NCBI RefSeq assembly: GCF_000152885.1
Contig: NZ_CH672403.1
Coordinates: 241,067 to 305,066 of the forward strand
Direction of reading: 5' to 3'
DNA: 64,000 nt
Source of the DNA: Idiomarina baltica OS145
GTDB taxonomy: Bacteria; Pseudomonadota; Gammaproteobacteria; Enterobacterales; Alteromonadaceae
This document shows, piece after piece, positions 1 through 64,000 of this stretch. Numbering within the stretch: position 1 is the stretch's first letter; each line of letters begins with the position of its first letter. A model generated the notes under the pieces. It was not told where the DNA came from, made no database searches, and saw nothing but the letters and a program-made list of their open reading frames with translations. The position numbers and the translations under genes are program-made.

Positions 1-73
1 CTCGTTGCGAAGAAGACGAGCACCCCGCGACAATGACACTAGTCAGAAAAATAACGACTGCAAACCGCAACAT
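1..73 (-). CDS. Lipoprotein, N-terminal fragment (runs off window)
   Basis: Read on the minus strand, an ATG at 73 opens a frame beginning MLRFAVVIFLTSVIVAGCSS. This is a short charged start, a hydrophobic core and a lipobox (V-A-G-C) followed by serines, the pattern of a type II signal peptide, so the product should be a membrane-anchored lipoprotein. Only about 24 codons lie in the window and nothing can be said about the mature domain. The upstream ribosome site is weak. It is transcribed divergently from the TonB receptor gene and shares its roughly 200-bp intergenic region. Confidence 0.55.
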   Translation of the reverse strand, partial: MLRFAVVIFLTSVIVAGCSSSSQR

Positions 74-210
74 AATCAACCCAATAAAATTAATATAAAA
101 CGTTGATCGTCAGCATACCGCGCCAGGTTAAAAGCTCAAGCAATTAACTGCGTGTTTACATTAAATGCACCTTTGCTAAATAAAGAGTTAATAAATTCTT
201 AATTTTTAAT

Positions 211-225
211 TGCGAATTATTCGTA
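211..225. promoter_or_regulatory. Possible Fur-like operator
   Basis: TGCGAAT-T-ATTCGTA is a 7-1-7 palindrome with a perfect CGAAT/ATTCG core. It resembles the 7-1-7 Fur layout (TGATAAT-n-ATTATCA) at most outer positions. It sits about 47 bp before a TonB receptor start, where Fur boxes are common. The match is imperfect in an AT-rich region, so this is only a suggestion. Confidence 0.25.
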
Positions 226-271
226 TTTTAATTACTATCTGCCGCATCAAAATAACGTGTGGAGATAAACC

Positions 272-2404
272 ATGAATAAAGCCCCGATCGCATTAGCTAT
301 CGCAAGCTTGCTAAGTAGCCCGCTGGTAATCGCGGAAGAGAATACTGAGATCGAAACAATAAAAATTATTGGCTCAACCGAACAAGCGCGTCAGATCGCA
401 GGCTCATCAGCCGTGATAGATGAAGAACAAATGCGCGTTGAAGTACCCACCGATATTAACCAGTTAATGAAAACCCTTCCGGGCGTTTACGTGTTAGAGG
501 AAGACGGCTTCGGGCTACGTCCAAACATCGGTATTCGCGCGGCAAATGCGGGTCGGGTAAGCAAAGTCACGCTATTAGAAGATGGTGTGATGATGGCACC
601 AGCCCCTTATTCAAACCCAGCAGCGTATTATTTTCCAACCACCATGCGCATGGCCTCTGTTGAAGTACTGAAAGGGGCACCGTTACTGCGTTACGGCCCT
701 CAAACAACGGGCGGCGTGCTTAACCTGGTATCTACCCCCATTCCTGAGCAAGCTATTTCAGGTCAAGTATTAGCACAATGGGGTGAGTTCAGCAGTAACG
801 ATATTCATGCTTATGTCGGCGGAACGCAAGGCGCTTGGGGCTTCTTACTTGAGACAGTGCAACGCGAGAGTAACGGTTTTAAAGCCATTGATCGCAGTCA
901 TGGCGACAGCGGCTATGATATTCAAGACTACACCGCAAAGCTGAGCTTTGATCAAGGACCACACCACCTGCTTTTCAAGGCGCAGTACTCAGAAGAAATC
1001 TCTAACGAGACCTATCTTGGTCTAACCGATGCCGATTTCGCTGAGACACCAAACCGTCGTTACGGCATCTCATCGATTGACCAAATGGACAACAGCCATA
1101 AAGGCTTTAACTTGGCTTACGGCTTTGATGTAAACAGTGATGTTACGCTCAATGCTGTCGCATATCGTAACGAATTCAAACGTGACTGGTTTAAGCTCAA
1201 CGGTGGTGGGTCGTATGTTAGTGCCGCGAACCAAGGCGACATGCTAGCACAAGGTATTCTTGACGGTACCGAAGATGCCTTCGACCTTGAATACAAACAT
1301 AATAACCGCGCTTATGAAAGCTATGGCATTGAGCTCAATGCACAGTGGCAACTTGGCGCGCATGCACTTGAAGTCGGTGGGCGCGACCACACGGATGAAA
1401 TGGATCGCTTTCAACCTGTGGAGATCTTCGACCAAATCAACGGCAGCTTAGTCTATCAATCCACGGTCAGCCCTTCCGGTAGCAATAACCGTATTGAAGG
1501 TGCCGATGCAACCAGCCTCTGGGTGACCGATAGTTGGCAAGTTAACCAAGCGCTAAAAGTTAATTTAGCCTTGCGTTACGAAGATGTATCATCATTCCGT
1601 AACCAGTACGATGAGGCTGCACGTACTACTGCGCCAGCATTCCGTTCCAACTCAAGCGATGAGTGGCTACCCGGCGCATCGTTTACCTACGACTTAAGCG
1701 ACTCATGGCAGGTGCTTGCGGGCATCCACAAAGGCTTTTCACCACTCGGTGGCGGTGCAACAGAAAACCAAGAGCCAGAAACGAGTATCAACTACGAAGC
1801 CGGCCTACGCTATCAACAACAAAATACTTTTGTCGAAGCCATTGCATTCTATAGCGACTTTAGCGACACCACCCAGTTGTGCTCTATCGCTACACCATGT
1901 GATAACGGTGCTGAATCAGGTACTTATGTACTTGGCGAATCGGTTGTGCAAGGTTTAGAGTTCCAAGCGCAACACACCTTTGCTGCGGGCAAGTTTTTGA
2001 TTCCGGTTGATATTGCTTACACCTACACTCAAGGTGAGATCAGTAAAGATAATGCAGTCTCGGGGCTGATGGACGGCGATCGGCTAAACGACATTCCAGA
2101 GCACACGGCAAACGTTCGTATTAGCCTTGATAACAATACCGGTTGGGTTAACTACCTCAACTTTAAATATATTGATTCTATGTGTGTCAGCGTAGGCTGT
2201 AACAACAGCACTGCGGCGTTTAACGAAACAGAGTCTCTATTCGTTACCGATGCAGTCAGCCGCTACGAACTTAACACGCAGACATCCGTCTATGTAAAAG
2301 TCGAAAATATCTTCGATCAGCAAGCGATCGTTGCACGTACACCTGATGGTGCTCGCCCGAACAAACCACAGACCGTTTGGATGGGTATCGACTATAAATT
2401 TTAG
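272..2404 (+). CDS. FecA-like TonB-dependent outer-membrane receptor
   Basis: The 710-residue protein starts with a Sec signal peptide (MNKAPIALAIASLLSSPLVIA) and a TonB-box-like segment (IETIKIIGS). A plug domain follows (about 40-160), with GIRAANAGRVSKVTLLEDG and SVEVLKGAPLLRYGPQTTGG, the pattern of ferric-dicitrate (FecA) type receptors. A large barrel then runs to a C-terminal phenylalanine (IDYKF), as expected of outer-membrane beta-barrels. It should bring an iron chelate or similar ligand across the outer membrane using TonB energy. The start has a good ribosome site (GGAG, 8 nt upstream). No fecR/fecI pair is adjacent, so the substrate is not shown by context. A hairpin terminator follows directly. 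Confidence 0.88.
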   Translation: MNKAPIALAIASLLSSPLVIAEENTEIETIKIIGSTEQARQIAGSSAVIDEEQMRVEVPTDINQLMKTLPGVYVLEEDGFGLRPNIGIRAANAGRVSKVTLLEDGVMMAPAPYSNPAAYYFPTTMRMASVEVLKGAPLLRYGPQTTGGVLNLVSTPIPEQAISGQVLAQWGEFSSNDIHAYVGGTQGAWGFLLETVQRESNGFKAIDRSHGDSGYDIQDYTAKLSFDQGPHHLLFKAQYSEEISNETYLGLTDADFAETPNRRYGISSIDQMDNSHKGFNLAYGFDVNSDVTLNAVAYRNEFKRDWFKLNGGGSYVSAANQGDMLAQGILDGTEDAFDLEYKHNNRAYESYGIELNAQWQLGAHALEVGGRDHTDEMDRFQPVEIFDQINGSLVYQSTVSPSGSNNRIEGADATSLWVTDSWQVNQALKVNLALRYEDVSSFRNQYDEAARTTAPAFRSNSSDEWLPGASFTYDLSDSWQVLAGIHKGFSPLGGGATENQEPETSINYEAGLRYQQQNTFVEAIAFYSDFSDTTQLCSIATPCDNGAESGTYVLGESVVQGLEFQAQHTFAAGKFLIPVDIAYTYTQGEISKDNAVSGLMDGDRLNDIPEHTANVRISLDNNTGWVNYLNFKYIDSMCVSVGCNNSTAAFNETESLFVTDAVSRYELNTQTSVYVKVENIFDQQAIVARTPDGARPNKPQTVWMGIDYKF

Positions 2405-2419
2405 TGGTAAAGAACAAGC

Positions 2420-2450
2420 GACCGGGCTCATCAAGAGCTCGGTCATTTTT
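2420..2450 (+). terminator. Rho-independent terminator of the TonB receptor gene
   Basis: GACCGGGCTC and GAGCTCGGTC pair around a 5-nt loop with one G-U wobble, followed by ATTTTT. The T-run lies on the plus strand only, so it ends the receptor transcript. The convergent ATP-grasp gene stops at 2451. Confidence 0.8.
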
Positions 2451-3350
2451 CTATCCGGCTAATGCGATTAAATAATCCGCCAACGCACCCATGCCAGTTT
2501 TAGCAACGTGCGCACGCTGCTCGGCGTCTTGGTTATAATTTGTATTGGTATTGACATCATAAACAAACAGCTCACCCTGACTGTTTTCAATAAACTCAAT
2601 GCCTGCTACGTCAATGTCATTACTACGTAAGAACGTTTCCAATTGGTGAATAACCGAATGCTCATTAAAACGTGTGGTAATTTTGAATTTTTCAGCAATC
2701 TCACAAGCATCCGCTGGGCACAATTCGAAACCCTGTTCAGTATTAACCTGCACCGCGTAAACGAACTTCTGACCGACGAATTCAGCCCGCGTAATAACCG
2801 GTGATTTAGCTTTTATGTATTGTTGCACTAACCAGGTGCCATCGAGCGGCTCCTCATAGTCGGCACTCTCTATATGAGCAACCAACTCATCAAGCTGATT
2901 GAACTTTTGTACGCCGAGCCCTTTCCCCCCGCGGTTAGGCTTAACGATTAACGGCCAGTCATTAAATTGCTTCGCAGCTTCCACCAGTTGTGCTTTACCT
3001 ACCGCTGCAAAAGTACGCGGTACCGACAAGCCTGAACGTTGCAATGCAGCATACTGTGAAAGTTTACACACCTCTAGCGCTAACACTTGCGAACCATTAA
3101 CGACGGTACGATTCTGGCTTTCTAACCAAGTTAACACCAATTTTGTCAGCTCGGGGGCGAAGCGATGTCCCCGCGTATGTGACGACGCACTCATTCGATT
3201 GTAGTAAACCGCATCGTCAGGCTGATTGTGAAACGGCACAACACCTTCATCTAAAAACCAACTTTTAGGTGTAACGCCACGTTCTTTGAACGCTTCGTAT
3301 AGAGGCTTCAACCATTCTTCATTTTCGTGCAAGATTACGATATCGCGCAT
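2451..3350 (-). CDS. RimK-like ATP-grasp ligase
   Basis: This 299-residue protein has an ATP-grasp fold of the RimK/glutathione-synthetase type. Visible features are the lysine-containing segment WPLIVKPNRGGKGLGVQKF (about 132-150), an acidic metal-binding tail FVYDVNTNTNYN, and the central VAGIEFIENSQGELFVYDVN block. Such enzymes join a carboxylate to an amine through an acyl-phosphate; the substrates here are unknown. The start has a GGAA ribosome site. It is divergent from the SLC13 transporter across 44 bp. The family call is firm and the reaction partner is open. Confidence 0.75.
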   Translation of the reverse strand: MRDIVILHENEEWLKPLYEAFKERGVTPKSWFLDEGVVPFHNQPDDAVYYNRMSASSHTRGHRFAPELTKLVLTWLESQNRTVVNGSQVLALEVCKLSQYAALQRSGLSVPRTFAAVGKAQLVEAAKQFNDWPLIVKPNRGGKGLGVQKFNQLDELVAHIESADYEEPLDGTWLVQQYIKAKSPVITRAEFVGQKFVYAVQVNTEQGFELCPADACEIAEKFKITTRFNEHSVIHQLETFLRSNDIDVAGIEFIENSQGELFVYDVNTNTNYNQDAEQRAHVAKTGMGALADYLIALAG

Positions 3351-3394
3351 GCTACACTTCCTTACAATAAAAAGAACACGCCTACAGGTCGCTC

Positions 3395-4759
3395 ATGTCC
3401 CATAAAATTATCGGCCCTATTGCCGCCCTATTAAGTGTCATAGTAACACGAAGTTTAGACATGCCGCTTGATGCGGCGCTGACCCTAGCAATCGTCATAT
3501 GGGTGGCTTGGTGGTGGGTTTCTGAATGTATTCCACTGGCGATAACAGCGTTGCTACCTTTTATTTTACTACCCGTTATTGGTGTTCTCGACCCTAAAGA
3601 GGCGGCGACAGCCTTAGGCGATAACATTATTCTGCTATTCATGGCGGCGTTCATGATGGCAAAAGCCATTGAAGCCAGCGGTGTACATAAGCGTCTCGCA
3701 CTGTCATTAATTGCGCTCATTGGACCCGACAGTGGCCGTCGCATCGTCGTTGCATTTATGTGTGCAACCGCCTTCCTTTCGATGTGGATCTCTAACACCG
3801 CGAGTGTATTAGCTTTGCTCCCCGTGGCATTGGCACTTGCAGATGCCACCGACAACAAGCCATTCCAAAAAGCCCTATTATTAGGTCTTGCCTATTCAGG
3901 GTCGGTGGGCGGCATTGCCACGTTAGTCGGTACCCCACCTAATCTTATTTTTGCCTCAATATATGAAAATATCTCAGGACAAAGCTTCGACTTCACGCGT
4001 TGGCTAGGTATTGGCATACCCATGATGGTTATCAGCATCCCATTAATGGCTTGGTATCTCACTCGTAACATTCATTTGAGCATGCCATTACAATTACCCA
4101 AACAAGATAAAATGTCAGCTTATGAGAGACGCGTGCTGACTGTGTTTGGTGTCGTGGTATTACTGTGGGTGATGCGCACCACCCCGTTTGGCGGCTGGAC
4201 AGGTCTGTTGGGGCTACCCGCACTGAACGATGCGACTGTCGCTTTAGCGGGTGCGTTAGCCATGTTCATTATTCCAACGGGAGAAAAGCAACAACCCACC
4301 TTACTCGATTGGTCGCTAGCGAAAGATATCCCATGGGGTATTTTATTATTATTCGCGGGCGGCATTTGTCTCGCTAAAGGCGTCATGGCAAGTGGTCTCG
4401 GTACGTTAATGGGCGAATCATTAACAGTACTAGGAGAATGGCCACTGTGGTTGTTGATACTGGTGCTCACGCTGGCGGTTTCATTGATGACCGAGTTTAC
4501 CTCTAACACAGCCACAGCAACGCTATTAATGCCCATTTTAGCGGCAACCGCACAGGCCATTAATCAGCCTATCGAGATACTCATGATTCCAGCGGTTATT
4601 GCTTGCAGCTGCGCGTTTTGCATGCCCGTGGCAACGCCACCTAACTCAATTGTATTTGCGTCTAATCGCATCAGCATCCGCGATATGGCACGCACAGGCA
4701 TTGTGTTGAACATTCTTTTAGCCTTTGTAACGACCGCAATTGTCATGGTTTTGGTCTAA
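3395..4759 (+). CDS. SLC13/DASS family sodium-coupled anion transporter
   Basis: The 454-residue protein is hydrophobic throughout with about eleven membrane segments and two re-entrant segments carrying the family SNT motifs: WISNTASVLALLP near 130 and FTSNTATATLLMP near 370. These motifs bind sodium and the carboxylate substrate in the divalent anion:Na+ symporter family. Dicarboxylates such as succinate or malate are the usual cargo; sulfate or phosphate cannot be excluded. The length matches the family. It is a single gene, divergent from the ATP-grasp gene. Confidence 0.85.
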   Translation: MSHKIIGPIAALLSVIVTRSLDMPLDAALTLAIVIWVAWWWVSECIPLAITALLPFILLPVIGVLDPKEAATALGDNIILLFMAAFMMAKAIEASGVHKRLALSLIALIGPDSGRRIVVAFMCATAFLSMWISNTASVLALLPVALALADATDNKPFQKALLLGLAYSGSVGGIATLVGTPPNLIFASIYENISGQSFDFTRWLGIGIPMMVISIPLMAWYLTRNIHLSMPLQLPKQDKMSAYERRVLTVFGVVVLLWVMRTTPFGGWTGLLGLPALNDATVALAGALAMFIIPTGEKQQPTLLDWSLAKDIPWGILLLFAGGICLAKGVMASGLGTLMGESLTVLGEWPLWLLILVLTLAVSLMTEFTSNTATATLLMPILAATAQAINQPIEILMIPAVIACSCAFCMPVATPPNSIVFASNRISIRDMARTGIVLNILLAFVTTAIVMVLV

Positions 4760-4781
4760 ATCAAATGTTCTATTAAGCAAA

Positions 4782-4805
4782 CTCAGGTAAACTGAGCGCT
4801 TTTTT
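4782..4805 (+). terminator. Weak terminator-like hairpin
   Basis: CTCAG-gtaaa-CTGAG is followed by CGCTTTTTT. The 5-bp stem is short, and the T-run ends only about 16 nt before the next start codon, so it may instead belong to the leader of the YjdM gene. Confidence 0.35.
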
Positions 4806-4821
4806 AAGATGGAGTCTCTCG

Positions 4822-5157
4822 ATGGATCAATTGCCTGCTTGCCCACAATGCGCTTCTGAATACGCATACGAAGACGGTAACGTATTAGTCTGCCCGGAAT
4901 GCGGACACGAATGGTCACCGCATGACGAGAGCAATGAAGACAGTAAAGTGATTCGTGATGCCAATGGCAATGAGCTTAATGATGGCGACACCGTCACCGT
5001 TATTAAAGACCTTAAAGTCAAAGGTTCATCATTAGTTGTTAAGGTTGGCACCAAGGTTAAAAACATTCGTTTGGTCGATGGCGATCATGATATCGATTGC
5101 AAGATTGACGGTGTAGGTGCAATGAAATTGAAATCTGAGTTTGTTAAAAAGGTTTAA
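4822..5157 (+). CDS. yjdM: YjdM/PhnA-family zinc-ribbon protein
   Basis: The 111-residue protein begins with a zinc ribbon having CPQC near 8-11 and CPEC near 29-32. A small beta domain follows with [20 protein letters not shown] and VKGSS, the signature of the PhnA/YjdM family. The length agrees with E. coli YjdM (about 111 residues). Despite the old name PhnA, this family does not itself have phosphonoacetate hydrolase activity in most bacteria, and its cellular role is unclear. The start has a GGAG site. It is followed after 23 nt by the NPP-type phosphodiesterase. Confidence 0.85.
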
Positions 5158-5180
5158 TAGACCGAATCAGGGAATCTGCC

Positions 5181-6401
5181 ATGCAACGTTTTCTTACCTC
5201 ACTACTGTTGGTTTGTAGTAGTTTATTGGCCGCAACGTCAGCCTTTGCAAAAACTGACCAACAGACTATTGTGCTTATTTCTATTGATGGCTTTCGCTAT
5301 AACTATATCGAGCAACATCACGCCGAGCATCTTAGTCATTTAGCCGAGCAAGGTGTTCGCGCCAAGGGGCTCATGCCGGTTTATCCATCTAAGACGTTTC
5401 CAAACCATCTTTCCATAGTCACCGGTCAGTATCCATCACACCACGGTATCGTTGATAATAATTTTTATGATACTGAGCGCAAACAACGCTACAAAATGGC
5501 CGACGGTGCAAAGGATGGTACTTGGTTACATACCGTACCAATTTGGAATTTGGCTGAGTTCCAAGGCGTGAAATCAGCGACTTTTTTCTGGCCTGAATCG
5601 GGCGCTCGTATCAACGGACGCACACCCACTTATTACTATCCCTACAGCAATTTCACGCCTAACCAGCAGCGAGTTGATCAAATCATTCAATGGTTACAAC
5701 TGCCCGAACAAAGCCGCCCTCGGATGATTACAGGCTACTTTTCAATCGTTGATTCGATGGGTCACAAGTTCGGTCCCGACTCGAAGCAAACGAAAGGCGC
5801 AGTTCAAGCAGTCGATAAGCTGATAGGACAACTGTGGCAGCGTATTCAGAACGAAACCGAAGGTTCAGTTAACTTAATTGTGGTTTCCGATCACGGCATG
5901 GCGCCGATCAAAGCAGATGCCATGATCGACCCAGATGACTTAGCTATTGATGAAGAAAAGTTTACCACCGTCAATTCGCAAACACGCTATCTCATTTATG
6001 CTAACGAAGACACCAGCGCTGATGATATTGCGGCACTTCGAGCACAACTAGAGGACAGTAGCGATCTTGGCTATCGCGTTGAAACCGATAACAAGCTTAA
6101 ACAATTACATGTCAGTGATGGCCCACGTAAACCCGCCATTGTACTTTCAACTGATGCACCTGTGAGTTTCGCAACTCGACCTGTCGAAGAGCGCTCTGAC
6201 GGTGGCACGCATGGTTATTACAACAATCGTGACATGGATGGCTTATTTGTCGCAGTGGGTCCAGCGTTTAAAAACGGGGTGACTATCGATCGGTTTGAAA
6301 ATATTCACATATATCCATTAATGGCGGATATTTTAGACCTTAAATTAATGACCCAAATTGATGGCGAAATAGCTGTTTTAAAACCTATTTTAAATAATTA
6401 A
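5181..6401 (+). CDS. Exported NPP-type nucleotide pyrophosphatase/phosphodiesterase
   Basis: The 406-residue protein has a Sec signal peptide (cleavage near AFA-KT) and the alkaline-phosphatase superfamily fold of ectonucleotide pyrophosphatases. Metal ligand D36 (ISIDGFR), nucleophile T72 in SKTFPNHLS, later ligands in DSMGHKFGPDS and VVSDHGM, and a final histidine in GTHGYYN are all visible. It should hydrolyse phosphodiester or pyrophosphate bonds of extracytoplasmic nucleotides in the periplasm. Two zinc ions are expected. It is close behind yjdM and may share its transcript, hinting at phosphorus scavenging, though this is inferred. Confidence 0.83.
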   Translation: MQRFLTSLLLVCSSLLAATSAFAKTDQQTIVLISIDGFRYNYIEQHHAEHLSHLAEQGVRAKGLMPVYPSKTFPNHLSIVTGQYPSHHGIVDNNFYDTERKQRYKMADGAKDGTWLHTVPIWNLAEFQGVKSATFFWPESGARINGRTPTYYYPYSNFTPNQQRVDQIIQWLQLPEQSRPRMITGYFSIVDSMGHKFGPDSKQTKGAVQAVDKLIGQLWQRIQNETEGSVNLIVVSDHGMAPIKADAMIDPDDLAIDEEKFTTVNSQTRYLIYANEDTSADDIAALRAQLEDSSDLGYRVETDNKLKQLHVSDGPRKPAIVLSTDAPVSFATRPVEERSDGGTHGYYNNRDMDGLFVAVGPAFKNGVTIDRFENIHIYPLMADILDLKLMTQIDGEIAVLKPILNN

Positions 6402-6489
6402 TTCGCCTTCGAGTGATCTGTTTTAAATAGCCGAGCGAATTGTAAAGATTACTAAAATACTTGGTATTTTTCTTTGCAGTTCGCTAAAT

Positions 6490-6515
6490 ATATACATGCA
6501 CGTTCGTATGTATAT
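6490..6515. promoter_or_regulatory. Palindromic operator candidate upstream of pgsB
   Basis: ATATACAT and ATGTATAT are perfect 8-bp inverted arms around a 10-bp spacer. The centres are about one and a half helical turns apart, and the site lies 27-52 bp before the first ATG of the pgsB-like gene, as a dimeric repressor or activator site would. The regulator is unknown. Confidence 0.4.
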
Positions 6516-6541
6516 TCATAACCTAAAAGGCTATTTAAATT

Positions 6542-7795
6542 ATGGCAGAGACACTCTCGTCACAGTATTGGGCCGAGGGATATTGGATGAACGATATTCC
6601 CACCCTGCTCGGAATTGTCGCTGCGATCTGGCTTTTACTGGTTATTGCTGCGGCGTTTGAAGCGTTCCGGCACAAATTACTGGTCGATAAAATTCCAGTA
6701 CGAGTGCATGTTAATGGAACCCGCGGCAAAACCAGTGTCACCCGGCTTATCGCAGCGGGCTTAAGATCAGGTGGCAAGCGTATTTGCGCTAAAACCACCG
6801 GCTCTGCAGCCGCTATCACTGACCCTCAAGGAAGAGAGTTTCCCATCTACCGCATTAGCGGTGCCAACATTATTGAGCAAATGCGTACGCTCAAACGCAT
6901 GGCCTCACTTAAACCCGAAATTGTAGTGATGGAATGTATGGCACTGCAGCCGCATTACCAATCGCTCAGCGAACTGCGTATGGTGCGCTCCAACGTGGGC
7001 GTCATCACCAATGCGCGCGCCGACCACCTTGATGTCATGGGTCCGGGCGAAGAGGACGTTGCCTTAGCATTAGCGGGCAGCACACCCGTCAAAGGTAATC
7101 TCTTTACGGCAGAGCGCGATCTATTAGGTGTTTTCGAGCACTCGACTAAAGACCGCAACAGCCAGCTACACGGCGTCACTGAACAAGAGGTCGACGCCAT
7201 CGGCGACGATATTCTCAAGCAATTTAAATATTCCGAACATGCTGAGAATGTGGCGTTGGCATTAAAAGTCTGCGAGCACCTCGGTGTTGAGCGAGAGCAG
7301 GCATTGCAAGGCATGATTGGACTCGAACCCGAAGCCGGCGCTATGCAAGTACTTCACGTAAATTATTTCCGCCGCGAAATTGTTTTCGTTAATGCATTTG
7401 CTGCAAACGATCCCGAGTCGACCGGTAAGATTTGGGAAAACATGTTAGAAAAACACGGCAAGGAGCGCAAACGCATTGTATTGATCAACTGCCGAGCCGA
7501 CCGTCCGCACCGTTCTCAGCAAATGGCTGAGGCTGCTGTTGAGTGGACCCAAGCGGATCGCTATATCCTGATGGGTTCAGGCACCTTTATTTTTGTTCGC
7601 GCCGCAGTGAAATACGGACTCGACCCAGAAAAAATTCTCGTAATGGAGAACGCTGCCATTACTGATATTACCGAAACCTTGCTGGAAGAAGCTGGCAACA
7701 GTGCACTCGTTGTCGGCATGTGTAACATTCATGGTGGCGGCGAAGAAGTCGCTCGGTTCTTCCAAAACCGTTCCTTGAAGGAGGAAGACCTGTGA
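6542..7795 (+). CDS. pgsB: Poly-gamma-glutamate synthase ligase subunit PgsB/CapB
   Basis: This 417-residue protein has an N-terminal membrane anchor (about 21-39) followed by a Mur-ligase-like ATPase with the P-loop VNGTRGKTSVTRL (58-70). The family pattern VMECMALQPHYQ and NARADHLDVMG (about 125-160) is also present. PgsB/CapB joins glutamates through gamma-carboxyl amide bonds using ATP at the inner membrane. A second start at 6587 (MNDIPTLLG) has a better-spaced AGGG site and matches the usual PgsB N-terminus, so the true protein may be 15 residues shorter. It overlaps pgsC by 4 nt and leads a three-gene operon. Confidence 0.88.
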   Translation: MAETLSSQYWAEGYWMNDIPTLLGIVAAIWLLLVIAAAFEAFRHKLLVDKIPVRVHVNGTRGKTSVTRLIAAGLRSGGKRICAKTTGSAAAITDPQGREFPIYRISGANIIEQMRTLKRMASLKPEIVVMECMALQPHYQSLSELRMVRSNVGVITNARADHLDVMGPGEEDVALALAGSTPVKGNLFTAERDLLGVFEHSTKDRNSQLHGVTEQEVDAIGDDILKQFKYSEHAENVALALKVCEHLGVEREQALQGMIGLEPEAGAMQVLHVNYFRREIVFVNAFAANDPESTGKIWENMLEKHGKERKRIVLINCRADRPHRSQQMAEAAVEWTQADRYILMGSGTFIFVRAAVKYGLDPEKILVMENAAITDITETLLEEAGNSALVVGMCNIHGGGEEVARFFQNRSLKEEDL

Positions 7796-8367
7796 TCGCA
7801 TTAAATATTTTAGCCGTTGCCATCGGCATCGGATTATTCTTTACGTTATTGCTCACACAAACGCTCGGACTCGCCGCAGGGGGCCTCGTTGTTCCTGGTT
7901 ATGTTGCCCTGCAACTGACCGAACCCATGAGTCTGGTAATTACGCTCGTAGCGGCCTTGCTAACGTTCTTGATCGTGCGCGTAATATCTAGTTTTGCCAT
8001 TATCTACGGCCGTCGACAAACGATCATTATGATCCTCACCGGCTATCTCATCGCAGGCTTGATGGATTTGTTCCTCGGTAGCTTAGTGAACTGGGTCGAC
8101 TTACAAATGGTCGCGGGTGGTGACGATGCGCAAGCACAAGTCGCGACACTGGAGTCATCCTTTATGATGGCCGTCATGTCGAGCAATATTATCGGCTATA
8201 TTATTCCCGGTCTGATAGCGATCTGGTTTGAACGCCAAGGTGTTCTGCAGACGCTGTGCGGCCTGGCCGTCACCGCCGTATTAGTGCGCCTAGCACTGAT
8301 TGTCATCATGCCTGAAGCGTTGCAGATGTATGAAGCAAGCAGCGCCTTCCACATGCCTGGCTGGTAA
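7792..8367 (+). CDS. pgsC: Poly-gamma-glutamate biosynthesis membrane subunit PgsC/CapC
   Basis: This 191-residue integral membrane protein has about five membrane segments and the family stretch LAAGGLVVPGYVAL near 25-38. PgsC partners PgsB to form the polymerising complex. It starts at a GTG preceded by AAGGAGGA and overlaps the pgsB stop by 4 nt, so the two are translationally coupled. It is somewhat longer than Bacillus PgsC (about 150 residues): a loop around LQMVAGGDDAQAQVATLE separates membrane segments in the C-terminal half. Confidence 0.85.
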   Translation: MIALNILAVAIGIGLFFTLLLTQTLGLAAGGLVVPGYVALQLTEPMSLVITLVAALLTFLIVRVISSFAIIYGRRQTIIMILTGYLIAGLMDLFLGSLVNWVDLQMVAGGDDAQAQVATLESSFMMAVMSSNIIGYIIPGLIAIWFERQGVLQTLCGLAVTAVLVRLALIVIMPEALQMYEASSAFHMPGW

Positions 8368-8379
8368 GGAGAATCCCAA

Positions 8380-9531
8380 ATGAGTAGTTTTACTAAGATT
8401 TATTGGCGTTCTTCAGGTGTGCCAGCCTGGGGACTCATCGTATTAATGATCGCGGCATTAATTGCTTTACTCGCCGTCGAAAACGTTAAAGAAACCGATC
8501 CAATCGTGGACGAAAACTATGCCACCATGGTAACGGCTGCAAAAATTATGCGCCAAGGAATGGAAGTTATCCGTCCCTTGCGCGCTGAAAAGGAGCCGAT
8601 TAACCCAGAGTTCGATCCTCAACGCTCGGGCTTTGTCGGTCTCGATAACAGCATCGTCACGACCAACCACGGTGGACGCGAGTCTAAACAGACCACAGTG
8701 AACCCCAACTGGGCAGCCGTGGCGGTTAAACTATTAGCTAAAGCAGGCGTTAAAAAAGGTGACTTAGTCGCGGTGACTGTATCTGGCTCTTTCCCTGCTC
8801 TAAACCTTGCCGTGTATTCTGCAATCGAAGCCATGGAAGCGGAGCCGGTTATTATCGCTTCGGCATCGTCATCGCAGTGGGGAGCTAACGTACCCGGTTT
8901 CTTGTGGTTGGACATGGCACGTGAACTCAACAAAGCCGGCGTGATCTCGTTCGAGCCGAAATATGCCTCGATTGGCGGCATCGAAGACCGCGGCATTGGT
9001 ATCCCACAAGCCGGTATTCAATCGATTCGTCAAACGATTGAACGCGCTGGCTTGCCGATTATTGAACCGGCGAACTATCAAGAAGCGGTGGCCGACCGTA
9101 TCGCGATTTTCCGTGAATACTCATCCGATCGTAACTACAAAGCGTTCGTCAACGTCGGCGGTGGTGCGACTATCGTAGGTCCCCCAGGTATCGATGATAT
9201 GTTTAAATCAGGACTACAGTACGACGCACCGGCTCGCGCGTACGCGGTGGATACGGTGATGGGCTACTTCTTACAAGAAAACATTCCAGGCATTCATTTT
9301 ATCGGCATTAAGAAAATGGCAGAACGCTACGGACTTCCACTCATGCCCCCTGAGCCTGTGCCCGTCGGTAATGGCGGTATCTATTCCTCAAGCACATACA
9401 GTCGGTTACTCGCTTTCGGGCTCGCTGTGGCATTGTTTGGGCTCACTTGGCTCATCGTACGCTCAGCGCGGATCACCAGCCTCTGGCGTCGCGATAGTAG
9501 TAGCGGTAAAGGCACTAAACCGATGGTATAA
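8380..9531 (+). CDS. pgsW: Poly-gamma-glutamate system protein (PgsW-like)
   Basis: The 383-residue protein has one N-terminal membrane segment (about 17-33), a large domain outside it with the glycine-rich stretch FVNVGGGATIVGPPG, and a C-terminal membrane segment (about 345-365) followed by basic residues. This layout matches the poly-gamma-glutamate system protein family found next to pgsB and pgsC in diverse bacteria; its exact role is unknown. It starts 12 nt after pgsC with an AAGGAG site, and a strong terminator closes the operon. No pgsA/capA homologue is present in the window. Confidence 0.75.
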   Translation: MSSFTKIYWRSSGVPAWGLIVLMIAALIALLAVENVKETDPIVDENYATMVTAAKIMRQGMEVIRPLRAEKEPINPEFDPQRSGFVGLDNSIVTTNHGGRESKQTTVNPNWAAVAVKLLAKAGVKKGDLVAVTVSGSFPALNLAVYSAIEAMEAEPVIIASASSSQWGANVPGFLWLDMARELNKAGVISFEPKYASIGGIEDRGIGIPQAGIQSIRQTIERAGLPIIEPANYQEAVADRIAIFREYSSDRNYKAFVNVGGGATIVGPPGIDDMFKSGLQYDAPARAYAVDTVMGYFLQENIPGIHFIGIKKMAERYGLPLMPPEPVPVGNGGIYSSSTYSRLLAFGLAVALFGLTWLIVRSARITSLWRRDSSSGKGTKPMV

Positions 9532-9548
9532 ACACCTCGGTCTTATAG

Positions 9549-9574
9549 AAAAGGAGCCAACTGGCTCCTTTTTT
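9549..9574. terminator. Bidirectional rho-independent terminator
   Basis: AAAAGGAGCC-aact-GGCTCCTTTTTT is a perfect 10-bp stem with T-rich tails on both strands. It ends the pgsBCW operon and also the convergent gene that stops at 9576. Confidence 0.9.
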
Positions 9575-9575
9575 G

Positions 9576-10703
9576 TTACCAGAAATTAAACCGTGACCAT
9601 TGTTCGCTCAATTGCCCCTCTGCATCAGCAACATAATACTTATCGAACTGAGAGGCTGTGGCACAAGCATGATTCGGAAGGATGCGTAATTTATCGCCGA
9701 TCTGAACATCGCTGGGTATTTCGCTCGAGCCTGCACGCTGTTTAATGACCCCATGCTCTTGGCTAGTGCTCTCTACAATCCAGTCGGTAAGCGGTCGTCC
9801 GGCACCATCTAGCACCATACCGTAGCCATAATCGACCGCTTGCGATGCTGTACCGCGGTCGCGCGATAACGCCATCCAGCCCGCATCAATGAGGATCCAA
9901 CCTTTCTCCGGCTTCACCCCTATGACAGTGGTCACCACAGATAACGCGATATCATCTAGTGAGCACACATTGATATTCGCCATCACTAAATCAAAAAATG
10001 TATAAACACCGGCACGCACCTCCGTCACGCCCGTGAGATCTTGAGCAAAGTGTGCGGTAGGCGTAGAACCGATACTGACCATCGGACAGTCAATTCCTGC
10101 CAATTCAAGCCGCTCCTTCACATAAACCGCAGTGGCACGTTCGTTCTCAGCCGCCGCGACTTTGTCTGAACGTGTCATACAACCGTACGAGCCACCTGCA
10201 TGCAACAGAATACCCTTAAAAAGTTCGGCTTGCGCTAGGATTTTGCTGACATCCATCAGCGTAGGACTCTCAGCAGTTAATCCTGCACGGCTGCCATCGC
10301 AGTCAATTTCAATAAGCACAGGAATAACGATGTCATGCATACGACAAAACTCGACCACCTGAAGCGCCTGTGTCTCACTCTCTAAGATGATTTTTAAATC
10401 AACGCCTTGTTCGATCAACCGCTTAACGTGAGGCAGTTTGTTCTGCACAATCCCCACCGCATAAATTTGGTCAAGAAAGCCGTGTTCTGCAAAAAAGTCA
10501 GCTTCTTTTAGCGTCGATACGGTAATCGGTCCCGTGCCACCATTAAAGATAGCCTTAACCGCAGGCAGCGATTTGAGCGTTTTTACGTGGGGCCGTAAGG
10601 GCGTCTTTAATGCGCTAAGATGGCAGTTCAAACGCTTGATATTGGCATCAAACCGCGGACGATCAACACGTAAATAAGGCGTTTCAAGCGCATCCCATGT
10701 CAT
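9576..10703 (-). CDS. PLP enzyme of the D-threonine aldolase / D-serine dehydratase family
   Basis: This 375-residue fold-type III PLP enzyme has the lysine segment LRPHVKTLKS (37-46) and an alanine-racemase-like N-terminal barrel. Its C-terminal domain carries the histidine-cysteine zinc site in LPNHACAT, typical of DSD1-like D-serine dehydratases and D-threonine aldolases. Expected substrates are D-3-hydroxy amino acids; sequence alone does not decide between aldolase and dehydratase. Its ATG follows the stop codon of the LOG gene with no gap and its ribosome site (GAGGGGAG) lies inside that gene, so the two are co-translated. Confidence 0.8.
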   Translation of the reverse strand: MTWDALETPYLRVDRPRFDANIKRLNCHLSALKTPLRPHVKTLKSLPAVKAIFNGGTGPITVSTLKEADFFAEHGFLDQIYAVGIVQNKLPHVKRLIEQGVDLKIILESETQALQVVEFCRMHDIVIPVLIEIDCDGSRAGLTAESPTLMDVSKILAQAELFKGILLHAGGSYGCMTRSDKVAAAENERATAVYVKERLELAGIDCPMVSIGSTPTAHFAQDLTGVTEVRAGVYTFFDLVMANINVCSLDDIALSVVTTVIGVKPEKGWILIDAGWMALSRDRGTASQAVDYGYGMVLDGAGRPLTDWIVESTSQEHGVIKQRAGSSEIPSDVQIGDKLRILPNHACATASQFDKYYVADAEGQLSEQWSRFNFW

Positions 10704-11594
10704 TTATTTACTCCCCTCACTGAGTTCATAGCATCGGCAGATATGCGCCCACGCTTCTTCCGCCGTATTCACTAACGTAAACAACTTCACGTCATCGGGC
10801 GCTATTAAACCTTCTTCAATTAATAAGTCGAAATTAATTAACTTCGACCAAAAACCTTTGCCTATCAGTACAATAGGCACTGGATCGATTTTCTTTGTTT
10901 GAATTAAGGTGAGCGTCTCGAACAACTCATCTAAGGTGCCGTAGCCGCCCGGGAGCGCAACCAGAGCGCGTGCCCGCATCAAGAAATGCATTTTTCGAAT
11001 GGCAAAATAGTGAAATTGGAAGCAAAACTCGGGCGTGATGTAAGGGTTCGGATATTGCTCCTTGGGTAACACAATATTAAGACCGATACTCTCACCACCA
11101 GCCTCAGTCGCACCGCGATTAGCCGCCTCCATCACACCTGGACCACCGCCTGAAATTACCACAACCCGATGCTCAGGGTAATTCTGGCTGTGCTCAGTAA
11201 CTAAATGCGCAAATTTCTGCGACTCCGAGTAATAGCGGCTGTTCTTTAAATCCCGCTTTGCTTTAATCCAGTGTGCTTTAGTGGTCGCATCGTTGGGGGT
11301 TTTATCAAGCTCAGCTTGCGCAATATCGAGGTTATATTGCGCCTGTTCCGGTGATAAAAAACGCGCGCTACCAAACACGACTACCGTCGCATCAATCTGA
11401 TGCTTATCGAGCACGCGCTCAGGCTTTAGGTACTCTAATTGCAATCGAACATGGCGAAGATCGTCTTCCAGTAGAAAGTCGTTATCAGCAAATGCCAGTT
11501 TATAGCTGTCATTATTCTGCAGTCGCGCGATGGCTTCTTCCGACTGCTTAGCCGAAGCATGGTGTCGTTGATGCAGGGGGTGTTTGTCCGCCAT
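10704..11594 (-). CDS. LOG family nucleosidase (cytokinin riboside 5'-monophosphate phosphoribohydrolase-like)
   Basis: The 296-residue protein carries both LOG motifs: SGGGPGVMEAANRGA and the lysine-decarboxylase-like PGGYGTLDE. Enzymes of this family hydrolyse the N-glycosidic bond of nucleoside 5'-monophosphates. The N-terminal extension of about 80 residues, including DATVVVFGSARFLSP, resembles the longer proteobacterial TIGR00730 proteins rather than minimal LOG. The start has an AGGA site. It is the middle gene of a three-gene minus-strand cluster with the DUF1543 gene upstream and the PLP enzyme downstream. Confidence 0.83.
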   Translation of the reverse strand: MADKHPLHQRHHASAKQSEEAIARLQNNDSYKLAFADNDFLLEDDLRHVRLQLEYLKPERVLDKHQIDATVVVFGSARFLSPEQAQYNLDIAQAELDKTPNDATTKAHWIKAKRDLKNSRYYSESQKFAHLVTEHSQNYPEHRVVVISGGGPGVMEAANRGATEAGGESIGLNIVLPKEQYPNPYITPEFCFQFHYFAIRKMHFLMRARALVALPGGYGTLDELFETLTLIQTKKIDPVPIVLIGKGFWSKLINFDLLIEEGLIAPDDVKLFTLVNTAEEAWAHICRCYELSEGSK

Positions 11595-11603
11595 TCGAAA
11601 ATC

Positions 11604-12143
11604 CTACGGTAGAGGGTGGTAGCCCATCCAATCGGGCTTTAACGGCTGTCGCACGCCATCGTATTCAAGTTTAATGGCATAGCCATCGAGTAAATCAATC
11701 TTGAGGCAGTCATCGACTTCAAGCAAGTCGTCTTTATGCAGTTGTTCGGCCCCCGCAAGCCCTGTGGCAGAAACGTGCTCTCGCGCCCGTTGTTTAGCAT
11801 CCGCGGCTGACTTCGCCACCACTACAGTAAAATCATGGAATTCCGCCAAACGACCCGGGAAATAGCCACCAAAATTCACAAAGTATAAGGATACCCCCTG
11901 ATTGTCGGCGGGCTCTTTGGTGAGTGAAATGCGATAGCCATCGACATGATGTAAGGCAACGTAGCTATCCATATGGAGACCCTTCTGCGAACCGAACCAC
12001 TGCTGTCGTAATGCCGGAAAAGTGGCTTCAATCACTGGTGCGACGACAAACCGTACATCATGGAGCTCAATATGCGCACTCGGCGCGCTACCGCCGATAT
12101 AAATCATAAAAAGTTGGTTAACTTCAGTGCTCTCTGCAGACAC
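11604..12143 (-). CDS. DUF1543 family protein
   Basis: The 179-residue protein consists of two similar alpha/beta halves with FMIYIGGSAPSAHIELHDVRF near the start and a second half with YAIKLEYDGVRQPLKPDWMGY at the end, the DUF1543 pattern. No function is known for the family. The preferred start is a GTG at 12143 with a GAGG site 9 nt upstream; the next in-frame ATG lacks one. It leads the minus-strand cluster with the LOG nucleosidase 9 nt downstream. Confidence 0.7.
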   Translation of the reverse strand: MSAESTEVNQLFMIYIGGSAPSAHIELHDVRFVVAPVIEATFPALRQQWFGSQKGLHMDSYVALHHVDGYRISLTKEPADNQGVSLYFVNFGGYFPGRLAEFHDFTVVVAKSAADAKQRAREHVSATGLAGAEQLHKDDLLEVDDCLKIDLLDGYAIKLEYDGVRQPLKPDWMGYHPLP

Positions 12144-12396
12144 GTTGGAGTACCTCTTGTATTGTGTTTCTTAACCATCGACGCATCGGATCAGCATCCT
12201 CCGTTCATGCCAAATCTGCCACTTTTGGTCCACCAACCCTTTTAAATCGCCGGTTTCCAACTCTTGGCGTGGGAGATGTATAAATTCATTCGCTATTCAT
12301 TTTTTCGATGGGTCAAATAGATTTTTTCTTGTTATCGAATGATAGTACACACGCTACTATACGCGCATCAAAATTTACGCCTTTATTGGAGGCTTT

Positions 12397-13251
12397 ATGA
12401 CAACCGGTTTTATCAAGTCACTCTTCCTCACTGCCACTTTAGGTGCAGTATTGCTGTTTTGCCAAGCAGCGGTGGCGAGCAAAGGCAAGGTGCTCGTTTT
12501 ACTCTCCAGTGAAACACAATTGGAACTTGCTGATGGCAGCCAATATCCAACGGGATACTACCTGAACGAATTTGGTGTACCGGCTGATGCGCTTCAGCAA
12601 GCGGGCTACGAGCTCGTTTTGGTCACTCCAAAAGGTAACGCACCGCGGGTCGACCAACGTTCTGTCGATACACAATATTTCGGCGGCGATGAGCAAGAAA
12701 TGCAGCGCATTCAAAAAGTCATCGCTAACCTTGATGGTATTAACGATACCCACAAACTCGCCGACGTACTCAAAAGTGATTTGAGCCAATTTGATGGTCT
12801 ATTCATACCTGGCGGTCATGCACCTCTGATTGACTTGGTCGGTAATCCTGAAGTCGGTAAGCTACTGACTTATTTCCACAACCAACAAAAGCCTACCGCC
12901 GCAATTTGCCACGGCCCTATTGCGCTGCTGTCACCACAGCAAATGCCGACACAGTTTATTGACCAATTTGCGAAAGGTAGTCAATCACAAGCGCAAGATT
13001 GGATCTACGAGGGCTATAACATGACTATCTTCTCGACCCCAGAAGAACAAGTTTTCGAGCGCTCACTTAATGGCAAACAAATCCGTTATTACCCAGCCGC
13101 TGCGATGCAAGCCGCAGGCGCGAATCTCAAACAAGCCGAAGCGTGGCAGCCCAACGTCGTTATCGACCGCGAACTGATTACCGGTCAGAACCCTTTTTCC
13201 GACAAAGTTCTAGCAGAAGCATTAATTAAGCAACTAGAACAAGCGCAGTAA
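12397..13251 (+). CDS. Exported DJ-1/PfpI family protein
   Basis: This 284-residue protein is of the class I glutamine-amidotransferase-like superfamily with the nucleophile elbow AAICHGPIALL and the preceding glycine block FIPGGHAPLIDLV, as in HchA/Hsp31 and fungal-type DJ-1 proteins. Unlike most of these it has an N-terminal hydrophobic segment (about 10-26, ending AAVASKGK) that reads as a signal peptide, so a periplasmic location is likely. Family members act as glyoxalase III-type or chaperone proteins; the reaction here is unproven. The start has a GGAGG site, and the old yellow enzyme gene follows after 19 nt. Confidence 0.75.
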   Translation: MTTGFIKSLFLTATLGAVLLFCQAAVASKGKVLVLLSSETQLELADGSQYPTGYYLNEFGVPADALQQAGYELVLVTPKGNAPRVDQRSVDTQYFGGDEQEMQRIQKVIANLDGINDTHKLADVLKSDLSQFDGLFIPGGHAPLIDLVGNPEVGKLLTYFHNQQKPTAAICHGPIALLSPQQMPTQFIDQFAKGSQSQAQDWIYEGYNMTIFSTPEEQVFERSLNGKQIRYYPAAAMQAAGANLKQAEAWQPNVVIDRELITGQNPFSDKVLAEALIKQLEQAQ

Positions 13252-13270
13252 TCAACAAGGAGTACTTAGC

Positions 13271-14359
13271 GTGTCAGCTTTATTTCAACCATTTGAGTTA
13301 AAAGATGTTCGTTTGCGTAACCGTATTGCCGTACCTCCGATGTGCCAGTACATGGCAGAAGAAGGCGTGGTCAACGATTGGCACCTCAGTCACTACACCA
13401 GCTTAGCGCGCGGTGGTGCGGGCTTAGTTATTGTTGAGGCGACCGCAGTTTCTCCTGAAGGACGTATCACCCCGAACTGCACCGGGTTGTGGAATGACGA
13501 GCAGGCACAAGCGATGCAGCCGATTGTCGACAACATAAAAGCCGCCGGTGCGGTAGCGGGTATTCAAATTGGTCATGCGGGACGGAAGGCAAGTGCCAAC
13601 CGTCCATGGGACGGCGACGACCATATTGCTGAAGAGGACGTCCGAGGCTGGGAAACGCTCTCGCCCTCACCAATCGCTTTTGGTGCGAACCTGCCTCGCC
13701 AACCCAAAGAAATGACGTTAGAAGATATCAAGCGTGTGCAAAATGACTTTGTTGCTGCCGCAGAGCGTGCTCGCGACTTAGGGTTCGAGTGGTTAGAACT
13801 GCACTTTGCTCATGGGTACCTTGGTCAAAGCTTTTTCTCGCCACACGCTAACCAGCGTACTGACGAGTATGGCGGGTCATTTGAGAACCGCGCACGCTTC
13901 TTAGTCGAAACTGTCCGGGCGGTCAAAGCCGTATGGCCCGATAACTTCCCGCTAACTGCACGTTTTGGTGTTATCGAATTTGATGGCAATGACGAGGAGC
14001 AGTTGCAAGAGTCGATTGAGTTAACTGAGTTACTCAAAGCAGAAGGGTTGGATTTTTTAAACGTCAGTATCAGTTTCTCAACGCCGCACGCCAATATTCC
14101 ATGGGGACCGGGCTTTATGGCGCCGATTGCTGAACGCATCAGAAACGCCGCGGATATTCCCGTTGCATCGGCGTGGGGAATCGATTTACCACAGCTGGCA
14201 GAACACACCGTCGCACAAGGTCAGTTAGACTTGGTGATGGTTGGCCGTGCACATTTATCGAACCCACACTGGCCTTACGATACTGCTAAAGCATTGCGTG
14301 TTGAGAAGCCGTCTTGGGTATTACCCGCCCCTTATGCGCATTGGTTAGAACGGTATTAA
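13271..14359 (+). CDS. NADH:flavin oxidoreductase, old yellow enzyme family (YqjM/NamA-like)
   Basis: The 362-residue FMN TIM-barrel enzyme begins with LFQPFELKDVRLRNRIAVPP and has the YqjM-type cysteine in PPMCQYMAEEG. The active-site block LHFAHGYLGQSFFSPHAN and the C-terminal phosphate site MVGRAHLSNPHWP are present. It should reduce activated C=C bonds of enones or nitro compounds with NAD(P)H. It starts at a GTG with a GGAG site. Pairing with the DJ-1/PfpI protein suggests handling of reactive carbonyls, an inference from family roles. Confidence 0.87.
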   Translation: MSALFQPFELKDVRLRNRIAVPPMCQYMAEEGVVNDWHLSHYTSLARGGAGLVIVEATAVSPEGRITPNCTGLWNDEQAQAMQPIVDNIKAAGAVAGIQIGHAGRKASANRPWDGDDHIAEEDVRGWETLSPSPIAFGANLPRQPKEMTLEDIKRVQNDFVAAAERARDLGFEWLELHFAHGYLGQSFFSPHANQRTDEYGGSFENRARFLVETVRAVKAVWPDNFPLTARFGVIEFDGNDEEQLQESIELTELLKAEGLDFLNVSISFSTPHANIPWGPGFMAPIAERIRNAADIPVASAWGIDLPQLAEHTVAQGQLDLVMVGRAHLSNPHWPYDTAKALRVEKPSWVLPAPYAHWLERY

Positions 14360-14374
14360 GCTCACTTTCAAAGC

Positions 14375-14797
14375 TTAAACACCTTGTACAGTGAGCACCA
14401 GTTTTCGACTGCTGGCGCGGTCACGGTGCTCACACAAGTAGATACCCTGCCATGTGCCCATATTAAGACGCCCGTGTGTTAATGGTACAGTCACACTCGC
14501 GCCCAGAATACTCGACTTCAAGTGAGCTGGCATATCGTCAGGTCCCTCGTAGGTATGCTCATAGTAGGGCGCATTCTCAGGCACCATCTCGTTGAAATGG
14601 CGTTCAAAGTCACCCCGCACGGTCGCATCGGCATTTTCATTGATCGTCAATGAAGCCGAGGTATGTTGAATGAACACATGCACGAGGCCAGTCGATAATT
14701 GGCACTTTTCCGCTAATAACCGCTCTACGCGATCAGTGATTAAGTGAAAGCCTCGATTAAAGGCAGGCAGCGTTAACTCAAATTGTTGTACGTGCAT
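14375..14797 (-). CDS. yjbQ: YjbQ family protein
   Basis: The 140-residue protein matches the UPF0047/YjbQ family, with VFIQHTSASLTINENAD, ERHFNEMVPENAPYYEHTYE and MGTWQGIYLCEHRD carrying the conserved histidines and glutamates of the putative active site. Some members can replace ThiE in forming thiamine phosphate, but the true role is uncertain. The length is standard. The GNAT acetyltransferase gene lies 24 nt upstream on the same strand. Confidence 0.88.
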   Translation of the reverse strand: MHVQQFELTLPAFNRGFHLITDRVERLLAEKCQLSTGLVHVFIQHTSASLTINENADATVRGDFERHFNEMVPENAPYYEHTYEGPDDMPAHLKSSILGASVTVPLTHGRLNMGTWQGIYLCEHRDRASSRKLVLTVQGV

Positions 14798-14821
14798 AGA
14801 ACTCTCAAAAATAAGCGTGTA

Positions 14822-15271
14822 CTAGCGCATTAAACGCATAGGCACCATCTGTGGATCGCTATTGGTCTGCTCTACAAACCCTAAACTGCGATATAGATTC
14901 AATGCGCGATGATTTTCTGGCAATACGTTTAATGTAACATGCTCAACGTCAGGATGTTGCCAAGCGTAATCAAGTAACTCCTGCACGAATAGGCGCCCTA
15001 ACCCTTTACCTCGCTCCTGTGGGTTTACAATCAAACATGCAATGTGTCTTGCACCCTCGTGCTTTTCATAACATTGTGCAAAACCAACTAACTTATTGTC
15101 GTACCAAAATCCCAGAGACGGTCGTTCGTCACATTTTAAGCGCGCCCAAACATCATCTATGGGACTATTTGCATCAACATTTGGACCCAACCAAAAGAGA
15201 CGATCGTTCGAGGTTGTTGGCCACGAAAATATGTCATGAAATTGAGTAAGTGTAACGGGCTGAAGCATCAT
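14822..15271 (-). CDS. GNAT family N-acetyltransferase
   Basis: The 149-residue protein shows the GNAT core with the acetyl-CoA binding motif VNPQERGKGLGRLFVQELL (about 87-105) and the C-terminal strand block VLPENHRALNLYRSLGF. It should transfer an acetyl group to an amine; the acceptor is unknown. The start at 15271 has an AAAGGA site. It is divergent from the diguanylate cyclase and probably co-transcribed with yjbQ. Confidence 0.82.
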   Translation of the reverse strand: MMLQPVTLTQFHDIFSWPTTSNDRLFWLGPNVDANSPIDDVWARLKCDERPSLGFWYDNKLVGFAQCYEKHEGARHIACLIVNPQERGKGLGRLFVQELLDYAWQHPDVEHVTLNVLPENHRALNLYRSLGFVEQTNSDPQMVPMRLMR

Positions 15272-15438
15272 AAATTCCTTTTCGTTGTTTAGAAAAACTA
15301 TAAGGGAAAAATAAACAATGCCAATAAGCGCATCCTCAGACTGAACACATCATGAACTGAAATCGCCCATTTACGCGTTGAAAAGACCTCAATTTGCGCC
15401 GAGCAACCTTAAATATTATTAACACTAGGTTGAAATAA

Positions 15439-15466
15439 AATGTTACATTCAGCATGCTGTAACATT
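15439..15466. promoter_or_regulatory. Palindromic operator candidate upstream of the diguanylate cyclase
   Basis: Perfect 8-bp arms AATGTTAC and GTAACATT flank a 12-bp centre that itself contains the palindrome AGCATGCT. It lies 37 bp before the cyclase start codon, a position typical for a repressor site over the core promoter. The regulator is unknown. Confidence 0.45.
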
Positions 15467-15502
15467 ACACTACGCTTTTTTACATAGGGATCTGGCTACG
15501 AC

Positions 15503-16597
15503 ATGGAATTGTCAGCGTTCAGTGCGCTCTCACCTAAGCGCCCGCAGTTTTGGCAAGTTGCGAAACGGTGTTGCATTATCGCTGCATCAATCGATGTCGC
15601 GTTTTTCTTCATTTTTTTGATACTTAATTCGCCCATCCTTGCCTGGGTCAATTTACTCAGTATTGCAATGTATCTTACTGCATATTGGGCATTCGGTCAG
15701 CGCAAAAATATGCTAGCCATATCGCTTATTTGGTTAGAAGTGCTCTACCACTCGGCACTCGGTACGCTCATGATCGGATGGGACAGTGGCTTCCACTATT
15801 TTTTATTAATGTTTGTTCCCGCCATATTTGTCAGCATGAGCCTCAAGCCCGCAGTGTTAACGCTATTAGGGTTGTGGGTATATTATCTTAGCCTTGATTT
15901 ATTCAGTTGGTACTATCCTGCTATGCAGCCAATCAATGCTACCGCTGTCGTCGGGGTTCATATTTTTAATCTGACGGTAGTGTTTATAATGTTTGGTTAC
16001 TTAGCACTGTATTACCTAAATAAGGTCAATTTAACTCATGACCAACTCAGGTTCTACGCAACCACCGATCCATTAACCAAATTAAGAAATCGCCGACATA
16101 TGTCGGAGTTATTAAAACGAGCCTTACAGAATAAACACGCCGAACAACGCAACGTTTCTGTTTTGTTGCTCGACCTTGACCATTTTAAATCAGTCAATGA
16201 TACACATGGGCACGAAGTCGGCGATAAGGTACTTCGCATTACTGCTGATATTTTACGCGACACCGTACGCGATCATGACAAAGTTTCTCGTTGGGGGGGT
16301 GAGGAGTTTTTGGTGTTTTTACCACGAACAAACTTAAATCACGCCGCGCAAGTTGCTGAGCGCATTCGCAAAGCAATTGCAAAATATCCCTGGCACACAG
16401 TTATAAATGAGAACATTCAATTGACTACTAGCATCGGAGTGAGTGAACTCAAACCCGATGACTCGGTCAATACATTAGTAAAGCGTGCGGATGACGCGCT
16501 ATATCGCGGCAAGGAAGCTGGTAGAAATTGGGTCGAACTCGAATCGGAGGCTTCATGTCGCAAACCAAAAACAGCATCATCATCGCCATCGGACTGA
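15503..16597 (+). CDS. Membrane-bound diguanylate cyclase (GGDEF)
   Basis: The 364-residue protein has about six membrane segments in residues 20-185 and a C-terminal GGDEF domain with the active-site motif WGGEEFLVF. The upstream DLDHFKSVNDTHGH block is intact, and an allosteric I-site RxxD (RDHD) lies five residues before GGEEF, so product inhibition is expected. It should make cyclic di-GMP from two GTP. There is no recognised periplasmic sensor domain; the membrane part probably senses. Its last 43 nt overlap the start of the SIMPL gene, and a palindrome lies in front of it. Confidence 0.88.
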   Translation: MELSAFSALSPKRPQFWQVAKRCCIIAASIDVAFFFIFLILNSPILAWVNLLSIAMYLTAYWAFGQRKNMLAISLIWLEVLYHSALGTLMIGWDSGFHYFLLMFVPAIFVSMSLKPAVLTLLGLWVYYLSLDLFSWYYPAMQPINATAVVGVHIFNLTVVFIMFGYLALYYLNKVNLTHDQLRFYATTDPLTKLRNRRHMSELLKRALQNKHAEQRNVSVLLLDLDHFKSVNDTHGHEVGDKVLRITADILRDTVRDHDKVSRWGGEEFLVFLPRTNLNHAAQVAERIRKAIAKYPWHTVINENIQLTTSIGVSELKPDDSVNTLVKRADDALYRGKEAGRNWVELESEASCRKPKTASSSPSD

Positions 16598-17268
16598 TCG
16601 TCAGTTGTGGGGTACTTGGTACATTTTTTTCAAAAGGCTTAACCGACTTTCGATCAATGGATCGCAGTGTCACTGTGAAAGGGCTCTCTGAACGCGAGTA
16701 TGTTGCCGACACCGTCATTTGGCCGATTCAATTTACCGCTGCCAGCAATCAGCTTTCGGATATTTATCAAACTATTGAACAAGGCAAGCAGCAAGTCACC
16801 GAATTTCTAAAGGGTAAAGGGGTTAAAGCCGATGAGATTTCCGTCGCAGCTCCCTCGATCACCGATAAGTCGGCACAACGTTATGGCTCAGGTCAACCGG
16901 CTGAGTTTCGCTATACCGCCACCCAAACCATTACCGTGTATTCAACGCGCGTCGAAACAATACGCGACATGATGAGTTCGCTATCGGAATTAGGTAAACA
17001 AGGTATGGTGCTATCTACCGACGATTACCAAGCGCAACCCGAATACCTATTCACCCGATTAAACGATGTGAAACCCGAAATGATAGAAGAAGCCACTAAG
17101 AACGCACGCGAAGTGGCAGAGAAGTTCGCCGAAGATAGCAATAGCGAGCTCGGCAAGATAAAAGATGCCCGCCAAGGCCTATTCAGTATTCAAGAACGAG
17201 ATCGTCATAATCCACACCTTAAAAAAGTACGTGTCGTCTCAACGGTTGAATATTACCTATCCGACTAG
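16555..17268 (+). CDS. SIMPL domain (DUF541) periplasmic protein
   Basis: The 237-residue protein has an N-terminal membrane segment (IIIAIGLIVSCGVLGTFF) and a SIMPL/DUF541 domain beginning near RSVTVKGLSEREYVADT. The family holds periplasmic or outer-membrane-associated proteins such as Bp26 and YggE, with roles in stress resistance. I chose the ATG at 16555 because GGAGG lies 5 nt upstream; a longer frame to 16528 lacks a ribosome site. It overlaps the cyclase gene by 43 nt and, convergently, the next gene by 4 nt. Confidence 0.8.
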   Translation: MSQTKNSIIIAIGLIVSCGVLGTFFSKGLTDFRSMDRSVTVKGLSEREYVADTVIWPIQFTAASNQLSDIYQTIEQGKQQVTEFLKGKGVKADEISVAAPSITDKSAQRYGSGQPAEFRYTATQTITVYSTRVETIRDMMSSLSELGKQGMVLSTDDYQAQPEYLFTRLNDVKPEMIEEATKNAREVAEKFAEDSNSELGKIKDARQGLFSIQERDRHNPHLKKVRVVSTVEYYLSD

Positions 17269-17915
17269 TCAGCCGTTTCATCATTTTTAGGTCGAGGGCA
17301 TTGTCCCTCGACATTCACTTCAACATAATTCATATCGAAGCATCGCAGATAAGATTCAACAATAGTTAAGTTAGGTGGCCACGGCACTTCAATCGGATTA
17401 CCTTCAGCATCGCGTGGATCAAACCCCTCGGGGCGCGGAACGGCTTTTAGACGCGCTATTGCATCAACCAGTTTCGGTTTGTCCTTTTTAATAAATGCAA
17501 TGGTCGCATCCATATAGGGGTTCCACCCGCTACGGTCCTGCTCGTCCGGCTTATAACTCTGTCTAAATAAAGCAATCGCCGCCTCATTGTGACCCAACTC
17601 CGCATGCAGCTGAGCTTGATGTAAACGGAGCGTGTGCTTCATACCGTCCGATAAGTCAGTTCGTTGTTGTTGATACGCCTCAATCAGTTTAACCGCTTCT
17701 GGCTTACAACCAGGTGTATCGGCAACGGCGCGCCAGCCCCCTTCAAAGTCTTGGTCAAAACTCATAAAATCTAACTCAAGCAGCGCTGCCTTGTCTTCAA
17801 TGCATGTGGCTTGCGCCGCTTTCGCACCAATAGGTACCAACATAACACTAACCAATAAGAACTGAACGAAACGACTCATTACAAATAACCAAAGTTTATT
17901 TATTTTGTTTATCAT
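17265..17915 (-). CDS. Exported protein of unknown function, TPR-like
   Basis: The protein of about 216 residues has a long N-terminal region with a hydrophobic stretch ending PIGAKAAQATC, read as a signal peptide or anchor. A helical middle part with AQLHAELGHNEAAIALFRQ resembles a tetratricopeptide unit. I do not recognise a family. Cysteines at ATC, PGC, LRCF and GQC could form disulfides in the periplasm. The start is uncertain (ATG at 17915 with a weak AAAGAG site, or GTG 6 nt earlier). Its 3' end overlaps the SIMPL gene tail-to-tail by 4 nt. Confidence 0.6.
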   Translation of the reverse strand: MINKINKLWLFVMSRFVQFLLVSVMLVPIGAKAAQATCIEDKAALLELDFMSFDQDFEGGWRAVADTPGCKPEAVKLIEAYQQQRTDLSDGMKHTLRLHQAQLHAELGHNEAAIALFRQSYKPDEQDRSGWNPYMDATIAFIKKDKPKLVDAIARLKAVPRPEGFDPRDAEGNPIEVPWPPNLTIVESYLRCFDMNYVEVNVEGQCPRPKNDETAD

Positions 17916-18047
17916 TAGCACTCTTTCGACCCCATCTCAAGCGCCTCACATCGGCAGTTTATTGATTCACATCAACGCGTGATAAGGCATTTAGCAGTAA
18001 CCTGCGAGCATTTAGCTCCGCACGTAACTGGATCAGCACCTTAAACT

Positions 18048-19343
18048 ATGTCGATGTATAAAAGCCCCGAACTACTCGCGCCAGCCGGTAACCCCACCGC
18101 CATGAAAATCGCCTTTGCCTACGGTGCAGATGCGGTTTATGCGGGCGAGCCACGCTACAGCTTACGGGTAAGAAACAACAGCTTTACGTTGGCAAATTTA
18201 GGTGAGTCTATCGACTACGCCCACAAACTAGGTAAACGCTTCTACGTCGTGGTCAACATCGCTCCGCATAACGCAAAACTGACGCAGTTTGTTGAACACA
18301 TGGCTCAGGTGGTTGCTCTACAACCTGATGCATTAATCGTCTCAGATCCGGGTATCGTGATGTTGCTGCGTCAGCACTTCCCTGAACAAGCACTGCACTT
18401 ATCTGTGCAAGCGAATACAGTGAACTGGGCGGCACTCAAGTTCTGGCAACAACAGGGCATCGAGCGGGTGATCCTATCACGCGAACTGTCTTTGCAAGAG
18501 ATCAAAGAAATGCGCGAACACGTGCCTAATATGGAGCTTGAGGTGTTCGTCCACGGCGCTCTATGTATGGCTTATTCGGGTCGCTGTTTACTCTCCGGTT
18601 ACACCAATAAACGTGATCCCAACCAAGGCGCATGCACCAACGCATGCCGTTGGAAGTACCACACGCAACCTGCACAGCAAGACGAAGTCGGCCAATATAT
18701 ACCGGACCCCATCTTAGTCGCCGATCCTCAACGTCCCGATGAGCCCATGCTACTGGATGAAGATATTCATGGCAGTTATCTGATGAACTCCAAAGATCTT
18801 CGTGCCGTTGATTTAGTCGAACCGCTGACGCAAATGGGTGTTCACTCACTGAAGATTGAAGGCCGGACCAAGTCCGACTATTACGTCGCACGTACAACCC
18901 AAGTCTACCGACGTGCCATTGATGATGCCGTAGCGGGCAAGCCATTCAACCCGCACCTGCTCAATGCGCTTGATGGCATGGCGAACCGTGGTTTTACTCA
19001 TGGCTTCTTACAACGTCACAGCGCACAGTCACTGCAGAACTACGAACGCGCTCATAGTGAAGGAAAAGAGCAACTTGTCGGTCAGTTACTCGCAAGCGAC
19101 AACCAAGATGCCTACCTTATTGATGTAAAAAATGCATTCTCGGTGGGCGATGAACTTTTACTCATCACGCCCAAAGGTAACTATCCACTTAAAGTCACTG
19201 AGCTTGTGGATAACAAGGGAACGCCTCTTTTACGTGCACCGGGCTCGGGTTATCAAGTCTATGTTCCTGCTGAAGTCGCTATCGACTCAGGAGATAGAGC
19301 CATGTGTTTTCTGATAAAAAGGAGCGAGCATGATCACCATTAA
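18048..19343 (+). CDS. trhP: tRNA 5-hydroxyuridine modification protein TrhP (YegQ), U32 peptidase family
   Basis: This 431-residue U32-family protein begins SPELLAPAGNPTAMKIAFAY and carries EVFVHGALCMAYSGRCLLS with further cysteines in GACTNACRWKY, the set of cysteines proposed to hold an iron-sulfur cluster. This matches YegQ/TrhP, which makes 5-hydroxyuridine at tRNA position 34 using prephenate. The length agrees with E. coli YegQ. The start lacks a clear ribosome site. It overlaps the ferredoxin gene yfhL by 14 nt, so the two are coupled; a ferredoxin partner fits an iron-sulfur enzyme. Confidence 0.87.
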   Translation: MSMYKSPELLAPAGNPTAMKIAFAYGADAVYAGEPRYSLRVRNNSFTLANLGESIDYAHKLGKRFYVVVNIAPHNAKLTQFVEHMAQVVALQPDALIVSDPGIVMLLRQHFPEQALHLSVQANTVNWAALKFWQQQGIERVILSRELSLQEIKEMREHVPNMELEVFVHGALCMAYSGRCLLSGYTNKRDPNQGACTNACRWKYHTQPAQQDEVGQYIPDPILVADPQRPDEPMLLDEDIHGSYLMNSKDLRAVDLVEPLTQMGVHSLKIEGRTKSDYYVARTTQVYRRAIDDAVAGKPFNPHLLNALDGMANRGFTHGFLQRHSAQSLQNYERAHSEGKEQLVGQLLASDNQDAYLIDVKNAFSVGDELLLITPKGNYPLKVTELVDNKGTPLLRAPGSGYQVYVPAEVAIDSGDRAMCFLIKRSEHDHH

Positions 19344-19518
19344 CGAAGACTGCATCAACTGCGATATGTGTGTACCTGAGTGCCCGGTCGAAGCGATCGA
19401 GATGGGTGACGAGCATTACGAAATTAAGCAGTCGTTATGTGTCGAATGCGAAGGTTTCTATCCTGAGCCCAGCTGTTATGCAGTGTGTCCGGTCGATGCA
19501 GTGGACATCGGCAAGTAA
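19330..19518 (+). CDS. yfhL: 2[4Fe-4S] ferredoxin YfhL
   Basis: This 62-residue ferredoxin has CINCDMCVPECPVEAI as first cluster motif and CVECEGFYPEPSCYAVCPV as second. The second motif has an insertion between cysteines, typical of YfhL/Alvin-type ferredoxins with unusually low potential. It starts with AAAAAGGAG inside the end of trhP and so is translated with it. Confidence 0.9.
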   Translation: MITINEDCINCDMCVPECPVEAIEMGDEHYEIKQSLCVECEGFYPEPSCYAVCPVDAVDIGK

Positions 19519-19575
19519 AAAACAGCGAAATTTGCTATGCTTTGCCGCCAAGAACATGAATAAAGGGGCATCGCC

Positions 19576-20205
19576 ATGGGATTACAGGTCATTAAGCATC
19601 CGCTTGTACAGCATAAGCTTGGATTAATGCGTAAACACGGGATCTCGACCAAGAGCTTCCGCGAACTTGCTAATGAAATCAGTACGTTACTCACCTACGA
19701 GGCGACCAGTGACTTTATGCTGGAGCCACATACCATTGAGGGCTGGAACGAAACACCTATTGAGGTCGAGCAACTTAAAGGTAAAAAAGTCACGGTAGTC
19801 CCTATTCTACGCGCGGGTATGGGGATGCTGGATGGCGTTACCACACTCATCCCCAGCGCAAAAGTTAGTGTTGTCGGCTTATACCGTAATGAGGAAACGT
19901 TAGAGCCCGTCAGCTATTTCGATAAATTCGTTAACGACATCGGCCAGCGCATCGCCCTCGTTATCGACCCGATGCTCGCTACCGGCGGCAGTATGATTGC
20001 CACCCTCGACATGCTCAAGCAACAAGGCTGTAAGGACATTCGCGTACTCGTGTTGGTGGCGGCACCGGAAGGCGTTGAAGCCGTATTAGCCAAACATCCC
20101 GATGTACGAATTTTTACTGCATCACTCGATGAAAAGCTCAATGAACAGGGCTATATCATCCCGGGGCTGGGCGATGCCGGGGATAAAATTTTTGGTACCC
20201 GTTAA
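19576..20205 (+). CDS. upp: Uracil phosphoribosyltransferase
   Basis: This 209-residue enzyme makes UMP from uracil and PRPP. It carries the PRPP-binding loop [19 protein letters not shown] (about 133-151), the upstream [13 protein letters not shown] block, and the uracil-binding C-terminus [17 protein letters not shown]. Length and ends match E. coli Upp. The start has an AAGGGG site. No uraA permease follows; a hairpin terminator comes next. It is far from pyrE, the de novo pathway gene at 58631. Confidence 0.95.
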
Positions 20206-20221
20206 CCGAGCTAAACAAAGA

Positions 20222-20251
20222 GACTGCTAAAGCACTGACACTTTAGCAGTC
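20222..20251. terminator. Hairpin terminator between upp and the LuxR gene
   Basis: GACTGCTAAAG and CTTTAGCAGTC are perfect 11-bp arms around an 8-nt loop, lying exactly between two convergent genes. The tail is T-rich on the minus strand (TCTTTGTTT) and poor on the plus strand. Confidence 0.7.
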
Positions 20252-20252
20252 A

Positions 20253-20726
20253 TCAATTAAGTAATGCATCGATCAGCCACGCTGATAAATTATTGCGACC
20301 ACTCAAACCAGACTTCGCATAGATGGCGGATGCCTGTTGTCGCACGGTTTTTTCCTTCGTACTCCTGACTTCCGCAATTTCGTTAAATGTCAGCCCTTTG
20401 ATCATCAATACAGCGACCTCTTGCTCACTCGGCGAAAGCTTCCATTCATTAAACCAAGTTTTTACCGTTGAGTAGGAGGCCTCCTCTCTCGCATCTGCAC
20501 TTTCTTGATGCTTTATCAACGCAGTGCGTAAATGCGCCAGTTCATTGTTTCTGCGAATAACACGACGCCAGAGCACGATGAAAGCGATAATAGAAATGAC
20601 GACGGTAATCCCCTCAACGATCAAATGCCAAACTGCCACTTCCATTTTATAGTCAGCTACAACATCCGACACATTGGCCCCTGCAATCAACAAAAAAACG
20701 ACCATCAACAATCGGTCAATTGTCAT
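20253..20726 (-). CDS. Membrane-anchored LuxR-type transcriptional regulator
   Basis: The 157-residue protein has two N-terminal membrane segments (about 5-25 and 33-53), a short helical linker, and a C-terminal LuxR/GerE helix-turn-helix: LSPSEQEVAVLMIKGLTFNE with the recognition part TKEKTVRQQASAIYAKSGL. There is no receiver domain, so sensing probably occurs in the membrane part. It is divergent from the RND efflux operon and is the obvious candidate to control it, an inference from position. Confidence 0.8.
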   Translation of the reverse strand: MTIDRLLMVVFLLIAGANVSDVVADYKMEVAVWHLIVEGITVVISIIAFIVLWRRVIRRNNELAHLRTALIKHQESADAREEASYSTVKTWFNEWKLSPSEQEVAVLMIKGLTFNEIAEVRSTKEKTVRQQASAIYAKSGLSGRNNLSAWLIDALLN

Positions 20727-20737
20727 AAATCCCCCTG

Positions 20738-20763
20738 CTATAGCTGTTATAGGACATGTGTCC
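20738..20763. promoter_or_regulatory. Short inverted repeats in the LuxR / efflux divergent promoter
   Basis: Two adjoining dyads are visible: CTATA-gctgt-TATAG (20738-20752) and GGACA-tg-TGTCC (20752-20763). They lie 12-37 bp upstream of the regulator start and 61-86 bp upstream of the efflux operon start. They could be sites for the neighbouring LuxR-type protein; the arms are short, so chance is possible. Confidence 0.3.
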
Positions 20764-20823
20764 GATGTCTTTTCATCATAAAAACCCTAGATTATGTGTT
20801 GATATTAACCGATGGAGTTGATG

Positions 20824-21993
20824 ATGTCTTTTACCCGCATCAAAGCACCGAAAATTTTTGTTTCGCTGAGTGCGTTATTTTTTCTGAACAATGCTTTTGC
20901 GAATGACCTCGTAGATTACGCTCGGTCGAATATTCTCGAACATGATCCTACGACCTTACAAACCTTCAACACACGGAGTTGGTTAGCAGAACCCATCACC
21001 GCCTCTATTATGCGCTGGCAGACCCAAGATAATGCGATAGGTAGTGATGAAACTGAACTATTATTTGAATTTGCGTTTCTCACACCCAAGCAACATGAAC
21101 TTCTTCAGTCATCAAAACAATTGAGTCATCAATACCATGTTGTTCAACAGCAACAAATCGACTTGTGGATATCTGGCACAATTCGTCAACTGTTTTGGGA
21201 AACTCAACAAGCTGAGGTCGAGCAACGCTTTATAAAGCACACTATCGATGCACTCAATAAAATGCTGGCGACTGTCGAGCTTCAAGTTCAGCAAAAGCAA
21301 TCGCCTAAGTATGCGCAACTCATTATTGAGCAGCGCCTTAATAGCTATAACGTTGAGCTCAATAAAAAGCAGGTCGAGTTACAGCATTTCTATCGGCTAT
21401 GGCAGCAATACACGGGTCAAGCTCAGTTGCCCGACACCCTAGAAGAACCTAATTCGGACTCGTCGAATCTGACGCACCCGAGCGTTCAAGCGATTGAATT
21501 ACAATGGCAACTTGCGCTATTAAACGCCGAAAATAATGCCGCGAGTCAAAGTAACTGGCGCGTAACGGCCGGTGTTAAAGATATTCGTTCAGTCGCAGGA
21601 ACAGAAACACAGCTCGGGGTCGGACTCGCGATACCCTTAACATTTTCTCGGACACTTTCGTCGCTCGACCTTGATGCGTTGCAGCGCGAGCAATCTGATA
21701 TCAATACCCGCTTAAAAACGACCGTGATCGACATTCAAACCCGAATCGCCCAGCGCCGAAGTCAGTATCAACAATTACAACAACAAGTTGAGCTGGCGAA
21801 ACAAAATGCTTCTATCAGTTCGCAAGCACTCGATGAGCTCGACGCGCTATATCGACAACACCAAATTGATACAAAAATGTACATCGAGCGGCTGATAGAA
21901 CAACTCAACTATCAGAAGTTCTTCCAACTCACGCAAGTACAGCTTCAGATGGCCAAAGCACAACTCAATCAAGCTCAGGGAGTCTCTTTATGA
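20824..21993 (+). CDS. Outer-membrane factor (TolC/CusC-like) of an RND efflux system
   Basis: The 389-residue protein has a signal peptide (ending NNAFAND) and long glutamine-rich alpha-helical hairpins, for example RIAQRRSQYQQLQQQVELAK, as in outer-membrane factors of tripartite pumps. It is shorter than TolC or CusC (about 430-490) and only one beta-strand region is evident (NWRVTAGVKDI and QLGVGLAIPLT). I chose the ATG at 20824, spaced 6 nt from GGAG, rather than the upstream ATG. It overlaps the adaptor gene by 4 nt. Its role rests largely on operon position. Confidence 0.72.
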   Translation: MSFTRIKAPKIFVSLSALFFLNNAFANDLVDYARSNILEHDPTTLQTFNTRSWLAEPITASIMRWQTQDNAIGSDETELLFEFAFLTPKQHELLQSSKQLSHQYHVVQQQQIDLWISGTIRQLFWETQQAEVEQRFIKHTIDALNKMLATVELQVQQKQSPKYAQLIIEQRLNSYNVELNKKQVELQHFYRLWQQYTGQAQLPDTLEEPNSDSSNLTHPSVQAIELQWQLALLNAENNAASQSNWRVTAGVKDIRSVAGTETQLGVGLAIPLTFSRTLSSLDLDALQREQSDINTRLKTTVIDIQTRIAQRRSQYQQLQQQVELAKQNASISSQALDELDALYRQHQIDTKMYIERLIEQLNYQKFFQLTQVQLQMAKAQLNQAQGVSL

Positions 21994-23006
21994 ACCGTCG
22001 TACCCTTGGTTATTCATTTCTTTTAATACTAGTGGCGTTGAGTTCAACGCAAGTATCTGCACAAACAGCAGTCTCTATCGAAGCACTTAAGAACTATGAG
22101 CTTGGGCTACAGCAGCCGGAAGTTGCTGATATGGTACCAGGAGCACCGCTATTGGCGACTTACCAACCGATGACCCAGAAGCATTTAGTGATTGCGAATC
22201 CGTTCGAGAACGCACATGTCCAATTTGCAGTGACGGATGGTACTCGCGTTAATTTAGGTCAACGCATTGCAACCATCACGGGCCCGTCTGTCGAACACTT
22301 TTTTCACCGTCTCGAGACGGTAAAAGCACAATACGACGTTGCTCAACAACAGCATAAAAGTAAGTACAGTTTATACCAACGCAATGCCTTGTCAGCTGAT
22401 GATTGGCAAAACTTTTTAGACCAATACCTCCGTCTGTCGGATCAAATGCATGAAATTAAAATTCTTTTATCGCGCTTCCATCAACTCGCCGATGATAGCG
22501 CAGAACTAAAGGCACCCATCGACGGCGTATGGCAATCAGACGCCGATGACATGCGAATTGGTTACGTCATTGATAGGTCTGAAATACGCCTTGCCGTTCA
22601 AGCGCCCAATGAACTTGCATCGTCGGTGCACCACATCAGCGTTCAAGGCGAACGATTCACTATTGACTATCGAGAGCAATCGACACGAAATGGCTTTACC
22701 ACACTGTGGTCATCGCCGCTAACAGAGAGCACATTTACACTCTACCAACGAATGAGTGTAGTTCCGCTCCGTAACATCGCAAACGCATTCAAAGTACCTG
22801 GCTCAGCGGTGTCATCATTAAACGGCGAACCTGTCGTTTTTAGTGTTGATAAACAAACCATTCATCCGATTCCAGTTAGCGTAAGCGCCGTTGAAGGTGA
22901 AGATTACTATGTAGCCGCTTCCACATCGCTCGATAATCCCATCGTGACTCATTCTGTCGCTGCGCTTAAAGGTATAATCGATAGTCGCGAGGAGGCGCAG
23001 CAATGA
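21990..23006 (+). CDS. RND efflux periplasmic adaptor (membrane fusion protein)
   Basis: The 338-residue protein has a signal peptide (ending QVSAQ), a lipoyl-like half near DGTRVNLGQRIATITGP, a helical hairpin (about 100-155) and the second lipoyl half ELKAPIDGVWQSDADD. A beta-barrel region follows. This is the HlyD/CusB adaptor architecture that bridges pump and outer-membrane channel. It overlaps both neighbours by 4 nt, so the three pump genes are translationally coupled. Confidence 0.82.
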   Translation: MNRRTLGYSFLLILVALSSTQVSAQTAVSIEALKNYELGLQQPEVADMVPGAPLLATYQPMTQKHLVIANPFENAHVQFAVTDGTRVNLGQRIATITGPSVEHFFHRLETVKAQYDVAQQQHKSKYSLYQRNALSADDWQNFLDQYLRLSDQMHEIKILLSRFHQLADDSAELKAPIDGVWQSDADDMRIGYVIDRSEIRLAVQAPNELASSVHHISVQGERFTIDYREQSTRNGFTTLWSSPLTESTFTLYQRMSVVPLRNIANAFKVPGSAVSSLNGEPVVFSVDKQTIHPIPVSVSAVEGEDYYVAASTSLDNPIVTHSVAALKGIIDSREEAQQ

Positions 23007-26000
23007 TTGCTAAATTGCTCAGTTTCTCATTAAAAAACCGACTATTCGTTTTTATCACCTTTTTGCTCATCATAGCGGCGGGAATACAATCATTTCGGCA
23101 ACTCCCGGTGGATGCCTTTCCAGAGATATCACCGACACAAGTTAAAATTATCTTGCGAGCTCCCGGAATGGCCGCAGAACGGGTAGAAAATCAAGTCACG
23201 CACCCAATCGAAACCGAATTGCTGGGGATTCCTAACCAGACCATCTTACGTTCGACAACTAAATACGGTATCACTTCAATTACATTAGATTTTGAGGAAG
23301 GCACTGACATTTATTGGGCGCGCCAACAAGTGGCAGAGAAGCTTGCCGCCGTGCGCGATGCGCTGCCCGCAGGTATACAAGGTGGACTTGCGCCCATGAG
23401 TACACCATTAAGTGAAATGTTTATGTTCACTGTTGAAAACCCCGACCTCACGCTCAGTGAAAAGCGACACTTACTCGACTGGGTCATTCGCCCTGCGTTG
23501 CGTACAGTAGAGGGCGTAGCGGATGTGACTAATTTAGGCGGCAAGGTAAGGACTTTTCAGTTCAGTCCCGATCCCATCAAACTGAGCGAAGCTAAGGTGT
23601 CATTAGATACCATCAAGACACGTTTGGAGGAAGCCAATCAAGTCGGTAACTTAGGACGCGTCACACTGGGCACCGAAACCTTTAGTGCTCGCGTCTCTGG
23701 CCGTATCGTTGAATTAAACGATTTAGCCGCACTGAGCGTGGAAAATACCAATGGCGATGTCTACCGACTCGAACAGCTTGGCGAAGTCTCATTGAGTTAT
23801 TTACCGCGATTTGGCGCCATCACCAAAGACGGTCAAGAGGCGGTAGAAGGCTTAGTGGTTGGCTTAAAAGGCGCTAATGCAGCGGCTGTAGTCGCGTCTG
23901 TTAAAGATAAGCTCACACAACTACAAAGCAGCTTGCCGCAACACACTGACATCAATGTTTTCTATAACCGTAAAGGCCTGATCGATACAGCGATTGCCGG
24001 AATTTCTGATGCGTTGATGGAATCTATTGTATTGGTCATCGCGGTATTGGTGTTCTTTTTACGAAATATACGCGCGTCTATCTTAGTCTCGCTGTCCATT
24101 CCTATCGCAGCGCTCATTACATTCATCTGCTTGCGTCAGATTGGCTTATCAGCCAACTTGATGAGCTTGGGCGGGTTAGTTATTGCCATCGGTATGATTG
24201 TCGATTCATCCGTCGTCATTACCGAGAAAGTTGAAACCGAACTCAACTCAGAGAAAAACTTGCCGATCCTGCATAAAATTTATCGAGCAAGCTTATCGGT
24301 TGCGCCCTCAGTAGTCAGTGGAACCATTATTATCGTACTCGTGTTTCTACCCCTATTGACGCTGACAGGCCTTGAAGGCAAATTGTTTTCGCCAGTCGCG
24401 CTCACAATTGTCATCGCTATTGCAGCATCACTTGTTACCGCATTGACCTTGATACCCGCACTCGCCTCATTGATGATGCGTCCTAATAAACGCCGCAATA
24501 AGATGTTAGAACGATTGCAGGCAAGCTACCGTGTAATACTCAATAGCGCATTAACTCACAAACCTTTGTTGATCACGGGTTTTTTAGTCCTGTTTGGTCT
24601 GAGCGCCTTAAGTTTCATCATGGTCGGTAAGACATTTATGCCGACCATGGATGAAGGCGATATTATCGTACAATTTGAAAAGGCGCCCACTTTGTCACTC
24701 AGCGAGTCGATAGCCATTGATACGCAAGTCGAAAACGCACTACTAGAACAAGTCCCTGAAATTAAGCAAATTGTCGCACGTACAGGGTCTGATGAACTGG
24801 GTCTTGATCCCATGGGATTAAATGAGACCGATGTGTTTATGGAGCTGAAACCACGAGATGAGTGGCGTTTTGACAATAAACAAGCCTTAATTGATGCCAT
24901 CCGTGAAGTTGTATCAGGTTACCCTGGCATGAATGTGAACGTGACGCAGCCGATTCAAATGCGTATTTCGGAAATGCTAACGGGCAGCACCGGTGCAGTT
25001 TCAATTAAAGTGTTCGGCGATGAGATGGACACATTGGCAGGTTTGACCGATGAAATTGTTGCGTCGGCACGCGATGTTGAGGGTGCCGTCGATGTGCAGG
25101 CAAGCGTAATAACCGGTGCGCAGTTTCTAAGTATCGTTCCTGATATGCAAAAGCTGAATTACTATGGCATTTCAAAGCGTGCCTTTAGCGAATTTATCCA
25201 CTCACAATTAAGTGGCTACTCGGTCAGCGAAGCGGTGAATGGAAGAATTCGCACACCTATTGTGTTCGGCTCACAGAGTGAACGTTCCGGATACCAAGCT
25301 GTGACACGACTCAACTCGCTCACAATTATTGCCGAACAAGGTAAAGCCGTGCCACTTAACGAGGTCGCTACTATCAGTTTCGAGCAAGGTCCAGCCATTA
25401 TCGAGCGCGAAAATAGTCACCGTTATGCACTTATTACAACGAACGTTGAAAATCGTGACGTCGTTGGGTTTGTAAATGAACTACAAAGCCTTATTGAGCA
25501 GCAGGTTGAGCTACCTGCCGGTTACTTTGTCGAATATGGCGGTGAGTTCGAGAACCAAGCGCGTGCCAGCGCCAATCTACTGATGGTAATACCTGTTGCA
25601 CTGTTGCTGATTGTCATACTTTTGTTTACTTCGATGGGCTCACTTGGGTTAACCGCGATCGTGCTCACGAATATACCGTTCGCATTAAGTGGCGGTGCTA
25701 TTTCACTATGGATTAGCGGTCAATATATGTCTGTGCCTGCATCCGTAGGTTTCATCGCATTGATGGGAGTGGCGATTCTTAACGGGATCGTTATGGTCAG
25801 CCACTTTGAGCAAACCAAAATACACTTCTCGCACCTGTCCTCGCTCGTGATCGCTGGCGCAACCGACCGTTTAAGGCCGGTATTAATTACAGCCATCACG
25901 GCGATATTTGGGCTTATTCCCCTTTTGATCTCTACCGGTCCAGGTTCCGAGATTCAACGTCCGCTCGCCGCCGTGGTCATCGGTGGACTAGTGACCGCGA

Positions 26001-26071
26001 CGCTGGCGACCTTGTTGTTATTACCGGCGCTCTATCAAATCACAAATAGGAAGCACTACCATGAACAGTAA
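23003..26071 (+). CDS. RND efflux permease, heavy-metal-type (CusA/CzcA-like)
   Basis: The 1022-residue inner-membrane pump has twelve membrane segments in two repeats. The N-terminal FRQLPVDAFPEISPTQVKI and the second-repeat GKTFMPTMDEGDIIVQFEKA are characteristic of the HME (heavy-metal) branch of RND pumps. The proton-relay aspartate is visible in GMIVDSSVVITEK. It should drive export of a cation by proton antiport. I do not see the paired methionines that would favour Cu/Ag, so the metal is not predicted. It has a GAGGAGG site and overlaps the DUF3240 gene by 11 nt. Confidence 0.88.
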   Translation: MIAKLLSFSLKNRLFVFITFLLIIAAGIQSFRQLPVDAFPEISPTQVKIILRAPGMAAERVENQVTHPIETELLGIPNQTILRSTTKYGITSITLDFEEGTDIYWARQQVAEKLAAVRDALPAGIQGGLAPMSTPLSEMFMFTVENPDLTLSEKRHLLDWVIRPALRTVEGVADVTNLGGKVRTFQFSPDPIKLSEAKVSLDTIKTRLEEANQVGNLGRVTLGTETFSARVSGRIVELNDLAALSVENTNGDVYRLEQLGEVSLSYLPRFGAITKDGQEAVEGLVVGLKGANAAAVVASVKDKLTQLQSSLPQHTDINVFYNRKGLIDTAIAGISDALMESIVLVIAVLVFFLRNIRASILVSLSIPIAALITFICLRQIGLSANLMSLGGLVIAIGMIVDSSVVITEKVETELNSEKNLPILHKIYRASLSVAPSVVSGTIIIVLVFLPLLTLTGLEGKLFSPVALTIVIAIAASLVTALTLIPALASLMMRPNKRRNKMLERLQASYRVILNSALTHKPLLITGFLVLFGLSALSFIMVGKTFMPTMDEGDIIVQFEKAPTLSLSESIAIDTQVENALLEQVPEIKQIVARTGSDELGLDPMGLNETDVFMELKPRDEWRFDNKQALIDAIREVVSGYPGMNVNVTQPIQMRISEMLTGSTGAVSIKVFGDEMDTLAGLTDEIVASARDVEGAVDVQASVITGAQFLSIVPDMQKLNYYGISKRAFSEFIHSQLSGYSVSEAVNGRIRTPIVFGSQSERSGYQAVTRLNSLTIIAEQGKAVPLNEVATISFEQGPAIIERENSHRYALITTNVENRDVVGFVNELQSLIEQQVELPAGYFVEYGGEFENQARASANLLMVIPVALLLIVILLFTSMGSLGLTAIVLTNIPFALSGGAISLWISGQYMSVPASVGFIALMGVAILNGIVMVSHFEQTKIHFSHLSSLVIAGATDRLRPVLITAITAIFGLIPLLISTGPGSEIQRPLAAVVIGGLVTATLATLLLLPALYQITNRKHYHEQ

Positions 26072-26363
26072 ACTGCTAAAGTTGTATTTTAGTCGTGAGC
26101 AAAAAGCAGATGTGGTCGACTGCCTATTACAAATAGACGCTCTTTCGGGCTTTAGCCTATATGAGATTGATGGCTTCAGTCGTCGCCACGAACGCTACGA
26201 TATTGCCGAACAAATCCGCGGCGCCCGACGGATGTTAGCGGCCGAGGTCGTGTGTAACGAACACGACCTCACCGAAATAAGAGCCGCCTTGCAAAGACTC
26301 AACTTTAAAGAGCCCATTCGGTTCACCCTGCACCCTATTGAGGCAATGGGGCACTTAATTTGA
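26061..26363 (+). CDS. DUF3240 family (PII-like) protein of the efflux operon
   Basis: The 100-residue protein matches DUF3240, a small ferredoxin-like fold protein related to PII/CutA that is often the last gene of heavy-metal RND operons. Features are KLYFSREQKADVVDCLLQ near the start and GFSRRHERYDIAEQIRGARR in the middle. It is cytoplasmic, with no signal. A metal-sensing or pump-modulating role is suspected from context and not proven. It starts inside the 3' end of the permease gene with its own AGGA site. Confidence 0.75.
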   Translation: MNSKLLKLYFSREQKADVVDCLLQIDALSGFSLYEIDGFSRRHERYDIAEQIRGARRMLAAEVVCNEHDLTEIRAALQRLNFKEPIRFTLHPIEAMGHLI

Positions 26364-26416
26364 GCACTCACAATTATGGGCTACACTTAGATGCCATGGT
26401 TGCTTAGGAGCCAAGA

Positions 26417-26764
26417 ATGAGTACCACTAAAATTAATTATATTGAAATGCCTGCAAGCGATATCGCCGCAACTAAGCAGTTTTTCAATGACGCCTTCGGT
26501 TGGGAGTATATCGACTATGGTCCCGATTACGCGGCTATCAAAAATGCCGGCATTGATGGTGGCTTTTACAGTGCGCCTCTAAAAGCACAAACGGCACAAG
26601 GCAGCGTATTAGTGGTACTGTACAGCCCCGACTTACAAAAGAGTCTACATGCCGTCGAACAAGCAGGCGGTGAAATCATTAAGCCCATTTTCAGCTTTCC
26701 AGGCGGTCATCGATTTCACTTCACCTGCCCCAGCGGCAATGAATATGCGGTTTGGTCGGAGTAG
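26417..26764 (+). CDS. VOC family (glyoxalase/bleomycin-resistance-like) protein
   Basis: The 115-residue protein is a single vicinal-oxygen-chelate module: NYIEMPASDIAATKQFFNDA at the start, GIDGGFYSA in the middle, and SFPGGHRFHFTCPSGNEYAV at the end. Members include metal-dependent lyases, dioxygenases and binding proteins, so no reaction is assigned. The start has a TAGGAG site. Confidence 0.82.
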   Translation: MSTTKINYIEMPASDIAATKQFFNDAFGWEYIDYGPDYAAIKNAGIDGGFYSAPLKAQTAQGSVLVVLYSPDLQKSLHAVEQAGGEIIKPIFSFPGGHRFHFTCPSGNEYAVWSE

Positions 26765-26815
26765 TCCGTACAAGCTGTGATAAACTGATGAAAGTATCAG
26801 TAAAGGAGAAATCTC

Positions 26816-27094
26816 ATGGCACGTGCGCATGCATTACACATTTTGGTTAAAACCAAGCCCGAAGCCGAAGAGCTAAAAAAGCAGCTCGCTAACGGCGCAA
26901 AATTTGCCGACTTAGCGCGTAAACATTCACTCTGTCCGTCAGGCAAACAGGGTGGCGACTTAGGCGAGTTCCGTCGCGGTGAAATGGTACCTGCCTTTGA
27001 CAAGGTGGTATTCGGTCAACCGACACTAGAAGTACATGGTCCCGTTAAAACCGCATTTGGTTACCATCTTATTAAAACACTCTCGCGCGGCTAA
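26816..27094 (+). CDS. ppiC: Parvulin-type peptidyl-prolyl isomerase
   Basis: The 92-residue protein is a stand-alone parvulin domain: [40 protein letters not shown], and [15 protein letters not shown]. This matches E. coli PpiC in length (93) and motif order. It has no signal peptide, so it acts in the cytoplasm on proline bonds of client proteins. The start has an AAAGGAG site. Confidence 0.93.
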
Positions 27095-27112
27095 ACCGCA
27101 CTATATGAGTAA

Positions 27113-28339
27113 TTACCCAGGGCGGCCATCCGCTCTGGGGCTTCGCAAGATGTTCTGATACACACCAACAAAACAACCATAGCTCAACATCCATCCCAGT
27201 GCCGCAACCAATAACCAACTGAACGTAGCCTCGGGCATCACCACAATACCCACAACACGGGCTAACGCAGCCAGTACTATTAGCAAGAGCGCAACAGACA
27301 TCACGGGTTTAGATTTTAAAGGGCGTCCGCTATGGCCGAGTGAGATACGTGCCATCATCGCCAAAATCAAGCTACCCATTGCACCGACGGTTAACGCATG
27401 CAGTGCTGTACTTTTGGCAAGCTGAATATGAGTTGCTAATAAACCTGCACTTTGCGCGTAATAGATAGCAAGCAAGCCCAACCCAACAGGAATAAACGCA
27501 TAAGCGCCATGCAGGGACCATACTAACGGCACGCGCCAAGTTATCCATGGGCGCCAGCGCAACCAGCGGATAGTGTGGAACACACAGGCGAACGCAAACA
27601 ATAAGGCAAGCACAGCGCCCGATACCACTCTATCTAGGCTGAACAAAAACATCGCCGCGATCAGCCACGAGCAACCCAAAGCAGCACGTTCTAACCAAGC
27701 CCAAGCGCTTACCCGAGCAGTACCGGTACCATTTGCAGTAAACATGGGTATGACACGCCCACCGATCACACTCATCAACAGGGTAATTAGAAAGACCGCA
27801 GCATAAGCGCCCTGTACCTGCCACGCATACTGCTCAAACCAAAGTCCTGCGTGCATCATCGCATTTGTCGCGGTGAGTAACAGTAAAATAGGCACAAAGA
27901 ATAAGTTACGGGTTTGATTCACATTAAGCAACAGACGCGCAAACAACAGCGCCGCTATTGGCATTACGCTTAAATCAATAAGGACGACGGCAAGTGCAGG
28001 CAAATAGGCACCAAACAGCAACGCCAACCTTGCTAAGCTCCAAAGCATGACGAGAACAAACAATGTCTTACCATGAGTAGCGCGCTGCCCGGTCCAGTTT
28101 TGTACTGCGGTTAGTAAAAAACCGAGAATAATTGCAGTAACAAACCCAAATAGCATTTCGTGAGCGTGCCAAAACAGTATATTGCCGTAGACAGGTAGTG
28201 AGACCCAGCCGCCAAGCATCGCTATCCACAGACCAACCGCAACAATGCTAAAGCTAGCGCCGAATAAAAAGAAAGGTCGAAATGCCTGGCGCAGTAGCGG
28301 CGTCAGGCGCATTTCCTGTTCCATTTGTGTCACTTGCAT
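27113..28339 (-). CDS. nnrS: NnrS family heme-copper membrane protein
   Basis: The 408-residue polytopic protein has about twelve membrane segments. Family features include FRPFFLFGASFSIVAV near the start, WHAHEMLFGFVTAIILGFLL with conserved histidines, and ALTVGAMGSLILAMMARISL with GHSGR. NnrS proteins lessen nitrosative stress by limiting iron-nitrosyl species. The start at 28339 has an AAGGAG site. A palindrome resembling the NsrR operator lies 43-59 bp upstream, supporting control by nitric oxide. Confidence 0.9.
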   Translation of the reverse strand: MQVTQMEQEMRLTPLLRQAFRPFFLFGASFSIVAVGLWIAMLGGWVSLPVYGNILFWHAHEMLFGFVTAIILGFLLTAVQNWTGQRATHGKTLFVLVMLWSLARLALLFGAYLPALAVVLIDLSVMPIAALLFARLLLNVNQTRNLFFVPILLLLTATNAMMHAGLWFEQYAWQVQGAYAAVFLITLLMSVIGGRVIPMFTANGTGTARVSAWAWLERAALGCSWLIAAMFLFSLDRVVSGAVLALLFAFACVFHTIRWLRWRPWITWRVPLVWSLHGAYAFIPVGLGLLAIYYAQSAGLLATHIQLAKSTALHALTVGAMGSLILAMMARISLGHSGRPLKSKPVMSVALLLIVLAALARVVGIVVMPEATFSWLLVAALGWMLSYGCFVGVYQNILRSPRADGRPG

Positions 28340-28381
28340 GGATTACTCCTTGTTTGGCTATTTTAGCCCTATAGAGTAATC

Positions 28382-28398
28382 ATACATTTAAAATGTAT
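28382..28398. promoter_or_regulatory. Likely NsrR operator upstream of nnrS
   Basis: ATACATTT-A-AAATGTAT is a perfect 8-1-8 palindrome. It resembles the gammaproteobacterial NsrR consensus, whose core is an ATG(C/T)ATTT half-site facing its inverse, and nnrS is a classic NsrR target. The site lies just upstream of the nnrS start. No nsrR gene is in the window. Confidence 0.6.
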
Positions 28399-28419
28399 TT
28401 TAAAGCCAGTCGAAATAGA

Positions 28420-28869
28420 TTAGCGAGTGAGCTGTGTCAAAATCCGGTCGAGTTGGTTCGCAAACGCCATTTTATCGCGGGCATGCAAAGGGGGAGGACC
28501 TCCGGTATGTTCACCGCTGCTGCGCATGGTATCCATAAAATCGCGCATATTAAGACGCCCACCAATATTTTCTTTGGTGTACAGTTCGCCTCTTGGGCTC
28601 AGCGCTTGCCCCCCTTTTTTGATCACATCCGCCGCCAACGGGATATCTGCGGTGATCACTAAATCACCTGCCTCGCAGCGTTCAGCAATTTCGTTATCCG
28701 CCACATCAAACCCCGACTCCACGCGCACTGAGCGAATGAACTTAGAGGGCGGCACGCGCAACGCTTGGTTAGCGACCAAAATAAGCGGCACCTGCTTGCG
28801 CTCAGCGGCGCGATACAAAATCTCTTTTATGACCGCCGGACACGCATCGGCGTCCACCCAAATATTCAT
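28420..28869 (-). CDS. yaiI: YaiI/YqxD family protein (UPF0178)
   Basis: The 149-residue protein matches UPF0178: [20 protein letters not shown] at the start, [20 protein letters not shown] in the middle, and [18 protein letters not shown]. The conserved aspartates suggest a PIN-like nuclease fold, but no activity is established. It stops just upstream of the nnrS promoter palindrome on the same strand. Confidence 0.9.
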
Positions 28870-28976
28870 ATCCGTTCATCACTCACTAATAAAAGATGGA
28901 AAGCATAGACAGACGGGCTAATCTAAGCAAACATAAGGTTTTAGAACAATCATACTAACAAAATCTAAGGCGGCTT

Positions 28977-29879
28977 ATGAATAAACCTGCATTTGCAGCC
29001 CTTGCAGAATATATGGATCTGCTCCTTGATGCCATTTGCGTTGTGGATCCAGACCACCGCTTTAGTTACCTCAGCCCAGGCGCCAAACGCGTATTTGGTT
29101 ATGAGCCTGAAGAAATGATTGGCCGTTCAATGTTTGACTTTATGCACCCGGATCATCATGCCGAGACGCTGTTGCGTGCCGAGCAGGTCAATAATGGAGG
29201 GGACGTGCTACATTTTGAAAATCGCTACATACACAAAGACGGCTCTGTAATTTATTTGCACTGGACAGCACGCTGGTCCGAAAAAGACCAAATGCGTATT
29301 GGTGTGGCACGCGATGTCACTGCACAGCGAGCGTTGGAACACGAACGCGAAGCACTGATCGAGCGGCTAGAGCACATGGCGCTCACCGACTCCCTGACTC
29401 AACTCCCTAACCGGGCGTTATTTTATGACCGCGTGCGTACCGCACAAGCGCGTGCAGAGCGTGATGCCGGCGGGCTAGGTATACTCTACCTCGATCTCGA
29501 TAAGTTCAAAGCGGTTAACGACCATTACGGTCATGCTACGGGCGATGAACTATTAAAAGCAGTCGCCACTCGGATTCAATCCGCGATCCGTAATACCGAT
29601 ACCGCAGCACGCTTGGGTGGAGACGAGTTTGTGGTGTTGGTGGATGCTTCGCATACCCGACAACTCGATAGTGCGATTGATAAGGTGGTTAATAAGATCC
29701 AGGCTGCATTAAAGCCACCCCACATCATGAAGCATGGATCGTTAGCCATTACTACCAGCATTGGCGTGGCCATGTGGCCGGAACACGGTCATAGCATTGA
29801 GCAACTACTACATCACGCCGATCAAGCCATGTATAACGCCAAACGGCGAGGAGGAAACTCGGCAAGCATCATCTGCTAA
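28977..29879 (+). CDS. PAS-GGDEF diguanylate cyclase
   Basis: This 300-residue soluble protein has a PAS domain (about 10-120; VVDPDHRFSYLSPGAKRVFG and a PAC-like end GVARDVTAQRALE) and a GGDEF domain (about 135-298). The active-site motif RLGGDEFVVLV is intact, and an I-site RNTD lies five residues upstream, so it should make cyclic di-GMP with feedback inhibition. There is no membrane segment or heme motif. The start has a GGCGG-type site. Confidence 0.88.
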   Translation: MNKPAFAALAEYMDLLLDAICVVDPDHRFSYLSPGAKRVFGYEPEEMIGRSMFDFMHPDHHAETLLRAEQVNNGGDVLHFENRYIHKDGSVIYLHWTARWSEKDQMRIGVARDVTAQRALEHEREALIERLEHMALTDSLTQLPNRALFYDRVRTAQARAERDAGGLGILYLDLDKFKAVNDHYGHATGDELLKAVATRIQSAIRNTDTAARLGGDEFVVLVDASHTRQLDSAIDKVVNKIQAALKPPHIMKHGSLAITTSIGVAMWPEHGHSIEQLLHHADQAMYNAKRRGGNSASIIC

Positions 29880-30172
29880 TGCATCGTGTGTTCGTAGCGC
29901 GCCTCAATCTGACGTGCAGGCAAATCACCACCCACAATCGGCTTCAACGCGCGCTGCACTTCGGGCACTAACGCGGCCAAAGCCGCTAGCATAGATGACT
30001 CACTGACATACTCATCAAACACCAAGGTCACCACTAATCTCTGTGGAAAACGCTGATAGTTCACCTCGTGCGTGAGCCACACGAAGCCCTCATGCTCAAC
30101 CTTGGCATCCTCGCAGACCTCGGTCAGCGCTCGAATAATGTCACGTTCGGTGTGTTTGTGTTTTGGGGGCAT
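29876..30172 (-). CDS. Small protein of unknown function
   Basis: This 98-residue protein has a basic start (PPKHKHTERDIIRALTEV) and an alternating strand region (EGFVWLTHEVNYQRFPQRLV). I do not recognise a family; the strand pattern suggests a small alpha/beta fold. It overlaps the PAS-GGDEF gene tail-to-tail by 4 nt, which, with good codon use, supports it being real. It is the last gene before the accessory region. Confidence 0.6.
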   Translation of the reverse strand: MPPKHKHTERDIIRALTEVCEDAKVEHEGFVWLTHEVNYQRFPQRLVVTLVFDEYVSESSMLAALAALVPEVQRALKPIVGGDLPARQIEARYEHTMH

Positions 30173-30279
30173 GGTTGGTCGCTATGCAAAAATGATGAGT
30201 TCATTCTAACCATCTTGCCCAAGCCCGACAAACCTGGCATCTTGAGATGCTTAAGTATTGGGCTCAAAGGACCATGGTA

Positions 30280-33200
30280 ATGAAAAAGGGATTTTACGAG
30301 CTACTCAAAAGCGAAGAGCTACAGGAAGCTATTGATCAGTCGGGCTATACAGAGGTAAGCGAGGAGCTTGACCTCACCACCAGCAGTCGCCATTTAGCAG
30401 AAGTTCTAACTGAACAAATCGCCCAAGCGCTCTCTGAGCTCACTACCCAAACTCAAGAAAATGAGTCTGCTAACGATGCCAGGTTAAGACGGCAAATCGA
30501 AGTTCTTAATGAAGTGTTACTCACTGCTCGACAGCTCAGCCAAACTGAGACGAACACACCGACTTACTTAAATCCACCTTCAGTCTTGCGTGCTCTGCAT
30601 TCTCCTGATCAGCCATTAAGTTTACCGCAAATAGGTATGTCGCAACCTTGGTTGTTTACATCAGGAAAAGACTCGCCAGGATTACTCAATGAGTTACAAG
30701 CGGAGCTTTCGCACTGCAATCACGTTGATATTTTGATGAGTTTTATCACCATGTCAGGTATACGAAAAATCATTAATATCCTCAAGGAAATTACCGCAGT
30801 AGACGCCGAACAACGTTCGCAGACCAGCATAAGAATTATAACCACGACGTACATCGGCGCGACTGAACAGTCCGCAGTCGATATGTTAGCTCAACTACCC
30901 AATTGCCAGGTTAAAGTGTCTTTGGATGGACGCCGTACTCGTTTACACGCAAAAGCATGGATATTTGAGCGAGACACAGGGTTTGGTTCCGCTTACGTCG
31001 GTAGTGCAAACCTCTCTAAAGCGGCACTGATGGGGGGCTTAGAGTGGACGGTTAAGTTCACCGAACAGGGTCAGAAGCAATTATATCAACGCGCCCGTGC
31101 GCACTTCGAAACACTTTGGCAGGATGAAGAGTTTCAACTTTACGATCCTAATAATGAAACACACAAAGCTGAACTCAAAAAAGCACTGACGCGCGAGAGC
31201 GGCAAGCCAGAATACAATGCCGATATCATTACCACTTTCTTTGACATTCGGCCTAAACCATTCCAACAGATTATCCTCGATCAACTACAAAATGAGCGAG
31301 ACCACGGACGTTACAAAAACTTGTTAGTCTCAGCGACCGGTACGGGTAAAACCGTTATGGCCGCTTTAGATTATCGGCGGATCTGCTCACAAGAAGGCGG
31401 ACAGCCTCGATTATTGTTTGTTGCTCATCGAGAACAGATTTTACAGCAGTCTCTACAAGTATTTCGTCACGTTTTACGAGACTCTAATTTTGGTGAGTTA
31501 CTCTCGGGAAACCACCAACCTGACTCTGACTCGCATCTGTTTGCCACGATACAAACACTGAATTCGCGCGATTACACAACACGACACGATGAAAACTATT
31601 GGAATATGGTCATTATCGATGAGTGTCATCATATTGAAGCGGCCTCATTCCAGCGCATCACAGAAGCACTAACGCCTAAATACCTACTCGGTTTAACTGC
31701 AACGCCAGAGCGTGCGGACGGATTGAATATCATGCGTCATTTCGATCCCCGACCTGATGGTTCACCTGCTGTACAGTTGCGTTTATGGCATGCGCTAGAA
31801 CAGCAACTGTTAGCGCCATTTGAATATTATGCATGCGACGACGGAGTTAACTATCGAGGTATAAATTGGCGCTCAGCTAATGAACGCTCACAGCTTGATA
31901 ACCTATTATCTGAAAGTGATATAAGAGCACTTGCAGTCCTTCGAGCTTGGCAAGAACACGTGAACAACATCAGCGACTGTCGAGCGCTGGCATTCTGTGT
32001 TTCAGTGCAGCATGCCCAGTTCATGACTCACTACTTCTGTGATAAGGGCGTTAAAGCCAAGCTACTCACCGGCGAAACCCCACAAAGTCAACGCGAACAA
32101 ATCAAAAGAGAGCTAGAGCAGCGAGACATTAATATCATCGTAACCGTTGACCTCTTTAATGAGGGAGTCGATTTACCCTATGTCGATACGCTCCTTTTAC
32201 TGCGACCAACACAAAGTGTGTCGCTATTCCAACAGCAAATTGGGCGAGGATTACGATTATTCGAGGGTAAAGAGAGTTGTCTCATCCTCGACTTTGTAGG
32301 TCAATACGATACTCATTTCCGGTTCGATATTTTATACAGTGCGATTACAGGATTAAGTAAAAAAGAAGTTCTCGACGGTGTGGAAAATGGATTTTCGCGC
32401 TTACCGCCCGGTTGTTATTTGCAAATGAATCGGCAAGCGCGTCAGCAAATCCTGACCAATTTACGGCAAACAATCAATCTAAGCTGGAATCGCCTAAGGC
32501 AAGAACTTGTCCAATATCAACTGCGCCACCCACAAGACGAAATAAAATTAACGGATTTCGTTAATGATCAAGCGATTGAGTTAACTGACATTTACCGTAA
32601 AGGTAGCGGGCAAACCGCATCGGGCTGGACACGCCTCAAGCGTGATGCAGAAATTATCTCACCCGCATTTACTGCACAAGAAACGTCAATCAATCGACGC
32701 TTTAAAGATGTACTGCATCTCGATGACCCTGACTATATTGATGTTATTAGAAAGCTTGGACAACACGTCAGTATTTCACCAACCTCACCCCAATATAAAA
32801 GAGCGTTGATGTTTACATATCAGGTAAAAGGCGGTCGCTCTACACAGTCTGTTGCCGAGCTACAAACAGAACTCAATGAATGTCCTGAACTTGCAAAAGA
32901 GCTCATCGAGCTCAGTGATGCCTTGGACGCACGGACTAATCAAAGCTTTTATGAAATACCGGGCATTAAGTGGACCGGCTTGAAGCTACACAGTAGCTAC
33001 AAAATTAGAGAGATATTAACCGCATTTGAATACTATACTGAGACCCGCTACAGCCCTTTCCAAGCTGGCGTGTGGCGCGACTTCGAACGGAAAATTGAAG
33101 CTTTGTTCGTAACCTTAGATAAATCAAATGCATTGCATGAAGGCGTCGAGTACAACGACTACGCAATAAGCCCCGAGCTATTTCATTGGCAATCTCAAAA

Positions 33201-33423
33201 TACGACAGGGCCAGCAACAGCAGCGGGACTCCGCTATATACAAGGAGCTGAAGAAGGCTGGCAGTTTCAACTGTTCGTGCGTTTGAACAAGGACTCTCCT
33301 TATAGACCTTGTGGGCCTGTGGAATTTGTTAAACACGAAGGCGCTGCCCCAATGAGCATCACATGGCGCCTTGCACACCCTTTACCTGCTCATCTATTTC
33401 AAGAATTTTCGGTAGTTAGGTGA
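30280..33423 (+). CDS. PLD nuclease - superfamily 2 helicase - DUF3427 fusion
   Basis: The 1047-residue protein combines three parts. First is a phospholipase-D-type nuclease with a single HKD-like motif (HAKAWIF and GSANLSK, about 223-245). Second is a superfamily 2 helicase with Walker A SATGTGKT (about 351), DECHH (about 447) and motif VI QQIGRGLRL. Third is a C-terminal DUF3427 region (YEIPGIKWTGLKLHSSYKI onward). Such fusions occur in defence and restriction loci, acting on foreign DNA. I chose the ATG at 30280, spaced 8 nt from AAAGGA, over the ATG at 30247. It stands alone, next to the yicC-linked mobile region. Confidence 0.82.
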   Translation: MKKGFYELLKSEELQEAIDQSGYTEVSEELDLTTSSRHLAEVLTEQIAQALSELTTQTQENESANDARLRRQIEVLNEVLLTARQLSQTETNTPTYLNPPSVLRALHSPDQPLSLPQIGMSQPWLFTSGKDSPGLLNELQAELSHCNHVDILMSFITMSGIRKIINILKEITAVDAEQRSQTSIRIITTTYIGATEQSAVDMLAQLPNCQVKVSLDGRRTRLHAKAWIFERDTGFGSAYVGSANLSKAALMGGLEWTVKFTEQGQKQLYQRARAHFETLWQDEEFQLYDPNNETHKAELKKALTRESGKPEYNADIITTFFDIRPKPFQQIILDQLQNERDHGRYKNLLVSATGTGKTVMAALDYRRICSQEGGQPRLLFVAHREQILQQSLQVFRHVLRDSNFGELLSGNHQPDSDSHLFATIQTLNSRDYTTRHDENYWNMVIIDECHHIEAASFQRITEALTPKYLLGLTATPERADGLNIMRHFDPRPDGSPAVQLRLWHALEQQLLAPFEYYACDDGVNYRGINWRSANERSQLDNLLSESDIRALAVLRAWQEHVNNISDCRALAFCVSVQHAQFMTHYFCDKGVKAKLLTGETPQSQREQIKRELEQRDINIIVTVDLFNEGVDLPYVDTLLLLRPTQSVSLFQQQIGRGLRLFEGKESCLILDFVGQYDTHFRFDILYSAITGLSKKEVLDGVENGFSRLPPGCYLQMNRQARQQILTNLRQTINLSWNRLRQELVQYQLRHPQDEIKLTDFVNDQAIELTDIYRKGSGQTASGWTRLKRDAEIISPAFTAQETSINRRFKDVLHLDDPDYIDVIRKLGQHVSISPTSPQYKRALMFTYQVKGGRSTQSVAELQTELNECPELAKELIELSDALDARTNQSFYEIPGIKWTGLKLHSSYKIREILTAFEYYTETRYSPFQAGVWRDFERKIEALFVTLDKSNALHEGVEYNDYAISPELFHWQSQNTTGPATAAGLRYIQGAEEGWQFQLFVRLNKDSPYRPCGPVEFVKHEGAAPMSITWRLAHPLPAHLFQEFSVVR

Positions 33424-33443
33424 TGGTGTGGTTGGTGAGTTTG

Positions 33444-33468
33444 GGCGGAGTCGCGCCAAAGGCGCGAC
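33444..33468. repeat. 25-nt hairpin repeat, copy 1
   Basis: GGCGGAG is followed by the hairpin GTCGCGCC-aaa-GGCGCGAC. An identical 25-nt copy in the same orientation lies at 35867-35891. It looks like a REP-type extragenic palindrome. No T-run follows, so it is not a typical terminator. Confidence 0.75.
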
Positions 33469-33471
33469 AAA

Positions 33472-34158
33472 TCAAACCAACCGCAAGTCCGGTCCTTGTT
33501 TATGCGGATTGGGAAAGTCACCTTCTTTGGTTCCCGGGATAGGACCGTCGCAGAGTCCTTTCGCATACCGGTACAGGTTGTCGTATAAGAATCGTTCAAG
33601 AGGTACAAACTCCGCACTTTTACGGCGTTGTTTGTTCACTCGTTTTGCTTCTTGATTAAGCATTTCACAAAAGTGCCAGGCGTGTTCGCTATCGAATAGG
33701 CGTGGTTTAACATCGCGTTTATAAGCTTCTAGCCAAAGCTTTGCATCGGCTAGATGGCCGTTAATGCTCATATCTAAGTTGCGATGGTATTCTGCTACCG
33801 GTTTCGTGTTAAATTGCCGCACGACTTCAGCAATTTGTGGATCTGTTCGCACAAAATCACCCATACGAAACCACGCCAAAATATGCTCTAACCATAACGC
33901 ATCAAAATCCCGCGCAATTTCAGTCCAGACCGGTTTTAATACGTAGGGCATGACAATGCTATAGCGGCTATAAGATTCCATCGCAAACACCAACCAACAA
34001 AGCTCATCGCGCACGACATGAAATTGCCAGCCACATTGCACGCTGTTTGTTACCACTGGCTGTACACCAGGGTTTTCTCCGTTCACATCAGTAAGCCGGG
34101 GCAATTCCAGTTTACATAGCTTGGTGAGTTGATTTGAGATACTGAATTTGAGCTTCAT
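33472..34158 (-). CDS. Unknown protein, possibly DUF6933-like N-terminal region
   Basis: The 228-residue protein begins MKLKFSISNQLTKLCKLELP, then a region WQFHVVRDELCWLVFAMESY with SRYSIVMPYV that is reminiscent of DUF6933 proteins. An alpha-helical, charged C-terminal part follows (QEAKRVNKQRRKSAEFVP). The family suggestion is from memory and weak. The start is uncertain: ATG at 34158 has little ribosome site, and an alternative TTG lies 39 nt upstream. It sits between two copies of the hairpin repeat. Confidence 0.5.
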   Translation of the reverse strand: MKLKFSISNQLTKLCKLELPRLTDVNGENPGVQPVVTNSVQCGWQFHVVRDELCWLVFAMESYSRYSIVMPYVLKPVWTEIARDFDALWLEHILAWFRMGDFVRTDPQIAEVVRQFNTKPVAEYHRNLDMSINGHLADAKLWLEAYKRDVKPRLFDSEHAWHFCEMLNQEAKRVNKQRRKSAEFVPLERFLYDNLYRYAKGLCDGPIPGTKEGDFPNPHKQGPDLRLV

Positions 34159-34756
34159 CTGCTTTACTGATAGCTTGAAGAAAAGAAAAACCGCCAAGGT
34201 TTCGCGTTACCCTCTCGAGCACTAAGCGTGGCGGCTATGTTGCGTTCTATTTTACGCTCAAGTTGCGAATATGCAATGTACTGTCAAAGGCTCGACAAAT
34301 GCATATACATAGATTTTAGTCATTGAAACTTGCATTAACCGGCCTATATGCAAGATTTGACCTATGAAACTTGTATATAGATTTGCTTATCCAAGATTGG
34401 CAGGATTTGCACTTCGTTTCACATTCACTCTTGCCAAGCAAGTCATCTACTATGGTATACTTCACACTGAAAGTGTTAGCCCCTCGTATATCTGTATCCG
34501 ATCTGTCAATAGAAAATCAACTGGTCATACCACATAAGCATCCCAAATGTTTTATCATTACTTATAGTAAGAGCAGGATCGTTCGGATTGCGAAGTTTTA
34601 CACTTCTAAAAACCCTGCCTCCCGCTGGATAACTGTACTGATGAGTCAACTGACGATTCAGGTGCCAGCGCTCTGCAAGACAGAGATAACTGGGTAATCC
34701 AGAAATAGGGATCTCGGAAAAACTATTGGAAACCTCGCCTTTTTGGCGAGGTTTTT
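34159..34756. other. Noncoding stretch with possible structured RNA
   Basis: No convincing gene lies in these about 600 bases; two overlapping opposed frames here look accidental. Visible structure: a direct repeat TGAAACTTG at 34324 and 34365 flanking the dyad TTGCAT/ATGCAA (34330-34353); the nested hairpin CTCTG-caaga-CAGAG inside CCAG/CTGG (34665-34693) with a competing CCAG at 34699; and a strong plus-strand terminator at the end. Together these suggest a short plus-strand RNA, which cannot be confirmed from sequence alone. Confidence 0.35.
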
Positions 34757-34757
34757 T
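34730..34757 (+). terminator. Rho-independent terminator
   Basis: AAACCTCGCC-ttttt-GGCGAGGTTTTTT is a perfect 10-bp stem with a six-T tail on the plus strand. No plus-strand gene precedes it, so it may end an RNA. It also abuts the stop of the minus-strand gene at 34757, but the tail on that strand is only TTTCC. Confidence 0.8.
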
Positions 34758-35476
34758 CATTTTTGGCGTTTCTTTTTTGCTTTTTTATAGCTTTTCTTGG
34801 CTCGCTTTTTTGCCTTCCCTTCAAACGGCTTTCGGTTAGCGAATACATTATTTGCAATAACGAAAAACGGTTTTCCTTTGTCCTTGGAGTTTAACAAGTG
34901 CACGCGAAAGTCATCTCCATCTATCAAAAATGCGGTTTCTATAACCATTGACAGCTGACGAGCACTTAGCTTATGTAATTTGAAAATGACTACGAAGCAC
35001 TCTTTTTGTTGCGGCCCGTGCTCGAACTCAAATAACGCTGTTAAACAACTTCTGTCATCGTCTCGGTTAGCTAAAACGCATAGCTTGGCTGGACCGGCTT
35101 CAAGTGCATCGACAAAATCAGGTATGTTGAGACTCGACTGATATTTCTCTTCGCAAAAAGCGCGTACATCTGATGACACAACTGGATTACCATCATCGCC
35201 TTTTTTGATCTTATTTGGTGCATCCTCATGATGCTCATATCTAATTATTAATCGTCCGGTCTGTCTTAGGATGTTACGGTCTTCCTCCGGTTTTAGGGCA
35301 CGACTGTATACATGGTTGGTTGGTCGGACAAAAACTTCAACAGTATCCGTTCTTCCATCCTCGAAGTGAAAATTCGGAATAGTGACGACGAGATCCCACA
35401 GGTGTTCAAGCGAATAAGACGCCTCTCTACCATCTTCGACAATCTTTATATCACTGACTCCATCATGGATCGTCAC
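34757..35476 (-). CDS. Unknown protein with a lysine-rich tail
   Basis: The 239-residue protein has no recognised domain. It is rich in acidic residues and beta-like segments in the middle and ends in a strongly basic tail (KKRAKKSYKKAKKKRQK), which could bind nucleic acid. The start is a GTG with AGGGAAG upstream; the frame stays open a little further without an ATG. It begins 42 nt after the stop of the integrase fragment on the same strand, in a mobile region. Confidence 0.5.
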   Translation of the reverse strand: MTIHDGVSDIKIVEDGREASYSLEHLWDLVVTIPNFHFEDGRTDTVEVFVRPTNHVYSRALKPEEDRNILRQTGRLIIRYEHHEDAPNKIKKGDDGNPVVSSDVRAFCEEKYQSSLNIPDFVDALEAGPAKLCVLANRDDDRSCLTALFEFEHGPQQKECFVVIFKLHKLSARQLSMVIETAFLIDGDDFRVHLLNSKDKGKPFFVIANNVFANRKPFEGKAKKRAKKSYKKAKKKRQK

Positions 35477-35518
35477 AATAGCTTCCCTACCTTCATGTAT
35501 TCCAATGATCTTATGCGG

Positions 35519-35836
35519 CTATAGTTTACCATCAAACCCTACCCAAACCAGCGGCTCAATTACATCAGCAATCCTCTGATGCGCCTGCCGCCGTTCTTCG
35601 TAGTAATCATAACGGTCATAAATACCTTCCACGCCTTTCAGACTATGGTTTATGGCCCGCTCACCAACAGCACCACTGAAACCTAATGCTGACACTTGGC
35701 TGCGGAAAGTGCGTCGTAAATCGTGCACGGTAAAATGCGCGATATCACCCATCAAATTAGGGCCGGGTCGTTTGCGGCCTTGTTCGTTGCCACACATTTT
35801 GTTGATTACACGATTAATGCCGTCGTCGTGGACGAA
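35519..35836 (-). pseudogene. C-terminal remnant of a tyrosine integrase
   Basis: The open frame (about 105 codons, bounded upstream by TGA) encodes only the end of a phage/island integrase: HFTVHDLRRTFRSQVSALGF with the catalytic R, then YDRYDYYEERRQAHQRI carrying the tyrosine nucleophile region. It aligns along its length with the last part of the intact integrase at 52700-53935 (HFTVHDLRRTYRTLLAKLK; YNQYDYLEERREANAKV). The N-terminal three quarters are gone. It marks an older element inserted at the same place as the present island. Confidence 0.85.
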
Positions 35837-35866
35837 TCATTAAACCGCTAGGAGATGGTTGGGATA

Positions 35867-35891
35867 GGCGGAGTCGCGCCAAAGGCGCGAC
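35867..35891. repeat. 25-nt hairpin repeat, copy 2, adjoining the island end
   Basis: This is identical to 33444-33468. It ends exactly one base before the left attachment core. On the minus strand the hairpin would directly follow a yicC stop codon, so it might be a former 3' element of a yicC transcript; a T-run is lacking. Confidence 0.75.
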
Positions 35892-35912
35892 CTACTCGAT
35901 GTTTTGGATCTG
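35892..35912 (-). repeat. attL: Left attachment core: displaced copy of the yicC 3' end
   Basis: Read on the minus strand this 21-mer encodes Q-I-Q-N-I-E-stop, the same as the last seven codons of yicC at 54115-54135. 17 of 21 bases match and all four differences are at third codon positions. Similarity stops at both edges. This is the direct repeat expected when an integrase targets the 3' end of yicC and the element brings its own copy of the target. Confidence 0.8.
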
Positions 35913-35973
35913 AATATTTATAAACTACTTATGTATATGATAGTTATGACGAATGATTGAAATAGGCGTTGCA

Positions 35974-35994
35974 TTGTCACCATTTTAGTCACCA
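35974..35994. repeat. Left integrase arm-type repeats
   Basis: TTGTCACCA at 35974 and TAGTCACCA at 35986 form a direct pair with a 12-bp period, 61 bp inside the left core. The same pair and period occur at the right end (53987-54007). This fits accessory (arm) binding sites of the integrase. Confidence 0.6.
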
Positions 35995-36005
35995 ATCAAA
36001 CAGCT

Positions 36006-37115
36006 TCAGATGAAGTCTTCGCCATGATATTCAACTTGGTCTTCGTTCAAGACTGCATGTCTGTAATGCAAGAGGCTGTTAGGTACCGGGTGGGTTGGCT
36101 CGGGACATAAGTATCGCATCGACTGAACGCTTTCTAAAGCATGCAAATTCAATCTGTCTACTATCCAAACGCCTGAAACACCTCTTTTACTTAGCTGCTG
36201 CTCTCTCAACTGCCAAAAACCATCATTTGCCCGGTAAACACTACTATCCCAAGCCCTCATCGTCGAAGTTCCGTAGAGAGCATCTACATTATCGTCCTCT
36301 ATTCTGCCTGGGAGATCTATCGTTTGCACAGCAATAATAAACGGTTTATCGAGTTCACCATATCGCTTTGATTTTTTGCCTAGCTTTCTTATTAATGATG
36401 TCTTTCTGTCTAAAACGCCACCTTGTATCGAACCCATGCCGATTAAGCGATTCTCTCTAATATCTTCTTGATTCTGACGTATTGGGAGGGCCTCAACCTT
36501 TATGGTCAGGCCGCGATCCTCCCACTCTGTTCTGGGCAGGCTTTCTGGAGCAGTTCTTAAAGTTTTCTCACACACTTCAAAATCGAGATTATCAAGCCAA
36601 CGATGAATATGATTAGCGGCCTGAACAGCACTAGGCGGAACAGCAGGCTCTCCCTCATATGAGATACCAATCATAAAATTGGGGTGTGGTCGTTGATCCA
36701 GTTCTAAAAGAAAATCTTCGATTTGTCGATTCGTTGGTAACCCACTGGCATTCATAACTACTGACGCTTCAATATAAAACTGTTCACCATTCTGGTCAGT
36801 AACTAAAAAGTCTGGTCGACGACCATTGTCGTTAGGCAAGACTGGATGTATCTCGAGATGAAAGCCGCGCTCAAGCATCTGAGATGCTAGATATAGTTCA
36901 AAAATGACGGAGTAAAAATGTTCGCTTTCACCACTTTGAAATTTAGCCTTTAACTCTTCACGCTCACACTCATCGGGAAAGTTCCTGAACCACCGCTCTA
37001 TAAGCGACCGCGATGCGGCTATTTCCTCACTAGCACTTCGATTGTAAAGCGCGTATAGAGACTCTCGCGGAAGCAACGGACGACTATCAGTGCGTTCATA
37101 ATCATCAAATAACAT
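36006..37115 (-). CDS. PD-(D/E)xK nuclease-like protein of unknown family
   Basis: The 369-residue protein has a stretch fitting a PD-(D/E)xK nuclease core: a helix FYSVIFELYLASQMLERGF with glutamate (about 75-93), then RRPDFLVTDQNGEQFYIEAS (about 108-127). In this core, D and E are the metal ligands and the usual lysine is replaced by serine. The C-terminal half (residues 200-330) shows no known domain. The ATG at 37115 has AAAGGAG; the longer frame lacks a site. It follows the XRE gene by 29 nt in one operon. A restriction or DNA-damage role is inferred, and the missing lysine leaves activity open. Confidence 0.6.
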   Translation of the reverse strand: MLFDDYERTDSRPLLPRESLYALYNRSASEEIAASRSLIERWFRNFPDECEREELKAKFQSGESEHFYSVIFELYLASQMLERGFHLEIHPVLPNDNGRRPDFLVTDQNGEQFYIEASVVMNASGLPTNRQIEDFLLELDQRPHPNFMIGISYEGEPAVPPSAVQAANHIHRWLDNLDFEVCEKTLRTAPESLPRTEWEDRGLTIKVEALPIRQNQEDIRENRLIGMGSIQGGVLDRKTSLIRKLGKKSKRYGELDKPFIIAVQTIDLPGRIEDDNVDALYGTSTMRAWDSSVYRANDGFWQLREQQLSKRGVSGVWIVDRLNLHALESVQSMRYLCPEPTHPVPNSLLHYRHAVLNEDQVEYHGEDFI

Positions 37116-37144
37116 GTTACCGACTCCTTTCGATCCGACTTGAA

Positions 37145-37387
37145 TTATCCGAGCGGCCCTCGCACTACTTTTATGCCATCCTCTGGTTTCAAGCCAAGGC
37201 ACTCACAATACTGAATAAACTCAACTAAGTCTAACCGTCGCTCTCCCTGCTCGACCTTGCCCACAAAGGAGTGAGGAACTCCCAGCTTTACTGCCAGATC
37301 ACGCATAGTGAGGCCTTGGTCGCATCTGGCTTTTTTGAGCCAGGCAACTAAGCGCTGATGTTGTGGGCTATGAAGTGTCTTGTGCAT
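37145..37387 (-). CDS. XRE-family helix-turn-helix regulator
   Basis: The 80-residue protein is a single HTH_3 domain: LVAWLKKARCDQGLTMRDLA, then KLGVPHSFVGKVEQGERRLD, ending in a helix. This size is typical of controller proteins of restriction-modification loci and of antitoxin-like repressors. I prefer the ATG at 37387 because an upstream TTG would put a perfect palindrome (37401-37420) inside the coding region, whereas here it becomes the promoter operator. It is co-transcribed with the nuclease-like gene. Confidence 0.8.
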   Translation of the reverse strand: MHKTLHSPQHQRLVAWLKKARCDQGLTMRDLAVKLGVPHSFVGKVEQGERRLDLVEFIQYCECLGLKPEDGIKVVRGPLG

Positions 37388-37400
37388 TGTCCCATTCTTA

Positions 37401-37420
37401 GGTACAAGTAGCGTTGTACC
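37401..37420. promoter_or_regulatory. Palindromic operator of the XRE/nuclease operon
   Basis: GGTACAA-gtagcg-TTGTACC has perfect 7-bp arms with 13-bp centre spacing. It lies 14 bp before the XRE start and 40 bp before the divergent gene at 37460, so one dimer could control both. Autoregulation by the XRE protein is the simplest reading. Confidence 0.55.
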
Positions 37421-37459
37421 CAATTCGGGAACAAGGCTGAGCTAAGGAGGGAAACATCA

Positions 37460-38263
37460 ATGAGCTATGGGTATGAGCCTGCGGTTTGGAAAGAACAAGC
37501 AAGAGAGCATTGGGCTGAGTTTCAACCAACACGGTTTCGTGAATTACATGAAGCGGGCAAGCTGGAAGATGCGCTTGATTATGCAGTGGAACAAACTTGG
37601 CGGGAAATGAAGAGCCTCATAGACTCGGGAGTCCCTGCGCACGAAGCATGGGTAATGGTGCGGGAAAACTATTTATTCTTACCGGAAGAGCCTGGTTTAT
37701 GTGACGATGAGTACGAAAATACACCATTCGATGACATTATGAATGAGGTTCACCAGATATTGAATGAGGACTATCAGCGCCAACGTGAAGAGTGGCAAAA
37801 GGAATTTAAACAAAAAGCCGCTCAAACCGAAGAAGCAATTCAAATGATACCCGGTACTAACCAAGTCTCTTCACCAATAGACTGGCTGAATTTAGCTCGT
37901 TGGATACTGATGCTTCCGGTGGCGGTGACAGCTGCATATCTTGCTAGCCAACTAGCGCTGATATTGACAAGCATTGGAATGGCTAGCGATGGCTATTCTA
38001 CTGCATCCTTTTGGGGACAGTTTTATCGCGTAACGACTGAGAATATAGCGTTAGGCGCAGTACTTATACTCGCTGGATCTGCAATCGCACCAACACACAA
38101 ACACATGGTCGCAATTTCATTAGCAGTAGCTTCCTTGCTACTTACAGGATTTCTAGTATACCCAATGCTAGCCTTACGTGATTATTGGGCGTTGTGGGGT
38201 ACTTTCTGTTTATTAGCTGCATTATTGTTAAGCACCGTTTCAGTTTATCGACGTCATCACTAA
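37460..38263 (+). CDS. Unknown protein with C-terminal membrane domain
   Basis: The 267-residue protein has a soluble, acidic and helical N-terminal half (about 1-140), with WREMKSLIDSGVPAHEAWVM, and four membrane segments in residues 145-262. A charged helix with QRQREEWQKEFKQKAAQ precedes the membrane part. I do not recognise a family. Two-part layouts of this type are common among accessory immunity membrane effectors, but nothing here proves that. It has an AAGGAGG site, is divergent from the XRE gene, and is followed by the resolvase-like and mcrBC genes on the same strand. Confidence 0.55.
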   Translation: MSYGYEPAVWKEQAREHWAEFQPTRFRELHEAGKLEDALDYAVEQTWREMKSLIDSGVPAHEAWVMVRENYLFLPEEPGLCDDEYENTPFDDIMNEVHQILNEDYQRQREEWQKEFKQKAAQTEEAIQMIPGTNQVSSPIDWLNLARWILMLPVAVTAAYLASQLALILTSIGMASDGYSTASFWGQFYRVTTENIALGAVLILAGSAIAPTHKHMVAISLAVASLLLTGFLVYPMLALRDYWALWGTFCLLAALLLSTVSVYRRHH

Positions 38264-38349
38264 CTTGCAGATGAATACGTAACAGGGGTATTTTATTGAT
38301 TAATTGTTAGCGATAAGACAAGGTGATCACCCTAATAACCGAAAGGACT

Positions 38350-38907
38350 ATGATGAGCAGCGGAGCGCACAATAAATTAATCGGCCAAATTGGTGAAAAT
38401 CTCGTGGCCGCCAAACTTGGCACGTTGGGTTACTACGCATCACCTTATGCTGGGAGTGTGCCCGGCTTCGATCTTACCGCAGTCGATAGCAAAACCTTAT
38501 CGTCATTTCCCGTGCAAGTTAAATGCAGCACTGGCAACACACTGGTTCACTCTCAAATAGACCGTTGGGTTGAAACGCATATCGATTCAACAGGCAAATA
38601 CTCTTTCGGTGAATTAATTCGGCTCGACCACCCGAATATGCTTTGGATCATGGTTAATCTACCCCATGGTCAGATTGAGAATGCCCGCTACTTTATTTGC
38701 CGTGAATCTGATATTCAGAAGCTGGCTGTCGAACGCTTTATTGCCTTTATTAAGCGTCATAATTACCGGCGCCCCAACGGCGGCAACTCAAAACAAGCCA
38801 TACTAACTCTCAAAGAACTTGGTAGATATGAAGATAATTGGTCGCTCATTGCGCCAGCTAGCAAGACTGTAACAACTCATGATGGAAGGGAATCAAATGA
38901 CTTATAG
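38350..38907 (+). CDS. Resolvase-like PD-(D/E)xK endonuclease
   Basis: The 185-residue protein has the layout of archaeal-type Holliday-junction resolvase or type IV restriction cores: a glutamate in LIGQIGENLVAAKLGTLGY, an aspartate in PGFDLTAVDSK, and the Q-V-K signature in FPVQVKCSTGN. Its C-terminal third is helical and basic. I chose the ATG at 38350 (second at 38353) after GAAAGGA. It ends 11 nt inside the mcrB-like gene and is probably its operon partner. Whether it cuts DNA or only reads structure is not decided by sequence. Confidence 0.6.
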   Translation: MMSSGAHNKLIGQIGENLVAAKLGTLGYYASPYAGSVPGFDLTAVDSKTLSSFPVQVKCSTGNTLVHSQIDRWVETHIDSTGKYSFGELIRLDHPNMLWIMVNLPHGQIENARYFICRESDIQKLAVERFIAFIKRHNYRRPNGGNSKQAILTLKELGRYEDNWSLIAPASKTVTTHDGRESNDL

Positions 38908-40933
38908 CTCAAATGGATTCAAAACCTTTCTCCGCAATGAGCGGAAATCCAATGGCGAGGCATATTCAAATAATACGGTTAGCCAGTATGTCTCAGCTGT
39001 AAATAGAGCCGCACACCATGCAGGTTTTGATTTGTGGTCCTCTCAAAGCGAAGAAGTCGATAACTTTGTGCAAAAGTTTGAACCGGGTCATGAATTTGAA
39101 GAGTTCGGCGCGCAAGGTAACAACACGGTCATATCTGCTTTGCGATTATTAAAAAGATACTTTGCCAGTAGCAACAGTTATTTACTCACGTGGAATCCCG
39201 AAAAATATCACGTTGGCGGTAATTCAGGCGTTGAACTGGGGAACGAACAACAGTGGAGTTGCAATAGCACCAAACCACAAGTGGGAGATCGTGTTTACCT
39301 CATGCAAGTAGGTGTTGAACCAAGGGGAATTATTGCAGCTGGTATCGTTACTCAGGAGTCTTTTGAAGACAAAGATTGGGGTGATGAAACCAAAACAAGA
39401 AAATATATAAAGTTCAAACCAGTAGCCGTACGGAACACCCCTGAAGCTGGTCAACAGATCTTGAACCAGCTGAATCAACTATCCCAAGAAACCGGCATTA
39501 ATTATAGCTGGAGCCCCCAAAGTTCTGGCATCAGCATTCCAAATAAAATATCCGATAAATTGGCGAGTTATTGGTTTATTGAAGATAGCTTGGTTGAGGA
39601 GATATCAATGACCAACAACAGCACCACACAAGTATCTCAGCCTCTCAATCAAATCCTATTCGGCCCACCTGGCACCGGGAAAACGTTCACAACCATTGAG
39701 CGCGCGGTGCGAGCTGCAGAGCCAAATTTCAGTTGGGCCAACCGAGATGAGCTAAAAGCAAAGTACCAAGAACTCATTCGCGAAGGGCGCATTCGGTTCG
39801 TCACCTTTCACCAAAGCTTTAGTTACGAAGACTTTGTGGAGGGGCTTACCGCACATACTGATGATGAAAAGTTAGTCTATGAAAAGCGACTCGGGATTTT
39901 CCGTCAAATCGTCAGAGATGCGAAGGAGCACCAGAACACAGAAGTGAAGAACCCTACTAATTCATTTAGTGATTGTTGGGATGCTTTTTTAACGGAATTT
40001 GAAGATCATCCAGAGGGTGTTCAAATCTCGATGAAGCGGTCCAAATTCATCATCACAGAAGTAGACGGAAATACTATTAGGTTTGATAAAAACCAAGGTG
40101 ATTCTGTTAATACCTTATCTGTCAGCACCCTGGAGGCGATATTTAATGGTGAACGCAGGTTTAATGGGGGGTTAAAACCTTACTATCAATCGCTCATATC
40201 GCATCTTGAGTCTCTGGGTGAGCAACTGGACAAGAAAGCTGTTAAGCGCCAGAACTACGTGCTCATCATCGATGAAATCAATCGCGGTAACATCTCACGG
40301 ATTTTTGGTGAGTTGATCACACTAATCGAACCCTCTAAGCGCTCTGGTACTACCGAAGCGCTAGAGGTCACGCTTCCACTGACTGGCGATCGGTTCTCTG
40401 TGCCCGATAACCTTTACATCATCGGTACAATGAACACTGCCGACCGCTCACTTGCTGGGCTCGATTTGGCTTTGCGTCGTCGCTTCGATTTCATTGAGAT
40501 GCCTCCCCTTCCTGAAGAGCTAAAAGGGGTTAGCGTTGACGGCATTAATGTTGAAAAGATGCTCGACGTTATCAACCGCCGAATTACGGCACTACTCGAT
40601 AAAGACCACTGTATTGGCCATGCCTATTTTATTCACTTGAAAGATAGATCAGACGTTGCCTTAACCGACCTCGCTGAGATTTTTAAGCAGAAGATCATTC
40701 CGCTGCTTCAGGAATACTTCTTTGAAGATTGGCAGCGCATCCGTTGGGTATTGAATGACCAAAGCAAAGCCTCAGCAAATGCATTTATCGTAAAAGATGA
40801 TGCGATTAATTTTGATGAGCTGTTCCCCGGCGATGTGCAGCTAAACTCGCGTGACCGGTGGCGATTGAATGAGTCTGCTTTTGAACAGGCGACATCTTAC
40901 AAACGGATATATGAAGTAGGTAGTGCTGAGTAA
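38897..40933 (+). CDS. mcrB: McrB-type AAA+ GTPase with N-terminal EVE domain
   Basis: The 678-residue protein has three parts. An N-terminal helical region (about 1-100) resembles the DNA-binding part of recombinases (NNTVSQYVSAVNRAAHHAG). A PUA-like EVE domain follows (about 115-235; VGDRVYLMQVG, GIIAAGIVTQESFEDKDW). An AAA_5 motor completes it, with Walker A FGPPGTGKTF (about 255), Walker B LIIDEINRG and sensor GTMNTADRSLAGLDLALRRR. EVE domains recognise modified bases, so this is likely a modification-dependent restriction motor working with McrC. The ATG at 38897 has GGAAGG; an upstream ATG is less well placed. Confidence 0.85.
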   Translation: MTYSSNGFKTFLRNERKSNGEAYSNNTVSQYVSAVNRAAHHAGFDLWSSQSEEVDNFVQKFEPGHEFEEFGAQGNNTVISALRLLKRYFASSNSYLLTWNPEKYHVGGNSGVELGNEQQWSCNSTKPQVGDRVYLMQVGVEPRGIIAAGIVTQESFEDKDWGDETKTRKYIKFKPVAVRNTPEAGQQILNQLNQLSQETGINYSWSPQSSGISIPNKISDKLASYWFIEDSLVEEISMTNNSTTQVSQPLNQILFGPPGTGKTFTTIERAVRAAEPNFSWANRDELKAKYQELIREGRIRFVTFHQSFSYEDFVEGLTAHTDDEKLVYEKRLGIFRQIVRDAKEHQNTEVKNPTNSFSDCWDAFLTEFEDHPEGVQISMKRSKFIITEVDGNTIRFDKNQGDSVNTLSVSTLEAIFNGERRFNGGLKPYYQSLISHLESLGEQLDKKAVKRQNYVLIIDEINRGNISRIFGELITLIEPSKRSGTTEALEVTLPLTGDRFSVPDNLYIIGTMNTADRSLAGLDLALRRRFDFIEMPPLPEELKGVSVDGINVEKMLDVINRRITALLDKDHCIGHAYFIHLKDRSDVALTDLAEIFKQKIIPLLQEYFFEDWQRIRWVLNDQSKASANAFIVKDDAINFDELFPGDVQLNSRDRWRLNESAFEQATSYKRIYEVGSAE

Positions 40934-42234
40934 TGACGTCAACGGTTGTCGTTCGCGAATACGCCTATTTGACCACTGCATCGGTAGCGGCGAACACTCT
41001 TGATCGCGCACATATTAGCGAGTCGGCGTTTCGCTGGCTCGTTGAACTTGGGCAGCAGTTTCGACGCAATGGCCTCCCGTTATTTGAACTTGATAGTCAG
41101 AAGCTTCTTCGTTTGGATAATTACGTCGGCGTACTTGAGTCACCCTGCGGAACAGTGATTGAGGTGCTACCGAAGCACACCACAGAACAAACTTCGGCGG
41201 CCGAGGCTCGCGCTTTGCTTAAACGGCTAATCAAAACCTCGACGCAGCTCTCAGTGCGTGAGGCCGACTTTGCCGATGTTGAGCGATTTGAAATACCGAT
41301 TCGCGAATGGCTTATCACTTGTTTTTTGGGCGAGCTGGAAGTTCTGCTCAAGCGAGGTCTGCAGTTCGATTACCAAGTTCGAGAGGAAGAAGCACGCTTC
41401 TTACGCGGCCAGCTGGATATCGCAAAACAACTGCGCCAGCCCCCCGGAAAAGCGCATGTATTTAATATCCGCCATGACTTGTTTTTACCGGATAGACCAG
41501 AGAACCGCCTTATTAAATCTGCACTTGTTACTGTGTGCTCAGCCACTCAAGACAACGACAACTGGCGGTTAGCACACGAGATAATCTCACAGCTCCTTCA
41601 GTTGCCCGAATCATCGGATATTAGGGCTGACTTCAAGTCTTGGTCAACAGACCGCTTACTGACGCATTACCGCCCGATTAAGCCTTGGTGTGAGTTTATC
41701 CTCAACCAACATGTTCCACTTTCTGTCTCTGGTGGCTGGCGCGGAATAAGCATGCTCTTCCCAATGGAAAAGCTGTTTGAGAACTATGTTGCTGAACAGC
41801 TTCGACGAGCGATTGGCAGCAAGGGTACAGTTAGGACGCAACTTGCTACTGAGTACCTTTGCCAACATAAGGGTAAAGGAGTTTTCAAATTACGACCGGA
41901 TATTGAGGTTGTTATTGGTGACCAGCGATGGATCATGGATACCAAGTGGAAGCTGCTTGATGTAGATAACGGTGGTCAGACCTATGGGTTGAGTGAGAAA
42001 GATTTTTATCAGATGTTGGCCTATGGATCTAAATTATTACATTCTCAAGGAGACTTGGTGTTGATATACCCTGCATGGAAAAATTTTCCAAGCAACGAGA
42101 ACATTTCACCATTTGAGTTTGATAATCAGACGACACTTTTGGTAACCAGCTTCAACTTAAACGATAATACTCGAACTAATGATTGTCGGTGGAACCTGAC
42201 GTTGGCGGAATCATTTGCACAGGTGCACAATTGA
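40933..42234 (+). CDS. mcrC: McrC-type restriction subunit
   Basis: The 433-residue protein matches McrC. It has an N-terminal part with LRLDNYVGVLESPCGTVIEV that contacts the McrB ring, the middle ARFLRGQLDIAKQLR and FLPDRPENRLIKSAL segments, and a C-terminal PD-(D/E)xK nuclease in LRPDIEVVIGDQRWIMDTKW (about 310-330) with D, D and K ligands intact. It cuts DNA when stimulated by McrB. The start ATG overlaps the mcrB stop by one base, so the genes are coupled. Confidence 0.87.
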   Translation: MTSTVVVREYAYLTTASVAANTLDRAHISESAFRWLVELGQQFRRNGLPLFELDSQKLLRLDNYVGVLESPCGTVIEVLPKHTTEQTSAAEARALLKRLIKTSTQLSVREADFADVERFEIPIREWLITCFLGELEVLLKRGLQFDYQVREEEARFLRGQLDIAKQLRQPPGKAHVFNIRHDLFLPDRPENRLIKSALVTVCSATQDNDNWRLAHEIISQLLQLPESSDIRADFKSWSTDRLLTHYRPIKPWCEFILNQHVPLSVSGGWRGISMLFPMEKLFENYVAEQLRRAIGSKGTVRTQLATEYLCQHKGKGVFKLRPDIEVVIGDQRWIMDTKWKLLDVDNGGQTYGLSEKDFYQMLAYGSKLLHSQGDLVLIYPAWKNFPSNENISPFEFDNQTTLLVTSFNLNDNTRTNDCRWNLTLAESFAQVHN

Positions 42235-42405
42235 GTAGACCATCTGCCATACGAGGCATCAATTTACTGACGGTTAGAACCATACTCAGTCAGTAAGCCT
42301 AGAATTTGAAACTCGGATCATCTTGACCGGATATGAGCGTGCAAATAATTTCATTAGAATATAGTTACAATTAATAGAATGACTTTTTGATATTATCGTA
42401 GATTG

Positions 42406-42437
42406 AAAAGCTGAAAGCTTATCAATAATCAGCTTTT
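42406..42437. promoter_or_regulatory. Leader hairpin before hsdM
   Basis: AAAAGCTGA and TCAGCTTTT are perfect 9-bp arms around a 14-nt loop. The second arm runs on as TTTTATTTA and lies 15 nt before the hsdM GTG. It could be an operator, a weak attenuator or the terminator of mcrC. Confidence 0.4.
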
Positions 42438-42452
42438 ATTTAGGGGTATATA

Positions 42453-44015
42453 GTGGTTAAAGGAAATGCAGCAAAGCGCTTATGGGCAGCAGCTGACCAG
42501 TTATGGGCGAATACCGGTCTTAAACCGGCTGAGTTCTCGGCACCTGTGCTGGGGCTCATCTTCCTGAAGTACGCCGACAAGAAGTACTCAGCCGCCGAGG
42601 AGAAGCTCGGGCCGGTGGGCTCCGGTGGCCGACGCAAGGTGAGCAAGGATGACTATCTTGCCGAGGGAGTGATCTTCCTCCCTGAGACCGCCCGCTTCTC
42701 GCACCTGCTGTCGCTCACCGAGGGCGACAATATCGGCAAGGCTATCAACGATGCCATGAAGGCCATCGAGGACGAAAACCCCGACCTCAAAGGTGCCCTG
42801 CCGCGCACCTACACGCGCCTGGAGAACTGGGTGCTGCAGGAACTGCTCAAGCAGCTCGCTCCGGTTGATCTGTCAGGAGACGCCTTCGGCAAGGTCTACG
42901 AGTACTTCCTGGGCAACTTCGCCCTGAAGGAAGGTCAGAAAGGCGGTGTCTTCTACACGCCCGAGTCCATCGTCAAGCTGATCGTTGAGATCATCGAGCC
43001 CTATCACGGTCGCATCTTCGATCCGGCTTGTGGGTCAGGTGGCATGTTCGTCCACTCGGCGGACTTCGTGGAGCGCCACCACAAGACGGCCATGGACGAA
43101 ATCTCGATTTTCGGCACCGAGAAGGATCAGACCACCGTCAACCTCAACAAGATGAACCTCGCGGTGCATGGCCTCTCCGGCGATGTGCGGGTGTCCAACA
43201 CCTACTATGAGGATCCTCACGGGGCGGTCTACAAGAACGGTGACGGCTTCTTCGACTTTGTGATGGCTAATCCCCCGTTCAACGTCTCGGGAGTGGATAA
43301 GGAGCGCTTGGAAGGCGACCCACGGTTCCCGTTCGGTGTGCCAAAGACCGATAACGCCAACTACCTCTGGATCCAGCTCTTCTACGCCTCGCTCAAGCCG
43401 ACCGGGCGAGCTGGCTTTGTCATGGCCAACTCAGCGGGTGATGCCCGAGGCAGCGAGCAGGTGGTCCGTCAGAAGCTGATTGAGTCGGGTGCCGTAGATG
43501 TGATCGTCTCGGTGGGACCGAACTTCTTTTACACCGTCACGCTGCCCTGCACCTTGTGGTTTTTCGACCGGGCCAAGAGTGAGACCGAGCGCCGCGACAA
43601 AGTGTTGTTCATAGATGCTCGCCACATCTACAACCAGATCGACCGGGCGCACCGCGACTGGTTGCCGGAGCAGGTCGAGTTCCTAGCCAATATCGTCCGC
43701 CTTTACCGTGGCGAAGACGTCGAGCTGGATCAGGGCAGTGAGCCGCTGCTGGCCGAGAAGGGGCTAGCCGAGGGCTATGCCGATGTGCCTGGGCTCTGCA
43801 AGTTGGCGACTCGGGAAGAGATCGAAGCGCAGGGGTGGTCATTGAATCCTGGGCGCTATGTCGGGGCAGCTGCAAGAGACGCAGAGAATGTGGACTTTGC
43901 TGAGCGGCTGGAAGAGCTGGCTGAAGAACTAGAAGTGCTAAACGCTGAAGCAAGAGAGCTTGAAGACAAGATCTCAATGAACATCAGCGGAGTTCTGGGC
44001 GGAGGAGCTGCTTGA
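42453..44015 (+). CDS. hsdM: Type I restriction-modification DNA methyltransferase (M subunit)
   Basis: The 520-residue N6-adenine methyltransferase has an HsdM N-terminal helical domain ([20 protein letters not shown]), AdoMet motif [17 protein letters not shown] and catalytic motif [14 protein letters not shown]. It methylates adenine within the site chosen by HsdS and also forms the core of the restriction complex. It starts at GTG after AGGGG. After the first 20-odd codons the DNA turns clearly GC-rich, with CTG, GCC and GAG codons unlike the flanking genes, a sign of recent transfer. It overlaps hsdS by one base. Confidence 0.95.
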
Positions 44016-45295
44016 TGACTTGGAACGAGTCGACGCTAGGTGACATCTGCGATGCTGGCCAAGGGATCATCAAAACGGGGCCTTTTGGATCTCAACTTCA
44101 TCAGAGCGACTATTCCGATGCCGGAACCCCTGTGGTCATGCCAAAAGACATAGTCGGAGGACGGGTTTCTGAGTCTTCAATAGCTCGGGTTGCGGAGGAG
44201 CATGTGGAGCGCCTCTCTCACCACCAGCTTTACCCCGGCGATATTGTTTATGGCCGTAGGGGGGATATCGGGAGATGTGCTTTAGTAACACCCAGAGAAA
44301 GTGGCTGGCTATGTGGAACAGGCTGCTTGAGAATTCATCTTGGTAATGGCGAAGTCTCCCCCAAGTTCTTATTTTACTTCCTTAACAACCCGAGCACGGT
44401 AGATTGGATATACAACCAAGCCGTGGGCGCGACAATGCCGAATCTGAATACAAGCATACTCAGGTCGATTCCTGTCCGCTATCCTACTCGTGAAACGCAG
44501 GAGAGAATTGCCGCGTTCCTCTCCGCCTACGACGACCTCATCGAGAACAACACGCGCCGCATCGAGATCCTTGAGGAGATGGCTCGTCGGCTGTACGAGG
44601 AGTGGTTCGTCCACTTCCGCTTCCCGGGGCATGAGGGGGTGAGCTTCAAGGAGAGTGAGCTTGGGGATATACCTGAGGGGTGGGAGGTTCGACGCCTTGA
44701 GGATGCCGTCGCTCTGAACCCACGCACAAAGGTTCCCAAGGAAGGAGAAAAGTTGTTTGTACCGATGGGCGCGTTATCAGAATCGAGCATGATTGTAGGT
44801 AGCTTGGAGAGGAAAACAGGTAACAGTGGTGCAAAATTCCAGAATGGTGACACCTTGTTTGCTCGGATTACGCCTTGTCTTGAGAACGGAAAGACTGGAT
44901 TTGTTGATTTCCTTCCTGAAGACCAGCCGACAGCATGTGGTTCTACTGAGTTCATCGTATTGCGTTCAGTCAGCTTGTGCCCAGAAATGGTTTACTTACT
45001 CGCGAGAAGTGACCGATTCCGTGATGTCGCGATTAAAAGCATGTCAGGGGCTACTGGAAGGCAGCGGGTGCGGGTCGAGAGCTTGGTAGAGTTTCCGGTG
45101 GTTCAACCTGACAACGCGACCTTGGAAGCCTTCCAGCGTTTTGTATCGCCGTGTTTCAAACAAGCACGCACATTGGCGCTAAAGAACGCGAACCTACGCG
45201 CCCAACGTGACTTGCTGCTCCCCAAGCTGGTCTCCGGTGAGATCGACGTATCAGACATTCCCATGCCCGACGATAGGGAGTACGAAGCCGCATGA
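44015..45295 (+). CDS. hsdS: Type I restriction-modification specificity subunit
   Basis: The 426-residue protein has two target-recognition domains, each followed by a conserved helix pair: QERIAAFLSAYDDLIENNTR (about 166) and LRAQRDLLLPKLVSGEIDVS near the C-terminus. Each recognition domain reads one half of a bipartite site. The DNA of the two recognition domains is less GC-rich than the conserved helices, suggesting exchange of these modules. The ATG at 44015 shares a base with the hsdM stop (TGATG). It overlaps hsdR by 4 nt. Confidence 0.93.
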   Translation: MTWNESTLGDICDAGQGIIKTGPFGSQLHQSDYSDAGTPVVMPKDIVGGRVSESSIARVAEEHVERLSHHQLYPGDIVYGRRGDIGRCALVTPRESGWLCGTGCLRIHLGNGEVSPKFLFYFLNNPSTVDWIYNQAVGATMPNLNTSILRSIPVRYPTRETQERIAAFLSAYDDLIENNTRRIEILEEMARRLYEEWFVHFRFPGHEGVSFKESELGDIPEGWEVRRLEDAVALNPRTKVPKEGEKLFVPMGALSESSMIVGSLERKTGNSGAKFQNGDTLFARITPCLENGKTGFVDFLPEDQPTACGSTEFIVLRSVSLCPEMVYLLARSDRFRDVAIKSMSGATGRQRVRVESLVEFPVVQPDNATLEAFQRFVSPCFKQARTLALKNANLRAQRDLLLPKLVSGEIDVSDIPMPDDREYEAA

Positions 45296-48200
45296 CGCCC
45301 CCGCCATCCCCCGCTTATGCCTACTCCGAGGATGCCCTGGTCGAGCAGCCCGCTATCGAGCTGTTCGCAGACTTGGGCTGGGACACCGCCAATCTCTATG
45401 GGGAGTGGTCGGGTACGGTATCGAGCGAGGGACGGCAGACACAACAGGATGTGGTGCTGGTGCCTCGGCTGCAGGTGGCTTTGGAGAAGCTCAACCCCGA
45501 GCTACCCGCCGATGCCGTGGAGAAGGCCATCGAGGAGCTGACCCGCGACCGCTCCAAGCTGCTCCCGGTGAACGCCAACCTGGAGGTTTACCGGCTGCTC
45601 AAGGATGGCGTAAAGGTCGAGGTGTCGGGCGATGATGGTGGCACCGCTATCGAGACGGTGCGGGTGATCAACTGGAGCAAGCCCGAGGAGAACGACTTCC
45701 TGCTGACCTCGCAGTTCTGGGTAAGGGGTGAGCTGCATACCCGACGTACCGATCTTGTCGGCTTCGTGAATGGGCTACCGTTGCTATTCGTGGAGCTGAA
45801 GGCCAGCCACAAGACCCTCAAGGCTGCCTATGACGGCAACCTGAGAGATTACCGCTCGGTGATCCCTCAGTTGTTCACCTATAACGCCGTGGTGATGCTC
45901 TCCAACGGCTCCGAGACCCTGGTGGGCAGCACCTTCTCCCCCTGGGAGCATCTCTTCGAGTGGAAGCGGATCAACGACGAGGGTGAGAAAGGCGTGGTGT
46001 CGCTGGAAACTGCCATCCGAGGGATCGCTGAGCGGACACGGCTTCTGGATATCGTGGAGAACTTCACGGTGTTCGAGGAGGCCCAGGGTGGCACCATCAA
46101 GAAAATCGCCAAGAACCACCAGTACCTCGGGGTGAATAAGGCCATCGCCGAGCTGCAGCGCATCAAGAATCGCCCTCCCGGTGAGGCGGGTCGGCTTGGG
46201 GTCTTCTGGCATACCCAGGGTTCGGGCAAGTCCCTCTCCATGGTGTTCTTCACTCAGAAGATCCACCGCACCATCCCCGGCAACTGGACGTTTGTGGTCG
46301 TCACCGACCGCAACGAGCTGGACGAGCAGATCTACAAGACCTTTGCTGCCACCAGGGCAATCAACGAGGTAGAGGCCCACGCCGAGAGCGGTGCTCACCT
46401 CAAGCAGCTCCTCAGCGAGGATCACCGCTACGTCTTCACGCTGATCCAGAAGTTCGGAACTAAGCAAGGTGAGACATATCCCAAGCTCTCCGACCGCCAA
46501 GACATCATCGTTATCACCGACGAAGCTCACCGCTCCCAATACGACACTTTGGCCATGAACATGCGGACGGCGCTGCCCCATGCTGCCTTCCTGGGCTTCA
46601 CTGGGACACCACTTATGGCTGGTGAGGAGAAGACCAAGGAGGTGTTCGGGGACTACATCTCGGTCTACGACTTCGGACAGTCCATCGCCGATGGGGCCAC
46701 GGTGCCGCTGTACTACGAGAACCGGATCCCCGAACTGCAGTTGATCAATGAGAACCTCAACGACGATCTGACTCGGTTGCTGGAAGATGCCGAGCTGGAC
46801 GAGGATCAGGAGAAGAAGGTCGAGCGCGTGTTCGCCCGTGAATACCACCTGATCACCCGTGATGACCGCCTGGAAGCCATCGCCGAGGATCTGGTGCAGC
46901 ACTTCGTCGGCAGGGGCCACCAAGGCAAGGCGATGATGGTCTGTATCGACAAGGCCACCGCCGTGAAGATGTACAACAAGGTTCAGGCCCACTGGAAAGA
47001 CTACCTGGCCCGACTTCAGGCTGACCTGGCGTCTGCCCCCGAGGAGCAGCTGGAGGCGCTAAAGCACAAGATCAAGGTGCTGGAGACGACCGATATGGCA
47101 GTGGTGGTTTCCCAGGGCCAGAACGAGGTAAAGGAGCTGGCGGACAAGGGGCTCGACATCCTGCCTCACCGCAAGCGCATGGTAGAGGAAGACCTAGACG
47201 AGCAGTTCAAAGATCCTGATGGACCGCTGCGGTTGGTGTTTGTCTGCGCCATGTGGATCACCGGCTTCGATGTGCCGTCCTGCTCGACCATCTACCTAGA
47301 CAAGCCGATGAAGAATCACACCCTGATGCAGACCATTGCCAGGGCAAACCGCAAGTACCCCGGCAAGGAAGCGGGCCTGATCGTGGACTACGCGGGTGTC
47401 TTCAGGAAGCTGCAGGAGGCGCTGGCCATCTACGGTGGAGCTTCATCCAAGGTCGCTGAACCGAGACCTGGATATGGGGATGAGCCACCCCAAGACGGTG
47501 ATACACCGATCCACCAGAAGGCCGAACTGGTGGAGTACCTCAAGCATCTGCTGGCCAAGGGGATCACTTTCCTGACCGAGAAGCAGGTAGACACAGAGGC
47601 TATCAAAACGGCTGGAGGCTTCGATAAGGTTGCCCTGCTGGATGATGCCGTTGAGAAGCTACTTGAGAGTGAAGAGACCAAGAAGGCCTTCTTGAACCTA
47701 GCCAGGGCCACCTCCCGAGTCTACCGAACCATCCTCCCCGACCCCTCAGCCAATGATCTGGCCCCCGATGCGGTACTGCTCTCCGTACTGGCCCAGAAGA
47801 TCAAAGCCCTTGAGCCCGAGGTGGATATCTCTCAGGTGATGAAGGACGTGGACGACCTGCTGGATCAGTCGGTCGCTCCAGTGCCCTACGTCATCGAGGA
47901 TGAGGATGACAAGCCCCTATTCGACCTCAGCCAGATCGACTTCGAGAAGCTCAAGGAGCGGTTCAATAAGGGCAAGAAGCGCACCGAGGCAGAGAAGCTA
48001 CGGGCGCTGCTGAACCAGAAACTGGAGAGCATGGTGGCCAAGAACCCCAGCCGCACCGACTTCATGGAGAAGCTGCAGAAGCTGATCGAGAAGTACAACT
48101 CGGGAAGCCTGAACATCGAGGCGTTCTTCCAGCAGCTGATGAAGTTCACCGAAGAGCTGCAGGAGGAAGACCAGCGGGCAATCCGTGAGGGGCTGACCGA

Positions 48201-48510
48201 AGAGGAGCTGGCGCTGTTCGACATCATCACCAAGCCAGCCCCGGAGATGACCGACAAAGAGGTAGCCCAGGTGAAGGCAATGTGTCGGGAGCTACTGGAG
48301 ACCCTCAAGGAGGAGAAACTGGTACTGGACTGGCGGAAGAAGGCCCAGGCTAAGGGCGATGTCCGCCGTACCCTGGAAATCGTCTTCGACCGGGGACTAC
48401 CGGAGAGCTTCGATGAGGCGGTCTACAACGAGAAGTGCGAGGCAGCGTTCCATCACCTGATGACCAGCTACTACGGTGGTGGGCAGAGCGTCTATTCAGC
48501 CAGGTGTTAA
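45292..48510 (+). CDS. hsdR: Type I restriction endonuclease motor subunit (R subunit)
   Basis: The 1072-residue protein has an N-terminal PD-(D/E)xK nuclease with D, E and K ligands in LVGFVNGLPLLFVELKASHK (about 155-175). A superfamily 2 translocase follows with Walker A TQGSGKSLSMVFFT (about 310), DEAH (ITDEAHRSQY) and motif VI QTIARANRKYPG. A helical C-terminal region of the DUF3387 type, rich in glutamate and lysine, completes it. It pumps DNA and cuts at a distance when the site is unmodified. The whole gene is GC-rich compared with the rest of the island. The reading frame is intact. Confidence 0.94.
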   Translation: MTPPPSPAYAYSEDALVEQPAIELFADLGWDTANLYGEWSGTVSSEGRQTQQDVVLVPRLQVALEKLNPELPADAVEKAIEELTRDRSKLLPVNANLEVYRLLKDGVKVEVSGDDGGTAIETVRVINWSKPEENDFLLTSQFWVRGELHTRRTDLVGFVNGLPLLFVELKASHKTLKAAYDGNLRDYRSVIPQLFTYNAVVMLSNGSETLVGSTFSPWEHLFEWKRINDEGEKGVVSLETAIRGIAERTRLLDIVENFTVFEEAQGGTIKKIAKNHQYLGVNKAIAELQRIKNRPPGEAGRLGVFWHTQGSGKSLSMVFFTQKIHRTIPGNWTFVVVTDRNELDEQIYKTFAATRAINEVEAHAESGAHLKQLLSEDHRYVFTLIQKFGTKQGETYPKLSDRQDIIVITDEAHRSQYDTLAMNMRTALPHAAFLGFTGTPLMAGEEKTKEVFGDYISVYDFGQSIADGATVPLYYENRIPELQLINENLNDDLTRLLEDAELDEDQEKKVERVFAREYHLITRDDRLEAIAEDLVQHFVGRGHQGKAMMVCIDKATAVKMYNKVQAHWKDYLARLQADLASAPEEQLEALKHKIKVLETTDMAVVVSQGQNEVKELADKGLDILPHRKRMVEEDLDEQFKDPDGPLRLVFVCAMWITGFDVPSCSTIYLDKPMKNHTLMQTIARANRKYPGKEAGLIVDYAGVFRKLQEALAIYGGASSKVAEPRPGYGDEPPQDGDTPIHQKAELVEYLKHLLAKGITFLTEKQVDTEAIKTAGGFDKVALLDDAVEKLLESEETKKAFLNLARATSRVYRTILPDPSANDLAPDAVLLSVLAQKIKALEPEVDISQVMKDVDDLLDQSVAPVPYVIEDEDDKPLFDLSQIDFEKLKERFNKGKKRTEAEKLRALLNQKLESMVAKNPSRTDFMEKLQKLIEKYNSGSLNIEAFFQQLMKFTEELQEEDQRAIREGLTEEELALFDIITKPAPEMTDKEVAQVKAMCRELLETLKEEKLVLDWRKKAQAKGDVRRTLEIVFDRGLPESFDEAVYNEKCEAAFHHLMTSYYGGGQSVYSARC

Positions 48511-48631
48511 TTACCTCCAATACGTTGCTTTAGGAGGGATAAAATTCTGTCTGCTCATGAAGCTACTCAATTTAATTTTGTTTACTGAATAATAATCGGC
48601 AATGTTGCTTGGCAAAAGCTCATCTCAATTT

Positions 48632-49873
48632 TTAACTAGTCCACCAAGCCCATACCAATGCAATCATGCCAACGAGCGCCAGCGAAATTTTTAACAAAAT
48701 ACGAGAACCCCGTATATCATAGAGCTTTACCAAAAACTGAGCATTAGACACTCTCGAATAGTACTCTTTCGTGGCTAGATAAAGAATGAAGGCAAAAATA
48801 ACAATCAGAAGAGGCCAAAACCATGATAAGTTGCCAGCCAATTCCACTTTAGGAGACCTTTGAAAATTAAAATTTGTAAATCCCCAAATGGAAATGAGTG
48901 CAAACCCCAACCATACTTTTGATTTTGCTTTTATAGTTTCAACTTTTTGTTCAGCTCTCGTAATTGTATATTCTTGAGATTCAAAGGAAGTTTCTACATT
49001 TTCTAAATATTTTTGCTCTCTATCGCGCTCCGACTCATCTATCAGGTTTTCTCTATACAACGCAATTACTAATGACTTAGCGTAGCCGATTATACCTTTA
49101 GCATTGTTAGACTCGTGCAGCCTGTTATCAATTCTTTGGGTTCTGCTAAGTGAGGTTAGTTCACGCTTAAGTTGACCAAGTAATCGAAGACCACACCCTG
49201 ATGTTTCAAGCGTGATAGTGGTCAAAGAATCTTGTTCATCAACGTGGTGCCGATGACTATGGATTGAATACTTTAAATAATAAAATGCCTGTCGGGCTAA
49301 CAGGTACAAACTCTCATCATCGAGTTCATCACCACCTTCGTTTTGCTCAATTCTAATCAAGCCAGTAGGCGTTACATTGAACTTAAACGAAGCTTTAAAA
49401 CAGTCACTGTGAAGACCTGTAATAGAGCGAGGGTCATTGATTTGGCTATCAAGCTTATCAAACTCTGAACTAATATTACTTTTAGTTAGCTCATGAGAAA
49501 TTTGATGGACCGAAACGTCATGAACTTCGTTTTTATCCGCTGGTTCAGCTTCCTTCGGATATAGCAGAATATTACCGCTTAAACTTCTACAGTCCATATG
49601 ATCGGAGACCGAAACTTTAGCTGTAACAAAGACTCGAAAAGCTCCTAATGATTCTTCATGCTCATCAGTGTCTCGCCAATTAACTCTTGATTGAAGAACG
49701 ATTAGTCTGTCGTGCTTGCTCGACACTCCCGATGCAGAATGATTTAGCTCAATAATTCGCTCATCACTGATTTTCTTGTCTGTAAATCCACCTTTAATAC
49801 CGACCTTCATTAGCCCGAAATCAAGGTTACCGTTTACGCAAGGAATCCATCCTATATATTTATGTTTATGCAT
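48632..49873 (-). CDS. Unknown protein with C-terminal membrane segments
   Basis: The 413-residue protein has a large soluble part (about 1-305) with no domain I recognise, including a histidine-rich patch YSIHSHRHHVDEQDS and a charged helix before the membrane. Three hydrophobic segments follow near 315-330, 340-360 and 390-410. The annotated ATG directly follows the T-run of a terminator and has no ribosome site, so the transcript or the start is unusual (the next ATG at residue 22 is also poorly placed). It lies between hsdR and the phage-like genes on the opposite strand, with base composition unlike hsdR. A defence role is only suggested by place. Confidence 0.55.
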   Translation of the reverse strand: MHKHKYIGWIPCVNGNLDFGLMKVGIKGGFTDKKISDERIIELNHSASGVSSKHDRLIVLQSRVNWRDTDEHEESLGAFRVFVTAKVSVSDHMDCRSLSGNILLYPKEAEPADKNEVHDVSVHQISHELTKSNISSEFDKLDSQINDPRSITGLHSDCFKASFKFNVTPTGLIRIEQNEGGDELDDESLYLLARQAFYYLKYSIHSHRHHVDEQDSLTTITLETSGCGLRLLGQLKRELTSLSRTQRIDNRLHESNNAKGIIGYAKSLVIALYRENLIDESERDREQKYLENVETSFESQEYTITRAEQKVETIKAKSKVWLGFALISIWGFTNFNFQRSPKVELAGNLSWFWPLLIVIFAFILYLATKEYYSRVSNAQFLVKLYDIRGSRILLKISLALVGMIALVWAWWTS

Positions 49874-49899
49874 AAAAAATCCCGTCTAGTTGACGGGAT
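49873..49899 (-). terminator. Terminator touching the start of the unknown membrane gene
   Basis: On the minus strand ATCCCGTC-aacta-GACGGGAT is followed by TTTTT, a strong terminator for the gene at 49934-50170. The last T bases run straight into the ATG at 49873 of the next gene. Confidence 0.8.
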
Positions 49900-49933
49900 C
49901 TTATTGTAATAATTAGGTGCCAGCAAGCAAACT

Positions 49934-50170
49934 TTATGCTAAGCGTTTAAACCACGAATCGCTGGGCTTTTCATCATGCACTACACGCCGCTTGTTAGTT
50001 TTATCAATGACGATTCCATGACATAAACCAGAACCAGACGGGGTGACGCCATTTTCGCGCAGTTCAACCTCTCGGCGCTTCATAGCCCGAGATTTCTTAT
50101 ATAGCGCTACTTGGAAGCCCACATACACTGCGAGACAGCCAACTACAAAAACTATTAATGCGTCAAACAT
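49934..50170 (-). CDS. Small membrane-anchored protein of unknown function
   Basis: The 78-residue protein has one N-terminal membrane segment (ALIVFVVGCLAVYVGFQVAL), a basic patch KKSRAMKRRE just after it, and a soluble tail. I know no family. The ribosome site (GGGAGAAGG) is good, and a clear terminator follows. Its size and setting resemble small genes in inovirus-like or satellite modules, but this is only resemblance. Confidence 0.55.
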   Translation of the reverse strand: MFDALIVFVVGCLAVYVGFQVALYKKSRAMKRREVELRENGVTPSGSGLCHGIVIDKTNKRRVVHDEKPSDSWFKRLA

Positions 50171-50336
50171 GATCCTTCTCCCTTGCCTAACCCGTCAAAA
50201 CGGGTGCCCGAATTTATCACAAATTAGGTCATTAGTCGAGCGAGTATGCTCTTAAGATGGTTTGTAAACTTTTCGTTGTCAAGCATTTTACGGTGAATGG
50301 TGAGAAGACTCCCGACGTCTTGATATGAATTAGTTG

Positions 50337-51059
50337 CTACGGATCCGGGTCACTCCACTCAACGCGATCAGGGTCTATTCTTCGGATGGGTTTAGCGGTC
50401 AGCATACCGTTTTTTCTCTCAACACGATAAGACCATCCCAATTGCATCATATGCCCTGACGCGTCAATAAATCGAAAAATGCGATACTGTTTGCGAACGC
50501 CGCTAAAATCCACCATCAAGGTAGATGCCCAACCAAGGGGGCGAGTCGGCTTATCGATTGACTCCACGATGCCGTATTTTCCCGCCATCTCGATGGCTCC
50601 GTAATAATGGTCGGCTGCAAAATCAGAACGCATTAATACTTGGCTACCCACCTCAATAGCTATCGTTTCTGGTTCTTCATCAAAAGCTCGTTCTGACCCG
50701 CAAAATTTCTTGTAGTCGATTTGAGATACGACCTTACCACCGATCTTTCTTGTCTTATCTCGCCCTTGTATTCTTATGTGTGACATTTTACACGGTCCAA
50801 AATTCTGCAATCTTAAAGCGAATCTCGACTCACTATCTCCAACGATCACCAAGTAATGCGTTCCCGGTATTAATGCAACTCCGTTAGGGTCACGAACTTT
50901 GTGAACAGCCATGTAACGAATCACACTATTGCGCTTTACTCGAACTCTAATCTCGTGCTGGAAGCTAAACCCTTCAACTTTCCACTTTGTCAAGTCTGAG
51001 AGCGTAACAATGTCGCCAGCTTGTACTCTGAATTGCTTGTCGTGTGAGCTACGTTTCAT
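50337..51059 (-). CDS. Protein of unknown function in the phage-like module
   Basis: The 240-residue basic, beta-rich protein (for example FSFQHEIRVRVKRNSVIRYM and IRIQGRDKTRKIGGK) has no known domain and no membrane segment. The basic, strand-rich character suggests nucleic-acid contact, an inference. The start has AAAGGA. It lies between the Gp2-like gene and the small membrane gene, all on the minus strand. Confidence 0.5.
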   Translation of the reverse strand: MKRSSHDKQFRVQAGDIVTLSDLTKWKVEGFSFQHEIRVRVKRNSVIRYMAVHKVRDPNGVALIPGTHYLVIVGDSESRFALRLQNFGPCKMSHIRIQGRDKTRKIGGKVVSQIDYKKFCGSERAFDEEPETIAIEVGSQVLMRSDFAADHYYGAIEMAGKYGIVESIDKPTRPLGWASTLMVDFSGVRKQYRIFRFIDASGHMMQLGWSYRVERKNGMLTAKPIRRIDPDRVEWSDPDP

Positions 51060-51130
51060 TTCAAATCCTTTTGCTCAACTAAAGGTTGTTCTTGAGATTT
51101 ATAGATTAGGTCGAATCACCGCGATTAAGT

Positions 51131-51685
51131 TCAGTATAATTTCGTCAATGAGGTGCTAAACCGCCGCACATTGCTCAACTTGACTTCTTTTCCTCTAAGT
51201 TTCGCTAGATAACTTAAATGCCACACCACTTGGAATAATTGATCAATGTCAGGCCTATTTAGATTGTAGTATCTGATCGCTGTGTATCGCCCATAATTTC
51301 GCCAATATCGTTCAATCCATTCCGTCAAACGGTAGGACGAGTTAACTCTGCTGCCATCTAATGCAATTGCTATATGGTAATGTGGGGTCTTAGCAGAGTG
51401 AATTTCACGAGCCCAACATATTGCTACTCTTCTCGAGTAGTGCTCTCTACAGATTTTAGTTTTGATCCGACACAAAAATAGACTTAGTTGCTTATTATTC
51501 GGTTGCGATGTGTTACAGGATAGGTCGAACCGGAAAAGAAACACCTTTCTATGATGGGTCAGCATCCATAACGGTACATCAATAACTTTGCGAAGGATTT
51601 GAGGATCTAACGCACTCCCACGGGTATTAACTTGCCAGTCGACCCCTCTGTGATGAAACCAAGTTTCCTTATTAGGGAAAGCCAT
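51131..51685 (-). CDS. Inovirus Gp2 / YagK-YfjJ-like protein
   Basis: The 184-residue protein matches the YagK/YfjJ C-terminal domain family found in inovirus-like and P4-like elements: VWMLTHHRKVFLFRFDLS-type start region, ICWAREIHSAKTPHYHIAIA with an H-x-H pair, and YLAKLRGKEVKLSNVRRFS at the end. The H-x-H and later tyrosines recall HUH replication initiators, and such genes are thought to act in element replication. The ribosome site is weak. The AlpA regulator lies upstream on the same strand. Confidence 0.7.
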   Translation of the reverse strand: MAFPNKETWFHHRGVDWQVNTRGSALDPQILRKVIDVPLWMLTHHRKVFLFRFDLSCNTSQPNNKQLSLFLCRIKTKICREHYSRRVAICWAREIHSAKTPHYHIAIALDGSRVNSSYRLTEWIERYWRNYGRYTAIRYYNLNRPDIDQLFQVVWHLSYLAKLRGKEVKLSNVRRFSTSLTKLY

Positions 51686-51839
51686 AAGATACCCATAAAT
51701 TAGATATTATTAATTACCCAGTAAATTCCCCATGGACTGTGCTCCTCCATGAGCCATGTTGATTGGGCTAGGTATAAATAGTTGCACGCTCAAAAAGTTG
51801 GGTTGACGCTCTTAACAGTCCGAGAAAGACACCTGTGGA

Positions 51840-52070
51840 TCAAGTCAGTCCATTTTCGGACACTTCATCAATCCACTTTTCAAGATCGCTCAAGCGCCAT
51901 GCAACGGATCGCGTACCGAGGTGAACACGCTTAGGAAACTTGCCTTGCTTCTCAAGTTCCCAGCGTCGCTGACGTGCTAACCCGGTAATCGCTCTGCATT
52001 CCCGTTCACGAACTAAACGATCTTTAGGCTTTCTCTGCACAGGTATGAAGGTTGTGGTTTGTATTTTCAT
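51840..52070 (-). CDS. alpA: AlpA-family regulator
   Basis: The 76-residue MerR-like winged helix of the AlpA/excisionase type contains RECRAITGLARQRRWELEKQ and FPKRVHLGTRSVAWRLSDLE with KWIDE. In P4 and CP4-57-type islands AlpA switches on the integrase/excision functions. The start has GAGG 9 nt upstream. It lies between the Gp2-like gene and a long hairpin. Confidence 0.88.
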   Translation of the reverse strand: MKIQTTTFIPVQRKPKDRLVRERECRAITGLARQRRWELEKQGKFPKRVHLGTRSVAWRLSDLEKWIDEVSENGLT

Positions 52071-52128
52071 GTCGTTGCCTCTAACAGGTTGTGAATGTCA
52101 GAGGCAAATTAACTGATAGGAATCGGCG

Positions 52129-52172
52129 ACATGCGCGCAACATTTGCGCTGTCCGTGGGGTTGCGCGCATGT
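52129..52172. repeat. Long perfect hairpin, candidate origin or transfer site
   Basis: ACATGCGCGCAAC and GTTGCGCGCATGT are perfect 13-bp arms around an 18-nt loop. It starts one base after the stop of the gene at 52174 and has no T-run on either side, so it is unlikely to be a terminator. It lies 59 bp upstream of alpA. A nick or origin site for the Gp2-like protein is one possibility. Confidence 0.45.
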
Positions 52173-52173
52173 T

Positions 52174-52713
52174 TCACGATAAATTTTGAATTGCTTTATA
52201 GAAGAAGTTTTTTGTCGGCTTAAATTTACGTTCGATCGGTGGCTCTGGACTTCCATGAAGGTTGCCCATCGTTGCGTCAATCGGCTTACCATCGGTTTCG
52301 GTTTCACTTTCAAATTTCCGATCTTCCCAATAAAGTTTTAAAAGCCATTCGTCGGCACTATTTGGAGCATCTTTCTTCGGCCGCATAACCTTCTCGTTAT
52401 CGCGCCGCCATTGCTTTTCTTGCAGATATTTTTGTAACGCCCACTCTCGTAATTCGAATTTGTAATCATCTAATGAACGATGGCGAGCCAAGGCGGCATT
52501 TTTAGGCTGCTTTCTCCACTTCACATTAGCCTTGAAAACCGGTTCTACCGAATCATAAACAGCCCCAGCTTTCTGCCGCAGCATTTCAATCTCACTCCTA
52601 AGCAATTCCGCCTCGCGCTCAAATCCAGCATCTTTAATCCTCTGCAAGCTTTGCTCTATTTGCGCCAGCCTGAGTGCATTAGGACCTTTGATAAATTCAT
52701 CACGTTGACTCAT
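52174..52713 (-). CDS. Unknown helical protein next to the integrase
   Basis: This 179-residue, highly charged helical protein has a coiled-coil-like N-terminal part (EQSLQRIKDAGFEREAELLR) and a tryptophan-rich basic middle (WALQKYLQEKQWRRDNEKV). I do not recognise a family. The ATG at 52713 is 5 nt from GGGAGG; it overlaps the integrase gene by 14 nt and so should be co-expressed with it. The reading frame ends at the long hairpin. Confidence 0.55.
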   Translation of the reverse strand: MSQRDEFIKGPNALRLAQIEQSLQRIKDAGFEREAELLRSEIEMLRQKAGAVYDSVEPVFKANVKWRKQPKNAALARHRSLDDYKFELREWALQKYLQEKQWRRDNEKVMRPKKDAPNSADEWLLKLYWEDRKFESETETDGKPIDATMGNLHGSPEPPIERKFKPTKNFFYKAIQNLS

Positions 52714-53935
52714 CACTACCTCCCTGTATTAATGGTTCAAGGAAATCAGCTACTTTGGCATTTGCTTCTCTACGCTCTTCCAGGTAATCGTATTGATTGT
52801 AGACCTTTAGGACGCCTCGCAGTTCATGGTTCAAGCATCTCTCGGCAATGGCATCTGGGACTTTCAACTTAGCAAGCAATGTTCGATAGGTTCTGCGTAG
52901 GTCATGCACCGTAAAGTGGTCGACTCCGGCTGAACCAAGAACATTGGGGTAGGGTTGTTTCTTGCTATCAACTTTCTGTCCGAATAGTTTGGCTAACGCA
53001 TGATTCAACGTATCGTCAGAAATATACCCTCGTCTTTTGCTTCTTCTGCGCGAAGGAAACACATATTCAGAACCTGCACAGCGCACTTTTAGCTCTTCGA
53101 TCACGGGTAGCATTTGATTTGGGATCGGCACCGTAATTGGTTTACTGGTTTTGTTCTCGGGAAAGAACCAGGTCTGGTCCTCTAAATCAATTTGTTCCCA
53201 CCGCGACGATATGATTTCAGATTTTCGACAGCCTAGGTGCAAGAGCAAAAGGCATGCAAGATAGTTGTCACGAGTGAAAATGTCTTGCTGCTTTCGGAAA
53301 ACAGAGAATGCAGTTTTTATTTCATCCGCCGACAACGACCGCTCTCGAGGCGAATAGTCTTGGCCAACATCGACTCCGGTAAAATAGATCGCTGGATTAC
53401 TGCTGACCAAATTTAGTTTGATGCCGTGATTAAACATACGCTTCATTATGCTTAGCGCTCGCGATGAGGTCGTCTTATTACCTGTCTGCTGCAGCTCATC
53501 AAGAACATTGCGAACATCAATCGGTGTAATGTCTTTTAGTGAATATTTGCCCAAGCGACTTTTGAGGTAGTTACGATATACGCGCTCGTCATTACCTGGA
53601 TGCTTAACGCGGTTCTTTACTGCGCGGTCAAACCAATCATTAAAAAGATCGTGAACTGTGTGAATAGCACCACCAGTTTCTCGACGACGTTCAAGCTGAG
53701 GGTCAATGCCATTCTTAACTTTTGAGCGAATTGCAGCAGCTTGGATCTTAGCGTCAGCCAACGAGCAGTTAGGATACCCTTCCGACAAGGTTATCGTCTT
53801 GCGCTTACCGGCGTAGGTATATCGCACAAACCATGACGCAGTACCCTGTTCAATTCTGAAATAAAGCCCATCACCGACACTTTTCCGAACGTCCTCTCCA
53901 GCTCTAACAAGTGCTTTGATCTGACTGCTGTTCAT
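52700..53935 (-). CDS. int: Tyrosine integrase of the yicC island
   Basis: The 411-residue integrase is of the P4-like type. An N-terminal DUF4102-like arm-binding domain (YTYAGKRKTITLSEGYPN) is followed by a core-binding domain and a catalytic domain with R in LLLHLGCRKSEIISSRW, H-x-L-R-R in HFTVHDLRRTY, and tyrosine nucleophile in KVYNQYDYLEERRE. It recombines the attachment cores at 35892 and 54115. The ATG at 53935 has GGAG. The gene sits against yicC as in other islands of this site, with TTGTCACCA repeats in its promoter region. Confidence 0.93.
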   Translation of the reverse strand: MNSSQIKALVRAGEDVRKSVGDGLYFRIEQGTASWFVRYTYAGKRKTITLSEGYPNCSLADAKIQAAAIRSKVKNGIDPQLERRRETGGAIHTVHDLFNDWFDRAVKNRVKHPGNDERVYRNYLKSRLGKYSLKDITPIDVRNVLDELQQTGNKTTSSRALSIMKRMFNHGIKLNLVSSNPAIYFTGVDVGQDYSPRERSLSADEIKTAFSVFRKQQDIFTRDNYLACLLLLHLGCRKSEIISSRWEQIDLEDQTWFFPENKTSKPITVPIPNQMLPVIEELKVRCAGSEYVFPSRRRSKRRGYISDDTLNHALAKLFGQKVDSKKQPYPNVLGSAGVDHFTVHDLRRTYRTLLAKLKVPDAIAERCLNHELRGVLKVYNQYDYLEERREANAKVADFLEPLIQGGSDEST

Positions 53936-53948
53936 GACTATCTCCAAA

Positions 53949-54007
53949 TGGTGACAAAACCTAAAGATGGAGACCCTATAAATTATTTGTCACCACCCTT
54001 GTCACCA
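53949..54007. repeat. Right integrase arm-type repeats
   Basis: TTGTCACCA occurs at 53987 and 53999 (12-bp period) and inverted (TGGTGACAA) at 53949. The paired copies mirror those at the left end (35974, 35986). They lie between the integrase start and the yicC core, so they may serve both recombination and control of the integrase. Confidence 0.65.
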
Positions 54008-54050
54008 CAATATAGCGGACAATCACGAACATTGCATTACCATTAAATAC

Positions 54051-54076
54051 AAAAAAGGCCGCAATGCCGCGACCTT
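54051..54076 (-). terminator. Terminator downstream of yicC
   Basis: On the minus strand AAGGTCGC and GCGGCCTT form an 8-bp stem with one mismatch around a 6-nt loop, followed by TTTT. It would end yicC transcription 39 nt after the stop and shield it from the island. Confidence 0.65.
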
Positions 54077-54114
54077 ATCCAAACTTAGTATACTTAACAA
54101 AACTTAACATGACC

Positions 54115-54135
54115 CTATTCAATATTCTGGATCTG
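54115..54135 (-). repeat. attR: Right attachment core within the yicC 3' end
   Basis: These are the last seven codons of yicC including the stop (Q-I-Q-N-I-E-stop). They are matched at 35892-35912 with four silent differences. The insertion leaves the YicC protein sequence unchanged. Confidence 0.8.
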
Positions 54136-54978
54136 CTCACGCATCTGTTCGATCAACACCTTTAGCTCGACTGCGGCGGCGGTGATTTCGGCGTTGATGG
54201 ATTTCGAGGCGAGGGTGTTCGCTTCGCGGTTGAACTCTTGCATCATAAAGTCGAGGCGTCGGCCGCAGGCGCCGCCCTTTTTCAGGATCTTGCGGGCTTC
54301 GGCGACGTGAGCGTCGAGGCGATCGAGTTCTTCGGCGACGTCGACTTTTTGCGCCAGCATGACCATTTCGGCTTCGAGGCGTTGTGGTTCGAGTTCGACT
54401 CTGGCTTCTTCAAAGCGGGTTAGTAAGCGCTCACGTTGCCATTTAACGACTTCTGGCATGCGTTCGCGTACAAAGGCGACGTGTTCGATGATGCCGTCTA
54501 AGCGTTGCTGAAGCATGGTGTTAATGGCTTCGCCTTCACTGGCTCGGTTTTCGATAAATTCGTTGAGCGCGGGTTTTACGGCGTCGAACAGTTCTTTTTG
54601 AAGCTCGTCGATATTTTGGTCGTCACTGCTGACGACGCCAGGCCATTTCAACACGTCGAGTGCGTTAATTTGTGCGTTGTGAACTTGGCGGTTAACCCAT
54701 TTGGCTTGGTTGATCACGCTCTCGGCGAGTGCTTCGTTAATCACTAACTCGCTTTGCTTGCTCTCATCCATGTGCAGGTGCAAGCGACATTCGACTTTGC
54801 CGCGCTGGAGTTGCTTGCGGAAGAGCTCACGCAGGTTGTTCTCGAGGGCGCGCACGCTCTCGGGCAGTCGAAAGTAGGTCTCTAAATAGCGTTGGTTAAC
54901 CGAGCGGATTTCCCACACGGCGCTGCCCCATTCTGCTTTGTGCTCGTAACGAGCGTAACCGGTCATACTTTGAATCAT
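54115..54978 (-). CDS. yicC: YicC family endoribonuclease
   Basis: The 287-residue protein begins MIQSMTGYARYEHKAEWG and ends with the conserved VDVAEELDRLDAHVAEARKI, FMMQEFNREANTLASKS and LIEQMREQIQNIE. YicC/YloC proteins are endoribonucleases acting in RNA turnover. I chose the ATG at 54978 because it gives the exact length and N-terminus of E. coli YicC; a frame extending 26 codons upstream has no support. Its 3' end is the island attachment site. rph and pyrE lie a few genes away, a usual neighbourhood. Confidence 0.93.
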   Translation of the reverse strand: MIQSMTGYARYEHKAEWGSAVWEIRSVNQRYLETYFRLPESVRALENNLRELFRKQLQRGKVECRLHLHMDESKQSELVINEALAESVINQAKWVNRQVHNAQINALDVLKWPGVVSSDDQNIDELQKELFDAVKPALNEFIENRASEGEAINTMLQQRLDGIIEHVAFVRERMPEVVKWQRERLLTRFEEARVELEPQRLEAEMVMLAQKVDVAEELDRLDAHVAEARKILKKGGACGRRLDFMMQEFNREANTLASKSINAEITAAAVELKVLIEQMREQIQNIE

Positions 54979-55175
54979 GGCGTATCCTACTTTTTTGTCG
55001 GGAGGTCTTTCCTTCAACCTGCCGAAAACAATGTGTGCGTTAAGCGTATAAGCCAAATATTACCTGTGCAAAGAGGCAATATGAAGTAATAGTACAAAAA
55101 AGATGTCACACTTTTCTGTGCGAGTCTGACCTTATTGAGCAACCTTTATTAAAAGTGACTCAATAGGAACGTATT

Positions 55176-56075
55176 ATGTCTTTGAAAAACCAATTTTTTA
55201 CCTTGTTATTAGGCGTGTCGTTGGGCGCTTTCAGCCTGCCCTCGCATTCGCAAGACACCGTGCTACATGCGCAGATTTCGGGTCAGGGTCAGCCGGTGGT
55301 GCTTATCCCGGGTTTAATGTCCGATGAGCGTGTTTGGCAGCAAACGGAAGCGGCGTTAGCTCAGCATTATGAGGTGCACACGCTGGCATTTGCTGGCTTT
55401 GGGGCGCATCCAAGCAATCCTCAATTACGTGAGGCATTTACTGAAAACGCAGGTGCTGCGCTAGAAAGTTATTTGCAGGAAAACAGTGCTGGCGATGCGG
55501 TGGTTATTGGGCATAGTTTGGGCGCGTTCTTAGGCTATCAACTGGCAAGCCAGCAACCTCAGGCGTTGGAATGTCTTATCGCGGTTGATGGTGTGCCGTT
55601 TTTCTCGGCGCTGCTCAGTGGTAACTCGGCGTTGACTGCTCAAGCGGTTAAACCTCAAGCACAGCAAATGCTGACGGTATATCAACAGCTCACCCCCGAA
55701 CAAATGGCGATGCAGGTGCAAATGGGGGTATCACGGCAAACCTCATCTGAGGAGAATCAAGCGCGCGTGGTCGCGATGGCAAAAACATCGGATCCTGCCA
55801 CGGTGGGCCGCGCGATGTATGAGTTGATGACCACGGATTTACGCGCTGAGGTCGCGGACCTCAACGTGCCGACGTTACAAATGGCGGCGACTGGTGGCTT
55901 CTCAACTGCCGAGCAAAAGCAGACAGCGCTTAATGCCTATCAACAGCAGATCGCTGGTGATAATGCCATCAACTTGCTAGAGTTTGCTGAGTCACGCCAT
56001 TTTATTATGTGGGATCAACCCGAGGCCTTTTTGTCGGCCGTTAATCACTTCATCGAGGAGCGCTGCCATGACTAA
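55176..56075 (+). CDS. Exported alpha/beta hydrolase
   Basis: The 299-residue protein has a signal peptide (FFTLLLGVSLGAFSLPSHSQ) and an alpha/beta hydrolase fold: VVLIPGLMSDERVWQ with the oxyanion turn, nucleophile serine in VVIGHSLGAFLG and the catalytic histidine in ESRHFIMWDQP. It should be a periplasmic esterase or related hydrolase of unknown substrate. It overlaps the following sigma-factor gene by 8 nt, so the two are co-translated and perhaps functionally tied. Confidence 0.82.
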   Translation: MSLKNQFFTLLLGVSLGAFSLPSHSQDTVLHAQISGQGQPVVLIPGLMSDERVWQQTEAALAQHYEVHTLAFAGFGAHPSNPQLREAFTENAGAALESYLQENSAGDAVVIGHSLGAFLGYQLASQQPQALECLIAVDGVPFFSALLSGNSALTAQAVKPQAQQMLTVYQQLTPEQMAMQVQMGVSRQTSSEENQARVVAMAKTSDPATVGRAMYELMTTDLRAEVADLNVPTLQMAATGGFSTAEQKQTALNAYQQQIAGDNAINLLEFAESRHFIMWDQPEAFLSAVNHFIEERCHD

Positions 56076-57147
56076 TCAAACTGCACCGTATGCGGCGCTT
56101 AACGCTTCGATTGAGCAAGCGCGCCAAGGGAATTCGCAGGCGTTCGCCGAGGTGGTCACACATACACAAAACTTAGTGGCGAGTATTGCCTTGGCCATTG
56201 TTAAAGATATCCGAGCCTCAGAAGAGGTGGCGCAAGAGGCTTATCTCATTGTCTGGCAAAAAATGAATACACTGCGTAAGACGCGTAGCTTTTTGCCCTG
56301 GCTACGACAAATCACGCGGCATTGTGCTTATCAGTGGTTAAGCAAAGAGCATGTGCGTCGTACCGACTATAGGGATAATCTCGATGAGGAGCTGGGTGCG
56401 GTACTGAGCGATGAATCACCCGAGGCGTCGCTCAGTGAGCAACAGCAGCAGGCGATTATTTATCATGCGTTGGATAAGTTGCCAGAGCAAAGCCGCGATG
56501 TCGTACTGCTGTATTACCGCGAACAGCAGTCGGCTGAGCATGTAGCGGACTTGCTAGGGATCACACCCGAGGCGGTGCGCCAGCGTTTGTCTCGCGCTCG
56601 CAAGCAGTTAGCTCAACAATTACTAAGCCGTGTGGGTAAAGCGGCGTTGCTTTCGGCGCCATCCATCAGTATTTCGACGTTACTGACAACAGGCGCGATG
56701 GTGGGTAGTGCACCTGCCGCTGCGGCGGGCTTTTCGTTGACCTCTGGTGTTGCCACAAGCGTGAAGTGGTTAGCATTATTAGGTGCCATGGCGGTCACTA
56801 TTCTCGGTGGTTTGGCGGGTTTGTTTATCGGCTCTCACCGCGCGCAGAAGATGGCAGCTAACGACGCTATTCGCCAACAGTTGGTGCGAATGCGTAATCA
56901 GGCTGCAGTATTCATGATCGTTGTCGGTAGCTTGTTTATTCTAAGTTACGAGGTTGATCCCGGCTGGTTACTGCCGACACTCAGTTATCTAGTGCTATTG
57001 CTGGGCATTCTAACCTATCAACGCCGAGTGCAGCGTTTGGTATGCTCCGGTGGTCGGTCACTGAGCTGCTATTTGGGGCTAGCGCTTGGGCTTGGTGGCG
57101 GTCTAACTGGCTTCTTTGCGGGATTAATACTGAGTGGTCGTCTCTAA
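56068..57147 (+). CDS. ECF-type sigma factor fused to a membrane domain
   Basis: The 359-residue protein has sigma region 2 (about 20-85; VKDIRASEEVAQEAYLIVWQ) and region 4 (about 130-180; LPEQSRDVVLLYYREQQSAE then LLGITPEAVRQRLSRARKQL). The C-terminal half (about 200-355) has about five membrane segments. Ordinary ECF factors end after region 4, so this one is membrane-tethered; the membrane part may replace a separate anti-sigma factor. I chose the ATG at 56068 after GAGGAG, inside the end of the hydrolase gene. A terminator overlaps its stop codon. Confidence 0.82.
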   Translation: MTNQTAPYAALNASIEQARQGNSQAFAEVVTHTQNLVASIALAIVKDIRASEEVAQEAYLIVWQKMNTLRKTRSFLPWLRQITRHCAYQWLSKEHVRRTDYRDNLDEELGAVLSDESPEASLSEQQQQAIIYHALDKLPEQSRDVVLLYYREQQSAEHVADLLGITPEAVRQRLSRARKQLAQQLLSRVGKAALLSAPSISISTLLTTGAMVGSAPAAAAGFSLTSGVATSVKWLALLGAMAVTILGGLAGLFIGSHRAQKMAANDAIRQQLVRMRNQAAVFMIVVGSLFILSYEVDPGWLLPTLSYLVLLLGILTYQRRVQRLVCSGGRSLSCYLGLALGLGGGLTGFFAGLILSGRL

Positions 57148-57161
57148 CGACCACTCGTTTT
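57132..57161 (+). terminator. Terminator overlapping the sigma-factor stop codon
   Basis: GAGTGGTCG-tctctaa-CGACCACTC is a perfect 9-bp stem whose loop contains the TAA stop, followed by GTTTTA. It ends the hydrolase-sigma operon. Confidence 0.75.
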
Positions 57162-57165
57162 ACGG

Positions 57166-57753
57166 TTATTTTTTCGCGTGTTTTTCGCGGTTCTTTTGTT
57201 TTTGTTCCGCGTTCTTCTTCATCATGATATACACCGCGCCGCGTCCACCATGGTGGCGCTGTGCGCTATGAAACGCGAGTACTGGCGGCATTTCACGCAG
57301 CCATTTATTCACATAGCTTTTTATCAGCGCGGGATGCGGTTTACTGTGTTTACCTTGTCCGTGAATAATCAGTGCCGTGCGTATACCGGCGTTATGGCAA
57401 TCCTGAATAAAGTTAAATACTGCGGTACGCGCCTCGCGCAGCGTATGCTGGTGCAAATTGAGACTCGCTTCCATGGTGTAACGGCCTTGTTTAAGCCGTT
57501 TGTACACGCCTTCTTGCACGCCATCGCGCCGAAATTCGATGCATTCCTCTGGCTCCACCAACTCAACATACTCGGTCGATAAAAAGTTAACGTTTTCTTG
57601 TTCTTCGGCTTCAGCCGCACGGCGCCGCTCCTTTTGTGCCAATGTTGGCTCAAAAGCAGTGCGAATGTCTGCAACTTCCTCACCCACCAAGGGTGTTACG
57701 TCGTTCATTTCTTGGCGGAACAATTCAAATTCTTCGTCTTTTGAACGCGACAT
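57166..57753 (-). CDS. smrA: Smr-domain DNA endonuclease SmrA-like
   Basis: The 195-residue protein has a charged N-terminal extension and a C-terminal Smr domain: SLNLHQHTLREARTAVFNF, TALIIHGQGKHSKPHPALIK and HGGRGAVYIMMKK. The domain is related to the nicking module of MutS2 and cuts DNA or RNA in characterised members. The order of motifs matches E. coli SmrA. It ends in a basic tail. It is convergent with the sigma-factor gene and divergent from rph. Confidence 0.87.
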   Translation of the reverse strand: MSRSKDEEFELFRQEMNDVTPLVGEEVADIRTAFEPTLAQKERRRAAEAEEQENVNFLSTEYVELVEPEECIEFRRDGVQEGVYKRLKQGRYTMEASLNLHQHTLREARTAVFNFIQDCHNAGIRTALIIHGQGKHSKPHPALIKSYVNKWLREMPPVLAFHSAQRHHGGRGAVYIMMKKNAEQKQKNREKHAKK

Positions 57754-57907
57754 ACGGCCTCCCGTTCAGTGATTACCACGTGTTTTCAGCTTGCGTTAGT
57801 TTAATACGTTACAGAACGATTCGCGATCCATTCAACGGTCAAATTTGCTACACTAACGGCTAATTCGTTTTACTTATCCCCGTTTACTATCAAATAAAGG
57901 AGATGCC

Positions 57908-58621
57908 ATGCGTCCAAGTGGTCGTACTGCCCAACAAATTCGCCCGGTCACCATCACGCGTAACTTCACCAAACATGCCGAGGGTTCAGTTCTGATTGAA
58001 TTCGGCGATACTAAGGTGTTGTGTAATGCCACGGTTGAAGCCGGTGTGCCACGCTTTTTAAAAGGTCAGGGACAAGGTTGGGTGACCGCTGAATACAGCA
58101 TGCTCCCACGCTCTACCCACACTCGCTCGCAGCGCGAAGCTGCGCGTGGCAAGCAAGGTGGTCGCACGATGGAAATCCAGCGGTTAATCGCGCGTTCTTT
58201 GCGTGCTTGCATCGACCTTAAGGCGCTCGGCGAAAACACCATTACGCTCGACTGCGACGTATTGCAGGCTGACGGTGGTACACGTACCGCCTCAATTACC
58301 GGTGCTTGCGTGGCGTTGGTTGATGCGCTGAACTACATGCGCGCTAGCAAAATGGTTAAGGTCAATCCGTTAAAAGAAATGGTTGCGGCGATTTCTGTCG
58401 GCATTGTTGATGGCGATGCCGTGAGCGACTTAGAGTACATTGAAGATTCTCAAGCCGAGACTGACATGAACGTTGTGATGACGGAAGCCGGTAAGTTCAT
58501 TGAAATCCAAGGCACCGCTGAGGGTGAGGCATTTAGTTACGACGAGATGCAAAGCCTAGTCGACATTGCGCGTGTCAGCATTAAAGAATTGATCGATATC
58601 CAAAAAGCAGCATTGGCATAA
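57908..58621 (+). CDS. rph: Ribonuclease PH
   Basis: This 237-residue phosphorolytic 3'-5' exoribonuclease trims tRNA 3' ends. It starts [20 protein letters not shown] and has [39 protein letters not shown] and the C-terminal [12 protein letters not shown], all standard. The length matches E. coli Rph before its K-12 frameshift. The start has AAAGGAG. pyrE follows after 9 nt in the usual rph-pyrE order. Confidence 0.96.
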
Positions 58622-58630
58622 GGGATCAGC

Positions 58631-59275
58631 ATGAAAACCTATCAAAAAGAGTTTATCGAGTTTGCGATTGAGCGCGGTGTACTAAAATTTGGTGAGTTTA
58701 CGCTGAAATCCGGTCGCACCAGTCCTTACTTTTTTAATGCAGGCTTGTTTAACAAAGGTTCTGACTTGGCGAAGTTAGGGCGCTTTTACGCAGCGGCGTT
58801 AAAAGACTCAGGCATCGACTTTGATGTGTTGTTTGGTCCAGCCTACAAGGGTATTCCTATCGCCAGCGCGACGGCCGTAGCCTTGTTTGATCATTTTCAG
58901 ACCGATACCCCTTACTGCTTTAATCGTAAAGAGAAAAAGGACCACGGCGAAGGGGGTAACTTAGTCGGTTCACCCCTTGAGGGTCGCGTGATGTTGGTCG
59001 ATGATGTGATCACCGCGGGCACGGCAATTCGTGAATCCATGGATATTGTTGAGCAAAACGGTGCGCAGCTCGCGGGTGTGTTGATTGCCTTAGATCGTCA
59101 AGAAAAAGGCAAAGGCGAGCTATCCGCGATTCAGGAAGTTGAACGTGACTTTAATGCGCAAGTGATTGCGATTGTCTCACTGAACGATGTGATTGAGTAT
59201 CTTAAGGACGACGAGCAGTTTAAAGCGCACTTACCTGCGGTTGAAGCGTATCGCGCTCAATACGGTGTAGCATAA
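58631..59275 (+). CDS. pyrE: Orotate phosphoribosyltransferase
   Basis: This 214-residue enzyme of de novo pyrimidine synthesis converts orotate and PRPP to OMP. Motifs seen are [55 protein letters not shown] and the PRPP loop [17 protein letters not shown]. It is translated from an AAGGG site just after rph. A strong bidirectional terminator follows. Confidence 0.97.
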
Positions 59276-59303
59276 CGCGCTACGCCACTAAAAGGCAGCG
59301 CAT

Positions 59304-59341
59304 AAAAAAGCTCGCCTCCGTGCCAACGGGGCGAGCTTTTT
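59304..59341. terminator. Bidirectional terminator after pyrE
   Basis: AAAAAGCTCGCC and GGCGAGCTTTTT are perfect 12-bp arms with further pairing (CCGT/ACGG) near the loop. T-runs on both strands serve pyrE and the convergent gene ending at 59358. Confidence 0.9.
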
Positions 59342-59357
59342 AGTAACTAGGTGCTAC

Positions 59358-61055
59358 TTACAGTTTTTCTTCAGGCTGATAAGCAATACCGATTTTACCG
59401 TTAATCACTTGGCATTCACCACCGGCTTCAGCGGTACGGCTTGCGTCGTTGATACGCGCGATCAAGCGATAGTCTTTATTCAGAAGCGTTACTTCGTTGC
59501 GTTCTTCACCACACAACACGCGAATCGAATCAACTAAACCGCGATCGGTTAAGAAATTGGTGGTTGGGTTCTCTTTTACAATACCTGACTGGTCCGAGAA
59601 TTCCGCAGTTTGTAAGCCATACGGATTCATCATACCGGACGCACCAGCGACTAAATAATGGAAGGTGCTTGCGACCGCCGTAGGCACCGATTGTGCGTTT
59701 TCTACAAAGAACACGCCTCGCTCGCCGACAATATCAAATAGACCTTTCTCAAGGTTCACTTTCATGGCGGTATTCTCATCAATCCCTAGCGAGAGCGGTG
59801 TACCACTATCGCCCGCGAGACGGATCAAGCGACCATAACGACCTTTATCAGAGAAGTCGCTATCCAAAATACCAAAGTGAAACAGCCCTAAACCGCCCAA
59901 TGGATGAAACGTCAGCGTGTCTGGGTTGGTATTGGTTGGACAGGTTGCATCCAAATCACAACCGAACGGTGGTGGCTCAGAAGCAAAGGCGCCGTCTTTT
60001 ATCGCTGATTCGGTGGTGCCGTTAGAAATCATCGGTTTAGATGTCAGCGCAACAGCACCCGCGCCGTTACCACCTACCACTAGACGCTTCGATTGCACGA
60101 AGCTAACGATGTCGCGTAACAAATCAGACGGCTGGTTATCTTCATTAATAAAGGTTGAGCGGGTAAGGTTCGCATCACCATCATTGATAAAAATCGCATT
60201 GGCTTGGCGCACCATCTTTAAGGCTTCTTTGGGCGCTTTACAAAACTCAACCTGTTGCTGATAGCGGTCGCGATACACACGGTCTCGCGCATATGCACCG
60301 AGCACTTCCTCTTGCACGTCAGCCAATTCGTCACAACGACCCTCTTGTTGCGCTTTAATTAAAGCCGCATCAACCGGGAACCAATGCGGCTCAGCTCCCA
60401 ACTGACTGAACAAGTCCATGTAGTAATCGACTTCGTTGTAAGGATCGCGCGATGACGACGTCGTGAAGAAGACCACGGGCTTCTTGCTGTCATCAAAGCG
60501 AGTGGTCTTCGCCATATCAACGAACTGACGATAGATATCGATCGCAGGTTTATTCTGCGACTCATTTAAATTAATCTTTTCATCGAGCTCAGCAGGGACT
60601 GGCATTTCGAGTAAGTCGACCAGCTTGTTCCACTCAGCTTCAGATAATGAATTGTACGTTTTTAATGTGGCACGACGAGTAAATTCACGCATGAACACGC
60701 GTTCTGTGATGATTTCCTCGTTCATACGGTCATAAATGAGCTTTAACGCTTCGTCGACCTTCTTTCGAGCCTCTTCACGAAAGCCGGTCCAGTATTCATC
60801 TGAAACAGCCGTCTTGATTGACTTCTCCGACAAGTCGATATACCGATTAGTACGCATTGTCTTGCTATCAATCCAGTCGGTTTCGTTACAGCTATCGGAC
60901 GCCATGCTCGTGCAGAGCGTTAAACCGCCCCCGGCCAACATTAAGTGGCGGTAACCATCATCTTTGATGGTTGGCTGTTCTTGTGCGGATACCGCACTGG
61001 TCATCAGTCCTGCAAGCACGATGCTGAGGCTTGATGCGATCCATCCTTTATTCAT
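59358..61055 (-). CDS. Exported cyanophycinase-like (S51 superfamily) protein lacking the catalytic serine
   Basis: The 565-residue protein has a signal peptide (ending AVSAQEQ) and a C-terminal part like cyanophycinase: a nucleotide-like strand ANAIFINDGDANLTRSTFIN, the nucleophile loop RLVVGGNGAGAVAL, and the family motif SLGIDENTAMKV. In active S51 enzymes the loop is G-x-S-A-G-A; here the serine position is glycine, so the classical serine protease mechanism should fail. An extra helical domain (about 80-170) precedes it. It is periplasmic or secreted. A binding or altered-catalysis role is possible. Confidence 0.7.
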   Translation of the reverse strand: MNKGWIASSLSIVLAGLMTSAVSAQEQPTIKDDGYRHLMLAGGGLTLCTSMASDSCNETDWIDSKTMRTNRYIDLSEKSIKTAVSDEYWTGFREEARKKVDEALKLIYDRMNEEIITERVFMREFTRRATLKTYNSLSEAEWNKLVDLLEMPVPAELDEKINLNESQNKPAIDIYRQFVDMAKTTRFDDSKKPVVFFTTSSSRDPYNEVDYYMDLFSQLGAEPHWFPVDAALIKAQQEGRCDELADVQEEVLGAYARDRVYRDRYQQQVEFCKAPKEALKMVRQANAIFINDGDANLTRSTFINEDNQPSDLLRDIVSFVQSKRLVVGGNGAGAVALTSKPMISNGTTESAIKDGAFASEPPPFGCDLDATCPTNTNPDTLTFHPLGGLGLFHFGILDSDFSDKGRYGRLIRLAGDSGTPLSLGIDENTAMKVNLEKGLFDIVGERGVFFVENAQSVPTAVASTFHYLVAGASGMMNPYGLQTAEFSDQSGIVKENPTTNFLTDRGLVDSIRVLCGEERNEVTLLNKDYRLIARINDASRTAEAGGECQVINGKIGIAYQPEEKL

Positions 61056-61186
61056 GAGACACCCTTCTGATTACTGCAAAGTTGCGGGTTAATGAATCCT
61101 AGTATAACGGGTCAATGGATAAAAATCGCTCTCAGTTTTATCAACATCGACCCCATCTGCTCTGACCTCAATAAGAAGAATAAATT

Positions 61187-61214
61187 CAATCACCCTGCGG
61201 GTGTTGGATTTTTG
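61187..61214 (+). terminator. Terminator-like hairpin upstream of the solute-binding gene
   Basis: CAATCACCC-tgc-GGGTGTTG (one bulge) is followed by GATTTTTG. No gene ends just before it, so it may be a leader attenuator for the gene at 61285. The stem is short. Confidence 0.3.
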
Positions 61215-61284
61215 TAAATGCTGTGCATAATACCCTGCAATTGATATACTTCTGAGGTCAAATTGACCAAGGTTCTGTGTTCTG

Positions 61285-62664
61285 GTGATTAACTTATTTC
61301 GCGCTATCGTTTTTTCTACGCTTTTTTTTGTAAGTGGGCAGCCTCATGCGCAGCAATCATCAAGCAACCTATCGACTGACTTAAAATTAGACGATGAGCA
61401 AACAACCCAAACGCTCGTCTTTCGAGCGCCGCAAGACGGTCCATTGCCGGAGCTCGTTCAGTCGATATTAGAAGAAGCCTATGCTGAACTTAATATTAAA
61501 CTACGCTATGAGTCTTTGCCGCGCCTACGCGGCGAACAGCTGGCTTCCGAGGGGATCATTGCTGGTGAGTTAGGGCGCATTCCTGGCCTATCTGAGCAAC
61601 TCACCAATCTCATTCGTGTCGATTTTCCGATCTATGAGTTTTCCTTGCTTCTTATCGCCGACCCTTCACAGTGTGGTGTCTGTACGCCCGATAAGTTAAG
61701 TAATTTGGCTTACTTAAGTGGTTTACGCGCCGGTGATGAAGTGGTTGATTCTTACCAACTGGATATTCCGATTGCAAAGCCCATCAAATTAGAGCAGGTA
61801 ATCAAGCTAATGGATGCGGGCCGCGTTGAAGCAGCGCTGATGGCTGACTTTCAGTATCGTGGTTCCGCGCTACATGACCGCGATGATTTGATTGTTTACG
61901 AAATTAAGCGCTATCAAGGCTATCACTATTTACATAAGAAGCACGCAGATCTCATTCCTGATTTATTAAGCACTCTAAAACTAATGCAAGCGACCGGTAG
62001 GATCACGGCATTGCGAGAAACGTATCAATCAAAAATCGCGCGTCCCATCACGCCCGTTCGTATTCCAAATCCATTAATTGGTGCCAGTGCGTTAATGCCC
62101 CGGCAAACCGAGATGGACGGTGAAGGAAGCTTGTGGCAACGGTTCATTGAACTAACTGCCGATTGGGCTGAACAGGTTGAAACCGAAACTTCGAACTGGC
62201 CGCGTGCTAAACAACTCGTTGACTCCGGGAAAGCACAAGTTCTCGTTGGAATCCGAGAAGAACAGATTGATCAACGCTTTATCAAAACAGAACATGCCTT
62301 CGCTCGCAGTGCGCCTGTATATCTATTTAGCAAAACTCAAGCAGCGATAGACGATACGCTTGACCACAAGAATGTAAGTTTGTGCGTTGCGGGTGGCGAC
62401 TATCAACACTCATTGCTACCCTCAAATGCCAATATTTACACCGCGAATACGTCATTAGACTGCTTTGCACTATTGGATATGGGTCGAGTTGCAGGTGTTG
62501 TCGATTACGCGGCCAACTTACCAGACTGGATGGAGACGCCGTATGAACGTTACGCGTTGAGTGACGAAGTGCCACTCTATTTAGCATTCAAAGACAACGC
62601 ACAAGGTCAGCTACTGCGCAGTCTGTTTGATAAAGCAATTAAAAACGCTATACCGCGCCCTTAA
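61285..62664 (+). CDS. Tandem periplasmic solute-binding-like protein
   Basis: The 459-residue protein has a signal peptide (ending QPHAQ) and two successive domains of the type 3 extracellular solute-binding fold. The first (about 40-255) contains [20 protein letters not shown] and [13 protein letters not shown]; the second (about 270-455) contains [18 protein letters not shown] and [17 protein letters not shown]. No transporter genes adjoin, so a sensing or scavenging function is as likely as uptake. The start is a GTG with a distant AAGG. Its end overlaps trmL tail-to-tail by 17 nt. Confidence 0.7.
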
Positions 62665-63112
62665 AACCCAACTGACGCCAGGCTTCATACGTAAAAATCG
62701 CGACTGAATTTGATAAGTTTAAGCTCCGGCTATCTGGCACCATTGGTAGACGTAACCAATTTTCCTGCGGAAATGTCTGTAAAACGTCCATCGGCAACCC
62801 GCGCGTTTCGGGACCAAACAACAGTACATCATTTTCCTCGTACGCGACCTCGGTGTAACGTGTTGAGCCTTTCGTCGTGCACGCAAAAATGCGGTTATAA
62901 TCCACGTTTTCTAGAAAGTCCGACCAATTTTTATGGATTTTCACTTGGGTAAGGGCGTGGTAGTCCAAGCCAGCACGGCGCACCTTCTTCTCATCTAAGT
63001 CGAAACCCAGAGGTTCGATAAGATGCAATTGCATGCCCGTATTCGCCGCCAAGCGAATAACATTACCCGTGTTCGGTGGTATTTCCGGTTCAAATAAGAC
63101 CAAATGCAACAT
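62648..63112 (-). CDS. trmL: tRNA (cytidine/uridine-34 2'-O)-methyltransferase TrmL
   Basis: The 154-residue SPOUT methyltransferase has [20 protein letters not shown] at the start, [11 protein letters not shown] in the middle and the AdoMet knot region [20 protein letters not shown] at the end, with conserved N and S residues. It methylates the wobble ribose of leucine tRNAs. Length and motifs match E. coli TrmL (YibK). Confidence 0.95.
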
Positions 63113-63178
63113 AGTGATTTTATCAGCTACTTAAAAAACGCTAGAATACCATTATCTTAATACGAGGTGTGTATCGAA

Positions 63179-64000
63179 TTGAATTCTCCAACGAGTTATA
63201 AGCATCAATACGCTTTTTGGGTAAAGCTCGCCAGTGCTTCATCGGTCACTACGGCCGCTTTGCTGATAGCCATGAAACTCTACGCTTGGTTTGATACTGA
63301 GTCGGCGAGTATGCTCGCCTCGTTAACTGATTCGTTGCTCGATAGTGGTGCCTCGATTTTTAGTTTTTTCGCCATCCGTTACTCTTTGCAACCCGCAGAT
63401 GATGAGCACCGATTCGGCCACGGTAAAGCCGAATCCCTTGCCGCGTTAGCGCAAAGTGCTTTTGTCGCTGGCTCAGGCATGCTACTTATTTTTCACAGTG
63501 CGCAACAATGGATGGACGATTCACAACTACCTAACTTAGAAACGGGTATTTGGGTCAGTGTGGCAGCCATCGTCATCACCATGGTATTACTGGTGATTCA
63601 ACGGATAGCCATCCGCGTCACCGACTCGCAAGCAGTTAAAGCCGATCATTTGCATTATCAGTCTGATATCTTACTCAACGCGGCGGTTTTAGTTGCGCTG
63701 GTACTGAGCCAGTTTGGCATGCACTGGGCGGATGGCGTGTTTGCCATTTTAATTGCGTTGTATCTAATCTGGGGGGCGATTCGCATCGGCACTGAGGCAT
63801 TTAACTCGTTGATGGATCGCGAACTACCCGAACACTTACAAAAGAAAGTGGTGGATACGGCGCTAGCCATTGACGGTGTTTTAGGGATCCACGGCCTGCG
63901 TACTCGTGAGGCAGGCTCCACACGCTTTATTCAGTTACACATCGAACTCGACAATCATTTGTCTCTGCTCAAAGCCCACGCGATTTCTGATGAAGTCGAA
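63179..64000 (+). CDS. fieF: Cation diffusion facilitator FieF-like (3' end outside window)
   Basis: The 274 codons visible are open to the window end. The protein has the FieF layout: six membrane segments, LASLTDSLLDSGASIFSFF with metal-site aspartates, YSLQPADDEHRFGHGKAESL, and VKADHLHYQSDILLNAAVL with the H/D pair. The cytoplasmic domain GIHGLRTREAGSTRFIQLHI follows. It should export zinc or ferrous iron by proton antiport. The likely start is TTG at 63179 (giving MNSPTSYKHQYAFW, like FieF); an in-frame GTG at 63167 is an alternative. No ATG fits. Confidence 0.9.
   Translation, partial: MNSPTSYKHQYAFWVKLASASSVTTAALLIAMKLYAWFDTESASMLASLTDSLLDSGASIFSFFAIRYSLQPADDEHRFGHGKAESLAALAQSAFVAGSGMLLIFHSAQQWMDDSQLPNLETGIWVSVAAIVITMVLLVIQRIAIRVTDSQAVKADHLHYQSDILLNAAVLVALVLSQFGMHWADGVFAILIALYLIWGAIRIGTEAFNSLMDRELPEHLQKKVVDTALAIDGVLGIHGLRTREAGSTRFIQLHIELDNHLSLLKAHAISDEVE

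Follow-up and report, generated by a model that had tools for sequence, protein, structure and literature searches.

The window, by which we mean the whole 64-kb stretch of Idiomarina baltica DNA that was analysed, contains an intact yicC gene whose final 21 bases recur, with four mismatches, 18.2 kb away. A tyrosine integrase gene adjoins the yicC 3′ end, 167 bp from the stop codon, and restriction genes lie between the two copies. The features of the locus, with protein assignments from Pfam, NCBIfam and PADLOC, are the following:

33469..35891, no strand: second, older insert (remnant), absent from the sister genome G011; 25-bp repeat at its ends (33444-33468 and 35867-35891)
35519..35797, minus: C-terminal fragment of a second yicC-type integrase, 45% identical to residues 307-412 of int
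35892..35912, minus: attR core, displaced native yicC end, CAGATCCAAAACATCGAGTAG
35905..35911, minus: putative strand-exchange block AGATCCA at attR, 7 bp, placed from 31 pairs
35974..35994, minus: two putative arm-type sites TGGTGACNA, 12 bp apart, at -70 and -82 from the core (pattern scan)
36006..37202, minus: protein weakly similar to anti-phage PD-T7-5 (PADLOC 1.5e-9)
38879-40933, plus: McrB-like AAA ATPase (Pfam AAA_5 8.8e-13)
40933-42234, plus: McrC (Pfam McrBC 4.8e-96)
42453..44015, plus: HsdM, type I methyltransferase (PADLOC, Pfam)
44012..45295, plus: HsdS, type I specificity subunit (PADLOC, Pfam)
45292..48510, plus: HsdR, type I restriction subunit (PADLOC, Pfam)
48632..49873, minus: 413-aa protein, no Pfam, PADLOC or NCBIfam match
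50337..51059, minus: 240-aa protein, no Pfam or NCBIfam match
51131..51685, minus: weakly replication-initiator-like protein (Pfam YagK_YfjJ_C 1.3e-6; REP_ORF2-G2P 5.3e-6, under that family's cut-off)
51840..52070, minus: AlpA-family small protein, candidate excisionase (Pfam Phage_AlpA 1.5e-16)
52174..52716, minus: 180-aa protein beside int, no Pfam or NCBIfam match, common to four islands
52700..53947, minus: tyrosine integrase (int), 415 aa (Pfam Phage_integrase 3.1e-19, Arm-DNA-bind_3 2.7e-18)
53949..53957, plus: fifth putative arm-type site TGGTGACAA, in the opposite direction, just 5′ of the int start codon (pattern scan)
53987..54007, minus: two putative arm-type integrase sites TGGTGACAA, 12 bp apart, at +108 and +120 from the stop (pattern scan)
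54115..54135, minus: attL core, copy joined to yicC, CAGATCCAGAATATTGAATAG
54128..54134, minus: putative strand-exchange block AGATCCA at attL, core positions 2-8, placed from 31 pairs
54115..54978, minus: yicC, 287 aa, intact (Pfam YicC-like_N and YicC-like_C)

The integrase and AlpA genes adjoin attL, and the AlpA-family gene occupies the position that Xis21 has in the gene order described for GI21 (PMC8978831). The putative arm-type sites have identical offsets in all four islands of this kind, that is, the present one (genome G000) and those found at yicC in three further genomes, G015, G031 (P. piscicola) and G032 (P. sediminum). No tRNA gene and no Rfam match at the gathering score was found in the window, and no plasmid relatives in the plasmid collection (megablast with the whole island, blastn with 48511-54114). 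A Pfam scan of 15 island proteins, which left out the 78-aa ORF at 49934-50170 and other short ORFs, gave no Tra or Mps domains, the genes looked for being traG, traN and mpsA.

The two cores and the empty site

The original prediction held that the 21-mers at 35892-35912 and 54115-54135 both encode QIQNIE-stop and agree at 17 of 21 positions, with mismatches only at third codon positions and a resemblance beyond chance. This is borne out. The mismatches fall at core positions 9, 12, 15 and 18, and a degenerate core pattern allowing up to three mismatches has only these two sites in 64 kb, where 0.05 are expected; two sites were seen in none of 100 shuffles. The distant core indeed has no yicC gene attached, its neighbour being the C-terminal integrase fragment.

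The proposed alignment with yicC of an island-free relative is possible with G011. Its yicC has no insert, and the end of the gene is identical to the 35892 copy, flank included, at all 46 bases of 35867-35912, while the parts 29877-33468 and 54114-58000 of the window are contiguous there, with 96.7 and 96.8% identity. The 35892 copy is therefore the native one, now displaced, and the copy joined to yicC is island-borne. It had been stated that an island-free relative with the 35892 sequence in place would speak against the island. Such a relative exists in G011, but it supports the island, because the sequence there is the end of yicC itself. The locus thus has a duplicated yicC 3′ end as attL and attR, together with an empty site in a relative; the empty site and the identity of the native copy are shown by this comparison of sequences, in which the direct assignment comes from a single sister genome. 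The claims of an 18.2-kb island bounded by the two cores, and of one core being foreign, are upheld in this way, with G011 telling which.

Two other claims have to be narrowed. The cores do mark the boundary, but the distal flank is the second, 2.4-kb remnant at 33469-35891 and not plain chromosome. Likewise, the YicC protein is preserved here, but this is not absolute in the family, since the displaced end of G015 encodes QIQNLE-stop, against QIQNIE-stop for the supplied end.

As for the remnant, the best pieces of its integrase fragment share 90-93% identity with integrases (intact or broken) of G002, G014, G018 and G136, which are next to yicC or to a yicC-type core. Islands are stacked at the yicC locus, a 2.4-kb remnant with a broken integrase standing beside the 18.2-kb island.

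Seven identical bases in paired ends

With the own genome included each time, the integrase search matched 16 of 19 genomes of the genus at E ≤ 0.001, where many hits are to other integrases. It matched 18 of 98 genomes of the family sample at 1e-80, 45 of 394 of the order at 1e-75 and 4 of 369 of the class at 1e-75. Only part of the matches were traced to the far end. Genes of the int family lie beside yicC at 18 of 20 loci in one set and 31 of 31 in another; yicC was not seen at L123 (G036) and L127 (the second G076 element), nor in the 4.2 kb of a further locus, L167.

In total, 46 yicC elements were considered, and both ends were found in 31. In a search of 21 stretches no distal core was found for G127, G076 (C6), G075, G107, G038, G118, G149, G006, G014 and G002. 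The same holds for G423, G813, G721, G711 and G606 in a set of 19 elements, which consists of all nine loci with an attL 7-mer other than AGATCCA and ten others from the 31-locus set; no distal core was found for five of the nine elements chosen for the unusual 7-mer. The stretch searched was short in some cases (7.6 kb in G711, 8.5 kb in G006), and in spans of 3.5 and 2.6 kb no distal core was found at L121 (G111) and L134 (G136). Excluded as distal candidates were the second G065 match (QI*NIE), the second G041 match (QLPNIE) and G107 (two mismatches). G012 was not counted as a pair either, its cores being 7 kb apart with different 7-mers and no related integrase found between them.

Core positions 2-8, AGATCCA here, are identical between attL and attR in 30 of the 31 pairs, the single exception being G866. 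When attR is shuffled among the elements, the mean number of agreements is 21.2, and none of 20,000 shuffles reached 30. In six pairs at least one side departs from AGATCCA, and the two sides agree in five of these (AGATACA, AGATTCA, AGGTGCA, AGTTACA and AGGTACA). Outside the block the picture is different: wobble positions 9, 12, 15 and 18 are mismatched in 45 of 124 cells, against 1 of 62 for positions 3 and 6, the only positions of the 7-mer with free wobble in all attR searches. Position 6, the only one of these that varied, has a variation of 0.346 between elements and 0.032 within them. Position 1 is mismatched in 7 of 31 pairs, and here it is the attR base, not the attL base, that breaks the codon.

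The attR search patterns were made from yicC codons with few mismatches allowed, and the excess of third-position changes is for this reason partly there by construction. In the reverse-strand control there were no matches in the 21 stretches; in the set of 19 there were none with at most one mismatch and one with two (G813), which was left out of the counts. For G152 and G153, 7-mer agreement was predicted from attL alone, the prediction being recorded alongside the search, and it held in both, although the distal core of G153 is on a different contig and a backwards control pattern also matched once in that genome.

It is important to point out that attL and attR of the same element are alike beyond the 7-mer too (positions 9-21 have 74 mismatches, compared with 105 after shuffling, and none of 20,000 shuffles was so low), so that relatedness accounts for part of the agreement. 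The evidence that the 7-mer gives for the exchange site is therefore somewhat weakened, and we have lowered our confidence in the integration scheme described below from 0.93 to 0.90. The seven-base identity rule as such is supported statistically across the genomes compared, and strand exchange most likely takes place inside this block. Mismatches would then be tolerated only outside it. The predicted mismatch tolerance of the integrase accordingly stands for the rest of the core, but apparently not for these seven bases.

One can speculate further that the second codon in the tail of yicC is a compatibility code, an island integrating only where the host 7-mer equals its own. We regard this as doubtful. 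If it were true, silent or near-silent changes in this codon would split bacteria into separate pools for the exchange of defence islands, and the other wobble sites of the tail would be swapped freely at each landing.

Proposed integration scheme and alternatives

The reading that we favour, with a probability of about 0.9, is that the 18.2-kb island of restriction genes was inserted into the yicC 3′ end by its integrase. The attP would carry a copy of the final yicC codons (QIQNIE-stop), and strands would be exchanged within AGATCCA. In favour of this reading, the left arm of the island repeats the QNIE codons in inverted orientation (mean 5.5 of 10, compared to 3.0 for shuffled arms and 3.0 on the host side). 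The body of yicC would stay the host's own, the last 13 bases of the gene would come from the island, and the 13 native ones, with the DNA downstream of them, would have been moved 18.2 kb off. YicC would be unchanged because the supplied codons are synonymous. The yicC end would be reusable as a landing site, and therefore the remnant of an earlier island could lie alongside. The precise points of the cuts, the arm sites, an excisionase role for the AlpA protein and mobility today are likewise inferred.

Another option considered was that the island core differs from the native one since integrase binding selects its wobble bases, and not by foreign origin. Around the 7-mer, attP forms a partial inverted repeat. 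The fit also becomes slightly lower when right halves are permuted among elements (172 vs 162, p = 0.022). However, when the island-supplied halves are compared with the displaced ones for fit to the island arm, 9 are better, 15 equal and 7 worse (n=31), in a test with one fixed yicC left arm for all hosts and a hand-picked arm for 6 of the 31 elements, those with two candidate left arms for one 21-mer. A choice of wobble bases for symmetry with the island arm is thus unsupported, and we consider this explanation unlikely.

Much less probable is an exchange at the stop-codon side, with the host keeping its own yicC end and the borrowed end of the island being left at the far side. The DNA after the stop is nearly letter-identical in the four islands while the 21-mer differs, as if the latter were host-owned. 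Past the 7-mer, all four sense wobble sites differ between the island of G000 and the closely related one of G032, a larger difference than the third-position divergence of int (0.21) suggests. Against this, it is the distal core of G000, not the yicC-joined one, that is the same as in the island-free sister, native flank included, which rejects the alternative for G000. In G015, the distal core has a TGA stop and a flank resembling the DNA after yicC in G005 and G008, and the codon-breaking bases at position 1, seen in 7 of 31 pairs, are in attR and not in attL.

Finally, homologous or repeat-driven recombination with no integrase, the core repeat being a duplicated yicC tail, is hardly credible: the 25-bp repeat flanking the remnant includes a hairpin of 19 bp that the genome has in 28 exact copies, which makes repeat-driven rearrangement nearby possible, but against it are the int-family genes beside yicC, together with the arm sites, the clean joint of the empty site and the cores paired in 31 elements.

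With integrase-driven insertion at AGATCCA, an island can enter a conserved protein gene of many species harmlessly, as apparently no more than seven bases have to match and the remainder of the yicC tail is replaced by mostly synonymous codons. The seven-base rule would be a base-level test of which hosts are open to an island, and the scheme would help to account for the pile-up of islands behind yicC.

Relation to known systems

Phage 21 and e14, in the icd gene of E. coli, are known cases of a protein gene that receives a synonymous 3′ end from a mobile element; the replaced segment there is longer, and both the integrase and the gene are different. A literature search on gene-restoring integration, overlap and wobble gave no relevant match, which does not settle priority for the seven-base rule.

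SGI1-like elements are described in the yicC 3′ end with an integrase cluster of their own (PMC8409611); the target gene is the same, while no tra genes were found among the 15 island proteins scanned here. MGIVflInd1 and related mobilizable genomic islands, mobilized by SXT/R391, also lie in the yicC 3′ end, and their excision and transfer have been studied experimentally (PMC5397120, PMC4344509). Going by these descriptions, they are likewise integrase islands and have a small recombination directionality factor (RdfM), a role for which the AlpA-family protein at 51840-52070 is a candidate here; the cargo here consists of restriction genes. The yicC-type GI21 (21 kb; related to the yicC islands GISpuPO1 and GISspANA3; Shewanella), reported together with composite islands, is described as having likewise an integrase, an AlpA-family Xis and type I restriction-modification cargo, but it lies outside yicC with 9-bp att sites, while the 18.2-kb island is inside the gene (PMC8978831). 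As far as these accounts go, islands in the yicC 3′ end are already published, and the Idiomarina baltica island, as read from its sequence, joins a known kind with an ordinary mode of insertion.

The native yicC end and the inserts beside it

The following features are of relevance for the discussion.

54115-54135, minus strand: core joined to yicC (attL)
35892-35912, minus strand: distal core (attR)
35892-54114: 18.2-kb integrase element in the 3' end of yicC
33469-35891: remnant, 2.4 kb
33444-33468 and 35867-35891: 25-bp repeat bounding the remnant, which includes a 19-bp hairpin
35519-35797: C-terminal fragment of another integrase (45% identity with the intact one of the island)

The two 21-mers stand where the original prediction placed them, and they differ only at positions 9, 12, 15 and 18, every one a third codon position. 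A degenerate core pattern with at most three mismatches was found at only 2 places in the whole window, compared to 0.05 expected, and yicC itself is intact.

The comparison covered the 2.77-Mb genome of the window strain and 18 other genomes of its genus. In the island-free sister genome G011, whose yicC is 99% identical, the counterparts of 29877-33468 and 54114-58000 form one continuous stretch (96.7 and 96.8% identity), and the closest integrase match is only 27% identical. The yicC end at this joint is CAGATCCAAAACATCGAGTAG, followed by GTCGCGCCTTTGGCGCGACTCCGCC, and the joint is identical to window 35867-35912 at 46 of 46 bases. It had been suggested that one of the two cores is foreign, and the alignment bears this out: because the yicC end of G011 equals 35867-35912, the 35892 core is, judged from sequence, the native end, and the 54115 core is the newcomer brought by the island.

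The picture of a single island holds in part. The stretch 35892-54114 is indeed missing from G011, but the adjoining 33469-35891, also absent there, is a separate second insert, apparently what is left of an earlier island. The best pieces of its integrase fragment share 90-93% identity with integrases of G002, G014, G018 and G136 that adjoin yicC or a yicC-type core and of which several are broken. The 19-bp hairpin, GTCGCGCCTTTGGCGCGAC, is found after the native yicC end and at the remnant borders, and the genome has 28 exact copies of it; a similar junction lies immediately 3' of yicC in G004 (82% over 189 bp). Twenty-five of the 28 copies fall in one 15-kb stretch of contig C9 (locus L074, G000 C9:140500-158500), spaced by ca 85 bp in places, and an ORF at L074 5804-6358 resembles, by eye, a REP-associated transposase.

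Some observations concern the neighbouring region. At 29858-29877, about 2 kb has probably been lost from the window genome, since G011, G012 and G004 each have that much additional DNA there. The PLD/helicase protein at 30247-33423 (DUF3427, PADLOC type IV restriction match) probably predates both inserts, because it is also present in G011 (98% identical). A small 98-aa gene (29876-30172, minus strand) lies between the GGDEF gene and the helicase; the stretch that contains it has 92.8% DNA identity in G003, compared to just 76% for the yicC protein of that genome, and from this comparison a recent exchange of the region is possible.

The probable segment of strand exchange

For yicC elements with a related integrase, the far core was sought and could be recovered in 31 of 46: 4 of 4 of the present island kind, 2 of 2 from Marinomonas (one on a separate contig), and 11 of 21 and 14 of 19 in two further sets, where 5 of the 9 elements picked from the 19-element set for an unusual attL 7-mer yielded no distal core. 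The opposite-strand control gave 0 matches in the 21-element set; in the 19-element set there were none at one mismatch or fewer and one at two mismatches (G813).

The expected tolerance of the integrase to mismatches seems to hold at positions 1 and 9-21, which vary more between attL and attR, but not in the 7-mer at positions 2-8 (AGATCCA in the window), the putative strand-exchange block. Its two copies agree completely in 30 of 31 pairs, compared to a shuffle mean of 21.2; within the block only positions 3 and 6 constitute a fair test, because the search patterns penalised non-wobble changes. The single exception is G866, at position 6, while differences occur at position 1 in 7 pairs, 9 in 9, 12 in 7, 13 in 3, 15 in 19 and 18 in 10, and in the stop codon at position 20 in 11 and 21 in 15. 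Position 3 shows no variation, and position 6 differs at a rate of 0.346 between elements vs 0.032 within; the corresponding values are 0.426 and 0.290 at position 9, 0.452 and 0.226 at 12, 0.710 and 0.613 at 15, and 0.323 and 0.323 at 18. Within an element, positions 9-21 also match better than after shuffling (74 mismatches vs 105), so that relatedness between the present and former hosts of an island contributes to the attL/attR agreement. Agreement of the 7-mer is seen in 5 of the 6 pairs with a non-AGATCCA version on at least one side, and in both Marinomonas elements it held as predicted from attL, the prediction having been made together with the far-core search.

Around the 7-mer, the left arm of the island mirrors the island's own right half as an inverted repeat (AATATTC-AGATCCA-GAATATT in the window). 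Over the 31 elements the fit is 5.5 of 10, vs 3.0 for shuffled arms and again 3.0 when a fixed yicC left arm is paired with the displaced right half; attP thus resembles a proper recombinase core site, and attB lacks the left half. A better fit of the island halves than of the displaced halves to the arm was also tried over the 31 elements and was unsupported.

Two further loci carry more than one core. G012 has two yicC-type cores 7 kb apart (L052 5212-12237) whose 7-mers differ, and between them no related integrase was detected. In G018 (L076 17985-19416), a second integrase free of internal stops lies immediately behind a second core, a sequence arrangement that reads as tandem islands behind a single yicC.

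Related islands and gene content

Integrases 85-96% identical adjoin yicC in G015, where the match carries one in-frame TAA, G031 (Pseudidiomarina piscicola) and G032 (P. sediminum). All four islands have an almost identical sequence past the stop codon, and in 4 of 4 TGGTGAC repeats lie at equal offsets, -82 and -70 toward attR and +108 and +120 toward the integrase. The window contains 8 copies of TGGTGACNA, compared to 1.5 expected, with 5 of the 8 at the island ends. These repeats are most likely arm-type integrase sites.

The G032 island is 93.6% identical to that of the window over 9.2 kb, and the supplied cores differ at 4 of 4 sense wobble sites beyond the 7-mer, plus the stop. Drift is unlikely here, because only 0.208 of the int third positions of identical residues differ; its chance of 4/4 is 0.002, and the other two of the three comparisons made are less extreme (G031 2/4, G015 1/4). 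The core may thus have been exchanged with a host along the way.

From attL inward, the genes encode the integrase, a 180-aa protein, an AlpA-family protein (the second gene after the integrase, a candidate excisionase), a protein weakly similar to replication initiators (51131-51685) and two proteins of unknown function (50337-51059 and 48632-49873). Given the initiator likeness, the excised island may replicate. Further inward, on the opposite strand, come HsdR, HsdS, HsdM, McrC and McrB-like proteins, and last toward attR two unknown proteins, a helix-turn-helix protein and one weakly similar to PD-T7-5. The cargo is mainly restriction.

Comparison with known elements

Phage 21 and e14, in icd, supply a synonymous gene end. 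In published work, yicC is an established target of MGIs and SGI1-like elements (PMC5397120, PMC8409611, PMC4344509), and the strain name yicC::DUP(MGIVflInd1) in one of these (PMC4344509) suggests that double copies at yicC are also already known. The gene order of GI21 of Shewanella (PMC8978831) likewise starts with int, a hypothetical protein and an AlpA-family Xis, and its cargo includes type I restriction-modification, as here. The kind of island is known, and what is added is a finer map of the crossover.
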